DNA of 64,000 bases from Polytrichum commune (Eukaryota; Streptophyta; Polytrichopsida; Polytrichales; Polytrichaceae). Below the pieces are notes generated by a model. That model saw nothing but the letters and a program-made list of their open reading frames with translations, ran no database searches and was not told the origin of the DNA. Position numbers and translations under genes: made by a program. Shown piece after piece: positions 1 to 64,000 of the stretch (positions within the stretch are counted from its first letter, which is position 1; each line of letters begins with the position of its first letter). The DNA lies in the NCBI GenBank assembly GCA_950295325.1, contig OX485805.1, positions 4,898,501 through 4,962,500 on the forward strand, in the 5' to 3' direction.

Positions 1-860
1 AACTTGGAGATAGAGTTCCAGATTTTACAATTCTAAGCTTCTTCCTCGTGTATGGCAATTTTTGTACACATACTTAGAGGCTAGAGAGAGGGTTTTAGTC
101 CAAGCAATTGAGATTTAAGGAGCTTGGGTTTGAACTTGCAAGGAACTTGGGCTTCAACTTGATGTTGCAAAAATGAATGTATTTGGTGATGAAAGAGGGT
201 TTATGAAAGAGTAAGAGGTTGATCCTTCATGTGTTTGGAATCCTCTTCCAATTTGGCAACACTTGAGGCATTTTTCATAGCTAGCGTTCAGTGTCGGAAG
301 TGGGGTCTTGGAGACAAGGGTTCAGATTTAGAGCTATGGGCTTCTTCCTCATCTACAACAATTTGCGTGTAGATAGTGAGAGGTTGGAAAGAGGGCAATG
401 GCCGAAGCAATTGATTTGTAAGGAACTTGGGATTTACCTTGGGGTGGAACTTGCAAAGAACTTTGGCTTCAAATTGATCTTGAAAAAAATGGAGTGTATA
501 TTGGCGATGAAAGAGGGTTTGTAAGAGAGTAAGAGGTTGGTCCTACATGTGTTTGGAAGCCTCTTCCATATTTGCAACACTTGAGGCATCCTCCATAGCC
601 AAGGTTTAGTGTTGGAAGTGGGGGCATGGAGAGAGGGTTCCAATTTAGAGCTTTGGGTTTTTTCCTCATGTATGGCAATATGTGTGCAAATGGTAAGAGG
701 TTGCAGAGACAGTTTTGCACCAAGTAGCAGACATCCAAGGAACTTGGGCTTCGACTTGATTTGCAAGACTAAAGTTTATACTTGCATTGAAAGATTGTTT
801 TTAATATAGTAGAAGGTTGGTCCTATAGTTATTGCAAATTTGCAATACTTGTGCATATTT
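1..860. repeat. Tandem repeat array, about 310-bp units, cut by the window start
   Basis: Three successive blocks share the same order of landmarks: a 'tggagayagrgttcca'-type start near 3, 307 and 627; 'cttcttcctc'-type text near 40, 342 and 660; 'gatgaaagagggttt' near 188 and 508; and 'caacacttgaggca' near 256 and 576. The spacing is about 305-320 bp, with substitutions and small indels between units. The third unit decays after about 800. Short open frames inside it are by-products of the repeat and differ between units. The array probably extends to the left of the window. Confidence 0.75.
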
Positions 861-3800
861 CATAACTAAGGTCTCTTCTTGGTTGCTTTGAGAGTTGTTG
901 GAGGTTGTTTCCTTGTGGTTCCAACAATCTTCTCTCAAATTTGATTGTGGAGATACAAGATCCTCAAATGATTTAAAATGATGAAGTGTAGTTGACGTAT
1001 CTTAAGGTTGAACCTTTTTAACTGAACTTGTCTCTATCTTATAACTATCATTTATTGTTTTCTGTGGCAACCATGGCAAGTCAACCTATCAATCTTGGCA
1101 AGAAAGGTTGTGTGCAAGCTATCTGACAACATCTTCCTCCACACATGCTATCTAAAAAAATAAATTCTATTGGGCAAAGGGGGAAATTTGTCACTTTAGA
1201 TTGACTAAAGCCACAACGAGCTTTGGAGGAGTAGAATGGAATGTGGAAAATTTTGCAAAGAGCTTGGGGTTGCATGCATCCAGTATTTGAAAGCTCAACA
1301 CGACATTGATTCTGATGTTGTTTCCCATTAGGAGGTTGTTGTTGTTGTTGGTCCAAAAAAAGAGGCAAGGATAAACACAAATTTTAATATCATTTAATTC
1401 TCATTATTAGATTGTCCAACTTTCCAAACCATCAACTAAAGTAGGGCTAAAGAATTTCAATCACAAACAACATGTTGAGAGTACTGAGAATAAGAACATT
1501 GTTCATGAGCACTTCAAGAAAAGGTCTACATTCAATGTCCATGATCTTTGGTCCATTTTTGAGAAGAAAGATGATTTTCAAGTCCACACTAATGTTGATT
1601 TATGTCGATCACTCAACACATCTTTTGAAAACGAGAGTGGGACTACTTTAGTTATGCATAACACACTAACGACAAAATTTGCACAATGTCGAAGGCCACA
1701 ATTTATATGTATGACACCTATAGTAAGGACATGCCTAAATCGAGACAAACCACACCACATGAGAACTTGGTAGAACCTCACTTGACAACCATTATAATTG
1801 TGATCTAATCCATATATTGTAGGCGCAACTTCCACATGGAGTTTGAGTGCATTGTTTGAGCCACACCCCCATGTAGTACAATGAGAACTAAACTACAATA
1901 AGAAAACCCTAAAGTAAGCATTAACTCATTACATTCGAATGCAACTTCCAAAACATTTGACCTTGAATCTCAATCCATGACTAACTTATTGTGTATAAGT
2001 ACATGGTGACATAAGTAAGTTTGTCAACACGTTTCCCAAGGAAAAGTACATGTACTAAAAGTTATGAGAACCGTACATACATGTTCTAATGGCCCCCCCA
2101 CCCCAACCTCCATTTTCTCCCCAAACTTTCCAAGATTCTCCACCCATAACTCATGACACATATAAAGAATCTACATAATGATTTGAAAGTTGTTGGATTG
2201 TTGTTCAAACCTTGGGGAAGCCTTTCAGGTGCACATAGACATTGAGATAATCAAAATTAAAAAAAAAAACAATGTGAGATAAATGATAGTATGACTTTGA
2301 TTTATGGAAACGAAAAATTACAAAAGGTGTATAAGTTTGTAGCATGGAGAGTTGGAACTTGAAAAATGGCTCAGACAAATATCATAGGATACCATCAAAA
2401 GTAAGTAATATTAGATGCATTTAAGGTCCCACGTTTTGGTGGGAAGATTCATCTAGATCATGATTTGATTCGATAATGGCAAGTGGATTCAAAGTTCCGG
2501 GCACAACTTGCAATGGTTACGTTGGATTCCTAGGATGGCTAAAGATTGACAAAATGAATGTTGTCTACACCATTGATGCTTGACAGGTGGCCAAGTTGTC
2601 CATGGGTGGGTGGGGGGCAGGGTAGTGAATGACTCATTGGCGTGAATGAAAAATAAAAATTCATATGAATTTTATAAGGTATAATTTAATGTTCCATACA
2701 TATATTTATAATTTTCAAAACACTTCTTTACAATGTTTAAAAAAATACTATTCTACAAATAGGGAGGGAAAGTAGAAAAGATAGGTAGGTAAATAACCCC
2801 TCCCTATTAAACAACTTTTGATTGCAATAATGTATTAACTTAAAGCAAGGTGACCTCCCCGTGTTCACATTTTCAATCTATAATGTAATGATGCAATGGT
2901 GTAGCAAAGAAATTGTGTTGAGATTGCTATGCACAATTTTTCTATGTTTGTTATAGTTACCACTAAAAATTCTTGAGTTAGCTAGCTTCCACCAATAGCT
3001 TCAAGCAATATCATTGGCGGCAAGCAAAGTCTCATTGTTTTTGGATTCACACTTCCTTGATTTCCTAAGCCCTGATATCCCTACATGGCAACAATTATGG
3101 TGCCAAAAGGGTGAACCAACTCTAAGGGTAAATCCCAAATTGAGTTCCAATAATTTTGCATTAGACAAGTCAAACACTCAATCCTTAGATGACAAATGTC
3201 ACAAAATGGATGATTTTTTCTTCTTCTCATAAACAACAATTTTTAGCATATAAGTTTTCACATGTGGTTTTTGAGATTGCATGTCACCAAGGTTGTCCTT
3301 GTCTAGTCATGTCCAGATGGGAGGGGGTAGTTCTTTTCTAAAGGGTAAAAATGGACCAATTAGAATGCTTCATGTATGTTCATTGCGCAACCAACTATTA
3401 TTAGACCAATCCATTGTCAAGTCAACATGAATGTTCAACTTAAACCACTCATAATTGTGAACCAATTGACATCATGCCAGCTTGATTGGTCAATATCCCC
3501 ATCGAACTTCCAAAAACACTTTCTTGGAAAATATTAGAAAATAAAATTAAATAAAAAATTTGGCCCAACTAGTAAACTAGTCCACTCAGCCCAAATTTGA
3601 TGGTTGGCTAGTCAACATGGATTTTTAGGTTGATCGGTGAACTTTGATTGGCTAGTTAACAATAAATTATGAATTTTGCCATCCGGTGGCCCATCCAATC
3701 AAATTGGATGGGACGGTTGTTGGCAAGGTCGATTGTCCCATCCAATTTGACAACCCTATCTACCATTTCAAAATCGTGTTTGCAAATTTTTTTTATCAAT

Positions 3801-6800
3801 GATTATCCTCGGTGCATCATGAATTGTTCACATTTAACAACACATTTTGACAAATTTGCCACTTCAAGGACATATTATGCAACTTCTCATCAATTTTGGA
3901 TGTTGTGTGTGTGTGTGTATTATATATATACATATATATAACACCATATGGATGTGGTGATTGACCCTATGATGTTGTTTTATAACTACTTTAGTGACAA
4001 TTCTCATAAGAACCTTGGAAATATATTTTTATAACACATCATAGAATGTGCATAACCCTCTTGTCCTTTAAATGCATTGTTGATGGACTCACCAAAACAC
4101 GTATTTAAGGAAAATCATCACAATAGAAACCCACTCAAACCCACAAGCAGCCAATCTGCAAGTCCACTCAGTCTTGGAAATTAGCATGTTATTCTTGCTT
4201 TGCTTATTCTACAACCTACAATGATCAAAACGACAACATGAAATTGGCATTTTTATGAAGAAATAACCACTTATGTCAATGTTAGAAGGCCAACATGATA
4301 TATGTCATAACCATAAAGAGGGCAAGAACAGAAAGAATGTGTTACCTTCTCATGTTAACCTTGCCCAAGAATCTTAAGAAAAACAAAAATTTGTAGAATT
4401 TTCAAGTGGTTAAGTGGATAAGCTAAGGCTTGCGACTTTGGAAAATTCATGCAAGTTGGGACTTGCACTTGGGACTTTGCCCTTTACACTATGGCACCAT
4501 GTTGAGACATAATTCAGATTCAAAGCAAAGGGTGAGATTGCACAACAAAAGGAAGAGTGTTGGGAGAGATCACCAGTGCAAGCAACCCCAAGTACATAAA
4601 TCAACCCTCAAGTGTAGCAACAAGCCGAGCCATCACCAAAATCGTAACCACCACCAAATTTGCAGCCATAGCCAAAGACCTTGAGAAAGGGTAAGACAAA
4701 GAAGATCCCAAGAGGAGCAACTGAGAACCTAGATGTATTGGGAATGTTGGGAACAACTCATGGGAACTAAAAACCAAGTGAACCATGTGAACAAAGTAGG
4801 GGAATGTAAGTGAACAATGCCATGGAATTAGGGTAACTGTGGAATTACAAGGAAGACGTGCAATCTTAAGGTGCTTAACCCGCAATTTAGGGGGCTTAAT
4901 CCACGGCAACAAGACAACCATAATATTAAGGTATAGATGAGGAGATATAATGTACAAAAAGATGATGAACATTAATACCATCATTTTGAGGAACAAAGTA
5001 TGAGGAAGAAATAGAATATAGTATTAGCATAAAAAATATTAAATTTTGCAATTGAGTAGGTATACCTTAGATACAACTCAATCATTTTGAGCCACCTCAT
5101 CTATGTCTTAAGGATTGGTAGATGTTCAATTTAAGTATTAGTAAAGAGTATTTAAACTTATACATATATGTAGCCATTATATAGATATGAGTCAACCTTG
5201 AGAATCTTAGGTTTATGAACATCCAAGTAGCTTAATAGTTATAACTATTCGAGTAAGCTCTTGCATCTACAAATGTCATAGATAGTTAAGATCTAGAAAA
5301 TTGAGGATAGCTATCAAATGAACCATAGATTTTAATTTAGAAGTAACATGCTATATATAGTATTTAAATGGAGAGATACCTCTTTTTATAGCAACACAAT
5401 TGTCTTAAGATTGAGTGTCAAACAACAATTAAGCTTATCTTGTATCTCACCTCTTTAGGGCACTTTGTAAATACATTACCTTTGCCTTATACTCAAGAGC
5501 GCGATCTCTCTAGCTCTCAACCCTTTGTGGGTTGTTAAATGTTGTAATACTTGAGTGAATTATCAATTGAGTGGAAAGTAGTATCTTTTGAGCAAGCACT
5601 CAAGAGATTAGTCACTAGTGTGAGGGTGAAATTCAAGTACTTAAGGTTCTGGAGAATGATTGTAACTTTGAATCATTATGATGATCAAGTTAACCTCAAC
5701 GCATATTGAAGCTTGAGAGATTAAGTGATCAAGTATATGGTTCTCTTCTTTTGTGTTGAAACTCCTCAAAGGGAGTCTCAACAAGTGAATATCTTTCATT
5801 ATAAAATCAAATACATGCTCACTTTAAGTTGGGATAATTTGCATAAGTAAATCACTTAAAGAAAGAATGGAAGTCTTAATTTTTGAGTCACAAGCGAGAC
5901 TATTATGGTGATGTTTGATTAAATATGTGGAATATTAGATCTATAATTATGTCAAACGAGTATAAATTTACATGGTGTTTGTTGTGAGTCTTCCTAGCTT
6001 TTTGCAAAGGAATGACCCATGGTGCTAATCACACCTGAAGTTTCAAGAAATTAAACAAAAAAATGAACACAATTTTATTTTGCTTCTAGGGCCCATAAAG
6101 TTGGGACGTTCACCTCTAAATGACACTTTGCAAAGTGGAACTTGGGACACAGTGTAAATTGGCCCTAATATTAAGTCAAACACGACCAAAGCCACTCCAT
6201 AATGACAAAATATTGGATGGTATGCTAGGACCCTCTGATGATGTATGCATAGACCATTACGATCACTTAAAAAGGTTGATGAATTAGATTTTATAATTCA
6301 TTGATTTATTATATAGAATAAATAAATAAGAAATAATATTAGGCTTCTATAAAATTTTAATATCATAGCATTCAAACAATCATTGAGATTAAATATCCAT
6401 TGTGATGTATAGTTGTATTAGAGTCAATCAACAAATCCACCAAAAAGACTAGATTTTGCAAAATTGTAAAGTTTGATTTAAATATGAATTACAATATCTA
6501 CCAACGGTGTTGATTGATAAGAAACACATGGTACGAAATTACTAATATGTGCAATTACTAATTAGGTTGCACCACACAAATATATTGACATTCCAAGTTA
6601 TTTTGAATATTTATTACCAAATCAATAACATACAAGGTTTTTGTTTTTGTTTTTGCTATATAGATGGATAATTTTATTTTCTCTAATATGAATTTGAACC
6701 AAGGTAATTTGCATGGTAAAGAGGCCACAAGGTTGCCAAGGTAACTGAATTACACACATTAGTGCATATCGTTTATATGATACCAAAACTCCATGTATTT

Positions 6801-9800
6801 TCTTCTAAGAAAGTGTGTATATTCCAACTAGAATAATGAAACTAAATCATTTTAGGAGTTATTACACAATGGTTTACAATATTTTCAACTAAAAATAACA
6901 ACACATGACCTTAAGCACCTTCATATAACATCTTTAGGTCCATGATGGGCCTCTTGGACATTTGAGGATTCAAACTATCATTGTGTGGACTACATCACAA
7001 TTTGTACAATCCCCCAACTAGTAATCAAGTCAATTACATGGTCTAACCAAACTATATTTAAGACAACGTATTATGCAAAAACGTATGAAATATTATCCTA
7101 TGTGAAAATATAGTATCTTTTTAACATATTAGTTTGAAGTTTGTTCTAGATGCATGCCTTATTATGCAATACTCAAATACATGTGTCCAAATTATAAATA
7201 TGCCAAATCAAGCATGCACATATTATAAATGATACGTGTGTCTTTCAATCATGTGTGAGTATGTTTTATATGAAGGCTCCTAAACCTTCAATGACATGCT
7301 TCTAAGGTTGTTGCCAAGCTCTTTTAGATTGAGCAATAGTCTTTGAATGGCAATAGTCTCTCTCACAAGTGGCCATAGTCTTCCAAAGGATTTTCATCTT
7401 GTTGGGATAAGTGTATTCTTCCTTATTTAGGATGATCATCAACCATTTACATTAAATCATGTTTTAGCATTTCTATAAAAAAAATCCTTTGTTACTAAAC
7501 CCTTTATGTTCTTGATATGAACTTATATCATTCATAAATTCAGCATGCACACAAAGCATCTTTGTTGGCAATCCTTGCAACCACCCAAGGTAAACGCACA
7601 TATAGGCTATAGTCTTTGTTAGCATAAAAATGACTAACCTAATATTCATAATATCATTGAGAATTTTATGTAATAGTGGTTTATATTTGTAAATATGTCT
7701 TTTGGCTCTGCGGCTATATCTACTAGACCTAAGTCTAATTGGAAAGATTGCCTCCTAGGACTTCTCCTCTTGCATTTATGTCCTCATAACATACGGGTCA
7801 TTCATCACAAGTTCAACTCTACTCTCTTTCATCACATCCTTCCCAAGCTTTAATCCTAATTCTCATTTCATGACTCTTACTAATCTCACCTTTCACAAAC
7901 TCTTGGCAACTTCTTGGTTATGGCCAATGTGGCTAGTGTTTGCGCCACATTATTACAAGGCAACGGTCTCTTGCAATTACTACAATGAACACAACAATGG
8001 TTTCCAAGCTTTTTGTCTCTACCTTCGTCTCCACTACATACATGTTTATCTCTACACTTCATAGCATGACTACTAGAACCTCTCAGCAATGGATTTTTTT
8101 TTGCTCTTGCTCTTTCTATTTCTTCCATATTAATCTCGCACTATCGCATGAATCTATGTCATTGTCTTGTTGTGCCACATATTCTCTATATCTATTACTC
8201 TTCATTATTTTTTCAACCTCGGCCCACATACGTCTCAATCTCCCTTTATCTTGCACAAGTGCACACACACATGCTTGCACAACTACAATCATTTCATATT
8301 TACTACACAATCATATTGCACTCTATTCATATTTGAAAGGAAACTTCAATCGAATTATGGGTGGTGGTCTCAGTCTACAATCAATGCCATTTCTCACCAA
8401 CTATCCCTATCATAGATGGTAATGCTATCATTTATCTTCAACACTTTGCTAGAATCACAACTACTCTTTAGTAGTCATGTCACTTGCTTGTTAATTTTCA
8501 TTTGCATATAGCTTCTCTAGCTATGCAGTCTAATGCCCAAAAACTTTGCTCGTTGAAAAAGGTGTGCCTCCGATTTTGGATGATACTCTCTTATCATTTT
8601 CTTCGCAAGTTGGTTACAACTACTCTCTGACAAATTAATCGTCCATAATACTTGCTAAAACAACCTAACAATAACTCCCAATCAACTATTGTCAACATAT
8701 TAAATATTTTTACTTCAAAAATAAGGGTTCTATCCACACTATAGCCTAAAATTATGTTCTACACACTTCATGTCTTCATCCAAGCCCCCACTTGGACTTG
8801 AGATTCTTTTGTGTTTCAAGAATAGATAGGTAGAGGTCATATTTGATTCTATTTTGAATTAAATGAGAACAATGCTCCAAAGTGACTCATTGTTCAGCTT
8901 GTAAAAGGCCATTAAGACTTGAACAAGGAAACAAATATTCTTGCCCGTGGGTGTTGTCCATTATAAGAATCTTCATCTTTAGTAGTGTGGTCAACACCTC
9001 AAACCAACACATGCTTAAAAATTTGCATTCAAGGTCATTGTGAGAGACACTCATCATCCAGTCAGTTATCTCTGACCACATCTACAATAAGCATATGAAC
9101 TCCAAAATTGGAATTTCACATTCTTAGTTATATGTATTATAAATTTAATGTTATTAATTTGACTCTTATGAGGTTCTCCATTGATAATGCCATCCAAATC
9201 TAGAAAATATAAGATTTTCACTAGTTGCCCAACTTGAGAGTTTCAACTTTGCGACCATTGGAATTTATTTATTTATTATTTTAGGAAAGAAAGAGATTTG
9301 CATACCCAACATCCTCTTAAAGGACTTGGTTTCCACATATAAGTGGACAATTGTAAAATTAATTGTTAGTGATAATAGGTTGAATTGCCCTTGACATCAA
9401 GGGTGATATGAAAGTTCGAAGTTCTTTGCAATGCATCCATGAGTAATGAAGGTTCAATAACACCAAAAAGAAGTGAAATTTCAAGAGATTTCCAACAATA
9501 TGCAGATCAAAGCAATCTGATAAATATTGAGCTCAAAGTGCTTGAAACCTACTGTGCACCTTGATTTAGGGTTTAGGTGAAAAAATATTGTAGAAGAGTC
9601 AAAAGCTAATGATCCCCTAAGGATTCTCTTGCTTAGGTTTTGAGATAGAGAACTTAGCTCCCTTGGTTCCCATGGTTTAACATCATTTTACAATAAAAGT
9701 TCTTCTATTTACATTTCATATGTGAAAGTTACATGAATTTAATATTGATTATGTACACTCTAAACTCTATAATATCATGCTTTTGGCAACCAAAGTGCAC

Positions 9801-10640
9801 ATGATATTAAGAAGCCGTGTAGTGTTAACATGGATGCATGATAAAGAGAATTAATGTAGCATGTGAAGCTATAGAATAACATAAAGTCAACATTGCATTA
9901 ATGGCAACAATTACAATGATGACAACTTGATGTGTATGGTTTGAATTCCTTGGTGGTTTATTTTAATGTTAGAACATGTGATATATGGGAGGGAAACGTG
10001 AGAACAAGGAGTGAGATTTAAATTGAGAGCATTCGTTCCCTAGGGTTTCGGGATAGAAGAGAAGGAGTGACATCAAGGAGGTTGATGTTACGGAATTTAG
10101 AGTGTACTTACACATGTGTGGGACCTGCCATGTATGCATTTATTACCACTATAATATGACATTTTGGGGGTCCTTGAGTGTCGTATTAACAATGCCACAA
10201 TCATATTATAGAAGGTAGATTTTATCTAAAAAATGTTCATCTACAAAAAATTGTATCATTTTTGAGGTTGCCGTATTAAAGAGGTAGGGTTGTCAAATCT
10301 TGACCGACCATGCCCATAAAATCTCATTGGACACTACTTCCTCCCCACGTTTCACGACAACCAATACACGTTACGAGATTGTATTTCTTTCCCTGCACTT
10401 CTTAGTGCCCCCATTTTGTAAATTAAAAAAAAAAAAAATCGTACCATTAGTTAGCCACATCGTTGTGCTCTATTCTATATTCAACATATGATTGTCTTAC
10501 CTTCACGAGCTTCCATTGTCTTACCTTCATGTGAAGAAACTTAGAAAATAAGAAGAAAATGATGACGGTATTGAATAATAAAGAGCGTCGGTTTGAATAA
10601 TAAGAATATTGTGAATAATATTCCTATTTTCCAATGTTAT
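861..10640. other. Gene-free AT-rich stretch
   Basis: I find no coding exon series, RNA gene or intact mobile element here. Minor items follow. The text at 2851-2863 reads tgacctccccgtg, the terminal sequence of the hAT-like family described elsewhere in this window, without a matching left end. A (TG)n/(TA)n tract lies at about 3904-3940. A short hairpin formed by catccaa/ttggatg lies near 3690-3710. The segment 9770-9985 has a diverged homologue at 52,790-52,990. Text ending in 'cgtattaaagaggtag' near 10,270-10,288 resembles the TIR of the 63.2-kb element. The longest open frames (for example 7940-8422) are low-complexity and show no family motif. Confidence 0.5.
9770..9985. repeat. Diverged dispersed repeat (homologue at 52,790-52,990)
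   Basis: Both places read, with small differences, 'ggcaaccaaagtgcac', 'gatattaagaagc', 'gttaacatggatgcatgat', 'gagaattaatgt', 'aatgatgacaac' and 'tgatgtgtatggttt' in the same order over about 200 bp. A third piece lies at 51,125-51,240 in the opposite orientation. No reading frame is shared, so this is probably a non-coding part of a decayed mobile element. The class is unknown. Confidence 0.6.
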
Positions 10641-10985
10641 TAATAGCAATTAAAGGGTCAGGGAACTGACCCACAGTGGATGAACATGGTATCCTGTCCC
10701 CATTATCATTGCAAATAAACATGTTCCTCCAGAAAAGTGCAGATTCTATCCCTTCTTTGCCAGCCACTGGCGTTCATATACTTGGCGTCACCTGCACCGT
10801 GAGATCTATGAGATCTGGGCCGTCCGATCGTGGCCAATGGGTCGGCTTTACCAGGGCCCACGGATCCCAGACCAGAGATATGGCAGCCAATAAGAGGCAG
10901 GGAGGTAGGACCCATTACCGTCCGACAGGGATCCTGAGTAATAAGCCGTTCATCCTGCTCCGCCCCAGAGTTTCTAATGAGGTAG
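10641..10985. other. GC-richer island, possible remnant promoter or 5' region
   Basis: This stretch is clearly richer in G and C than its surroundings and contains motifs common in plant promoters, such as 'gggccgtccgatc', 'ccaatgggtc' and 'agccaataag'. No exon with a recognisable product follows it. An open frame covers 10,676-11,053, but its translation shows no family motif. It may be a relic of a gene's upstream region, separated from its gene by the neighbouring TIR element. This is inference only. Confidence 0.3.
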
Positions 10986-10987
10986 AC

Positions 10988-12925
10988 ATGCCTAATTCAG
11001 TTACTTTACGTATCTTAATCAGACACTTTTATTCTAGTGGTATGTGGTCATGACCGGCTCCAAGAACGGACACCAAAAAGACACGTGTCAAGACGAGATT
11101 GGACTGCGTGCTCAAAATGTGAATAATCATTTTACGTTCAGTATTCAACTTAATTTGGGGACCCGTATGATCAGCTGATGAGTGTGAGAATATTCCCTTT
11201 TATGTTCAATAATTCATTCGTATAAGCTCCAAACGTTAAGAGGAAAGTGGCTACGGCCTCGATTTGGAATTGTGAGCTTTCTTGTCGAGAAGAAGTCTAT
11301 GGGCGATGAAAGCAACTTCTGGCTTCTGGTGAGGCCACGTTGCATGTGCTTTCTCGACCATTGGATTTGACCAATGTAACCCTCCTCCCCTGATCTCCTC
11401 TGTTCCTGCCACCACTCATTCATTGCGTGTGCAGACATACAAACAGACAAACAGAGAAGACAAACATACACTCACTCTCTTCACCTTCCCGATTACGATT
11501 TCTTTGCCGATTCTCTTCGTACTAATTGTGTGATTCGTGTCATGGGAGAAGTGGGCTAGTTGGAAAAAGTTAATTTTTAAGGCACATCTACCTTACATAC
11601 ATTTATGGTGGAGATTGGATGATATCACTTTCAAGATGAATGAAATGAAATGGACAAAAACCTTAGTTACTAGATGATCAACTACGCCTCTTACACCTAA
11701 TCATGTGGCTCGCCGATTATTTTGACATACCACACTATTTTTGATGGACTTAGGTGTCCCTTACCCACATCGTTTTTGAGGTCACAATCCCCTATGTTCA
11801 AAATTAGGAATATGGTGTCAATGTTATTTACTTGAACATGATTTGATGTGGTTTGGAAACACAATATCAGTATGATGTAAACATATCAATAGTTTTTAAA
11901 GATTGTATCATTTATCATTTGATTGTTGGTAAATTATTAACTTATAAGCCAAATTAATTTTCAACCCATGCATAAAATACAATGGATCGTAGATTCCCCT
12001 ACCCACGCCAACTTTGAGCCCACACTAACAAGTTTAATCCACTCACATATATTAATGCGGCCCACTATATTTTAATATACCATGATAATTTTTTTTTCGA
12101 CAGTGCCATTTTTAACTCACAATATCATATGTTCATATTTAAGAAGAAGACACGTGAATTATTGTGGGTTGAAAACTTTAACATCGATATTACATACACT
12201 CAAATAAAATATTTAGTCAAAATCTTATCACTTTTAATTGAGTATTAGTAGTTTATTAATTTCTATCCAAACATAAATATAATGGGTCATAACATTTTTA
12301 CCCACACTACCTTTCATCCCATAGGAGTAGGTGTGAAATGTGTACCTATAAGTCTTTGTCATTGTGGGAGCTGGAAAGGCCGACCAATGAGACAACAAAC
12401 ATAAATAGGTCTATGGGAATGGGATTCAATAAACATATGATCATAACAAAGCTCTTTGTCCATGGAATTGACCCACATGGTTGAACAATGTTATGCAGGT
12501 AATTACATGCTAGCAATGTATGTTGTAGACGAATTTACATATAAGGTAGATGTGTCTTAAAGGGTTGCTCTATCTGACTTGGCCACTTCTCCTAGTATAT
12601 GAAATACGTATGCGTTTAGTACAAAATGATTAGCAAATATGAATCAAGGCTATAGCCACTTTCCTCATAATTTATGGAACTCATATGAATCTCCTAATCA
12701 TTATCAAAATGATTCTTTTCATGATCATCAAATGGTCATGTGAGTCTCCCTAATCATGTTGACTATTAACCCTAGAATGGTTATCACATTTTTCAGCACG
12801 GAATCTTATATCTTTTAAACACGTGTCTTTTTGGTATCCATTCTTGGAGCCACACCAAATCACATACCACTCAAATATAGGGGTCCTAATTAGAAAAAGT
12901 AACCAAATAAGGATTGTCTATCTTG
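10988..12925. mobile_element. TIR (foldback-like) element of about 1.9 kb
   Basis: The two ends are inverted copies. On the left, 'agttactttacg', 'agtggtatgtgg', 'ggctccaagaacgga' and 'caaaaagacacgtgt' lie between about 10,998 and 11,090. On the right, their inverted counterparts 'acacgtgtctttttg', 'tccattcttggagcc', 'cacataccact' and 'aaagtaaccaaataa' lie between about 12,820 and 12,910. The best-conserved inner 40 bp differ at only a few sites. I could not identify a clean target duplication, so the exact boundaries are approximate. The interior encodes no transposase. It contains a GC-balanced segment (11,230-11,540) and decayed sequence. Right-end text resembles 39,440-39,690 and 35,525-35,760, suggesting a dispersed family. 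Confidence 0.55.
11281..11405. repeat. 125-bp segment duplicated at 50,267-50,391
   Basis: The two segments agree at about 115 of 125 positions by eye, from 'cttgtcgagaagaagtc' to 'cccctgatctcctc', with no homology in the flanks. Just downstream of this copy, the text to 11,530 is rich in 'aaacagacaaacag' and 'actcactctcttcacc' and looks like a transcribed plant 5' untranslated leader. After about 11,543 the sequence changes to repeat text shared with 52,684-52,755. A captured or transposed promoter/leader fragment is possible. No coding sense is visible. Confidence 0.6.
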
Positions 12926-13090
12926 GTTACCCTTAAACATCTATATTTGTCCAAATATATGACAAACTCATTATATACCAAACGATTTTAAATACAAAAT
13001 AATAAATTGGATGTTATTTTTAAAATTGGAGGTAGCACGTTGAGTCTGGTTGCTTTAGCACAATTAAAAAAACTTTATTTCATGTAATAT

Positions 13091-13168
13091 GTGGGGAATA
13101 TACAAAAATATTCCATAGAATATTGTTAAGTCCCACTAAACATTGTTATGGATTTGAATAATGTTATG
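13091..13168. mobile_element. Partial copy of a short CATAAC-type MITE
   Basis: This matches the 3' half of the elements at 40,310-40,457 and 52,245-52,391: 'gtggggaatat', 'gaatattgttaagtcccac', 'cattgttatggatttgaa' and 'taatgttatg' in order. The 5' half is missing. It lies about 470 bp upstream of the methyltransferase start codon. Confidence 0.5.
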
Positions 13169-13184
13169 AAAGTCTGGGGAAGAT

Positions 13185-13390
13185 TTTTGAACATAATCGG
13201 TCAAGATCATAGTGGTTCCAAGTCCAATGAATTACATGTTGACATCTTTTGTTTTTTACTTTACTAATTAAAGATATATTCTATAAATTCCTCTAAAATG
13301 ATGTTTTATTTTTTCATGAACTTCAACCGGTTATTTATCAAACTCAACCGGTTTATCTGTAACTAACCGGTCGGTTCTCCCCGGTCATTG
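13185..13390. mobile_element. ACCGGTT-rich repeat directly upstream of the gene
   Basis: This block is homologous to the sequence around 33,665-34,345 (same orientation, interrupted there by a MITE) and to 47,690-47,930 (opposite orientation). Shared text includes 'atcggtcaagatc', 'ggttccaagtccaa', 'attacatgttgacatctt', 'caaccggttattt' and 'caaactcaaccggtt', ending at 'cggttctccccgg'. It carries several ACCGGT/AACCGG motifs. A TATA-like 'ctataaatt' occurs at 13,281-13,289. Because it abuts the 5' region of the methyltransferase gene, it probably supplies part of the present promoter. The class of the element is uncertain. Confidence 0.55.
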
Positions 13391-13488
13391 GTCCGGGGCT
13401 GGAGAAGGAGTACCTATTGCCGCGTGGGTCCAGGAGAATCGGCGAATGGAGTGCAAGGCGGTGAAAGGTGCCTGCGGGACCTTGTACC

Positions 13489-13575
13489 ATGGATGGAGGT
13501 TGTGCTTCGGTTGTGAAGGACGGTGGGCGACCGTGGCTTTTGTGCTCTGCATTCGCAGGATTTTTGTGTCTTGTG
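13489..13575 (+). promoter_or_regulatory. Upstream ORF(s) in the leader of the methyltransferase gene
   Basis: An ATG at 13,489 ('accatggatgg', a good context) opens 28 codons and stops at 13,573-13,575. It is in frame with, but separated by that stop from, the main start at 13,636. A second ATG at 13,446 opens a 72-codon frame that ends at 13,664 and so overlaps the main start out of frame. Either could reduce translation if transcription starts upstream of them. The transcription start is not known. A (GTT)n tract at about 13,591-13,620 sits in the presumed leader. Confidence 0.35.
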
Positions 13576-13635
13576 TGATTTGTGTTCCGTTTTGTTGTTG
13601 TTGTTGTTGTTGTGGTGGTGTAAATTTTTTTGGAG

Positions 13636-16600
13636 ATGGCGTCGCTCATGGCGGCCTCTCGTGATGCGATGCTAAAGCTCAGCATGAGCGCGCTTCAGAA
13701 GAACGTGCTGCCGGATTTCCTCCTGCGCTGGGGCGTGCGCAAGCTGCTGGAAGGCCGGTTGAAGGAGCTTGCGAAGCCAACAATTGAGGCTCAAATGAAG
13801 GAAATCATGGCTTTCGTGCAATGTAAATTTCTGGACCTCTTCTTTTGCGTGAGGTTGTGCTCTTTGATGCGTCCCGCGCCTTCTGTTTCTTGTTTCGCCT
13901 GTCTCACTCGCGCTCGTAAAGTGCTCTGCGTAGCCTTTATATGCGGGCATTCCGGTGATTTTAACATTCGTTCTTGATTTGTGGCCCTGTAAGTGTGAGG
14001 TACGAATATGTAATGAGGTGTGGAAGTCATCGGATCCCTCTCAATGTCCTCTTTCTACGTATGTTGCAGGTCTTTACTTGATAACTTTTAGATGCATTAC
14101 AAGGGAACAATAAGGAGACGTTGTAGAAAGAAGAATTCCGCCTCGGGTGGTGTAATTTGTCCAGCTCGTAGAGTGCATCGATCCATGTTGTTGCGTAACG
14201 AAGTAGGATATATTTTCCGTCCATATCTTGGAAATAGATCGTGAGGTTCTCATCTTGAAATAGATTTTCGTCTATCTCCACTCGAATTTCATTGAAGAAT
14301 TTCTGTGGTGCGCAATCTATTCCACCACTCTATTTTGTGGTGTACAAATTCTGTGTATTGTGGTGTGGAGTCCCCTGGGTACTATCCAAAACTTCTATGA
14401 TCTAGACACTTATGATGTCGTCGGATTTCTCTCAATGTCCTCTTTCTATACATGTTGCAAGTCTTCACATATTAACAAAATCATAAACCCTTTGGTGCAT
14501 TAGAAATGTATAATAAGATGTTTAAGAAAGAAGAGTTCCACCCGGAGTGGAGTCATTCGTCCAGCTCGTGGAGTGATTCGATCCATATTGTTGCGCAACG
14601 AAGTGCGAAATATTTCCCATCCAGTTCTTGAAAATGGGTCCGTGAGCTTCTTATCTTGAAGAATATTTTCCTGTATCCTGATTCAAATTTGATTGAATAC
14701 TTTCTGTGGTGTACACTGGTTTTCAGGTTTCCATAAACTCTTCTCACGATAGATAGCTCATCCTACTCTTTCTTGCTGAAATGACGGGCGTCACGAATTT
14801 CCCAATATGTAGGATCATTCTACTGCTAGATGATGTTATCCGTTACCTGTGCAAAAAATGGTGTAGCTATCAATGGATTCCGTTCACAAATGGAAGAGAC
14901 TTATGAACTCATTGCAGCTGATCAACTCAATTTATGTGGCTGTTGAAGTTCCAATTTCTTCTGGGAGTTTGGAGAAGGACTAATATGTGTGCGCATTTGA
15001 TAGTTAATTTTCAAACTCAAGAGAGTAACAATTTTCATTCAGTAAGCTTAGATGATTACTGGAAGGTGTGTCTGATGCTAATTTTTTGGCCATTGAAAAT
15101 TGCATGCTGATCAACTTAATCCCTGTGTGCGTTGATAGCATTAAAGCAGATGCCGATTGCAGTGAATACCGAGGACGCCAATGCTCAACATTACGAGGTT
15201 CCTACCGAATTTTATCAACTAGTGTTAGGGAAACGGCTGAAATATAGGTATGGTTGCCTCAATCTGTTGCACTTAAATTGAGCCTTGATTGAAAATTATT
15301 GGTGCAAAATCTGATATCTATGGAATAAACCAGGAGATTTATCACGCGTTGTTCCTAATTTTATTACTTCGAGCTAGTGTCTAGCTTGTAATCCAACATA
15401 CCAGACTATGTCAACACATGTCACAACACATCAGAATATATCATAAGTTGTGATCCAACATATCAGAAATAGTCTGCACTTATATCATGTGCTCGAAGTA
15501 TAAATTAGACTCGAAGCATGTAAGTCTGGGGAAGCTTGTTTGGCAGTTACAGAAGCAGCATTGCATCTCATAAACAATCTCTATTGCAATTTTTAGAGGT
15601 CATCTATTGCTCCTGGCCTCATGCCTGATTGATAGGGAACAATTTGAGTTGATCAAGTTTGTAGTGCGAGATGCTTGCACTTTGTGTCCTTATCATAGAT
15701 TTATCAGATAAGGACGTTTACTGTCACAGTGATATTGGCGTCAATTTTCTTTTTGTGGAGCTGCACTTCTAAGTATATTTGGTATATCTGGTGATTCCAG
15801 ATGGGTTTGGTACACCAAAAAGTCAGGTCAAGCATGCTTGAGAAATTGGAAATGCTTATGGCTTGTGTATGTACAACTTATGCAGCTCCGCATTATTCCC
15901 AAAGAAGTCATCTACCCTAAACGAGGCTGAGGATGCGATGCTAGAACTTTATGCTGAGAGAGCTCAACTGAAAGACGGGCAATCTGTCTTAGATGTTGGT
16001 TGCGGGTGGGGCTCACTATCTATGTTCATTGCCGAGAAATACCCGAACAGCAAGGTTACAGGTGTTTCCAATTCTGAGACACAGAGGGCTTTCATCACAG
16101 AAGAATGTCGGTAAGCATGTATTTTGAGTTCTCATTCTTAACTTATCTAGGGGATTGGCAAATCGATATTTTCAATCAATGCATGTTGCAAGCAGCTGAG
16201 TTGTGGGCCAATACAAAGATAACCTTGCTTCTTAAATTGTAAAATCTACTCTACAGTTCTTGTTAGAAGATATGTATGTGCAATGAAGTTGCTTCCATTT
16301 ACCCAATGGTTTGTCACCTTTTTTGTCACTTTGTTTCCCTTGGTCATTTCTAGAGTATTCTTTTCACGGCAATGACCAGAAGCTATCAATATGTAGGTGC
16401 TGTGACCTTTGTCTTTTGGATCTGGCAGCCTTCCATACGGGTCCCTACACCTTAGTGATTTGATATTTAGCTACTACTTTCTCATATTATATGCAGCTCA
16501 CATCTTAAACCAACCACTGTACTTTTGTACATGACAGAAACTATGTACTTTAGTGTGTTTGCATGATCAATATCCACTGGTGCCCATTTTTTGCAAAGTT

Positions 16601-19600
16601 GTTGAGAATCACGACAGTAAATATTAACGTGTGAGATGATTTGCAGCAAGCGGGGCCTTTCAAATGTTACTATCATCACATGTGACATAAACACCTTCAA
16701 CATTGATGAGTCCTTTGATAGGATTCTTTCCATTGAAATGTTTGAGGTGGGCTTTCTCAGGTGCTTGCATTTTCTTCATGCCTTCAACTGAGAATTGACA
16801 TCTCAGGTTTCTATAGAATTATATGATAAGTCATTCTCTGTGAGTGTCGCTTATGTGTTCGCTCACTGTGAGGTCTTTCTTGTTAATTATCATATTTACA
16901 ATGAAGAATGTCATAACCTTGCTCAGGTTTATTGTCCTACTAAATTGCATGGCCCCAATCCCTGTCAATGTAGATGGCAAAGCACAGTTATGCACCAATT
17001 TGTGAATTCTTCTTACAACTCATTTACCATAAGATTCAGGTGTTTTTGTGATATCCTTGTGTGTTATGGAGACTTGAGACAGTCGAAGTTTGTATACAGC
17101 GGATGTGAACAATACTCATGAAGGTCCTCAATTTGCAGCACATGAAGAACTATGAGAAGCTCTTGAAGAAAATTTCTTCATGGTTGAAACCTGAGGGCCT
17201 CCTCTTCATTCACATCTTTGTACATAAATCGATGCCTTATCACTTTGAGGTATGCACCCAGGATGTTGCAAGTACAGTTATATTTTGACTTTCTCATCAT
17301 CCATACATTACTACGAGCACATACTGGAGAATCAGAGGTTACATGTCAGTCCTTGTAAACTTGGAAACCAATAGCATCGAGTCATGGTCATGAATGGGGA
17401 GATTGTGAACCCATGCTCAGGATGCACTTGACCTTTTTGTATGTACCTAGCTCTGAGACAAGATCTATGTTTAGATATTATCATATCATCACACAATCAG
17501 ATGACAGAGAGGCATGAGGGGTCAAAGCTGCTTTGAATTACTGACATCTCTCATGATAGTGAATTAAGTTGAGGAAAGTTTGTCTTCAAGATGACTGGAC
17601 ATCTGGGCAGCCCCGCTCTTAGAAAAGACTAAACAAAAGTACTTACAGAAGGTCTAGTATTCTCGAATGTAGGACATGTCATGCATTAGAAGAATAATAA
17701 GCTGCAGTATTATTTTATTTTTTTGAAATTACTATTGTGCTATGATTACTATTTGATCTTCGCTGAATTTTTATTCAACTTTGACACCCTTATATCCACG
17801 GTGAATGATATTCTGTGCTACCTGGTTTAAAATAAAATAAAATTTCTCCTAGAGGAGGTTACATAACATGTATTCAGCTGCTATCAGCTGTTCCATTCTA
17901 ATAATATCAATGGCATTGCTTCACCCGAGTTTATCAAGTTGAATCTGTCAATGCAATGCTCTCTTGAGAGAATAAATAGAGTATAATTCCGAATAAAATG
18001 AGGTTTATTCCCGGCCCCAACCAACGTACAAACTCGGTTGGATAATCTGATGGTACCTGTAGTACAAGTTTTAGTATTTTGTATTTCTCACAGGCTCAAA
18101 CGTGGAATATGGATGTGGATGAAACTCTTCACAGGATCAGGGAGAGGACGATTGGATGAGCCGAAATTTCTTTACCGGAGGAACAATGCTCTCAAAAGAT
18201 TTGTTGTTGTACTTTCAGGTAGCACACCTTATTCTTAAATGCATGATATGTCTTCTGCATAACTTAGAACAAGATTGCCTTCATTGGGTGCTCTATTACA
18301 TGGTGTTTAGTACGTTGCAACTATCTAAAGAATCAATTTATCATATGCTTTTGAATATTATAAAGGTAAGATAATGCTATAGCTTATCAGTGTCAAAATT
18401 GAAGACTTGTCCTGGTTGAAGAAACTAGAGTTTGAGATAGCCTTTGGGCAAGCTCAAAACCACCATGGATGCATCTTGTGGTGTAGCTTACAATACAATT
18501 CTTGTGGCATTTGAGGTTTTGATGAGTGTCATAATAAGTGTGTGTATGATAATTTTGTATGCCATGATGAGAGCTCGTCATTGACACTCATCATGGTTTT
18601 CTTATGGACCATTATGCAAAATATGCACAATGTTGTATAAAAACGTCACTTTTTGCAATACTGTGTGTGTTGCATCATCCAAGTTAATTCTTTCCCAAAT
18701 CAATGATTTTATGAGTTAAATGTTACTTATAGCTTCAAGCATATATTGTTTAAAGAAATTTTGACTTATATTGATAATCTTTTTTAATTTGTATTCTAAA
18801 ATGAACCATTTTGATGTATTCCCTTATGAGTTTTTTGAATTCACGTAAGAAAATGAAGTTGAAATTTAGTTCTTTGAATCAGGATTTAAATACTTCGAAA
18901 AGAGGTAGTTGGACATCATGAAGCCCAACTTGGACTACTATGGAATGTGTGTCCTATGTAATAACCTACGCTAACAATTCTAACTCAATTGAGAAATCAC
19001 CTTATGAATACTAGAATCGTTTTCTCAAATGTTTTTAAAGATGTCTTTCAAAAAAAAACAAGTTTATTAGTAAGAGCCTGTTGCATGGACTTGTACAATT
19101 GGAACCACATTTCAGTCCTTAGTACATGTACATTTTACCTATCCTCGCCTAAAATATTGGACCAAGGTTGTTTACACCTGCATCCACTGGTCCAATGGGT
19201 GCCCATGCAAATGCTCCAAATGACATTACATGGATGCAAGCTTACTTGCAGATGCCCGACAATTATTGATTTCCGGGCCAAATGCTGACTTCATCCACAT
19301 GAATTGTATTGTGTGATATTGACGCCTGGTTACAGCTGAAAGTTTATTCAATGCAATATTTTCAGTGAGAATGGAGGAATTACCCTTGACTTTTATTGGT
19401 ACTGATGGAGGCAAATGCTGCTTTGTGTTTGTTTAGGATGATGTCTCAATTCTAAACCATTGGTATGTAAATGGGACACACTATGGTGAGACCAGGTACA
19501 CACAGTGTCTCCTGTTTCTTCTGCTTTTGAGGTTTACTGTACATATTTTTCCCAGATGTTTATGGCAATAGCATTCTCTAACTCATTAAGGTAGACCTTA

Positions 19601-20256
19601 CATGAAGGCCTGAGAAAGTGAGGATTAACAAATCAACAAATCAGGGTTGTGTAATTCTTAAAATACGTAGGTTCTAGATTCCAATCTTTTGATGGAGAAG
19701 ATAAGAGGAGATAGTAAGAAAGAATTGCATGTATCTCCTTTTATATTTCAGTATGAACCAGTACACTAAATATTTGTATTTATTGTCACTTATTAATTGG
19801 AATTACACAATGCTATATCTCTTTGTTAATATTGTAATTTATTACCGAGTAAAGATGTTAATGTTCTGTAATATCCAAACAAGCAATGCAACCTTTGTTG
19901 GCAAAAAATGAGATATACACTAACTAGTTATACCATTGCGTAATTCCAAATAGTCAGTGATGCTAAATAAAATATTTAGTGTAGTAAGTATGTGTTGTGG
20001 TTTGAAAATGAGCTTTTGATCAAAGCCCACCTGCTGAATATTTTCCTTTTTCTTTCTTTACAGTGAGGCATGGCTGCGAAAGATGGATGCCCAGATTAAA
20101 GTGATCAGATCGATATTTGTAAAAACATACGGGGAAGCAGATGCAACTAAATGGGTTGCCAATTGGCGAACATTTTTCATTGCAGTGGCTGAGATGTTTG
20201 CCTATAAAAATGGTGAAGTGTGGGGAGTGTGCCATTATCTCTTCAAGAAAAAGTAA
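13636..20256 (+). CDS. (S)-coclaurine N-methyltransferase-like protein, AdoMet-dependent (8 exons)
   Basis: Exons by eye: 13636-13822, 15139-15247, 15886-16110, 16647-16746, 17139-17249, 18135-18218, 19437-19495, 20064-20256. All introns are GT-AG and the phases join without a stop, giving 355 residues, the usual length for plant CNMT-like proteins. What is seen: a helical N-terminus; QHYEVPTEFYQLVLGKRLKY near 78-97; AdoMet motif VLDVGCGWGS at 133-142; SIEMFEHMKNY with E204, E207 and H208 (the E-H pair straddles the exon 4/5 junction); EDDWMSRNFFTGG in exon 6; WRTFFIAVAEMF in exon 8; and a C-terminal LFKKK. From family knowledge, these Glu/Glu/His positions match the catalytic residues I recall for Coptis CNMT. 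Relatives methylate amine nitrogens of tetrahydroisoquinolines or phenylalkylamines, while many plant members have no known substrate. No targeting signal is evident, so it is probably cytosolic. The start chosen is the first ATG in frame after the last upstream stop; a second ATG follows four codons later. The GC-rich exon 1 contrasts with the AT-rich introns. Substrate is unknown. I leave the symbol blank because orthology to CNMT proper is not shown. Confidence 0.93.
14027..14735 (-). repeat. Tandem duplication in intron 1 with related antisense reading frames
   Basis: Two copies of roughly 0.35 kb, with a period of about 389 bp, start at 'catcggatccctctcaatgtcc'-type text near 14,029 and 14,418. 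They share 'aagaagaattcc', 'cagctcgtagagtg', 'atcgatccatgttgttgcg' and 'tctgtggtg'. On the minus strand each copy keeps an open frame with similar peptides: FQDMDGKYILLRYATTWID in 14,027-14,281 and FQELDGKYFALRCATIWIE in 14,553-14,747. The peptide is conserved better than the surrounding DNA appears to be, which points to a coding ancestor such as a mobile-element or captured gene fragment. I do not recognise the family. Confidence 0.65.
17826..18030 (-). mobile_element. Decayed retroposon copy in intron 5 (hairpin family, copy 4)
   Basis: Read on the minus strand, this ends in a T-rich tail (TTTTATTTTATTTTA, plus-strand 17,829-17,845), preceded by the hairpin CAGCTG-CTAT-CAGCTG (17,875-17,890). 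Further 5', text aligns with 59,074-59,275: 'ttctaataatatca', 'gtttatcaagttgaat' and the 'cccggccccaacca' end. The core next to the hairpin is degenerate compared with the other copies. No target duplication could be recognised. It lies wholly within intron 5 and does not touch the splice sites. Confidence 0.5.
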
Positions 20257-23200
20257 GCTCACCATCACTTATCAAGCAGTGAGCCCTGCACAATAATGCA
20301 CACAACAGCTTCGATGAGTAGAGTTTTCATTTTAGCTGAGATCACTTATTGTTATTTAAATATTTTATTCCAGTGCAGAGGAATAATGCAAATTCCCACT
20401 GTGCCTATAGGTGAAAAGGAAGGCTGTCATTCTTTGGATATTCAGTGATTTATAAGGTTTACTTTAGTATGCTAATTCAGTGCAGAAAGTTTACAGACTA
20501 GGTATTGTAATATGTGCTTAAATCATGGCGACTTCCTGCCATAACATTAATTGGACTGTTGTCTAAGCTCCATAGGCTATTCAACTCTTCACAAATCCAT
20601 TGCCTACAGATGGATTGTAAGTATCACCTTTACAAGGTGTTTCGTATGAACGCTTTGATTCTGATATTCCTGTACTTCTGCATGTGACCTCCTTTTCTGC
20701 TTCACAAAAGCATTGAGCAAATTGTTGTATGGGGAATTTATAAACTAACTTGCACCAGCTATATTCTTGCTTTTTATGTCTCAGTGATTTGTACGGTTTG
20801 ATCCAGATTTCAAGAGAATCACATCTTTGGGAAAAGGGTTTACTTATAATTAATCATGTGCCCTTGTTCCTTGAAATTCAGATCCCCTTTGACTTATTAT
20901 AGTTGCTTAAAATAGTCAATTGTCAGTGAAAGTTGACTGAGAAGAGCCAATGGTTTGAATATTTTTTACAGTTTGAGAGCTCTTGAAAATATGATGAGCA
21001 GTTGTTCAGTTAGTCCATTGGTTGACAGAAAACAACGTGTTTCTGAAAATCCTGTCTGTAGGTAAGAAGTTGTCGTATGCTGGACGAATTGATTCAGATT
21101 CCTTTCATTCAAGGTTAATTGAGCACTTTGCCATCGGCAAGAGTGATCTGCCTCCCTTGACCATGTCATTGTACATTCTGAACTTTGAAAACTGTGATTA
21201 GAATCTATTCTCTTTGGAAGGAGGCCATCAAATTAAGCCTAATTAGTCTCCGCTATGATAGCGTACTTGGAAGAAGCCCGAAAGGGGCAAAAAAGGACAA
21301 AGCATGTACACCCACTCCCATGTACTAACTTATTGCCTCCAATGCAAGGAACTCCAGGAAACACTTTCAAGGTGGAATTGGATCAAGTCCTGATCACTAA
21401 AGCGATCACCTTCATCAAGTAAGCTTAATTTGATCCTAATCTAATGCCTACAAGCAACTCATTGGAACAACTATCTCGGGATTCCTTTAGAGTGTATAAC
21501 AGGTGATTTCAGCTCAGTCATGCAAGTGGAACTTTGTCTTGCATTCAACAGAGAGGGGCACCAGACTAACCTAGCTTCTGGACTAAGTTAACACCTGCTC
21601 AACCACTGCAACAGACTTTCCACATGAATTGTACAACTCGTGTTTTATGGTACCTCAGCTTAACTTGGAGTATGGCAGCACTCGCCTCTATGGTACAACA
21701 TTACCCTTTATTAGTGTGGGCTACGTGCTAGGGTAAATTTCTACGACATTTCTTCAACAAATGTAACTCAATAGGTATGTTAACTAACTACAGTGTATCT
21801 CATCAAATGGATAAGGATCCGCTGGATAATAATTTGATGTCTATAATAAGAGCTTGTGCATAGGTACTGGCCCAGTGGCCCTGCTGTGTAACTCTGAATT
21901 GGTAGCAGTTTTATACAGTACTTTTACTGGCCTATGAAAAAGCCAGCTGTACTAAAAGTGGGTGGAGGGTTAAAATTTGTGTGCAAATTAGGGGTGAGCA
22001 CTGAGGGATCATAAAATAGGACGTACTTTCTTTAGATTTGTATGTGATGATTTTCCATAATTGGTTGAGTGGGTTTAATACTCCTGTAATCTACCCATAG
22101 GGAATTCTCGATTGGCCTCATGAGTTGGGGAGCTGGGCTAACCTATAAGAGCCGACCCCCACTTGCATTTTCTTATTTATAGCTCTCTAGGTTTGATTTG
22201 AAGAGATTCCAATTTCGGAAAGTGAAAATCTGTGCCTGGAGACTTGTCTGCAGGTTCAACAAACGGCATTGGGCTTTCCAATTTTATATTTCCACATGTG
22301 GCTATTGAACCAAGGTGGAATCATCATCATTCCACAGATTGGTGAGTACTGTATTACATGAATTCCTACTTAATTTAATGGTACTATAAAACAAGAACTA
22401 AACAAATCCATGTGTGTTCAAGTTACAAGTTCACGTCATTTAACAAAATAAAAATCTATAAATTGGAGCAAACATGAGGATTTTCAACTTAGTGTGATTG
22501 TCCACAAGGATTTTCAATTTATTCTTCTAACTTATTTGGGCAGACTTTGTATCAAACTTGACTGACCAAGGCAATTTTGGGGGCCATGTTAATTTGTAAA
22601 TAGATAAGTGAAAAGTGCAGTTTTTCTACAGGTAAGATAAATTTCAAATGTCAAGAAACAATAAGATTAGTTCTTTTCAAGATAGTTGTTTCCATAATGT
22701 TTCTGGAGACTGCTATCCTTTAAACTTTGCATGGAAAGGTATGTTGGTTGGGATTGGCAACTTGAACTCTTGCAGTGTAATTCACTTACATCAAAATTGA
22801 GATATTGTCCACATGCAAATTTCATGATTTTACGAACCGATTTAGCAATAGGTTCTATCAATTTCATTGGAATCATGAACCAAATTCATTATGTAGACAA
22901 CCAACTTAACTTGAACTTTCAACCAATTTCATGATTTGGTTCCCATACTCATAATTTCACAACATTAGTTTTATGAACTGTATAACTTTATTTCACGAAG
23001 AACGGTACATCACGGATAAGATTCTCTTAATTGCTCCCCCACATCTACCTCTACCAAAATTTTGATTGACCTCTGTTATCCAACTTTGGATCATGCCTGC
23101 AGCGATTGCTTGTACATCATCACTAATGTGACCTAATACTATTATGTTTGATGATTTGGCAGATCATTGCGTCAGACATGGCTTTTGATCTATCCAAATA

Positions 23201-25704
23201 CCCATCCTGCAACATTGAAAAATGAACTATATGATGGCAAATGGAAGTAAATATGTCGAGCGTTTTCAAAAGATTGTTGTATTTCACAAAATTTGTGAAA
23301 CGTGGCATTGCCCATGAGGATGACTCTTGTCTATCAAGGCTAGGAATGACTAAAGAGAAATTGGTGTCAAGGCTAAAGGTTTCTAGGTAACACAAAACAA
23401 GGAGGAATGAATGAACGACGAGAAGGCAAAGAATGCAAAGCGAGGAGGCGAGAAAGTTGAGAAGTTGGGAACCTGAAAACCAGATAGTGCGAATAGAAAT
23501 TTGAAAGCGGTTTGGAAGATTCATGAAGTTGCTAGAGATAATGGTGCATTGTCATGAAATTTGAAGTGTGCCACATGTCAAGTTGGTTAAGAACAATCAT
23601 GAACTAATGCTTAAGGTTCATGAAATTGGTAGAACACTCCGGTAACATTGGTGGAAAGTTCATGAAGTAGCTTGGAACCTTCATGGATTTGAGTTTCCAC
23701 TTGTGTGAAGTCATCTTCTCTTATATGTCGATGTACACCCTCGAACTTAAGTGATAAAGAGTTTAAAAATCAAAGTAAACTCCCTAGAAGATGTGTTCCC
23801 CTTTAATTTCCATGGTATGTACTTGTTTGAATACCAAATTTCACTTCTTCATGGGGTGTTTGGATTGTCAATGGAGCTATCATTCCTACCCCGATACTAA
23901 TAGCTTGGTGTACTAAGAGTACCGTCTACAAAGAATGACACATCCTCTTCCTAAAACAATAGATAGGGGGACAATGTGGACAATGATTATGAGGCCCCAC
24001 CATGTTTTGGGGACTTTATTTCAATGATTGTGAAAAGTTACAAATTGCTTGCTACACTAGTTACGGTATTTAGTATGGGCACTAATGTTGCAATAAAAAT
24101 TGGTGTTGGGTGCCTCACAACCGTTTTGCATATACTTAAAACTTGACTAACCAATAGTTGGATGATATCATGATATGCAAAACGACATCCCACACGATAT
24201 TTCAATAATTTAAAATTATATATTTTTAAAACGGTTATCCCAACATGAATGATGTTATTTCAAGCACTACAATTTTTTTGCTCAATTCTCATTGTAGTTG
24301 AAATTTTGGAAAAGACAAAAACCTAGGAAAACATTCAGGGAAGACTTTAAAAGGTGATTCTTGTATCTTCTAGGTGTCTTAGATTAGTTCAATAAATATA
24401 ATTATAAGTTTCTTTCATACGGTTTAGGACTTAGGCTAACAATGCTTTCATTTATACAAACAAAGGTGTAGGAAATCTCTCAACTTCAGTACATGCATTT
24501 GTGACTATCACACACCTCACTCTATTTACCCAATCAATAGTCTGGAAATGAATTCATTTTAATTAGAAGTGGTGTGGTGCTCAATCATAGGCACAATCGT
24601 CAACAATAGTCTTGCAAAAGGTATCCCATTTTAGAATGTTTACCAAAGCCAATAGCACTTTGGTATAGTCAATTGTCTTATATCAATTAATCCATTTTAA
24701 TTTAACTTGAAATGACAATAAATTCTCACCTAAGGATGATAATATTATTTAATCAATCCATTTAATATGAAGCAATTGTAAAGTTGCAGTCTTTTGTTGC
24801 TGTCCAGCCGCTCCATTCACATCTATTCCAAACCTCAATATAATCCCACACACCATCAAAGTTAAAGGACCATAAACTTCTTCTTTAGAATACTCTTCTT
24901 GGTTCCTTGGTGTAAACTATGATCTCTCCTTCCAAATTTAATATTTCAACTCAACAAATGTAACATTCATTTCTTGGGATTTAGATTACCTCTGTTTTAG
25001 AAGTAAGTACCCGTTCAAATTAAATATGTCTCATCAATGTAGAAGAATAATTTAGAAAATCTAATCATCTTGTATTAAAATTCAAATTTTAGCTTTAAGG
25101 CAATTAGTCCACTCAACGTACCAATATTGGCCATTCCCTCCAAGTTTTCATGTTGTCTAGTTCCCATTTCTCCTTGGCAACCAGTGCTCTTTTTGGTCTT
25201 AACCCTTCACTTTCTAGTCATCTCAAGGGTTGTAGCATCTCAACCGTATTTATCCTTTTTGCTCCCAAGGCTTCATAAATAAACTCAATTGGAATCTCTA
25301 GATACTAGAGTGACAATATTCTCTTCCTTCAATGAATTCCTCTTCGCTCTTCTTATTTACTATGAGAACATTGTCTTCACAAATTGTTAGCACATTCCCC
25401 TAATGATTTTTACATATGATTGACAATTCACACTCCTGATCACGCCTTCACTTCACTCATTGTATTAATGCGGTACTTATCATACTAGCACGATCATTCT
25501 GGTAGTTAATATTCAATCACCCTATTGATCAACAATACTTTAAATAACTCCACAAATTTTTCTCTGGTGACTCTCACAAAATCTCTCATAGACCATAGAC
25601 TGAATTGATATATTTGAACGTTCCACTCTTAGTAACGCACAATTCACATAATCTCATCCTCAACAATCACCAAATTTTCCTTGCAATTCCCATGCAATTT
25701 TGGA
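20257..25704. other. 3' flank of the gene and gene-free sequence
   Basis: The stop codon TAA at 20,254-20,256 overlaps a GTAAGC that would make a good splice donor, so a 3'-UTR intron cannot be excluded. No clear AATAAA follows within 200 bp; 'gaataatgc' near 20,378 is a weak alternative. Beyond that I see no exon chain. A small inverted repeat of about 80 bp ('gttttgcatat'/'atatgcaaaac') lies near 24,108-24,190 and may be a tiny MITE. The rest is AT-rich sequence without recognisable features. Confidence 0.45.
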
Positions 25705-25709
25705 CACAC

Positions 25710-27218
25710 TGTGAGCCCAAAAGGGTGCCCACATTTAGTCTTAGACCCTTGAAACGTTAGTTGATGCACTTTGAAGTAGCATGTTACTTCACAAAAATAT
25801 AAAAAGAGTGAAATGTTAGTCTTAGAAGTACCATGTTGTAAGAGGCTAGGATGTGAGTTGTTATTGTGTTTTTACCTTCGGAAGGATTTGAGTGAATGAG
25901 GATAGGTAAGGAGAACTTGGATTGAGTAGTTAGTGAGTAGGCTAGTACAAATGGATGGAGACAACCAAAGTGACTCAAGAGGCAAGTGCATTCGAATTGG
26001 GATGAATGGAGGATCACATGGAGCGCACAAGTGGACCACCTCATCATGGCCACTTAATGGGGAAGGCCCAAGGAAGAATGCAAGGTGGAGGATAAGCAAA
26101 TTCTCAAAGCACCAATCAAATCACGAGTTAAGCATCGTGGTTTGAATTAAGTGGTGAGCGACGATTTGGGAAAGTAAGGGGAGAAAGTTATGGCGGCGGA
26201 AAGCGAAGGAGGCTAAGTTTGGGTTGAAGCATCCCAAGTTTGGTAAAGTGTGGTAGGTAGAAAGCCAAGGCTAGTTAAATGTTCGAATTAGGATCCTTGT
26301 TGATCATTTGAGGGAGGAAGGCTTAGAAGATAGGATTGGCGCCTACTAAGTAGGAGGAAATCTCAAGGGCTTATCGTGAGCCTTGAGGGTGCTCACCCCC
26401 TCAAACTTACTATATAATCCCTCATTCTTCCCTCATTCATCCTCTCTTTCCTTTGTGCTCCAAGGCACCCCACGAGTTATAAGTGTGGGTGTGGGAAGCC
26501 ATATTGGAGCACATGTGTGTGCTTAGTTTTTAGTTTGAGAGCCAAGGCTTGTTAGCCTTGAAGAGGGCTTGACCTCTTGGTAGAATTAGTGTTGACGTGA
26601 AGGATTTTAAAGTTAATTCATGATTCCAATTTGTGGTACTTTAAGTTCATGTTTTGAATACACGTGGTTGCAAGTTCCATGTTTAAGAGTTGAGCACTTG
26701 ATGTTGTGATGAGTGCAAAAATATACTTGTGTGGATTAGTTAGTCTTAGTGAAGTTAGGAAATTCTCTCTCCCCCTCTCCTCTCTAGGATTTTAGAATTT
26801 TAGGATTAGAGAAGAATTGTGTGATTAGAAAGGGGTTGTTAGTAGAATTAGGGAAATTAGGTAGGAAGATTAGTTAAGGGCTTGAATAATTAGTGAGGTA
26901 GTTGGGGATTACAACTACAAAGTTGTGGGTTCATGAAGGAGCTGGGTTTATGAAGGAGCTGGGTTTGTTTAGTTAGAAAGTAAAGAGCTGGGTTTATGAA
27001 GGAGCTGGGTTTATGAAGGAGCTGGGTTTGTTTAGTTAGAAGCTAAGAAGCTGGGTTTATGAAGGAGCTGGGTTTATGAAGGAGCTAGTTAAATCCAAGA
27101 CCACTTGAAGGGTGAACCTTGCACTATGGACTCATCCAAGTCCAAATCCAATACCGCGGAGGAATGTGAGCCCAAACCCACTACTCGGACTACGGACGCT
27201 TAAGGGTGGGGGGTTTGG

Positions 27219-27225
<7 letters not shown>
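25710..27225. mobile_element. Solo LTR (1.5 kb) with 5-bp target duplication
   Basis: The element starts TGTGAGCCCAAAAGGGTGCC and ends GGGTTTGGCCTCACA, giving TG...CA termini with TGTGAG/CTCACA inverted ends. Flanking cacac occurs on both sides (25,705-25,709 and 27,226-27,230), but the right one lies in a CA microsatellite, so it is weak alone. The same termini bound 55,609-56,828, where the duplication is unambiguous. No primer-binding site or coding region follows, so this is a solo LTR. The two LTRs share mainly their ends and a purine-rich 3' third, so they are related but old. Their orientation relative to transcription is not determined. Confidence 0.65.
26932..27090. repeat. Minisatellite of 17-bp GAAGGAGCTGGGTTTAT units
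   Basis: The unit 'gaaggagctgggtttat' recurs seven or so times, interspersed with 'gtttagttagaaagtaaaga'-type spacers, giving a higher-order period of about 65 bp. It lies inside the solo LTR at 25,710-27,225 and is absent from the related LTR at 55.6 kb, which explains part of the length difference. Confidence 0.85.

Positions 27226-27249
<24 letters not shown>
27222..27249. repeat. (CA)14 microsatellite
   Basis: An uninterrupted CA dinucleotide run begins within the last bases of the solo LTR and its right-hand target duplication. Confidence 0.95.
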
Positions 27250-27252
<3 letters not shown>

Positions 27253-27353
27253 CGAATGGTTTTGTCCCAACTTAATTCACAATTTAGACTTTCATTGAGT
27301 ACAAAGCCCCTAGTTCTCTACAATATAGGTCTGCAACCTCCACCTTAGACCTT

Positions 27354-29846
27354 GTTGAGTTTAGAAGTAAACGGAGATACAAAGAAGTTCCAAGGCTACT
27401 GACTTCCAATGAAAATCTTGCCTCTTATACATAAGCAGATCCAATCCAAGTTCATCTTTACAAACAAGTACAAGGGATAATTTAGACAATAGTATGTAAC
27501 ATCATCAATCCTAATTCAAAGTCTATTGCCAGTACAAGATCAACAAAGGGTCAAGGTGAAGATAACAAAAACTAACTCCCAAAGACTATCGACATAACAC
27601 TTAATCTCCATATGTATCAGAAGTAATACAAAGTTTAAAGTCACAACCAAAGTCCAATAATTGGATAGATAATAAACCAAGGAAACTCTCCTATACTTAA
27701 GTTTTTGCTATGACTAGAATAACCAAAACCCAGGGTACAGACTCTCAAGGAAGGCTTTACTAGTGTCTATAATAGGCATTTGTCAAATTATAGTTCATTA
27801 ATCAAACAATATGGTTGCTATCTTCACTCTAATACATCACTCAATCATCTTTTACTCTCATTTCTCTCAAGGTCTCCTCTCATTGTTCCTTATTCAGTGG
27901 GGTCTGTGTGTCAATAATTGTAAGTATCCATTTCGTCATGAGATTGTATAACAATAGTCTTTGGAGAACAATAGTCTTTGAGTATCACAATTGTCTTTGG
28001 TAACCATTGGCCAATGCATCTTCAAATCACAACAATTCCTTCATTAATCAATCAACGTTAATTCCAATGCAAAACCAATTGTTTATTCCTTAACTCCAAG
28101 ATTTAATCATTACTCACAACTTATGTAACTAACAACAATTATCAGAGTCAAGCTATAGTCTTGATTGCCCTACACAACCTGCAACAACAACAACCAGAAT
28201 AACACACAAGACAATAGTTGATCTGGTTAGCTTGCATTTCATACTCAAAGATCTCGTCTCTAGATTATAAATTAATATAAAACTCCTAATTAAGTCTAGG
28301 ACAACTTATACCTTAATCTCCTTGATGATCCAAAGTTCATCCTAACTCAAGAACACTCCATCAATCTTAATACCCTTAATCCACCACTAATCAACTGATC
28401 AGAATTTTTTCTCATCACCTCAATTAATCAAGGGCTCTCTCATTAAACTAACTTGACACACGAAACTGCTATTAGTCTATACCGTTTACTTCAACTATAA
28501 TCACACTCGATTGAATTATTACTCTTTCTTCTCTCACTGCCTCTCACAGGCTCAACAATAGTCAATCACTTCACTTCATGGACTGACACTTGGCTATTCA
28601 TCTTCCCTACATTGCCTATCACGGGCCTCAACTATAGCCAATAGTTTCTCAATACTCAAACTATCTCTAGGCCTTCCGGCTTCCTTTCTCTTGAATGTTA
28701 CCCCTCACAGGTTTTAACTCCTCTCACCACTTCCATAGTCTCTCTGCGCCTCTCTCTCTGGGCTACTCTGGTTAGCATTCAACAATGCTCTCCATTTAGC
28801 ATTTATCTCCTCGTACAATTCTCTCTCTCTTTCTCTCTTTTAGGTTAACACCCTATGTTCATAGTTTGACTTAATTCCTCCCCCTTAATGCTCTTCTCAT
28901 TCAATTTCCATCTCTCAGATTGGGTAGGCTTCTCATTCAGACAATAGTTCGCTCATATAACAATCTTCACATTCTTGGTTTACCGTTCCAGTAGGCTCAA
29001 CTATGTTCAATATCTCACCCTCTCATTGCTTACTCTTCTGTCTCATTCACATCCTCCCTCACTTTTAATTCTCTGTCAATCTCTCATTGCTCTCTACAAT
29101 TTGGACTCACTCAAATTCACTTTCGACTTCGGTCTCAACCGATTACAATTCCAACAATTGATAATAGTTTCACACCTTCTTCTTATCTATTCTACCTCAC
29201 ACTCTGCTTCGCTCAATCACACTCAAATTCATACTCTCACCCAAACAATTGCGACTACAACCATGGACAATCGTTTCACAGTTCACATTTATTCATCAAA
29301 ATTAGCAAATAGTTCAACCGGACTTTGGTCCTTCAATAAGCTTTCAATTCAAAATAACATTGTTCTTCCACAGAAATCGGTAACCAACAATCAGTCAAAT
29401 TACAAAATAAATAGTTTAACAATATCCTCGCCCGCTCTCGGTGCTGAGGGAGACAAGTCTATATATAGTTCCACAATACGCTCAACAGTGATTAGGAAAT
29501 GTTTACTTCCTTCCCTCTCGCCAACCTTCTTAGCTCGGCGGGGAAGACGATAGTTTCCTCAACCGGCCACCTATGGCCACGCCTATAGTTGTAACTGCCC
29601 TCCTACCCTATAGTTTAATTATTTTCATTTTCTCAGATGAAATTCATCCGAGCTTAACTATCTGCTCATAGTTAAACTAATTAGCCAAAATTTCGGCTCA
29701 CATCTCCCTTTCCAATACTTATAAAGGACACAAACATTCACAATAATTAAGGGGTAAGCCTACTTGCAAAGGATCATATATTAATGTAATCAACTCTCCA
29801 AGACTATTGCCCAAAAAAAACTTAAAAGTTCGAGAAGAAAAAACTC
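27354..29846 (-). mobile_element. Putative LTR of a minus-strand Ty3/gypsy-like element
   Basis: The block starts tgagtttagaag and ends cttttttgagt inverted (plus-strand '...aagaaaaaactca'). Minus-strand text immediately outside is 'gaatgagggggtagtatta', a polypurine-tract-like sequence, and before it a short reading frame ends in EAFFFKNEGVVL then stop (minus strand, about 29,950 to 29,847), as expected for the end of a polyprotein. A TATA-like 'ctatatatag' at about 29,459-29,468 is correctly placed inside an LTR. The interior is pyrimidine-rich on the plus strand and dotted with 'caatagtc'/'atagttt'. I found no second LTR, and the internal region is interrupted at 30,035 by a hAT-like element. 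The boundaries are tentative. Confidence 0.35.
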
Positions 29847-30034
29847 ATAATACTACCCCCTCATTCTTGAAGAAGAAAGCCTCCATATTCACAATTATGC
29901 ATGTGCTAATCTCTAGGGTTGCACCTTCTCCAATCAAACCATAGTCCTTCAAATCCTCCATGTTTCTAATCCCCTTGATTATGGTCTTTCTTGTCACATG
30001 TCAATTAAATATCTAGCTCTAATTGAGCTCGTTT

Positions 30035-30658
30035 TCTCGGGGAGGTCACTCCCTCTTATATTAATGCATACACATGCGCTTAAGACTTATTTATCGGGGG
30101 GCTATTTACCTTGTAGAAAAGATTATAAGGTAGGATATTTTTCAAAATAAAGGTAAATAATTGTATTTTAATACACCCTATCAGTATTATAATTTTTTGG
30201 GGGAATCATTTTAAAATACCCTATTTTATTTATATTGCTAAAGAAAATTGAAAAGAAGATTGCAATCAAACAACATGCTGAAATTTTCCCTCCCAACATG
30301 TAGGTAGAGAACATTAACTCCACATTGGATACGTTGGTTCAGTAACGTTCAAGCCAACTAGTCTGCAAAGTCATCCATCCAAGCCTTTTCAACAAAAAAT
30401 GACCTCTTTTCATCCACTAGCATAGACCCTACCCTAGACCTACAACCCCTAGTAATTATTCCCACTCTATTTTACATGTATTAACTAGATAAAAGAGGCC
30501 ATTATATGTGATGGTATATTAAATGTAAACATGTTTCACTATTTTTAAAATCCCTAATTTATATGTACGTTTTTTGCAAAATTTATCTACAATGAATATA
30601 ATAGACCCTTTTTTTATCGCACATTGTTTCTACAATTTTCACTAGTGACCTCCCCGAG
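30035..30658. mobile_element. hAT-like non-autonomous element (624 bp), 8-bp TSD
   Basis: The left end TCTCGGGGAGGTCACT and the right end AGTGACCTCCCCGAG are inverted copies. They are flanked by perfect 8-bp duplications gctcgttt (30,027-30,034 and 30,659-30,666). An 8-bp duplication is the hallmark of hAT (and P-like) elements. There is no transposase inside. The terminal sequence is shared with the elements at 37,147, 38,007 and 48,780. Confidence 0.8.
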
Positions 30659-30797
30659 GCTCGTTTTAGATTATTTTTCATATCTTCTTTAACTTTACCC
30701 CAAAATACTCTCCATACTCATGTTTTTGTTGGTGTAGACTTTCCTCCATTTAATGCACCAAATGTGCCATATAATTTAGAAGCAATTATATATTGTT

Positions 30798-31250
30798 CTC
30801 CCTCTTTATTAAGACACGTTTGGTTGCACAAGAAAATGTTGTATTCTCGGTAGTATGACATTTTGGCCTCAAATGCCGTACTCTGAAGATTCTTCAAGAT
30901 GTATTATTTTTAGTATAAAATGTCATTTTATATACATATTGAATATACATAAATATGAAAGAGCATTTGTATTAAAGAAATATGCTCACAACATTCTCCA
31001 AAGTTTTTCAAGGTTTTCTTGCATGTTCCAATGCATTATTTAGATATGAAACTTGAAATGTATGTGGGTCCCATCGCCTATGCACATTAATTACCTCTAT
31101 TATATGACCAATAATGCCTAAAAAGTGTCGTATTACAAGCGTTGTAGTTGTAGTATGGAGGTAAATTTAACACTAAAAAGTTCGGTCAACACAAAATGCG
31201 TTGTATAGTCGAGGTGTCATATAATCAAGTTTTGTAATAACGAGGTTAGA
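30798..31250. mobile_element. Probable copy of the CTCCCTCTTT-terminus element
   Basis: The left end 'ctccctctttattaagacac' resembles the TIR of the element at 63,190-63,852. Internal and right-hand text ('gtcgtattac', 'gtcatataatcaag', 'taataacgaggtta') resembles its right half and the piece near 10,160-10,290. The right boundary is approximate and no target duplication was recognised. Confidence 0.35.
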
Positions 31251-31488
31251 CTATAACTCTATAAACACATAGAAATTAAAAGTTGACACCTCCACATGCA
31301 TCTTGCCATTATTTACAAAGCTAAAGATACCATTGAAATTATTGTAGTTGACTCAATACATTGCAATTTTGTATCTACAAATGGTGAGATATGACCACTA
31401 GTTATAGATGGGCTGGTTGAGTTAAGTCTTTGGCCAAATGGCGTTATCCCAAGCTACAACTATATTCCACCCTCACACCATCAACACG

Positions 31489-31506
31489 CCCCCCCCCCCC
31501 CCCCCC
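31489..31506. repeat. Poly-C tract (C18)
   Basis: Eighteen consecutive C, followed by G and more C, open a C/A-rich, apparently non-coding stretch to about 32,500. Similar runs occur at 35,683-35,695 (C13) and 48,345-48,358 (C14). Confidence 0.95.
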
Positions 31507-33664
31507 GCCCCCAACCCACATCATCATTCACCGTCATCGGGCACACACGTACATAAAAAAACATTAACCCACACATTACCTCCATGAAAGATCATGTATG
31601 CACTAAACTAACAAAGCATGTGCCAATGGCCCCCTCCAAGTAGTACCTCGCATCTCCTTTCCGACAACATCACTCTGGAACACAACTTCTTACTCCTAAC
31701 ACAATGCTTAAGCCAACGTAACAACATGCACTAGCAACCCACATACCACACTCACCATCAACAACAACAATTCCTGGACAATAGACACAAACAACCCTTA
31801 TTGCACCACACCTCGCCTTAAAACCCAACAATGTAACTCATACATGGACATAATTTCCTCCACACCCACCATAAAACCCATCCCACCATGCGCATAGATA
31901 CATAATCACACCGGTGAGTACATTACCACCACATCTAGCAACCGTTTACAATGGCCATAGGACAGATTCACCCAACCCACATCAATACAAACACAACTCC
32001 AACCACCCAAACAAGACTTTGAGACAAAACTCTTATGGTTAATACAACGATGCATCTCCCTGCTCCCGAAGATCAAACCAAAAACTATGGTTTCAAACAA
32101 TAGAACCATCACCTCCAAACCAACATCATGAAAACTCTAATCACAACCTTTAACATCACTCACTCATACTACTCATCCCCCCTCACATGCCCAATGGAAT
32201 TCACACAATATCACTCACCACACCCAATAGACATCCTATTTGGAGTTCGCTCACCACAAATGGGAAGGATTAGGGTATGCTCATCAACGGACCACCAATC
32301 CACAATCGAAGCTATACATTGGGCATGTATGACCGCACAAGACAATCATCTAACCTCTCCACACTATCACACACAACTGTAAAATTCCCAACACAACCTT
32401 GAATAATACAAGACTATGTATTGAAATTGGAGAAAATCAAAGTTATTCGACTCAAATCCTCCCTTGACTCCCTCAAAATCATTAAGACCCACCACATCTA
32501 CAAATGACATACGTGAAAGTGGTACCTATGTTTTTTTGAAGATCTTATGTATTGGTTGTGACTTAATGATATAATTTTTTATCATGAAATTGTTGCAAAG
32601 TGTCACAATTACTACATGGATTCCTATATGATATGCAATGGATAAAGTGTCATGGGTTAGGCATCATGTTTTGTGTCAAGCCCACAAGAGGTGCATCTAA
32701 TACAAACCCAAGAGACCATGACCCTTCAAAACCTTTGATGTTTTATAACTCATTGTATAGAAAGACCCCCATGAATAGGATAATATTGAAACACCATTAA
32801 GTTAGGAACTCACTCATGCATGTATTTACACTAGACTTTGAGGCCCATGACTACATAAAACTCAATTTCAAAACATTGTGGTATTACTATGAGACACCTT
32901 ACTCGAGTTGTGTGACACACTTGAAGTGCATACATTGCCTTTGGATTGAATGAATTGCTTAGAGCATGATCACTCGTTGTACACCAAATACTAACACAAA
33001 GGGGTGATACATTTGATAACATTATTTTAGAGGGGAGTACAGTAGTCTCAGTACGTGTCCCACATGTTCACTCATGATATGAGCTTTATCAAATGTGGGT
33101 CCCATTATTCAAACTAATATTTCACACAACAGGCTTTACATAGAAATAACTAACCACTTGTCAATATATTTGGACAAACCACTTGACCAAAAGCAATAAG
33201 GGAAGTGTAGCTTTGGGGACAAAAACACCAAACGACAACATGAGAAGCAACAACACAACAACCACAACATCAAATGTTGTATTCCATGTTCGCCAACCAC
33301 CATACTTGCGTACGTCTGCGATCTAGTGTACGTCATATTGGCGGTTGGAATTGTTTAGAATTCATGCATAAATCCAAATATACTTAGCTCCTAGTTAGAT
33401 AGTTGAAGCTAAGATTCTATTTGGTCCAAGATTGTGAGGTATTGACAAGTGATTCCCTTACATAGAAGATGGGAACACACTCCTCTAAAGGTTGACTATT
33501 TGAAGGGGTGGAAGTTTTAAGAGGGGAGAGAGCTCCCTTAATATGTTGGTAATGTGAGTGTGTGAAAACCTATTTTCTTCAAAAAATACCATGTAAATAG
33601 ATGGTAATTTTTTATGACCCCCATTTGTATTGGTAACATCTGAACATGCTCTTACATTATCTTT

Positions 33665-34345
33665 GACCAATGTTCGGGGATTATTTTGGCCATAATCAGT
33701 CAAGATCCTAATGTTTCCAAGACCAACTGGTTACATGTTGGCATCTTTTAGTTTTTCTTATTATCTTCAAAATTAGTCTCTAAGTTGCTCTAAGGGTCAC
33801 TTCACACACGAGATTGAGAGTCTGTGACCATTACACTTCAAGCATTCTCATTGGTGGAAAAGGTGGAGTTGGTCCAAGTTTGCTTCACACTACGCTTGAA
33901 GGACCAACGGAGTATGTGAATGTAAGATGGATGTAAAGTCTACATGGATTCCTACACGGCATCAAATGGATCATTTTTCATGGTCATTTGGACTATTTTC
34001 AAAAACCACTTCTTGGAGGTAGGCCTAACACAAAACCGGGAGACTATGACACTCCAACCGCCCACAACCGTTGAGTTGTTCTATCTTATCATATGTAAGG
34101 ACCTCACATAGCATTTGGTTGAGGACCCGGTCACATATGACTTCACACTACACTGGACGGTCCGTGACCACACTACACGATTTTGGAGGTGCCTTGGGAC
34201 GGCCTTTGGACACTTTCTTTTGGGCTCTCACAATTTCATGGTCACGGCTTTTGGCTCGTGTGTGAAGTGGCCCTAAGGGTATGGTAATTTTCCTAAAGTC
34301 TTGAATTTGAACCGGATATTTCTGAAATTTTTAACCGGTTAATAT
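33665..34345. mobile_element. ACCGGTT-rich repeat, copy interrupted by a MITE
   Basis: Left part: 'ataatcagtcaagatcc', 'gtttccaagaccaact', 'ttacatgttggcatctt'. Right part after the MITE: 'taaagtcttgaatttgaacc' and 'tttttaaccggttaatatg'. This is homologous to 13,185-13,390 and to the inverted copy at 47,690-47,930. Confidence 0.5.
33794..34273 (-). mobile_element. PIF/Harbinger (Tourist-like) MITE, copy 1, 480 bp
   Basis: Termini GGGTCACTTCACACACGAG and CTCGTGTGTGAAGTGGCCC are inverted copies. The 3-bp TAA flanks both sides (33,791-33,793 and 34,274-34,276), the standard target duplication of this superfamily. Compared with copies 2 and 3 near 55 kb it is in reverse orientation but homologous along its whole length. 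No coding content. Confidence 0.85.
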
Positions 34346-35524
34346 GTAAGGAAAGCTGTCTTTGACCCAATACCATGTACCTCCACCAAGTGGACTACCA
34401 TTAAATTTAGGTAAACGGCCCAACAACACAATGGCATTCCTTCTTTAGTGCGGGTGTGTGTGTGACCTAGTTTATAAGCCATCACTCAACATGTGATAAA
34501 TAAGTTACATAAGAGCCTCGTATCCGCGTCTCCACATATCTTAAACACCTCGGGCCCAATTTTGGGTGTAACATAGGTGGCTACCGACTTGCTTTTTTCT
34601 AAGTATGGACATGGAGAGATGTGCACAGCTGGAGCCATTGAGGGCCTCTATGTTTAGAATTTACAACCCAATATAGTGAGGGAGGGGAAAGGGGATTATT
34701 GTAAACGAGGGAACTTTTGGGATGCATACTATTTCAGGGTTTTTATGTTGTATGAATGAGTCCTGGCCCTTGGGCTAGAACACATTTTCATTTCAGTTGG
34801 GTCTTGTCCCTCCCAGGCTTCCTTTACTGCCCGGACTTCTTGCTTGCACTTGCGTGGGAACTCTTCCCTGTTGGGAACCAATGTGATAGTACTTGGTCAA
34901 AATTAGCCGAATGAAGATGTGATCTAGATCGGGGCTATGAATGAGAGGTATGCTCGTATACAATAATTCCTTCTCTCCAATATTAAGTGGATATACTTTA
35001 CTGCGAGTGGTGAATCATGATCATGATGGTCACGAATCGTCATTGAATTGTTTTTACCTTTAAGGTGGCTAAGGTCTTTAGATGGTCATTTTTTTCCAAC
35101 TAATGCAAAGTTCACTAGGATATGAAACACAGGATTAGAGCATGTTCAATGCTTCTTCATACAACACCGTGGAACAAACGAGTGTTGGGTCTAGCTTGGG
35201 AGTTGGACCCATGCGTCATACCCAACAACTATAATTTCGTCGGCGGGGCCCAAAAATCCCTCCCAAATTGGAATGGCTTGGGTATATTGCGGTCCAACTT
35301 TCAACTCCTCTACGTGAGAATCAACTATCAAAACCTCACATTCTTGACCAGAGAGAATCTTAGCTCCAAGTATTTATATGTAAAGCTCCATGTATTCTAC
35401 GATATCAGTTTTGATCATAGGACCCACAGGTTACAATGCTCATATAGAGTGAACGTGTGGGACATATTATGAGACTACTCCCTCTAAAATAATGTTAATG
35501 GATTTGACACCCTTTGTGTTTGCA

Positions 35525-35760
35525 TTTGGTACACAACGTGCGAACGTGCCCTTAGTACAAAATGATTTACAATCCAAACCGAAGCTGATGGCCTTAGCCA
35601 CTTTCCTCATATTATTTTATGAGTATCTTGTTCATTATCAAAGCGAAGAATCTTTGTGCTCATTAAATGATCATATTACTCTCCCCCCCCCCCCCAAAAA
35701 AAAAATTGTGTTGACTCACATATATAGGTTTCCAATTAAGATAAGTAACCAATTTAGGTA
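35525..35760. repeat. Dispersed repeat shared with 12,600-12,920 and 39,440-39,690
   Basis: All three share, in order, 'agtacaaaatgatt'-like text, 'agccactttcctcat', 'attatcaaa', 'ctcattaaatgatcata'-like text and, in two of them, 'aagtaaccaa'. They are diverged by many substitutions. It probably represents one end of the TIR family whose best copy is at 10,988-12,925. A C13/A10 run interrupts this copy at 35,683-35,705. Confidence 0.45.
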
Positions 35761-37146
35761 CTAATAAGTTACCCTATTCACACATGTTCTCTTCAAATTT
35801 AGATCCCTCTCAACAATATCCCATTAATATTTGGACAAAGAAAATTCTACATCATTTGTCATCGGAGAAACCTCTCTCTCTCTCTCGTGTTCTCATATTC
35901 AAGCAAGTTGTAGTATTTTCATGGGTCCCAAAACAAAAGACATGCAAGAAGCGATGAATAATCAAGAAAAATAATAATAATAATAAATGCGCTTATTAAT
36001 GTGGGTGGAAATTTGTATGGAAAAATTGTAGGCCGCATCGACTTTCTAGTAAAGGTGGAATTGATGTGGGTCCAAGATTCCAAGTTATCATGTAAGTCTT
36101 CATGAAGACTTCTGACCAACACCTTACATAAAACAAAATAGTCATCTTACATCAAAAGTAGCACATAAACAAATACTCACCCACAAATTAACTTTTTAGA
36201 AAAAACGATTACTTTGCTCCACTAATTTTCTACTAGCAATTTAGCATGAGTTGAAAATCTATGTGGGCCCACATTAATTCTTGTTACGAGAATCAACGTG
36301 GTATCTAGGAAATTATTATGTATGACTCACATTAATAGGGCTATTTGGTGTACTAATTGACATAAGAGATACAACATAACACATATTTAAGTAAAACCGG
36401 ACAAGTCCAAGTTCATAATTATAACATGTTGAATTCTATCATAAGATCCTACAACAAGATTATATGATAGGATCCTTTGATAGAATATGCAAAATTGATA
36501 ATGATAATACTATAGAAATTGTTTTCATTGTATATTCAATATTCAACATTTATATTTAAATTTCAACATAAACATTATATAATGTATCATATTCTAATAG
36601 CATAAAATTTAAGAAATCAGTAACATATCACGCATCTCCCACAAAATTAGGTACATCAAAATTGTGTCATAGAATCATGTGACAAAATTGAAGAAACCAA
36701 AAAGTTCATATTTTGAAAAAATGTCCATAATTACTTAAAGGCACCTTACATTGATGGCCTTGCTTGTTCTATGCATCTTTCAATTTAAGTTCCAAAGATT
36801 TTGATCATTTGAGACATATGCACAAGTGCCTACCCCAACTATCCTAAGCCTTGTGGGGCTCCTCAAAGTGATAGCCTTGAATAAAACTAGGCCCACATAT
36901 TCATGCACATGGGCTCTAGTACTCAACACTAGGTTGCACATGTAGTAAACTATTAGCACCGTATTACAATGTATGGTTCTTGTATGATGTTCGAAATAGT
37001 ACTAATCAACTAGATGATGGTCTATTCCAAAAAAAGAGGTTATGATTAAACTACTTTGATATACTATAGTTTCTTGTTGAAATTCTATAGTACACAACAT
37101 GAGTGGTCCCCATAAATGGAAAATTATGGAATCAAAGGAGAATCAT

Positions 37147-37946
37147 TCTCGGGGTGATCACACCTTCTTACGTTTTGTAACCACGTGCGATAATGGGGTA
37201 TTTAATGGGGGGATATTTATGCACCTCTCAATAAATTTTCCCGCCCTATTTGTAGATATAAAGCCAGTTTGACGTATTTTTTAGCACCCTATATTTATTT
37301 GTAATTGTTTAGAGAGGCTAATTTTTGGCATTATTTTTTTTATAAATTGTACAAGTACCAAATAGGGGACGGAATACTATAGCGTTGCAAAATCGACTAT
37401 GTGAGCAACAAACATTCCATAACATCCGTCTTGACATTCAATTGGTTACAATTAGTTATACCAATCCTAAACTATTCAAAGTACCATTCAAAACACAACC
37501 AATAGCATTTGGGTATTAGTTAAAGAGTTACCAATAAACATGGAGATAACAAAATATACAAGCTAACATAGACAAGTTGTAAACATTGATAGAACAAAAC
37601 AAGAATTACAATCGGTTGTGACAAGACATAGAATTTTGCACAATTACCTACTCCCAAAAAAAATTGCATTCAAATACAAGGAAGCTAAATATAAAAGCCA
37701 TAATTATTGTATTGATCCTACTACACACTTTTAGGGGGATCCAATATCTATAACCTTGTATTTGTCTACTGATTACTAAAATGAAGGAATTATTCACCAC
37801 CTTATTTTACATATAATCGTGTAGGGGACATATTTCCAATACTACGGTAGATCTAACGAATTTACAACTTTTACCCTCAACGAATTAAATTGATCTTATT
37901 TTTTTATCTCATGTGGTTTCTAAAATTCCGATAGTCACCTCCCCGA
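37147..37946. mobile_element. hAT-like non-autonomous element (800 bp), 8-bp TSD
   Basis: It starts TCTCGGGGTGATCAC and ends GTCACCTCCCCGA, flanked by perfect agaatcat duplications (37,139-37,146 and 37,947-37,954). It has the same terminal signature as the element at 30,035. No transposase is visible. Only 52 bp of other sequence separates its right duplication from the left duplication of the next family member at 38,007. Confidence 0.8.
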
Positions 37947-38006
37947 AGAATCATGCTCCCTTGATATCTGGTCCCATGGGACACAACCAAGGAGCTGAGT
38001 AATGTA

Positions 38007-38415
38007 CACGGGGAGGTCACTTCATCGTCAAGTTGACACCACGTGCGGACAAAGTTTGCTACCCCTATATTACATGCCATATATAATTTTAAAATTTATG
38101 ATATTTTTTCTACATATACATAACAATTGATAATATCTTTTGAATACTTTTTTGAAATTTTTAGTCATCTTTATTTTTTTTAGTAATTGTTTTAGTTCAA
38201 TTCTGTGTCATTCTAGTTAGAAATGGTATGTTTTATGAAAAAACAAATCATCAAATTTAGTTACCACTTTTGACTATGTCATAGGTATTGTGCATATCTA
38301 CTCATGAAAAAAAATTGATAAAATTTTGACCCATTTTGGTGGTGCAACTTACCAAAAGAAGATTTTTTTTGGTCGCACGTGGTGTTCAACTTGACAATGG
38401 AGTGATCTACCCGTG
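38007..38415. mobile_element. hAT-like MITE (409 bp), twin of the copy at 48,780
   Basis: It starts CACGGGGAGGTCACTTCATC and ends ATGGAGTGATCTACCCGTG, with TIRs of about 50 bp that include CAAGTTGACACCACGTGCG. The perfect 8-bp duplication is gtaatgta (37,999-38,006 and 38,416-38,423). It is the same length as the copy at 48,780-49,188 and nearly identical along it, so the two inserted recently compared with other repeats here. Confidence 0.9.
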
Positions 38416-38814
38416 GTAATGTAATGTTTATTAGATGACAATATCACAAGTTTCAAAGGAATTTATAGTTCACAAATCACGATGATATGAAACTTTCTTG
38501 GTCCCCAATATTTCATGGAAGAAGATCATGAGTTTATTGTGGTTATCATCTTGAATAGTGATTGAAATGAGGTGTTTGTAACAAATAAATAATTCGACAA
38601 CGAATGTAAAGAAGAATATTTGTGTTGTTTGTACACATTAAAAGAATCCGGTGACAACAATAACTTTTGGGCTCAACATACATGTACTAGACATGACTTT
38701 ATCGTAACCTATAAACCCTTTAGTCATCATTGTTAGATTCTTTGCTTGCTTGTAGTGTCCATTTGTTGTTGTTTCTTATGTGAACTTTGGTAACTAACAA
38801 AAAGGGTTGATCAA

Positions 38815-38835
38815 GATAGATAGATAGATAGATAG
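38815..38835. repeat. (GATA)5 microsatellite
   Basis: A simple tetranucleotide run, 'gatagatagatag...', five units long. Confidence 0.9.
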
Positions 38836-38889
38836 CACAAATTGAAAATTTTAATTGCAAGAAAAAACTAAATACAATAACCTTGGGAA

Positions 38890-39060
38890 AAGCAACGTAA
38901 TTCAAGGAGACATCAAGAAATAATGTCCATCTAGGGCCTAGCCTTCCACGTGATCACTAAGCTCCTACGGGTCATAATAAGACCTTTGACCTCTCACATC
39001 AAATTAATATCATTAAGAACATCTTGAAAAGCAACATCCGGGGTTTTTCTAAGTCCGATA
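38890..39060. repeat. Dispersed repeat shared with 47,085-47,225
   Basis: Both places carry, in order, 'aatgtccatct', 'ggcctagccttcca', 'cactaagctcctac', 'gataagacctttgacc' and 'gcaacatccgggg' with substitutions, over about 150 bp. Read on the minus strand, each contains an A-box-like 'agcaacttagtgg'/'gagcttagtgatc'. A matching B box is missing, so a tRNA-derived SINE is possible but not shown. Confidence 0.45.
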
Positions 39061-40309
39061 GAGTCCGTTGCCACTCAATCATACCATAGACCTGCAAAAT
39101 GTCCCAAATAACTCGATGCATATAAGAAATTATAGCGAGAAGGGTTGTGCATATTGGAACATTCTTTGTTAGCCAAAGTTGACACCATAAAAATGGAGGT
39201 CACATTGTATTTAGCCAAGATCAACCACATAGCATTCATATATTGGGGCAATTATTGTCATCTTGATGAATGTCATTCAAAACATTCTTGAGCTCTTCAA
39301 CTCTTAACTTATGCGTCGTGAAAAACTATGTTTACCTCTTCAAGGGTGACCATGGGTCATCGATTGGCCAAGAACAATAAAAATAAATAAATAGATGCAT
39401 CCTTTTCTCTTTGCACCCACTTATTGTAAGATATGAAACACACAATTAATGCCACACGATTAGCAAATCTGAATTGTGTTTGTAGCCATTTGCCTTGTAA
39501 TCTTTGGTGCTCATATGAAGAACTTATTCATTACCAATGTGAAGATACTCATGCTCATTAAGTGATCATATAGGTCCAGGATGATGTCAATCATTGAACC
39601 TAGAATGGTTAGCATATTTTGAGTACATAAATGCAATCTATTTCAAACACATGTTTTTTTGGTACTACACTGCTTCTGTTATTTAGTACCACTTACTATT
39701 TGGAGTTACACATTCCTATATATTTTACAATTCATATTATATTTTACCAAGTAAAGATGTTAATGTTCTATAACGTTCAAACAACCAATTCGACCTTTGT
39801 TCGAATTTAGGCACGTCTACTTTAGTGGGCTTTCCATACTTGTACATTGATTGTACCTTTCATGGTAGCACAAACAAAAGTCCACGTGTCACCATTTCCT
39901 TACAAGGTAACCCACTCAAATATATCCAAAGCTTATGATCTCTTTACTATGGCATTTCCCTTTTTCTTCTTCACACGGCATTGGCATCTACACTTGGTAC
40001 AAGCACTCTTATAAGGTCTCCAAATGTGTATGTGGAGGTCCACAATTCTTCATACGTTTTCAACGCAAACACGTTCCTCATGTCTTATCCCACGTACATG
40101 CTTTGTAGGTAGCATCCAAGACTTGGGCGGCGCCACAAAGTTGTACAATTCAAATCTTTGTAGCCATAGCAATGCATTTTGTTGTTTCTACTTTAAAACA
40201 TTTCCATGGCGACTCGTATCTTGATAAGAGACATCATCGACAAATGTATCGTAACTTGTCAGCAAAGAGGATTGCTCTTTACATGTCCAGTCACTTTAAG
40301 CGTACGAGT

Positions 40310-40457
40310 CATAACATTATTTAGATCCATAACAATGGTACGTGGGATTGACATTATTCAATGGAATATTCTTGTATATTATGTCTAAATGTGGGAAATG
40401 TTCAGTGGAATATTGTCAGTCCCACAAAACACTATTATGGATATGAATAATGTTATG
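40310..40457. mobile_element. CATAAC-type MITE, 148 bp
   Basis: The ends CATAACATTATTTAGATCC and GGATATGAATAATGTTATG are inverted copies, and the inverted similarity runs on for about 45 bp through 'acaatggtacgtgggat' and 'gtcccacaaaacac', so the whole element can fold. A homologue of nearly equal length lies at 52,245-52,391 and a half copy at 13,091-13,168. The target duplication is unclear. Confidence 0.6.
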
Positions 40458-43400
40458 GTCCCGGGATATTGACATGCATCACTAAAGAACTGTCTTACAT
40501 TGTTTAAAATTCTGCAAATGTGCCACAATGATAGAATAGTGTCTTTCTCCTCACCGACAGGAGACAATTGCTTAGAACTCGTATGATAGTAGTAAATTAA
40601 CTGATTTAGAATACAAGTTGCTTACCACACATGGTGGGACCCATCTATTGCATGAAAATTACATTCATTCACTTGGATTGCCAAAAAAACTTTGAAAACC
40701 AATGATGGTCCAATAATTTCCTTTATATTTGTAGTGGGGCGGAGTTGCTTGGATATATGGTCCCCATTCCGAGCACCAAGCATCTCCCTTGTTATGAATG
40801 CTCTTCCGAGAGTCATGGTGAACTAGAGTTCACTAAAGCCTAAAGTGCATTCCACTTCCAAGTCACATCTCCCATTCTTGATCATTCCCAATCTCGTTTT
40901 AAATTCCAACATGCCCATGATCACCTAAAGCTTCTCATTCGTGCACACATGTGCATAATTTAATATTCACGACTCCCTCACGAAGGCCGTTACCGTCTTT
41001 ACTTGGATAGTAGAAAATCAAAATTATGTTAGTGGCTTCTTGTTCTTGTAGTCCTTGTCACCGTCGTAGTATAACACTCTAGTTTCTAGGATGTAGGTTT
41101 CTTTATTTCGTCAAAAGGTCGCAAGGGTGATGAATTCTATTCAAAAAGTACTTTTGTGGCCGCCGAAAGTTATCTATTGAATCAACTCTATTTGCAAGCT
41201 AGAATGTAAATGATTCATGGCATGTCAAATGGAGACTTAATATTTGAATGACATGCAAGTAGTTAGTAGTTGTTGAGAATAAATAGTACGACCGAAAAAT
41301 AATCCTATGAACATTCCTATATTGTTTCTTAGTTAAACAAATGCTATCAAATAACAATACTAGAACAATAGCTATTAACGAATGATGTTTCTATTGCAAT
41401 GGTGTAGAGATTCAACAATGTAAAGGACAAAATGTGGACCATGTATGGGGAAGGACTTCTTTAGTCTTTACAAAAAAAAGAAAAAAGAAAAAAAGAAAGA
41501 AGAAAAAAAGAAAGAGAAAAACCAAAAAATAGGATTGTTAGTTATGAATGTTGGGATTTTTTTGTTTATTTTTTCTTACGTTCCTTATGTGAAAAGGTAA
41601 AGTTTTGTGATAGTTCCAATATACAACTTATTTGTTTGGGGAACTTTCATAATATGAGTGATCAATTATACTATAAACTTGATCCTACCCTTATACTTTT
41701 ATTGCCATTTCATTTTTTAGACTCTAGATGTAGACCATAATGTAAACTCCTTGCATAACATTACTCAACACTCCTAAATAAAAGAAGATTGGACCATTGA
41801 CAAACACCATCCGTGGCACCCCCGCCATAACACCTCCCATTCTTTGTGCCCCCCCCCTTTCCCCCCAATTACACGGAGCCCACCAAAAGGAATGCAATGC
41901 ACATTGTCATGCATCATGTATACCCATGATCAGTACAAGGAGAATAAATTCACATTCACGTTAGTGCATAATAGCGACGTTTCTTTTCTTTTCTTTAATC
42001 AACTCTATGCACTTGAAGTCTCACATAATGAATGCTTCTCAATCACCAATACCATGATGTTAAATATTCTTTGAACTTAGTACGAATGTAGTGTCAACTT
42101 TTTTGCTTCCTCTTTTTGTTACTCTTTGAGACAAAAGGCCAACAAGCCTATGCCAAGTATGAATTAAAAAGAAACATATGTGTCCACCCAAAGGGGACGC
42201 AAAGCCCCTCAAGTGTGCCACACCACTGTATAATGAAAGGAACCAAATAGACCAAAGGATCCAAACACTACAAACAACCCACCAAGCCACCAACCAAGGA
42301 CATCCTCCAAATCACTGCCACAAATCACCAAGAAAAACTTATCACCAAAGCCACCGGAAGAAGCGCCTCATGCTAATGCCGATGAAGCTTCCAATTTCAT
42401 TGTATCACGAGATTGTCCTTGCAACAAAGAATACCTTTAGCTCCACTAGTTCGGTCAAGACCTTTCAAGATTACCTTAGTCAAGAAGGGGCTAATGTTTA
42501 CATACTTAATGACCCTAGCCCAAACCATTTGGGCATACACGATGATGCACTCATCCCAATTTGAGGTATTGAACTTTGAATTTGTGTTGTTGGGTGTGGT
42601 CAAAGTCGTGGTCGTTTCTCTCGAATTGCATAGTCCATAAGGTGATGCGAAAGGTAGTTGTAGTTTGCACTGCAATCTTTTTGAATGATTTCATTAGATC
42701 CACAACAAACAACGTTAAAAGAAACCACAAGGTGGGTGACATATATAATTGCAAATTATCAATTTGTTGACCAAGTTAAATCTCATAGACCTCCAATAAC
42801 CTAACTTCTTAAAGATTTTAGTGAACGCAATAATATGCCACCAACCACTACCATAATAATAATTTTAAGCATCCATATTAGGTGTTTGACATTGAATCAA
42901 CAAATAATTAGACATTGAGAAATAGTGTTGTCAACACATTTTAAGATTGTTAGTTCCACAAAAATTGAAGTGAAAATAAATATAAACACATAGAAGTAAG
43001 TCGTGCAAGACTATTCAAGACTTTCAATTTAATGCATTATTAGAGTTATTTAGAAAGTGAAACAGATGCAACCATGGATTTGCTCCAAAACCCCGAGTTT
43101 ATGAGACTCTATGAGTCACCCAAGTTTTCTTAATGCTTAAATTATTATAGGCAAAGAGCGACGCCGGGCTATTCAAAAGCTTGTCCTATTGGGACAGGTG
43201 GGCCAGGCTAGCCTTGCATAGACCAATCTAGGGTTTAGGTTAACATGTCTCATGCGCATGTGGACATATGTTAGATTCTAAATTCTCCCAAAGTTTCAGA
43301 TGTAGAAAGAGGAAGTCCCAAAACTTCCACCCAACTTTTCAAAGTTGGCTTCGATACACAATGAGCTAACAATCTCTCAATATATTTTTTCTCAAAGAAG

Positions 43401-46400
43401 GATCAAACACATGGTTTCATCCCTCTTTAAGCGACTTTACAAATAACTCCATTATGGCCATAATTTGAGTACACACGTGTGCTTTCGACATGCACCATGC
43501 CCCAAGAACAATCTAACATGCACTAATTCTCCCATACAATTGAGAATATTGGAATCAAACATGCAACAAGGCTCGTGTGTGTGTGTATATATAGAAGGTT
43601 ATCGTAACGTTCACCAAGTTGGAGCCTATTATTGATATCAACAATATCAACGTGAGAGGTGAATCTTGAAGGGACTTGTGGGCTCAATTAAAATGTGCAC
43701 ATGGGCTTTGACCAAGGCTCGGGAGGTGTTACAAACACGAACGATTCAAGGCTAATTTGGGGCCTTTTTATACTCAACTCCATAAACGGGGCATGCATTA
43801 CGGTTTCGAGGGGTTAATTCTCTAGCCCCTTATCCAGTAGCTCAGTAGTTGAGGAACTGCTCACAAATGGCCTATTCCTTTGCCAAGGGGAGCTTTCTAA
43901 ATCCATACGGAGACGACTCTTGTCGCCACATCCATCCACAAGTGGATGGGTTGGATGGATGAATGGATGGATTACATCATGTGTGGATGAAAGGACCCGA
44001 CACGCACTCTCGGAGGCCGATGGAACATTTTAGTATATACCAATCTCCTAACCTTTAACTTGATAGGTAGTTATTAATTTTGCTTCGTTTCATTTACCTT
44101 GCAAAAAAAAATTGGGTGGGGTTTCGTGTTCTCTCTTCCCAAGGAAGAGAGGCTCGATTCAACATGGATATTTATCACGGCTGAAAGTGTTCATGTCTAT
44201 AACTTTCAAGTAACCATTTTAGGCTTGTTTCTATAAGTAACTTCTATTCCCCAAGGATCTCAAGGTGTCCGTTATATCGCCTAGTTATTGTCTTGAAAAT
44301 CACACTATCTATCATAATAAGGGACACACATAGATTGAGGTTAAGCCCATGCACAACTCACCTCATTGTTAAGCCTAATCCTTGGGATAAAAAAATTTAT
44401 AAAAAAATTACACACACACACACACACATGGGCAATAAATATAAATAAATAACCAAAGTTGGGCAATCCGATGTGAATTGAGCCTGTTGGCCTTACCCTG
44501 CTCAATAAACCTCTTGATGCAGGGTGGGGTTTACTGCCTACTTTGCAGTGAGTGGGCTCTTGGATTCCTACTTATCTAGCTAGTTTTTTTTTCCGTCAAG
44601 TAGAAAGAAAAATTCACAGCGGAAATTGAATTGCCAACCACTTCATTCGGAAATGGGTACCTCTCCACTATCACCCAGTAGTTTAGGGCCATCTCGGTAA
44701 TTTAGGGTCACACACGAGCATGTATGATGCCACACAATCCTACCAAAATCCACCTTGAAAGTGCCATGAGTAGGTTCAACTACTCCCGACATCTCCTTAC
44801 ATTGGTTGGATGGCCCCATGTAACTCTTGTGTATCATGTATTTCACATGGGAACTCCCTCAAAGTAGAAACCAAACATTTCGGCTCAATACCATTCTACA
44901 CATTTGTCACACTACACTTCAAATGTTGTAAATAGTGTCACCGATTCTATTTGTCTTGCTCAATGCTATTTGCAAACCGTCCATGTAGTGTCACCAACAC
45001 TAAATTTAAACCTAAGATTATTTGTCATTGCTTGTAAAAAAAATTAAAAATGGACATTCTAGATTTACAAAGCTTGCAATTACTTATCACTTATTATGTT
45101 TTTCCATCCAAAAATCAATCATCCATGACAATATTTTGTTACGGACATGTTAGGATGCATTATAAACCAAAAGTGGATGAACTAAAAGTAAGATGGGACG
45201 TCATTACTTGTAAACTTATTCATAAGAAGTGCCATTAGAAAAGTTACCACTGTGACATAAAGTACCATATAACACTAAATACAATATTTAGTGTAGCTTT
45301 ATTGAAGAGGTTGTGTCATACTTCACTTTCTCACTTAGTAAATTTAAGTATACCTTCTCTAAGTGTTACCTCTATAAGTGTTATTTGCCATAAGTGTTAC
45401 ACTTTTCATAATTCCCTTGAAAAATACACTAGTAAGTGTTATCGGTTACTCTACTATTTAAAAAAATCACTTCTCTCTTTGTTAATTTATGTTGCATAAT
45501 TTTTATTTACACCAAATCCATGAAACATATTCTCTGATGATGTGAATTTACGACAACTACTCTAAGTGACAATGTTGGAGGGTGGTGGAGAGCGAGCCTC
45601 ACCAATTTGATTATCCAAAGTGATTCACATGTACCCCTTTCATTAGGGTGGTGGGGAGTTCTACTGTTGAGTCTCCTCCCCCTTAAAAAAAATGGATACT
45701 TAAGAATTTGTTTGTTGAGTCATTGGTATGTCTATCAATGTCTATTTCTTTATCTTGGTATCTCTTTTAAATACATTCATTCTTGCACATGTGTTAAGTG
45801 TCATTCACTTGGTTTGTTGTATACTCCAATCAAGTATTGCAAGTGCAACTTACCAATAGAATCTTACATAGACCTTGATTATGTTCCAAGTGAAAAAAAC
45901 ATCTTAAATATACTTGGTAATTAGCCCAACTCTCTCCCTCTCTCTCTACTCTCGGCTAATAGCCAGTGAAGTAACGGCATTTGCCCAGACGATGGCCCCT
46001 CTCTGTAATCTCTTTGTCAACATCTTTCGGTAAAGGCTATTGTCCTCTCGGTTGGCTACTAAGCATCCCTCGGGGTTCTCTCAACCCTCTCTCAAGACTA
46101 TGGCTCTCAACTTTCTGTACTTGGCCAATTGCATGCACTCACTGCTCTCGGCCAATATGCCTAAATCTAAGATCATCGCTCACAGAGCCCTTTCATCACT
46201 TGCCTTCTTTTCGACAAGCTAATCGTCACCCATCAAGTCTCTTCTCTTACTACTTGCCCTTGTTGGTTTCTCTAAAAGCTATTCAACGCCTTCGACACTG
46301 GCCTACTATCCAAGACCTCTTGTCTCTGACATTGCAACCTCTCAAGTCTCCACTGCACTCTCTTGCCAGCTTGCCAACACTCTTCATCACTCTTCCGACC

Positions 46401-47640
46401 ACTGCCCTTTCTTTCACTCTTGGCAATTAATCCTCATTTGCTACATCAGATTGAGAGAAGTCTCTTTCATGCTTATGGCCATATTCAAACTTTGGCCATT
46501 GCTAATACTCCGACATTACACTAAAAAATCCTTTGTCCTCTTGGCTATGGATACGTTTATTTCATGCTCACAGGTATTGCCAAAAATCACACAAGACAAT
46601 TCTTTCATTCATAAATATCAATTAACAACAATCAAACTTCCAGTTCAAAGACAATTGCAATCAACAATTTGTTTACTCCTCACTGTCGAAGCTTTCAAGT
46701 TAACTCAGAGCCCGAATCACTCGGCTCTTTCTCATGATTCTACTTCCACCACCTATTGCTTGGCATTGCCTATCGCTAAGAGTTCAACCTCAATCATTGA
46801 GTGCTCGAACTTCCTATCAGCCTATTGCTTCTACGTGGAGACTACGTCTGATACTACAATGGTAAATAGCTTGTCTCCTACGTTAAAAGTCTCCTCCTTA
46901 TCATCGAGGGAGGGGACTAGGTGGTTAGCAGTCGTAACCACTTCCTAACGGCAATCGCCCTCACCAGCCACTATGGCTAACCTCCAACTGCCAATCGCCG
47001 GATGAAAGACGTTAGAATTCAAAAATGGCCCTATTCATACAGGCGATGCCCAAAAATGGTTCTACAAGAACCAACACAACCTAAAGGGAAAATCAAGAGA
47101 GAATGCCCATCTTAGGCCTAACCTTCCATGTTAACCACTAAGTTGCTATGAGTCACGATAAGACCTTTGACCCCATATTGAATCAAATTTATTAAGGACA
47201 ACTTAGTAAGCAATGTCCGGGGATTGTTGAAGTGTGCGTTATTATAACTTGTGTGTTCAACAATTGTCAACATGAAGGACGTGCCTTAAGGTATACAACC
47301 CTCATGGCTACGGTTTGGGTAAAACCATACACCCCTATAGTTTTATGGCACCTCAATCACACTAAAAAAAATCCAGATTTTCTTATACTAATTTCAAGGT
47401 CAAATATAAATTTCAAAACTAAAAAAATGAGATATAAGGAAAAAAATAAATTTCTCATCCTCAACTTACATGGTTACTACATAATCTTGGTCTAACCTTA
47501 CTTAATGCATAGTTTACTATTCCTCACATTATTTGGACCATAGACTTTTCACGTAAAAGGAGACCCTAACCTACACATTACCTCCATTTGCACCCCAAAT
47601 GTAACGATTTTGAGACTCGGTTTAGTATCTCAATCCCAAT
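40458..47640. other. Gene-free repeat-rich stretch
   Basis: No exon chain or intact element recognised. Observed items follow. An A/G-rich tract lies at 41,471-41,525. Around 43,935-43,975 there are 'ggatggat' simple repeats. A (CA)n run lies near 44,410-44,428. At 45,262-45,297 'cactaaatacaatatttagtg' is an inverted pair like those of the 49.4-kb element. Between 45,920 and 46,960 the plus strand is pyrimidine-rich and resembles in style the putative LTR at 27.4-29.8 kb; open frames there (for example 46,451-46,948) are compositional. A repeat shared with 38.9 kb lies at 47,085-47,225. Confidence 0.4.
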
Positions 47641-47689
47641 CTACATAAAATACACTCTATTTATAGAGTATGCAAGGCTATCAACGGGG

Positions 47690-47930
47690 AGATCCGACTA
47701 CCGGTTTAAAAATGAGCCGGTTGAGTTTGAAAAATAACCGGTTCAAATTCAAAGACTTTAGGCAAATTGCCAATCATTTAAGAGGGATTTATAGAATGCA
47801 CATTTTTATTTTTTGATAGGGAACCCATAAGATCTTTCAACACGTAATTAACCGGTTGGACTTGGAAACTCTTGGATCGCCGTCAAGTTTGCCCAAAAAA
47901 ATCACCTGGTCATTAATGTTGCAAGGGGGG
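47690..47930 (-). mobile_element. ACCGGTT-rich repeat, inverted copy
   Basis: Read on the minus strand, this has 'gtttccaagtccaaccggtt', 'acgtgttgaaagatctt', 'gaaccggttatttttcaaac' and 'tcaaccggct', matching 13,185-13,390 in order. The plus-strand left end is 'cggggagatccgactaccgg', the counterpart of 'ccggtcggttctccccgg' next to the methyltransferase gene. Confidence 0.55.
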
Positions 47931-48736
47931 GTTTAACGGTGACTCGTGAGCCTCTCAAATGCACTTCACAAGGCGCTTGAACACCCACTTCCACACCCCA
48001 AAAACCCATGGAGCGTGGCCCAAGTAGTGTGAGGGATCGTTTAGGGTTTATGCGGTTTGAGCACATGGGCCTTCCCCAAATCCATCCAAAAGAGTATGCC
48101 CGCCACACGACTACCTCAATTGCTCTCCGGCCTTTTGGGCTTTGTACCAAGAGAGCAATAGTGGCCCATATGTTGCCAAGTGGAGTAGGATGTCTTGGCC
48201 ACCTTGGATCTCCATGCATGGTGGAAGCCAATCCACAAAGACCGCATCATGCGCCTTCATTCAAGCCTCTCACCCGCTAGAGCCCCACGGCTTCCCTTGG
48301 AATGAGAAGCCACCATGGAGCCACGTCATGTCTTCATCCGTTCACCCCCCCCCCCCCCTTCCCTCCCCCAACACACACCCCCAGATGGAGATTCTATAAT
48401 GTTTCTCGTCAGTTTCATTTTAAGTCCCTGAAACCCCTGATTCTAAATCTTAAATCCTACAAAAAAAATTCGTGTGTTTTATTCCTATAGTAACCAGCGT
48501 TAAAAATAGTGGTGAATGTTGATAGTTTAGCGTGGGGCAAGCTTGTTGCACATATCCGTGTAGTTTATCCTAGTGTCAATGTTTCAAATCATCGCGACAC
48601 AAATCTATGTTAAATAAAATGGTAACCCCTCTTTCGGTTGTCGGGCCAGGCTAAAACTGGTCCAAGGCAAGGTTCTTTGCAAATGCTCTAATTTTCTCAA
48701 GTTGATGTGTGATTTATATATAACGGAGCTTGTGGT

Positions 48737-49264
48737 ATAGGAGGCATAACACCATATGTCGCATCATGGTTGACTGTGACACGGGGAGGTCACTTCATTG
48801 TCAAGTTGACACCACGTGCGGACAAAGTTTGCTACCCCTATATTACATGCCATAAATAATTTTAAATTTTATGATATTTTTTGTACATATACATAACCAT
48901 TGATAGTATCTTTTGTATATTTTTTTGAAATTTTTAGTCATCTTTGTTTTTTTAGTAAATTTTTTAGTTCAATTATGTGTCATTCTAGTTAGAAACGGTA
49001 TGTTTTATGAAAAAAACAAATCATCAAATTTAGTTACCACTTTTAACTATGTCATAGGAACTGTGTATATCTACTCATGAAAAAAAATTGATAAAATTTT
49101 GACCCATTTTGGTGGTGCAACTTACCAAAAGAAGATTTTTTTTGGTCGCACGTGGTGTTCAACTTGACAATGGAGTGATCCCCCCATGAACTGTGATCAA
49201 CATACGGCTAACGGGCTCACATTCGTGCTGGTACTTGGATACGGGCGTTACTTTTATTTTATTG
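48737..49264 (+). mobile_element. Short retroposon (hairpin family, copy 2), split by a hAT MITE
   Basis: The body is 48,737-48,779 plus 49,197-49,264 (111 bp once the MITE and one 8-bp duplication are removed). It has the hairpin GTTGA-CTGTGA-TCAAC, then ACGGGCTCACATTCGTGC, then ACGGGCGTTACTTTTATTTT and a T-rich end. The flanks tataacggagctTgtggt (48,719-48,736) and tataacggagctCgtggt (49,265-49,282) form an 18-bp target duplication with one mismatch. A long duplication plus a T-rich 3' tail indicates target-primed insertion by LINE machinery. Confidence 0.7.
48780..49188. mobile_element. hAT-like MITE (409 bp) nested in the retroposon
   Basis: It is nearly identical to, and the same length as, the element at 38,007-38,415. 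It starts CACGGGGAGGTCACTTCATT and ends GGAGTGATCCCCCCATG. The flanks gactgtga (48,772-48,779) and aactgtga (49,189-49,196) are an 8-bp duplication with one change. It splits the loop and 3' stem of the retroposon hairpin, so it is the younger insertion. Confidence 0.88.
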
Positions 49265-49277
49265 TATAACGGAGCTC

Positions 49278-49301
49278 GTGGTGGTGGTGGTGGTGGTGGT
49301 G
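49278..49301. repeat. (GTG)8 microsatellite
   Basis: A trinucleotide run starts inside the right target duplication of the retroposon at 48,737-49,264. Confidence 0.9.
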
Positions 49302-49444
49302 CTAGGAGTCTATGAAAGATGGACACATGCTCAACTAGCTTTCAAAAGAAAGAAGGCCACATGCCAAAATTCTATACCAAAAGAAAGGAAATAAATGTAG
49401 AAAAAGTTGGGGACCGATAGCCCACCCGCACCTACTGTGTACGC

Positions 49445-49773
49445 CACTACACTAAATAGGATATTTAGTGCTTGATACACTAAATATGAAAGCATACACT
49501 AAATATTGATAACCCTATGAAAGTAAGTAACATTAAATGTAAACTCAAACACTAAATGTCAACTATGGTAATATGTGGAAGTTACATGTTTGAATTTAGT
49601 GTCAGTAAGGATGTGAAAAGAAAGGATATAATAAGGGATATGGCAGTATGGAAGGTAGCGGCACATTTGTGTTTAACACTAGTTGTCAAAGAATTGAAAA
49701 TTAGTGTTGAGCAGGGTAGGATAATAACAACACTAAATATAGTTAAACACTAAATAACCTATGTAGTGTAGTG
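49445..49773. mobile_element. CACTA-like short element with ACACTAAATA subterminal repeats (329 bp)
   Basis: The left end CACTACACTAAATAGG is inverted at the right end as CCTATGTAGTGTAGTG. Between them 'acactaaata' recurs many times in both orientations near the ends, as in CACTA-type subterminal repeats. No 3-bp target duplication is evident, so the superfamily call is tentative. Related pairs 'actaaat...atttagtg' occur at about 19,963-19,985 and 45,262-45,297. Confidence 0.5.
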
Positions 49774-50266
49774 AACGGGTTTTACCACCACTAATTACAT
49801 CCAGTGGCTCTCATTGGCTAAATTGGAGCTATAAGTGGCCCTTGCTAGTAGGAGCCGTTCACTGGTTGCTCATGCTAGTAAGCGTGGGCATGCTATAGCT
49901 TACAAGTGCAAAAGGTGGGCATGATGGGGGAAGCCAAGGGGATGTGGCGGGCATGGAGTTAAGTTGGCAACATGGCATGGGCAATATAAGACAAAGTAAG
50001 ACAAATTTAATTAAAAAGGGAAAGAAAAATAAAATCATGTCATGCTTTCTAAAAACGCTTCATGTGGACATAACGGTGGTCATGGGGGATTAGAAGCATG
50101 GACATAGACAAACATGCATATGACATGTGCACGCATGCATGGGCATGTGATTGCATACATGTATGGGGTTGGATTCATATGAGAGATTGATTCATATGCA
50201 CTAGTGCAACAAACCCAGACAACACATGTCCAAACTAGTGGATATACAATTAAATAAAAGTTATGA

Positions 50267-50391
50267 CTTGTCGAGAAGAAGTCTATGGGCGATGAAAGTA
50301 GCTTCTAGCTTCTGGTGAGGCCACGTTGCCTGTGCTTTCTTGACCGTCGGATTTGACCGATGTAACCCTCCTCCCCTGATCTCCTCCGTCC
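50267..50391. repeat. Second copy of the 125-bp segment at 11,281-11,405
   Basis: About 92 percent of positions are identical by eye, with abrupt ends on both sides. The copy sits in AT-rich sequence and is not bounded by recognisable TIRs. See the first copy for details. Confidence 0.6.
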
Positions 50392-51124
50392 ACTGCTTGT
50401 AAACCCTATGTCACTGTGAGGCCAGGTGGACACCAATTTAAGCTAGTATGAGAAATTAATGGGCTACATAGTTTGTTTAATTTATTTCATTGGAAACTCG
50501 TAGAGGCATATGTGTTGTCTAACAACTTTGAGTTTTTTTTTTTTTTTCATCTTGCAATTAGAACTTTAATGTTGTATTACCATGCAGCAGAAATACTAGA
50601 TCAATTGAACATAGTATAATTTTTAAAATAAAATAAAATAAAATAATAAATATTTATGTAAAACTAAACTAAAAAATAAAACTCTGCAATGAAGCAGTGG
50701 TCATGGGAACGGTATGGGTCTCTGGGGGAAATTTCCTCCACAATTCACATTTTGGTCAAATGAAGAACAAAAACTTGGAGTGGATGTCACAATTGCATGA
50801 ATTTCTTGGCAATTTGTGGACCAGTCTGGGCTTATTAAGAACCATTCAAGCCACTCCTAATGAGCATTGTACATAAATTTCTCTAATGTTCCATTTAGGG
50901 TTATGCTCACCAACACACCCTAACCTCCATAATGTCACCCTCTGTAATGTCACTCCCTCTCTTATATCCCAAACCCCTAGGCAATGAATGTGCTCAATAT
51001 AAATCGCCCTCCTTGTTGTCACATTTCCCTCTCTTATATCATGAGTTTTGATTCAAAATATTTCACCAAAGAATTCAAACCACACGCTTACACGCATCAC
51101 GTTGTCATCATTGTCATTATTGGA

Positions 51125-52990
51125 ATGTTGACTTCATGTTATTCTATAATGTCGTGTGTTACACTAATCCTTCATTATCATGAATCCATGTTAACATTGC
51201 ATGCCTCCATAATATCACATGCACTTTGGTTGCCACAAGATTGATATCAGGGAAGTTAGAGTGTATAAACTAGATCAACTATATGTTGAAGTTGATTACA
51301 TCTTCCTAATTTTGTGGATTTAAAAAAAAATTACAATGTCATGAGGTCATTCATAACATGAACAAAGTTGTGTGTTCATTATGTGGGCCTTGGGAAGCAC
51401 TGCCATTTATGCTAGAATAAAATCATGGGTTCCGAATCTTGCTAGGAGCTCAATTTGAATGTAAGTCTCTCTGCACATGGTTTCACTACTTATCAAAAAT
51501 AGGAAAAAGATCATGAAGAGGATTTTCAGTAATGTTATGTTATTGGATCATAAAAAATTACTCTATCATGGCCCTTAACAATTGTGGTGAAATATTTGTA
51601 ATTTGTCCTTTAATACCATATCTACACATGCAAGTGTCTTACAATTTACTACCAAGTGCTTGATTTAAATGGCAACTGCTAATTAGGTGTGGGTCTAAGA
51701 ATGCACACTTAAAAGAAATCCATTAAAATGAGATTGGTATACGTGCTCAAAATTTGTTTAGATAGAGTAACTCGTCCATTTTTAACTATACGGGAGACTT
51801 CAAAAATCAAATGCTCAATAAGTTTAGTGTCAATACATCCCCGTAGACTACTTCTCAAATTCAGGTCATCTTAAACATTCAAGTTTAATTAGACTATGTA
51901 GTACTTCATTGCAATTTTACCTTCCCACAACAAAGCTCTAGGCATGGGATGACTCAAACCTACAAGGTTGTCCCAATGTAAGGAAATCATAGTAAATATA
52001 GATCCCAACATTAAGAAAATTGAGTATGCTTGGGACATGCTTAGAGTTGTCACTCTTTGGCACATTTTGGTGCACTAGATGTAAGCTTATCTTCTCAAGT
52101 GAAAATAATGTTGCGGGATAAATTTTGTCACGGGGTTTGGAGTGACACCATTCATGTCACTATGGCTCGCAAGAATAGTGTCACGACGTTTGCCAAGTTT
52201 AGTAGTGTGGAAAGGAAAATGGCTCTCAAGACAGAATTGACTTTCATAACATTATTCATATCCATAACAATGTTCTGTGGGACTAATGATGTTCTACAAA
52301 ATGTTTCCCACATTCATACTAATCGTGGGGAATATTATGTGGAATATTGTCAGTCCAACAAAACCATGTTATGGATTTGAATAATATTATATTAATTTAT
52401 TCCTAACACAAAACAAACAATAAAGAACACAACTACAAATTAGGATGGATGGAATTCGTCCTAACATTTTGGAGTGGCTCAAACCTAAGGTAGACATGCC
52501 TTACTCAAACATAGCAATAATCTCGAAGCCTTTATATGAACATTTAATGAGCACGGGAATTTGCAGTCTTTGACAAACAATAAGATAGTCATTTGAGCTT
52601 CAAAAACAATGAGGAAAGTGGAAACATCCAACCTCGATTTGGATGTGCTAACCATCTCCTACTAATGCCATGTTTCAATATCCTATGAGAAGTGGGCTAG
52701 TTGGAAAGAGCAACCATTTAAGACCCAACTACCTTACACCATATTTAGGCATTGTTATATACTCTAACCTCCCTAATTTCATGCATGTGGCAACCAAAGC
52801 ACAAGTGATATTAAGGAGGTATGTAGGGTTAACATGGATGCATGATAATAGAGAATTAACGTTGCATGTGAGATCATGGAATAACACAAAGTGCAACATT
52901 GCAATAATGACAATGATGACAACGTGATGTGTGTGAGCGTGTGGTTTGGATTCTTTGAAGGATTATTTTAATGTAAAAAATCTATGATAT
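51125..52990. repeat. Inverted pair of a dispersed repeat around a central spacer
   Basis: The segment 51,125-51,240 (minus sense: 'ggcaaccaaagtgcatgt', 'gttaacatggattcatgat') is an inverted copy of 52,790-52,930. The pair may be the ends of one TIR element of about 2 kb, or two independent insertions. The spacer carries the small MITE at 52,245-52,391 and 'gagaagtgggctagttggaa' at 52,684-52,703, which is shared with 11,543. No gene is visible. Confidence 0.4.
52245..52391. mobile_element. CATAAC-type MITE, second full copy (147 bp)
   Basis: It starts CATAACATTATTCATATCC and ends with the inverted equivalent, with inverted similarity continuing through 'acaatgttctgtgggact' and 'cagtccaacaaaaccatgtt'. 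It is homologous along its whole length to 40,310-40,457. Confidence 0.6.
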
Positions 52991-54556
52991 ATGTCCATCC
53001 CTTATCCTATCATGGGATTCCCTCCTTAAAAAGCTTGTTGGGGGGCTTTAGCATTTGGCAAATACTATGAGTGTGTGTGAGCATAAGGTACTCAGACTTT
53101 AAAGTGACACTTTAAGAAACTTTTGCTATTTCAAGAAGTTACGTAGCTTGAAAAAGTCTCAACAAAATTCCATAGATTAGCGAATCTTTACAAAGTCTAC
53201 AATTTTTTTCTTCCAAATGTTAACAAATTTATATGCAACCTATATAATTTTGCAAAGTCATCTTAAGGAAAGAGTTTTTTACTCTCCACTAAGGGGGGGG
53301 GGTTCTATTGACGTTGGACAACTAAGTGAGAATCACCACAAAATCAACCTTATTGCGGGTGACAATTTTATATTATATGAAGGTGTTATCACCCTTTTCT
53401 GAATCAATGTTTACACCACCTCGTATAACCAAAAAAAGATCCATGGTTAGCCGATGTGATTGGCCAAAATTGGTGCTCTTCTAAAAGTGTTATTGCATCC
53501 TTCTTACACTGCTATTATGAATGGCCGAAGTCAATGCTCCTTCTTGACGGGTCCACCTTCATGCCATTTGGCATATTACTTTCTTTTTATTGCCTCTTAA
53601 TGTGACAAACAACATCAAGAACAATCTTTCAAACAATGGATTGAGAAAATCTTAATCTTTCACACAAAATTGAAGATCAAATCACATTCTTTCAAAAATG
53701 AATGTAGGTAAGTTTGAACCTATGACATTTAGTCCAAATTAGGAACTCTCCATTTCCTCAAGTTGTGCCATAACTCAAATATTGCCCTCCAATCCATATT
53801 TTCCACCTCTATCCAACATAATGCATATGATACTCACATCAAAGCATCCAAAGTGTCCAACTTCAATGAAGCTCACAAGTGGCTCTTGATAGCATTTTGT
53901 TTTGGAAATCCCCTTTCACAAATTGCAATACATGAGGGAATGACAATACTCTTCAATGAAACCCTCAATCTCCATCTACTTCCTAGATATTATCCCCGTC
54001 TACTTCCTCCCTTGACAATATTCAAGTTTCCTTGCACACATCATCACATTTTGCAAAATTTCTATTCAACTCATGTTTGTGATCACATTCACATTGAAAA
54101 CACAACACAAACCCAAATTGAGTTTTAGTTAGGTGACACTTACAAGTGTGGAAGTTGACTTGTATCTCCTAAGTTGTTATGAAATCGAAGCATGGCCTAT
54201 ATATATATCACATGATACAACATTGTTTGCCCATAGTTATGGGATATGGTTGATAAGTAATGATTGAGGGGACCTTTCCTTTGACATGATGATTTTTTAT
54301 TTTTTTTGCTTTTCCATGTGACGGGCATTTTTTCATTTTCATTTTTTTTAAATGGCAAGATTTATTTCAAACTTTATATGCCTTTCTTTTAGCTAGTGAC
54401 ATGTGCAAAAAGAAGCCTTGCATACATTACTCAACAATAGATTCGAGAATAAAAACTCCGGATATCGGAATCCCATTGCTTCATATTGAACCTGAAGTTA
54501 GGGCAGTTGAACATAACTCATCAACTAAGTGACGTTATGTGGCCAAAGTGGTGTTA

Positions 54557-55040
54557 GAGCCATTTCACACACAAGCCAAGAGCCATGACCATGAAATTGT
54601 GAGAGCCCAAAAGAAAGTGTCCAAAGACCATCCCAAGATCATGTAGTGTGGTCATGGATCCTCAAGTGTAGAGTGAAGTCCTATGTGACCGGGCCCTCAA
54701 CCAAATGCTATTTCAATGATTTTTCTTCATGCATGACACATGATGAAACATAATAAATCAAAGGTTGTGAACATTCGGAGTGCCATGGTGTCCGGTTTTG
54801 TGTTAGGCCTCCCTCCAAAAGATGATTTTTGAAAATAGTCCAAGTGACCATGAAACACGATCCATTTGATGCTATGTAGGAATCCATGCATACTCTACAT
54901 CCATCTTGCATTCACATACTGCGTTGGTCCCTCAAGCGTAGTTTGAAGTAGCGAACTTGGACCGGCTCCGCCTTTTCCACCAATGAAAGTGCTTGATGTG
55001 TGATGGTCACGGGCTCGCAGTCTCATGTGTGAAGTGGCCC
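54557..55040 (+). mobile_element. PIF/Harbinger (Tourist-like) MITE, copy 2, 484 bp
   Basis: Left terminus GAGCCATTTCACACACAAG and right terminus CTCATGTGTGAAGTGGCCC, flanked by TTA on both sides (54,554-54,556 and 55,041-55,043). It is homologous throughout to the element at 33,794 (opposite orientation) and to the next copy only 73 bp to the right. No coding content. Confidence 0.85.
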
Positions 55041-55608
55041 TTATTCTATACTTCATGCCGCATGTGATTAATCGCTTTCAACAATGATTTACTCGATGGC
55101 ATTGTTGCACTCATGGTCTCTTCACACACGAGCCAAGAGCCATGACCATGAAATTGTGAGAGCCCAAATGAAAGTGTCGAAAGGTTGTCCCAAGACACCT
55201 CCCAGATCATGTACTATGGTCACAAACCCTCAAGTGTAGTGTGAAGTCATATGTGACGGGGCCCTCAATTAAATGTTATTTCAACGAAGTTCTATTCATG
55301 CAGGTCCTCACACATGATAAAATAGAATAAATCAACAACTAGGAACATTCAGAGTGCCATGGTCTCCCAGTTTTGTGGTAGGCCTACCTCCAAGAGGTAG
55401 TTTTTGAAAATAATCCAAGTGACCATGAAACATGATCCATTCGATGCCATGTAGGAATCCACGTAGACTTTACATCCATCTTGCATTCGCATACTCCATT
55501 GGTCCCTCAAGCGTAGTGTGAAGGAGCGAACTTGGACCGACTCCGCGTTTTCCACCAATGAGAATGCTTGAAGTGTAATGGTCTCGGGCTCCCAGTCTCG
55601 TGTGTGAC

Positions 55609-56828
55609 TGTGAGCCCAAAAGGGTGCCCACAGTTGCTCTTAACTCTTATTTCTCATCAAATTTGGGTTTTCAATTTATTTATTCAATCAAAATGCATAA
55701 AAAGAATGGGATTTGGCTTTGGATTTTATGTTGAGCTTAAAGCTTGTGTGAGTGTATTTAATGTAAGGAATTCGCGGATTAGCTAAGGGGTGATTAGATT
55801 AGTGTGGTTGTGCTTGAAGGACGGACACAGGATCCGGGGGGTTGATGTTTGAATTATGACCCTTGGATGTAAGTTCTAGGGGGTTGAGGTTTAGTAAATG
55901 GGTTAGTGGATAAGCTCTTGTTCAAAAGTAGAACCCCGAGATTACAAGGAGAGAGCTCTCGGTGTTGAGAGTCTCTCTTTTTGGTGTGTGTGTGCGGGAG
56001 AGCCCCTGGACAAGGAGGAGGAGCTCCTGGTTTCGGTGCCCAAGCACCCTGGCTCGGAGATAGGGCCACTGTTTCGGCGCCTAAGCACCTTGGTTCGGCT
56101 ACAGAGCCACTGTAACGGCGACAAAGTTGATGTTTCGGTGCCCAAGCACCTGGGTTCGGCTACAGAGCCACTGTAACAGCGACAGAGTTACTGTTTCGGT
56201 GCCCAAGCACCTGGGCTCGACGACAAAACCACGGTTCGGCGACAAGCACCCTGGCTTGGTGACTGGAGGCCCTGAGGCCGGGAGCTGGCCTTGCGTAACC
56301 TGTTGATGAGGGTCTGTGAGCAACCAGGCAAGGGTGCTAGCTAGCCGGAGTCCGACCTGCCCTGGTCCCGGTGACGGGCGATGACGGGCAGCGTCCCAGA
56401 GCTGAACATCGTACAATCACACTCCAACCACCGAGACTGAAGTTCAAATAGTGTAAAGGGGGGGTAGTAGTAGGACTATATTATATGGCGGGTGGGTTAA
56501 CTAGTCTAAAGGTGAAGGATTAGACTAGGAAATTAGATTAGGGGGGAGTTAGGGAGACACTAAGTGTGATGTGTTGATGTTAGGGAGTGAACCTTAGGTG
56601 GGGAATTGTGTGCAATGTTGTGAGCTAGTGTGGGAAGTGTGTAATAAGAGAGGGAAGCATTTTTCAATGCTTGCACTTTCATTGTGGAGTAAACCAATGT
56701 GCCAATACCAATGTGGAGTGCTATGGAGATTGATGTTGTTGAGGAAGTGGAATCATGTGAGCAATGAATGTGAGCTCCATGCCCCCACCCGGACTACGAC
56801 GCCTAAGGGTGGGTGGTTTGGCCTCACA
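55609..56828. mobile_element. Solo LTR (1,220 bp) inside a MITE, 5-bp TSD gtgac
   Basis: It starts TGTGAGCCCAAAAGGGTGCC and ends GGTGGTTTGGCCTCACA, with perfect gtgac on both sides (55,604-55,608 and 56,829-56,833). A 5-bp duplication with TG...CA ends is diagnostic of LTR retroelements, and the absence of an internal region makes it a solo LTR. It is related by its ends to 25,710-27,225. The centre (56,031-56,260) is GC-rich and tandemly repeated, unlike its AT-rich surroundings. Confidence 0.88.
56031..56260. repeat. GC-rich tandem repeat in the solo LTR, about 60-bp units
   Basis: The unit begins 'tttcggtgcccaagcacc' and recurs at 56,031, 56,072, 56,133 and 56,193, with a degenerate piece near 56,234. 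The spacings are 41, 61 and 60 bp. 'tacagagccactgtaac' is repeated within the two 60-bp units. Confidence 0.85.
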
Positions 56829-57810
56829 GTGACGTGGCCCTCACTTGTTGACAACTTAAGGATTAAAAATAGGTGTTACCAAAAAGAAGGTGTTATAAAG
56901 TAATGGTATGCGTGCCATATAAGGAGGAGCAAAATGTGTTGCATGCCATGCATATACCACATGTGATAGTTGTGGGCCTCGGTAGCTGGACCTGCCTATA
57001 ACTTGGTCACACACATGTTGTGGGAATTATTAATCACAGGTATTTGACAGGTCACTGGGCTTAACTTGACACATTTGACTCCCGGTCTTATTCCAGTTTC
57101 CACCTACTACATTACATATTCTCTGACAACATGACTTCGTTTCAACAGTACTAAACTCTATAACACCGACATAATAAGATGAAAATGAAACGTCCGAGTG
57201 TTTTGAGGTAGGTGGGTCTTACGTTGCACGTTTTCTTAATCGGAGCTCTATATTTAATGGGTATGTGGTTTACTGAGGATTGAAGGGCAAGCATCGTAAA
57301 TAGACATTGTTTAAAGAGAGATTGGACTACGTCTTTCAGTTTTTTACTTACTTGGCACTCGATGAAATCAATTGAAATCAATTTTGATTATAGAGTCTAG
57401 GTAATGAAGAAGGTTAGTGGGATTGAAAGTACGTCATGATGGTTTCAAACTAGCTAAGGGCCGGTTTACACTACAGTGGAGAAGGCCTCCGGTCGGTCAA
57501 GAATGCTTGGCCAAGACATGGTTATATGAGGCAAATGGTGGATGTGCCGGAGAAGAATTAAAGGCAATTGTGTTCATAAGAATTGTGTAATATAATGTTC
57601 AATTTTATTCAAAAGATAATGAAAATTGCCAAATTGCCAATTGTCAAGTTTGGCCCATGTAGGAAATAAATGTCTCCTTGGGTGTTTAAGAATGAAGAGG
57701 GGAAAACCCGTACACATTGGACAAAGCACTACTCTTTGGTATTATTTAAGACATGCTCTCCTCTTAATCATCCTCATCAATTTCTCTCTTCTTATCTTTG
57801 ATCTTCAATC

Positions 57811-58204
57811 ATGGATAATCGAAGAAGAGAGATTTTGTGCTCTCTTATGATCTTTATGGTTTTGAAGTATTTTATCGTTTCAACTATGGCGATACAAAAA
57901 ACCATCATGTATCACCATAATGCTTCAATTATGATGATGGCATAATTTTTTGTTTGGGAGCAAGGAGAGGGTGGTGTGGATATTTGACCGGCCAAGTGGA
58001 TATGTGTCACAATTTCTTCTTGGATCATATAATGCAAAAATGTTCAAAGATCGTGTACGGGTGAGTAAGCCTACTTTTTTTTATTTATGTCATTTGCTTG
58101 GACCCATGTTGAGCAAGAAAGATACAAAATTAAGACTTTGTATTCCAATAGAGTGTAGAATTTCTTTGACATTGCATCGATTGGCAACCGGTGATACTTT
58201 GTAC
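57811..58204 (+). pseudogene. PIF/Harbinger (HARBI1-like) transposase, N-terminal remnant
   Basis: After an ATG at 57,811 (MDNRRREILCSL...) the frame stops near 57,943. From about 57,956 a second frame reads RPSGYVSQFLL, MFKDRVRVSKPTFFYLC, LLGPMLSKKDTKLRLCIPIE and RISLTLHRLATGDTLY. This is the typical helix-rich region just before the nuclease domain of plant HARBI1-like transposases, where the 'RLATGD' motif normally precedes 'y..ig..fgv..st'. After DTLY the sequence loses similarity and runs into a (GA) repeat. The DDE nuclease domain is absent and at least one frame break is present. Confidence 0.75.
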
Positions 58205-58260
58205 AAAAAAACCGGTGAAAAAAAATTGCACCAAAAACAATTGCTAAGGAGCTACTACAT

Positions 58261-58263
<3 letters not shown>

Positions 58264-58292
<29 letters not shown>
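58264..58292. repeat. (AG)14 microsatellite
   Basis: An uninterrupted AG run directly follows the transposase remnant. Confidence 0.95.
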
Positions 58293-58294
<2 letters not shown>

Positions 58295-58375
58295 CTTGCC
58301 AACACCTTAGGTTTTGAAAAAAACCATATCTGAAATCTACGGTCCAAATCTGTTTGTGAAAAAAAATTATTTTTT

Positions 58376-58457
58376 AGTTGGGCTTCTCCGGGGGAGGAGT
58401 TTCTTGTCCGGCCTCTCGAGGCTGGACAAGAAACTCCTCCTCCGGAGAAGCCCAACT
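58376..58457. repeat. 82-bp near-perfect palindrome in the PIF/Harbinger element
   Basis: The left arm starts AGTTGGGCTTCTCCGG and ends GTCCGGCCTC. The right arm is its inverse with two mismatches in 40 positions, leaving a loop of about 2 nt (around 58,416). It is GC-rich within an AT-rich element. Transcribed RNA would fold into a long hairpin. Confidence 0.92.
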
Positions 58458-58979
58458 CCAAAAAGTGCCGCCATGTAGGCGGCCATGTCATTTTATCATC
58501 CATGAGAAAAGTTCACCACCATTGTTTTCTTCACCTAGTGTAAACAGCCACCGGTCAAGAGTTGCATTTTCGACCAATCACAATTGAGAAACGCCCTTTT
58601 TTTCATGACCGGTGGACTTCTCCACCGTAGTGTAAACCAACCCTAAGTCTCTAAAGTGGCGGAGTGCGGTAGTCTCTGTGAGATAGGGTCTAATTGAAAG
58701 AAAGACTTGAGGCTCCTTAGGATTGCAATCTCAAATAGTGATGGAAATTTATCTCTAATGGGCATATATAGGGGACATTCCAACACTCGATAGTGAACAC
58801 AATTGGGAGGACCTATGTATCCCAGTTAACAAATCAACAAACATGCACTTCTGATAACCGTAACTAAATCGGGGGGAGTCCGAATTTCAAACCGGTTTTT
58901 GCATATGTTTTGTCATGGATTTGCTAATGCGACGCGAGTTTTGTTGTGTAATCTAAGTGGCATAATTTTGGACAATATG

Positions 58980-59275
58980 AAAAAAAAAAAAAAAAAAAAA
59001 AACCAAATAACACCCACATACCTTAACACCAATGTGAATGGGAGCCCGTAACATTATTTGGTTGCTATCAACCGTTCTATTCTAATGATATTCAGTGATA
59101 GTGCTTGACACGAATAAGTCATAGTTTATCAATTTGAATTGCTTAGGAAAACATCCATAAGGTACAAGTCTAGCACCTTACATGACATCTCCTAGCCCCA
59201 CCTGTAACGTACCTTGCTAATAGTTCATAAAAACAATCATTTATTGAGTAAAGCTCACCTCCCGAGTCCCAACCT
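58980..59275 (-). mobile_element. Retroposon (hairpin family, copy 3) with 23-base tail
   Basis: Read on the minus strand, the 3' end is a run of 23 T (plus-strand A23, 58,980-59,002). It is preceded by GGGTGTTATTTGG, the core TTACGGGCTCCCATTC (59,037-59,052) and the hairpin GGTTG-CTAT-CAACC (59,060-59,073). About 200 bp further 5' aligns with the intron-5 copy at 17,891-18,030. The 5' end is near 59,275 ('cgagtcccaacctag'). No target duplication was recognised and no open frame is present. Confidence 0.55.
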
Positions 59276-59577
59276 AGAGACACACCACAAAACATAATGT
59301 GTGTTATCCTTCCCCCGAGCCATATTTATACATAGTATCTATGAGATACTTTTAGAAGTCTCAAGTCTTTCTATACATAGATTGAAGTCTCCTAATCTAT
59401 ATGCTTAAATCACTTTCCCTTTTGCTTTACATAGATAAGAATCATCCAACTTCTCGTCCCTCGACTTCCCATTCATCCACGCTTCTTAGTCTTGAACATT
59501 CATCCTTGCAATTCATTTCCATCCTCACCAATACATTTCCCAATTAGTCCATTATACCACCCAACCTTGCCACTCAG

Positions 59578-60275
59578 CTAAATAATATTATGCTTGTTTT
59601 GCCTTGCCTTCAGCGATGGGACAAAGTGTATGCCAAGGTACGTGTATGGTTCGTTTTGGGATAAGGTTAGGAATGGTTTGTTGATGAAAGTATTGTTGTG
59701 TGCTTGTATAAAGGCTTTAAATGTGGTAGGTTTTAGGTTAGATTTATTTGGGCACCATGTGATGGCGCATTTGGCAAGATTGAGGTCTAGGTGTGCCCAT
59801 TTTGAGATTTTTTGTAGTTTGTTTATTTGTGGTTTTATTTGCGTGATGTTGTCAAAGATGATGGGAAGGTCATCTACATAAGTTGTGGTGCAATATAGGT
59901 ATTGAAGTGGTAGCCTATGTTATCTTTTTCGAGCCATCTTAAGAGTGGGTTTAGGAAGATGATGAATAGGTAGGGGCTTAGTGTGTCTCCTTGTATTGGG
60001 CCACAACTAATTTGGATTGGTGGGGTGGCTCCAAAGTGGCTTCTATGGAAGGAGGTGGTAGAGTTTATGTAAGAAAAGAAAAGAAAAATTACGCCCGTAC
60101 ATTGTACCGGCATGAATGTGAGCCCGTTATCCAAATGTTTAACACGGCGAGCCGTGTTGTCACATATAGTAGAGTTTATGTACATGTTGCCGATGAGTTC
60201 TATGGCATCACATGGGTATCCTAGGTCTTCCATCAGTGTGAGGAGTCTAGCATGGTCGATAAATCCAAAGGTGGA
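59578..60275 (-). pseudogene. LINE reverse-transcriptase fragment, interrupted
   Basis: On the minus strand, 60,275 to 59,874 encodes STFGFIDHARLL, MEDLGYPCDAIELIGNMYIN, then after an insertion HFGATPPIQI, GPIQGDTLSPYLF and LNPLLRWLEKDN. A frameshift near 59,895-59,905 leads to TTTYVDDLPIIFDNI, WAHLDLNLAKCA, TYLGIHFVPSL and a stop at 59,578-59,580. QGDxLSP and YVDD are the palm motifs of non-LTR reverse transcriptases, and the downstream 'YLGI' block is also typical. The fragment lacks the endonuclease and the amino-terminal fingers, and its 5' side ends abruptly near 60,275. It is 5'-incomplete and inactive because of the frameshift and the insertion at 60,058-60,182. Confidence 0.88.
60072..60168 (-). 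mobile_element. 97-bp retroposon (hairpin family, copy 1) inserted in the LINE
   Basis: It is flanked by a perfect 14-bp duplication gtagagtttatgta (60,058-60,071 and 60,169-60,182). On the minus strand it has the hairpin AACACGGC-TC-GCCGTGTT (60,141-60,158), then AACGGGCTCACATTCATGCC, GTACGGGCGTAA and a T-rich tail TTTTTCTTTTCTTTTCT. The core is the same as in the copy at 48.7-49.3 kb. With its duplication the insertion is 111 bp, so the host LINE frame stays open across it. Confidence 0.8.
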
Positions 60276-60299
60276 TATATATAACACATACATAACATT

Positions 60300-63189
60300 A
60301 CTCAACACTAGGGTGTTGCACCCATAGTTCCGGGAGTTTTGCAAGTAAGATTCTTCATTTATGTTGGGCCACCCTTGCAAAATGAATAATACTTAGCCTA
60401 AGCAGTGTTCACTCTGCAAGGGTAAACATGCATGTAGGTTTTATCCATTTGAATCTCTAAAAGAATAAAATTGTGTTAGTGTTAAAGTATTCAACTAGCC
60501 AGTCTTACAACCGATGCATGCTTGTTGCCACATTTGTAAATCCACTTTATTCTCCACCGTCTAAGTATATCACATTCCTAGGTCCACTTTATTATTAGGC
60601 CAACGTCATGGCATACTTCGTGAAGAATTTGTGTGAGCTAGTAGGACTCCCCTTATATAGAAAGGCACCAACCCTAGTAGATTGTCAAACGTTATGGTGT
60701 GCTAGGTTTTCTTAACCCTTTGTTACCGAAGGATCTATTCAAACGAACTTGAAATTTTCATACCACCCTTTGCATCAAGGGCATTTCAACCCACTATCAC
60801 CAACATATTTTATAATGAACCACTTGTATAAGGAAACCAACTCCTTTATGAAGATCTTTAGAGAAAAACCTTTTTATTTCAACATAAGCTGAGAAGACCC
60901 AATGGTTGTAAAGTTGAAGTTCTCAAGTTGGGACAACTAGTGAAAATTTTAGTTTTTAAAATTTGGACAATGGGATGGAAGGGGACCCTTTATAAATATA
61001 TATATATATTAAAAAAAAACATAATGTTTTTTTAATATAGTTAGAGCATACATGTTTGAGAGTTTGATTTACCAAATTTGAAGTTCACATACCTATTCCA
61101 GAGGTGTTCAAAGTTCATTGACCAAATGATGAGTATTTCTCACAATGAACTTGAATTGGAATATGTTGGTTCATGGTGTTCCCCGAACTACTAAAGATGG
61201 CTAATCCTTGCAATGGACAACACCCTGGACATGAGAATATGTTTCCTCCAAATCTTACTGACCTTCTACGAGCATCCCAACAACCTTCGGAACATCGTTC
61301 TCCTTCAAATCACAACGAAATCGAACAAGACCTACACCTATCTATTCTTGAAGCATTACAAAAAAAAATCACGTGATGAGGTGGGGAACACAAATGAAGA
61401 CATGAAGTAGCTCCATGGTGGTTTCTCATTCCGAGAGAAGCCCCATGGAAGCCTCTTGCAAGATAGATGGTTAAATCCCGAGCTAGAATGGGGTCCTTTG
61501 CAATGGAGATAGCAAATGTGTGTGTGTGAGACCAAGGGGGAGGGGGAAGGGTTTTCTAAAGATAAGTAACCAAATAAGGCACGCCTTTCAATGCTAGGAT
61601 TGCCAAGTTTAGTAGTAGAACCACAGTCAAAAGCAACGTCTAACCACTTCCAACACAAGCCATGTTGGTCAAATAGCCTTGTGGTTGGCCTTCGTGAGTC
61701 CACGTCTCTTGTCCACATTTATGGCTCCATGCAATTAACCCCTAGAGGAAAGCAAAGATCATTTGCAACCATATTCCTAAACCTTGATGGCCCTTTGTGG
61801 ATTTTCTAAGCTATCCCACGATCAACTTTGTGATTAGGTTGGTGCCTTTGGATAGACTATCCAAATCGGTGCCTTTCGGCTCCGAAACAAAAGTAAAGTA
61901 AAATGGGTGTTGTTGAATTCAAGCACGATGGCGTGTCCTCCAATTCAACCCGACTTTTGGTTGGAGATTGATTGATTTGCATACAACACTTTTCATGTTT
62001 GACAAAAATTTGATGTATGTTTGGAGTTGGTGCTAGAAAATAAATTCTATATCAAATCATTGAGGGTCAAACTCTTCTTGGTGTTGTATGCAAAAAAACA
62101 AAAAACCAACCCCTAACCAAACTTAAATTAAAGAAGAGCTATAGCATTGGATTCTCTTAAGAAATGTAATTTCATATTGAAATGATTTCAAGTTGTGTGT
62201 GTGTAGCAAGGTTGGCGAACAACTACTCAATTAAGCAGTAAAAACCCTATGAGGAGAGAGGACCCCAAATTTATAGACTAAGAATGAAAAAAAAACACAC
62301 ATAATTGTGGGCAACACAAGTTAAGGTGGGTACACCTAATGCGCACAAATACCTATAATGGTTTAAAACTATGTGTACATATCCACTTCAAGAATTCATA
62401 AGATAATTTTATGGCATACATAATGAGTGGGCTTGAGAAAGCTTGACTATTGGTGTTGGCTGGTCATCCACATCATTCCCCTCCATTGGTTCTTCATTCC
62501 AATCAAAACCCAAATGGATTTTTGTACCCCATGTCAAATCCACCAACTTGGCCATGTTGTACTTTGCATCTACAATTTCCTCTCCTAACAATTGCAAATA
62601 TTTTTCAATAAGCATGTTTTCAATTCAAAGATTCAAAGAGGAAATAAAACTTAAAAAGATTCAAAGCATGGTGAGTAGTAGAATAATCAAATTGAGAGAG
62701 AACCCATTCTAAAAAGCTTATTCTAAACTTTGAATGAAGCAATTCTTTAATGATCCAAGGATTGTACCACACTTGTAACATTATGCGGTAAGAAAGAATT
62801 AGTAATTGCTCAACTGCAAGGTTGAAAAACCAAATGAGTCACCCCTACCAACGTGCTTGAGGGAATCAGTAGCATAATTGTCCATAATTAAAAGTACCTT
62901 TCATTTTTGAGATTTGGAATGCACATAGAGGCTAATCATCCAACTCTCAAATACATTTGTTGTCATCCATGTTGTTTGGTTTGCACACCAACGCACAAAA
63001 TTTGTTGGCAACCACCTTCCAGAGCATCTTGGGCCTAGGGATTTATAAATTATCACAACCTTCAACTTGTTAGTGCATGTTGTGTTTATAGCAAGAACAA
63101 GCATGAGACGGTCCTTTTGAATCTTGCGGCCACAAGCTTTTCCTTGAGCTAGTGTCTTGTTTGGTTGGGCTCATTTAAATAATTAAGAA
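60300..63189. other. Gene-free stretch
   Basis: No exon, RNA gene or intact element recognised. The text 'aaagataagtaaccaaataa' near 61,557-61,577 matches the outer end of the TIR family at 10,988-12,925, suggesting another fragment. An A/T-rich run lies near 60,990-61,030. Short open frames around 61,173-61,410 and 61,356-61,718 have no family motif. Confidence 0.4.
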
Positions 63190-63852
63190 CTCCCTCTTTT
63201 ATACAACTACGACACCCAATAATGCGACGTTTAGAATCTCCGTTTTGTCATATTAAAGAGGTAGTTAATGCTAACCTTTCATCTATGTTATGTACATCTA
63301 AAATACATCCATTTTTACTTGGGAACTTCACTTATCATTGGGAACTTAATGAGAATTCGGGTTACTAGTGTAGAATGGGCATAGTTAGGGTTAGAGTGGC
63401 CTCCTGCCTAGCATGTTGCCTTGTACTCATGGTGATATAGTATCACTAGTATCTTGATGCTAAACATCACGCATCATTGTTGTTTAGTTTCTTAGTAGAG
63501 ACCTCTTTATGTTTTGGCGTTAATAAAATGATTAATTTTCAAAAATTCGTAGGGAATTTAAATAAGATGACAGTTGCTAACTTGGGTAGGCAACACCAAA
63601 AATCTTTGGACTCCTTTTTCAAGAATTATTGAAAACATTTGTATTTGTTTGGAGTTATAAGTCATTTCATACCATCTATATTGCTTAAACTCGTTGTACA
63701 TATATTTTTAAGCTCATATTACTTATGTTTTTTGTATTCTCTCAACAATACGACAACTTTATGCCATTTGTCATATTAATGAGAGACGACGTCTCCATAA
63801 CACGATATTTTTTTTTGGTGTGTTTCCCAATCGCGTCATACTAAAGAGGGAG
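63190..63852. mobile_element. TIR element with CTCCCTCTTT ends (663 bp)
   Basis: Left CTCCCTCTTTTATACAACTA and right 'gtcatactaaagagggag' are inverted copies over about 25 bp. The interior repeats motifs such as 'cgtatta/gtcatatta' and 'aaagagg', so the ends also have subterminal copies. Similar ends occur at 30,798 and near 10,270-10,288. No clear target duplication is seen. Stowaway-type elements often begin CTCCCTC, but the expected TA duplication is missing, so the superfamily is not assigned. Confidence 0.5.
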
Positions 63853-64000
63853 AACAGTAATGCCATTGTCTTCATGAGGAGACGACTGTGCCTTTTGATC
63901 TCCACTGGAATATTATTTCACCCCGGAAGGAAGACGACCAAAGTTTCCAACATGCCCACCGTAGACCGAATTTACTTTTTTCTAGAAGGTCATTGAATTG

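Follow-up and report, generated by a model that had tools for sequence, protein, structure and literature searches.

The abstract of Seibt, Schmidt and Heitkam from 2020 (Plant J) reportedly describes compensatory mutations within the Angio-domain and beside it. The Angio-domain is the 37-bp 3' domain of Angio-SINEs (Seibt, Schmidt, Heitkam 2020, as outlined in an excerpt of the review PMC9033089), and T-tailed plant SINEs and recognition of a 3' stem-loop have both been described (excerpts of PMC3747384 among the sources). In a window of 64,000 nucleotides, the whole stretch of DNA that was analysed, we characterized copies A to E of short T-tailed elements and one weak candidate, F. We consider it fairly likely that A, B, E and C are 3' ends of T-tailed SINEs, whose structured RNA 3' end is read by a LINE enzyme that copies them through target-primed reverse transcription.

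Like Angio-SINEs, these elements are otherwise differing short plant retroposons with a conserved 3' segment (38-39 nt here versus 37 bp, compared by description and not by sequence), and like Au-like SINEs and p-SINEs, as portrayed in excerpts of PMC3747384 and PMC5787218, they have a T tract at the end. Unlike the Angio-SINEs described, the copies here come without a full-length example. The original prediction did not recognize the family; at the level of description, its outline fits the published Angio-domain or Au-like SINE kind. The elements with the ACGGGCTC-core tail are placed by description, as probably new within a known plant SINE type, and filing them under the Angio-domain kind would likewise be by description only.

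Target duplications of copies A and B and a transposon nested in B

Copies A and B were delimited as follows.

60072..60168, minus strand: copy A, 97 bp, tail (TTTTC)n, from homology with B and an exact 14-bp duplication
60058..60071, no strand: target duplication of copy A, 3' copy, exact, 14 bp
60169..60182, no strand: target duplication of copy A, 5' copy, exact, 14 bp
60141..60158, minus strand: hairpin 1 of copy A, AACACGGC tc GCCGTGTT
60091..60128, minus strand: core of copy A, 38 nt, AACGGGCTC...GGCGT, containing hairpin 2 (60091-60113)
48737..49264, plus strand: copy B, interrupted by a transposon, tail (TTTTA)n
48719..48736, no strand: target duplication of copy B, 5' copy, 18 bp
49265..49282, no strand: target duplication of copy B, 3' copy, 18 bp, one mismatch
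49210..49248, plus strand: core of copy B, 39 nt, with hairpin 2
48780..49188, no strand: 409-bp inverted-repeat transposon within copy B, from inverted ends, 8-bp flanks and a second copy

Judged from their sequences, A and B are true homologues, matching at 77% over 78 columns in a search within the window (E-values 8e-12 and 5e-12). SINEs are judged by target duplications that enclose a 3' end rich in T or A; both copies have them, and the 14-bp and 18-bp duplications that the original prediction had given to two copies were recovered at A (exact) and B (one mismatch). Its view of a retroposon whose 3' end is structured and followed by a T-rich tail is supported for A and B by duplications, tail and homology, and for E and C by homology and tail only. 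Both duplications (2/2) start with TA. This recalls SINEs of legume RTE-clade LINEs, which carry a Tn-TA signature and end in Tn (excerpt of PMC13295347). However, the RTE-linked signature, as given in that excerpt, includes a run of T some 10 nt upstream, while A has none and B only TTT at -8 to -6, and an RTE partner, known for the legume SINEs, was not seen here.

The 528 bp of copy B as found reduce to 111 bp after removal of the transposon and one 8-bp flank. The 8-bp flanks, GACTGTGA and AACTGTGA, differ by one base, and the ends of the 409-bp element are fixed because a second copy lies at 38007-38415, matching over the whole length at 94.6%. With the transposon removed, the B stem reads ATCATGGT/ACTGTGAT and is homologous to AACACGGC/GCCGTGTT of A, so the stem originally drawn as GTTGA/TCAAC lies in the wrong register.

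Further copies and the apparent joining of bodies and 3' ends

41901..41996, plus strand: copy E, absent from the original prediction, tail (TTTTC)n, from a model built from A and B without the tail
41913..41930, plus strand: hairpin 1 of copy E, 6/8 pairs
41958..41980, plus strand: hairpin 2 of copy E
58980..59275, minus strand: copy C, with upstream body, hairpin, core, hairpin 2 and T23 tail; 5' end not established
59060-59073, minus strand: hairpin of copy C
59036-59049, minus strand: exact core motif of copy C
17826..18030, minus strand: copy D, body and hairpin like C, tail (TTTTA)n, core absent; 5' boundary not established
17875-17890, minus strand: hairpin of copy D
44433..44528, minus strand: candidate F, weak, from model matches, likewise absent from the original prediction

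In a window search with the tail-less model of A and B, E ranked third among 12 matches, and a T-rich tail follows E although the tail had been left out of the model; the whole window was also searched with models R1, R2 and R3. On a rough calibration, the E-values were 0.0037 with structure and 0.041 with sequence alone for E (A and B model without the tail), and 0.11 with structure versus 0.015 with sequence alone for C, structure being no help in finding C. Using nhmmer without the tail, E reached only 0.36, and 15 of 19489 random pieces matched B as well as E does. Candidate F had an E-value of 0.017 with the model of A, B and E, dropping to 0.53 with the tail-less model of A and B. Such values, together with their rough calibration, would fit a common order that beyond A and B is chance, in an AT-rich window with many T runs and small hairpins. 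We regard this as distinctly unlikely, because E is paired in the predicted register, where pairing as good as that of E occurs at 413 of 127842 positions of the window, and carries the tail unit of A, and because C combines an exact 14-nt motif with its T23 tail. We hold E, with moderate confidence, to be homologous to A and B, and C would be homologous to A, B and E.

Copies C and D match at 72% over 92 columns, covering the upstream body and the hairpin (E-values 9e-9 and 7e-9). Both could instead derive from an LTR element or a different repeat, with the hairpin and the core of C untied to A, B and E: by eye, the letters upstream of C look promoter- and polyadenylation-like, the C hairpin is shifted by about 3 nt relative to that of A, and a search for target duplications around C, D and E gave nothing convincing, the best candidate at D being equalled by 84 of 2000 shuffles. 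However, no terminal direct repeat was present in 16500-19000 or 57500-60400, C combines the exact core motif with a hairpin 2 whose five outer pairs are all present, and T-rich tails end both C and D, which makes such an origin unlikely in our judgement. The original idea of a single four-copy family found no support: A, B, E and C have a common core, and C and D are linked by a common upstream body. Since C and D bear a different upstream body, 3' ends and bodies appear, on the present alignments, to be joined as modules.

The core motif within and beyond the window

Exact matches to ACGGGCTCNCATTC were three, in A, B and C, in agreement with the core having been placed in three copies; D has no ACGGGCTC core. 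Allowing up to 3 mismatches gave 16 matches versus 7.26 expected, a number reached by 0 of 100 shuffles, and inspection by eye of the surroundings of 7 of the 13 inexact matches revealed no copy. An Rfam search of the window gave 0 matches at gathering scores. Scanning genome_contigs with the core pattern yielded no match, in collections that hold no plant reference sequences. The single core-pattern match in viral_contigs (L001) was taken as chance because its site scored weakly under model R2 (7.1 bits, E-value 1.6), as the second of 13 weak L001 matches. In a literature text search, the long core strings did not occur, and among the matches listed for shorter strings the papers were unrelated by title and abstract start.

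Paired stems in the 3' end

A, B and E have two stem-loops in common: the first precedes the ACGGGCTC core and the second lies within it. The tail RNA is modelled as probably folding into two hairpins. With a register chosen after inspecting A and B and with few sequences, 88.9% of 63 cells were paired among A, B and E, a level reached by 5 of 500 shuffles, while slid-register controls gave 19-43%. Among these three sequences only, 5 of 21 pairs were changed on both sides (again reached by 5/500 shuffles); the count of pair types was ordinary (226/500 shuffles). From A to B, 8/8 inner stem pairs were kept with 6 letters changed (P 0.008 by simulation), the simulation of A to E gave 0.046, and a 6-pair version gave 0.023 for both A to B and A to E. 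Values were not low for B to E (0.16) and C to D (0.21), nor in the 6-pair version for C to D (0.15) and D to C (0.50), and six hairpin-2 comparisons lay between 0.21 and 0.40. Paired bases of the two tail hairpins seem to change together, giving modest support, in the corrected register only, to the stem covariation originally proposed. Compensatory changes in or near the domain, which Angio-SINEs are said to show, might have a counterpart in the 5 of 21 pairs seen among three sequences.

Stringent-type L1/SINE pairs of maize and sorghum, as presented in excerpts of PMC3747384, are conserved over roughly 50 nt at the 3' end, where hairpin stem changes compensate, similar to the pattern here; their conserved bases are CGAG beside the stem and UCU in the loop, the likeness being one of description. 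By contrast, almost all plant L1 LINEs covered in those excerpts end in poly(A), whereas the tail here is T-rich.

Relation to LINEs and to polymerase III

An Au SINE is 181 bp long with a polymerase III promoter, as far as its description extends, whereas A and B have only 97 and 111 bp and none was found. No convincing pair of box A and box B in the usual order and spacing was present in the stretches of A, B, C, D, E and F; a poor pair, with 1 and 2 mismatches and 25 nt apart, lies inside the core of A. A tRNA scan of the window returned one tRNA-Ala (4401-4475), near none of the copies. Full-length copies may still carry a polymerase III promoter. A polymerase III origin of the copies is presumed.

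Copy A is inserted in a LINE-like frame. A reverse transcriptase fragment at 59578-60392 matched RVT_1 with 26.5 and 19.4 bits, short of the curated cut-off of 29.6; among solved structures, its 172-aa piece matched R2 proteins best (E-value 1.9e-5), and its 113-aa piece had no relevant match. No LINE sharing this 3' end turned up, one LINE fragment in the window having been examined. The lack of a promoter in the stretches scanned and the shortness of A and B would also suit a LINE of which 5' truncation left only the 3' end, the tail being its own 3' UTR and no SINE being involved. With that one fragment examined, we find this account unlikely: the bodies of C and D, of about 200 bp, displayed no noticeable LINE coding similarity, and the 5' breakpoints of A and B, which are presumably products of 5' truncation, lie at most 14 bases apart, a rare outcome for truncating a long LINE.

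If A, B, E and C are 3' ends of T-tailed SINEs, the RNA would finish with a first hairpin, some 12 linker bases, the 38-39-nt core with its own hairpin fold, and a stretch rich in U, which consists of 5-nt units in A, B and E. This fold is most likely bound by the reverse transcriptase of a LINE; target-primed reverse transcription would begin at the tail and produce both the T-rich end of the DNA copy and the target duplication of 14-18 bp. Under selection for recognition by the LINE enzyme, pairing in the stems could persist even as the bases themselves change. T-tailed plant SINEs are reported to have an unidentified partner LINE (excerpt of PMC3747384). The structured tail, with its two seemingly covarying 3' hairpins, offers a concrete query for tracing that partner in a host genome.

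Possible host and age of the tail type

We also entertain, as a tentative and rather improbable idea, that the DNA comes from a non-flowering land plant and that the ACGGGCTC T-rich tail represents a version of the angiosperm SINE 3' domain that is either older or was spread horizontally, and that is read by a LINE starting on a U-rich tail. A host outside the flowering plants would date the T-rich structured tail type. As to the host, the sole hint comes from an N-methyltransferase-like gene in the window, several sites of which we take to differ from flowering-plant versions.

Homology, target duplications and insertion site

The four copies of the original prediction (A to D) were compared with one another and with the whole window, and the evidence base comprised this 64 kb, two collection scans and the literature.

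Retroposon-like copies and the transposon found in one of them
60072-60168, minus strand: copy A, originally predicted
48737-49264, plus strand: copy B, originally predicted
58980-59275, minus strand: copy C, originally predicted
17826-18030, minus strand: copy D, originally predicted
44433-44528: candidate F, added here
38007-38415 and 48780-49188: 409-bp transposon copies, 94.6% identical, with ~45-bp inverted ends, the second inside B

A and B are 77% identical over 78 columns when aligned within the window. The target duplications claimed for them (14 bp and 18 bp) were borne out by an exact 14-bp repeat on both sides of A and an 18-bp repeat around B with one mismatch; a search around C, D and a further copy, E, yielded none that convinced. 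Copy A sits within a LINE-like reverse transcriptase frame, and removal of the insert with one repeat leaves a single open RT-like frame, which is open even with the insert present because 111 bp are added. A and B are strongly indicated to be retroposons.

The reverse transcriptase fragment itself (59578-60392) gives a weak RVT_1 match, and its top match among solved structures is an R2 retrotransposon protein (E 1.9e-5 over 43 aa). Plants are described as having L1 and RTE LINEs, so the clade of this fragment is of interest.

A transposon inside B and pairing of the first stem

Within the 528 bp of B lies a 409-bp element whose ends are inverted and whose 8-bp flanks match at all but one base; its ends are confirmed by the second whole-length copy at 38007-38415. 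Without this element B measures 111 bp, and the A stem AACACGGC/GCCGTGTT then has a B homologue, ATCATGGT/ACTGTGAT. From A to B, 8/8 pairs are kept (two as G-U) despite differences in 6 of 16 letters, with both sides changed in two pairs. Across 200000 simulations matched for how many and what kinds of changes occur, 0.8% retained all eight. The original proposal that pairing is kept while stem bases differ has modest support for this stem, in the corrected register; comparisons of hairpin 2, within the conserved 3' core, and of C with D gave P values of 0.21-0.40.

Outer part of the second stem, in the core
A: ATGCC/GGCGT
B: GTGCT/GGCGT
E: ACGTT/GACGT
C: ACATT/GGTGT

All five of these outer pairs form in 4/4 copies, but across their six pairwise comparisons P runs from 0.21 to 0.40. 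The D stem AGCTG/CAGCT and the C stem GGTTG/CAACC differ at both bases in two of their pairs (P 0.21).

Other repeats were observed in the window: a near-perfect inverted repeat at 58370-58463 (two 46-nt arms, 91% complementary, 2 nt spacer), and two similar stretches in 54850-55750 (~54.9 and 55.5 kb), probably a diverged direct repeat, sharing runs such as CTTGCATTC.CATACT and GGTCCCTCAAGCGTAGT.

Copy E and possible covariation in two stems

BLAST with A matched 41950-42007 (63 columns, 70%, E 1.6e-4), partly due to the simple-repeat tail. A hairpin was read 5' of this match at B's position, and when A, B and E were aligned with MAFFT, the stretch made up of both stems and the linker held one gap. 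In models built from the A and B cores only, so as to exclude the tail, E ranked third of 12 listed matches with structure, behind A and B (E-value 0.0037), and fifth of 14 on sequence only (0.041), both E-values being rough. Fifteen of 21 pairs form in E, a value equalled at 413 of 127842 window positions, and 5869 of 127842 pair as well in the inner stem alone. Because E had been found beforehand, these model and pairing tests confirm rather than discover it. Against E, nhmmer without the tail recovered it only at an E-value of 0.36, and 15 of 19489 random pieces matched B as closely as E did.

Pairing statistics were computed on A, B and E (three to four sequences overall, in a register of our choosing). 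Pairing in 88.9% of 63 cells and five pairs with both sides changed were each reached in 5/500 shuffles, and the covariation score in 14/500, although kinship of sequences can beat shuffles even without structure. The number of pair types was not unusual, since 226/500 shuffles equalled it. Slid-register controls were 19-43% paired.

Copies C and D and candidate F

C carries the exact core motif and a 23-T run. The A+B models gave it E-values of 0.11 with structure versus 0.015 without; structure was no aid because the first hairpin of C sits some 3 nt out of place. D matches C at 72% over 92 columns, and the core is absent from it. On a gene model drawn up here, D seems to be intronic in an N-methyltransferase-like gene, with coding pieces on either side near 17.1-17.3 kb and near 18.1 kb. 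For F, the E-value was 0.017 under the A+B+E model and 0.53 under A+B; on sequence alone, part of it gave 9. The retroposon reading is moderately favored for E and C and tentative for D and F, the last being a candidate only.

The gene at 13624-20253 is multi-exon and resembles N-methyltransferases of the plant type, pavine or coclaurine (E about 1e-38 once its pieces are joined).

Relation to known SINEs and LINEs

The abstract of the primary paper on the Angio-domain, a 3' domain of angiosperm SINEs, reportedly mentions compensatory mutations. Short copies with target duplications, in which a conserved, structured 3' segment is followed by a T-rich tail, most likely represent SINEs moved by a 3'-end-recognising LINE; they are likely SINEs rather than a LINE 3' end. 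No convincing polymerase III promoter was seen in the copies' stretches scanned, no full-length copy among those found in the window, and no partner LINE, for which one LINE fragment in the window was examined. Stringent LINEs are described as requiring 3' stem-loops (PMC5135761; PMC3747384), and many SINEs of angiosperms are reported to carry a 37-bp Angio-domain at their 3' end (PMC9033089). The core here is 38-39 nt; its likeness to the Angio-domain, under which it probably files, is one of kind. T-tract ends are described for p-SINEs and Au-like SINEs, whose partner LINE the source calls unidentified (PMC3747384). Duplications of legume RTE-linked SINEs are described as beginning with T, then usually A (PMC13295347); 2/2 duplications here start with TA, whereas the upstream T stretch of the legume elements is missing in A.

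Elsewhere in the window, local GC skew is strong at 28001-32000 (-0.43 then -0.28), and a tRNA-Ala (TGC) is predicted at 4401-4475 under the bacterial setting.
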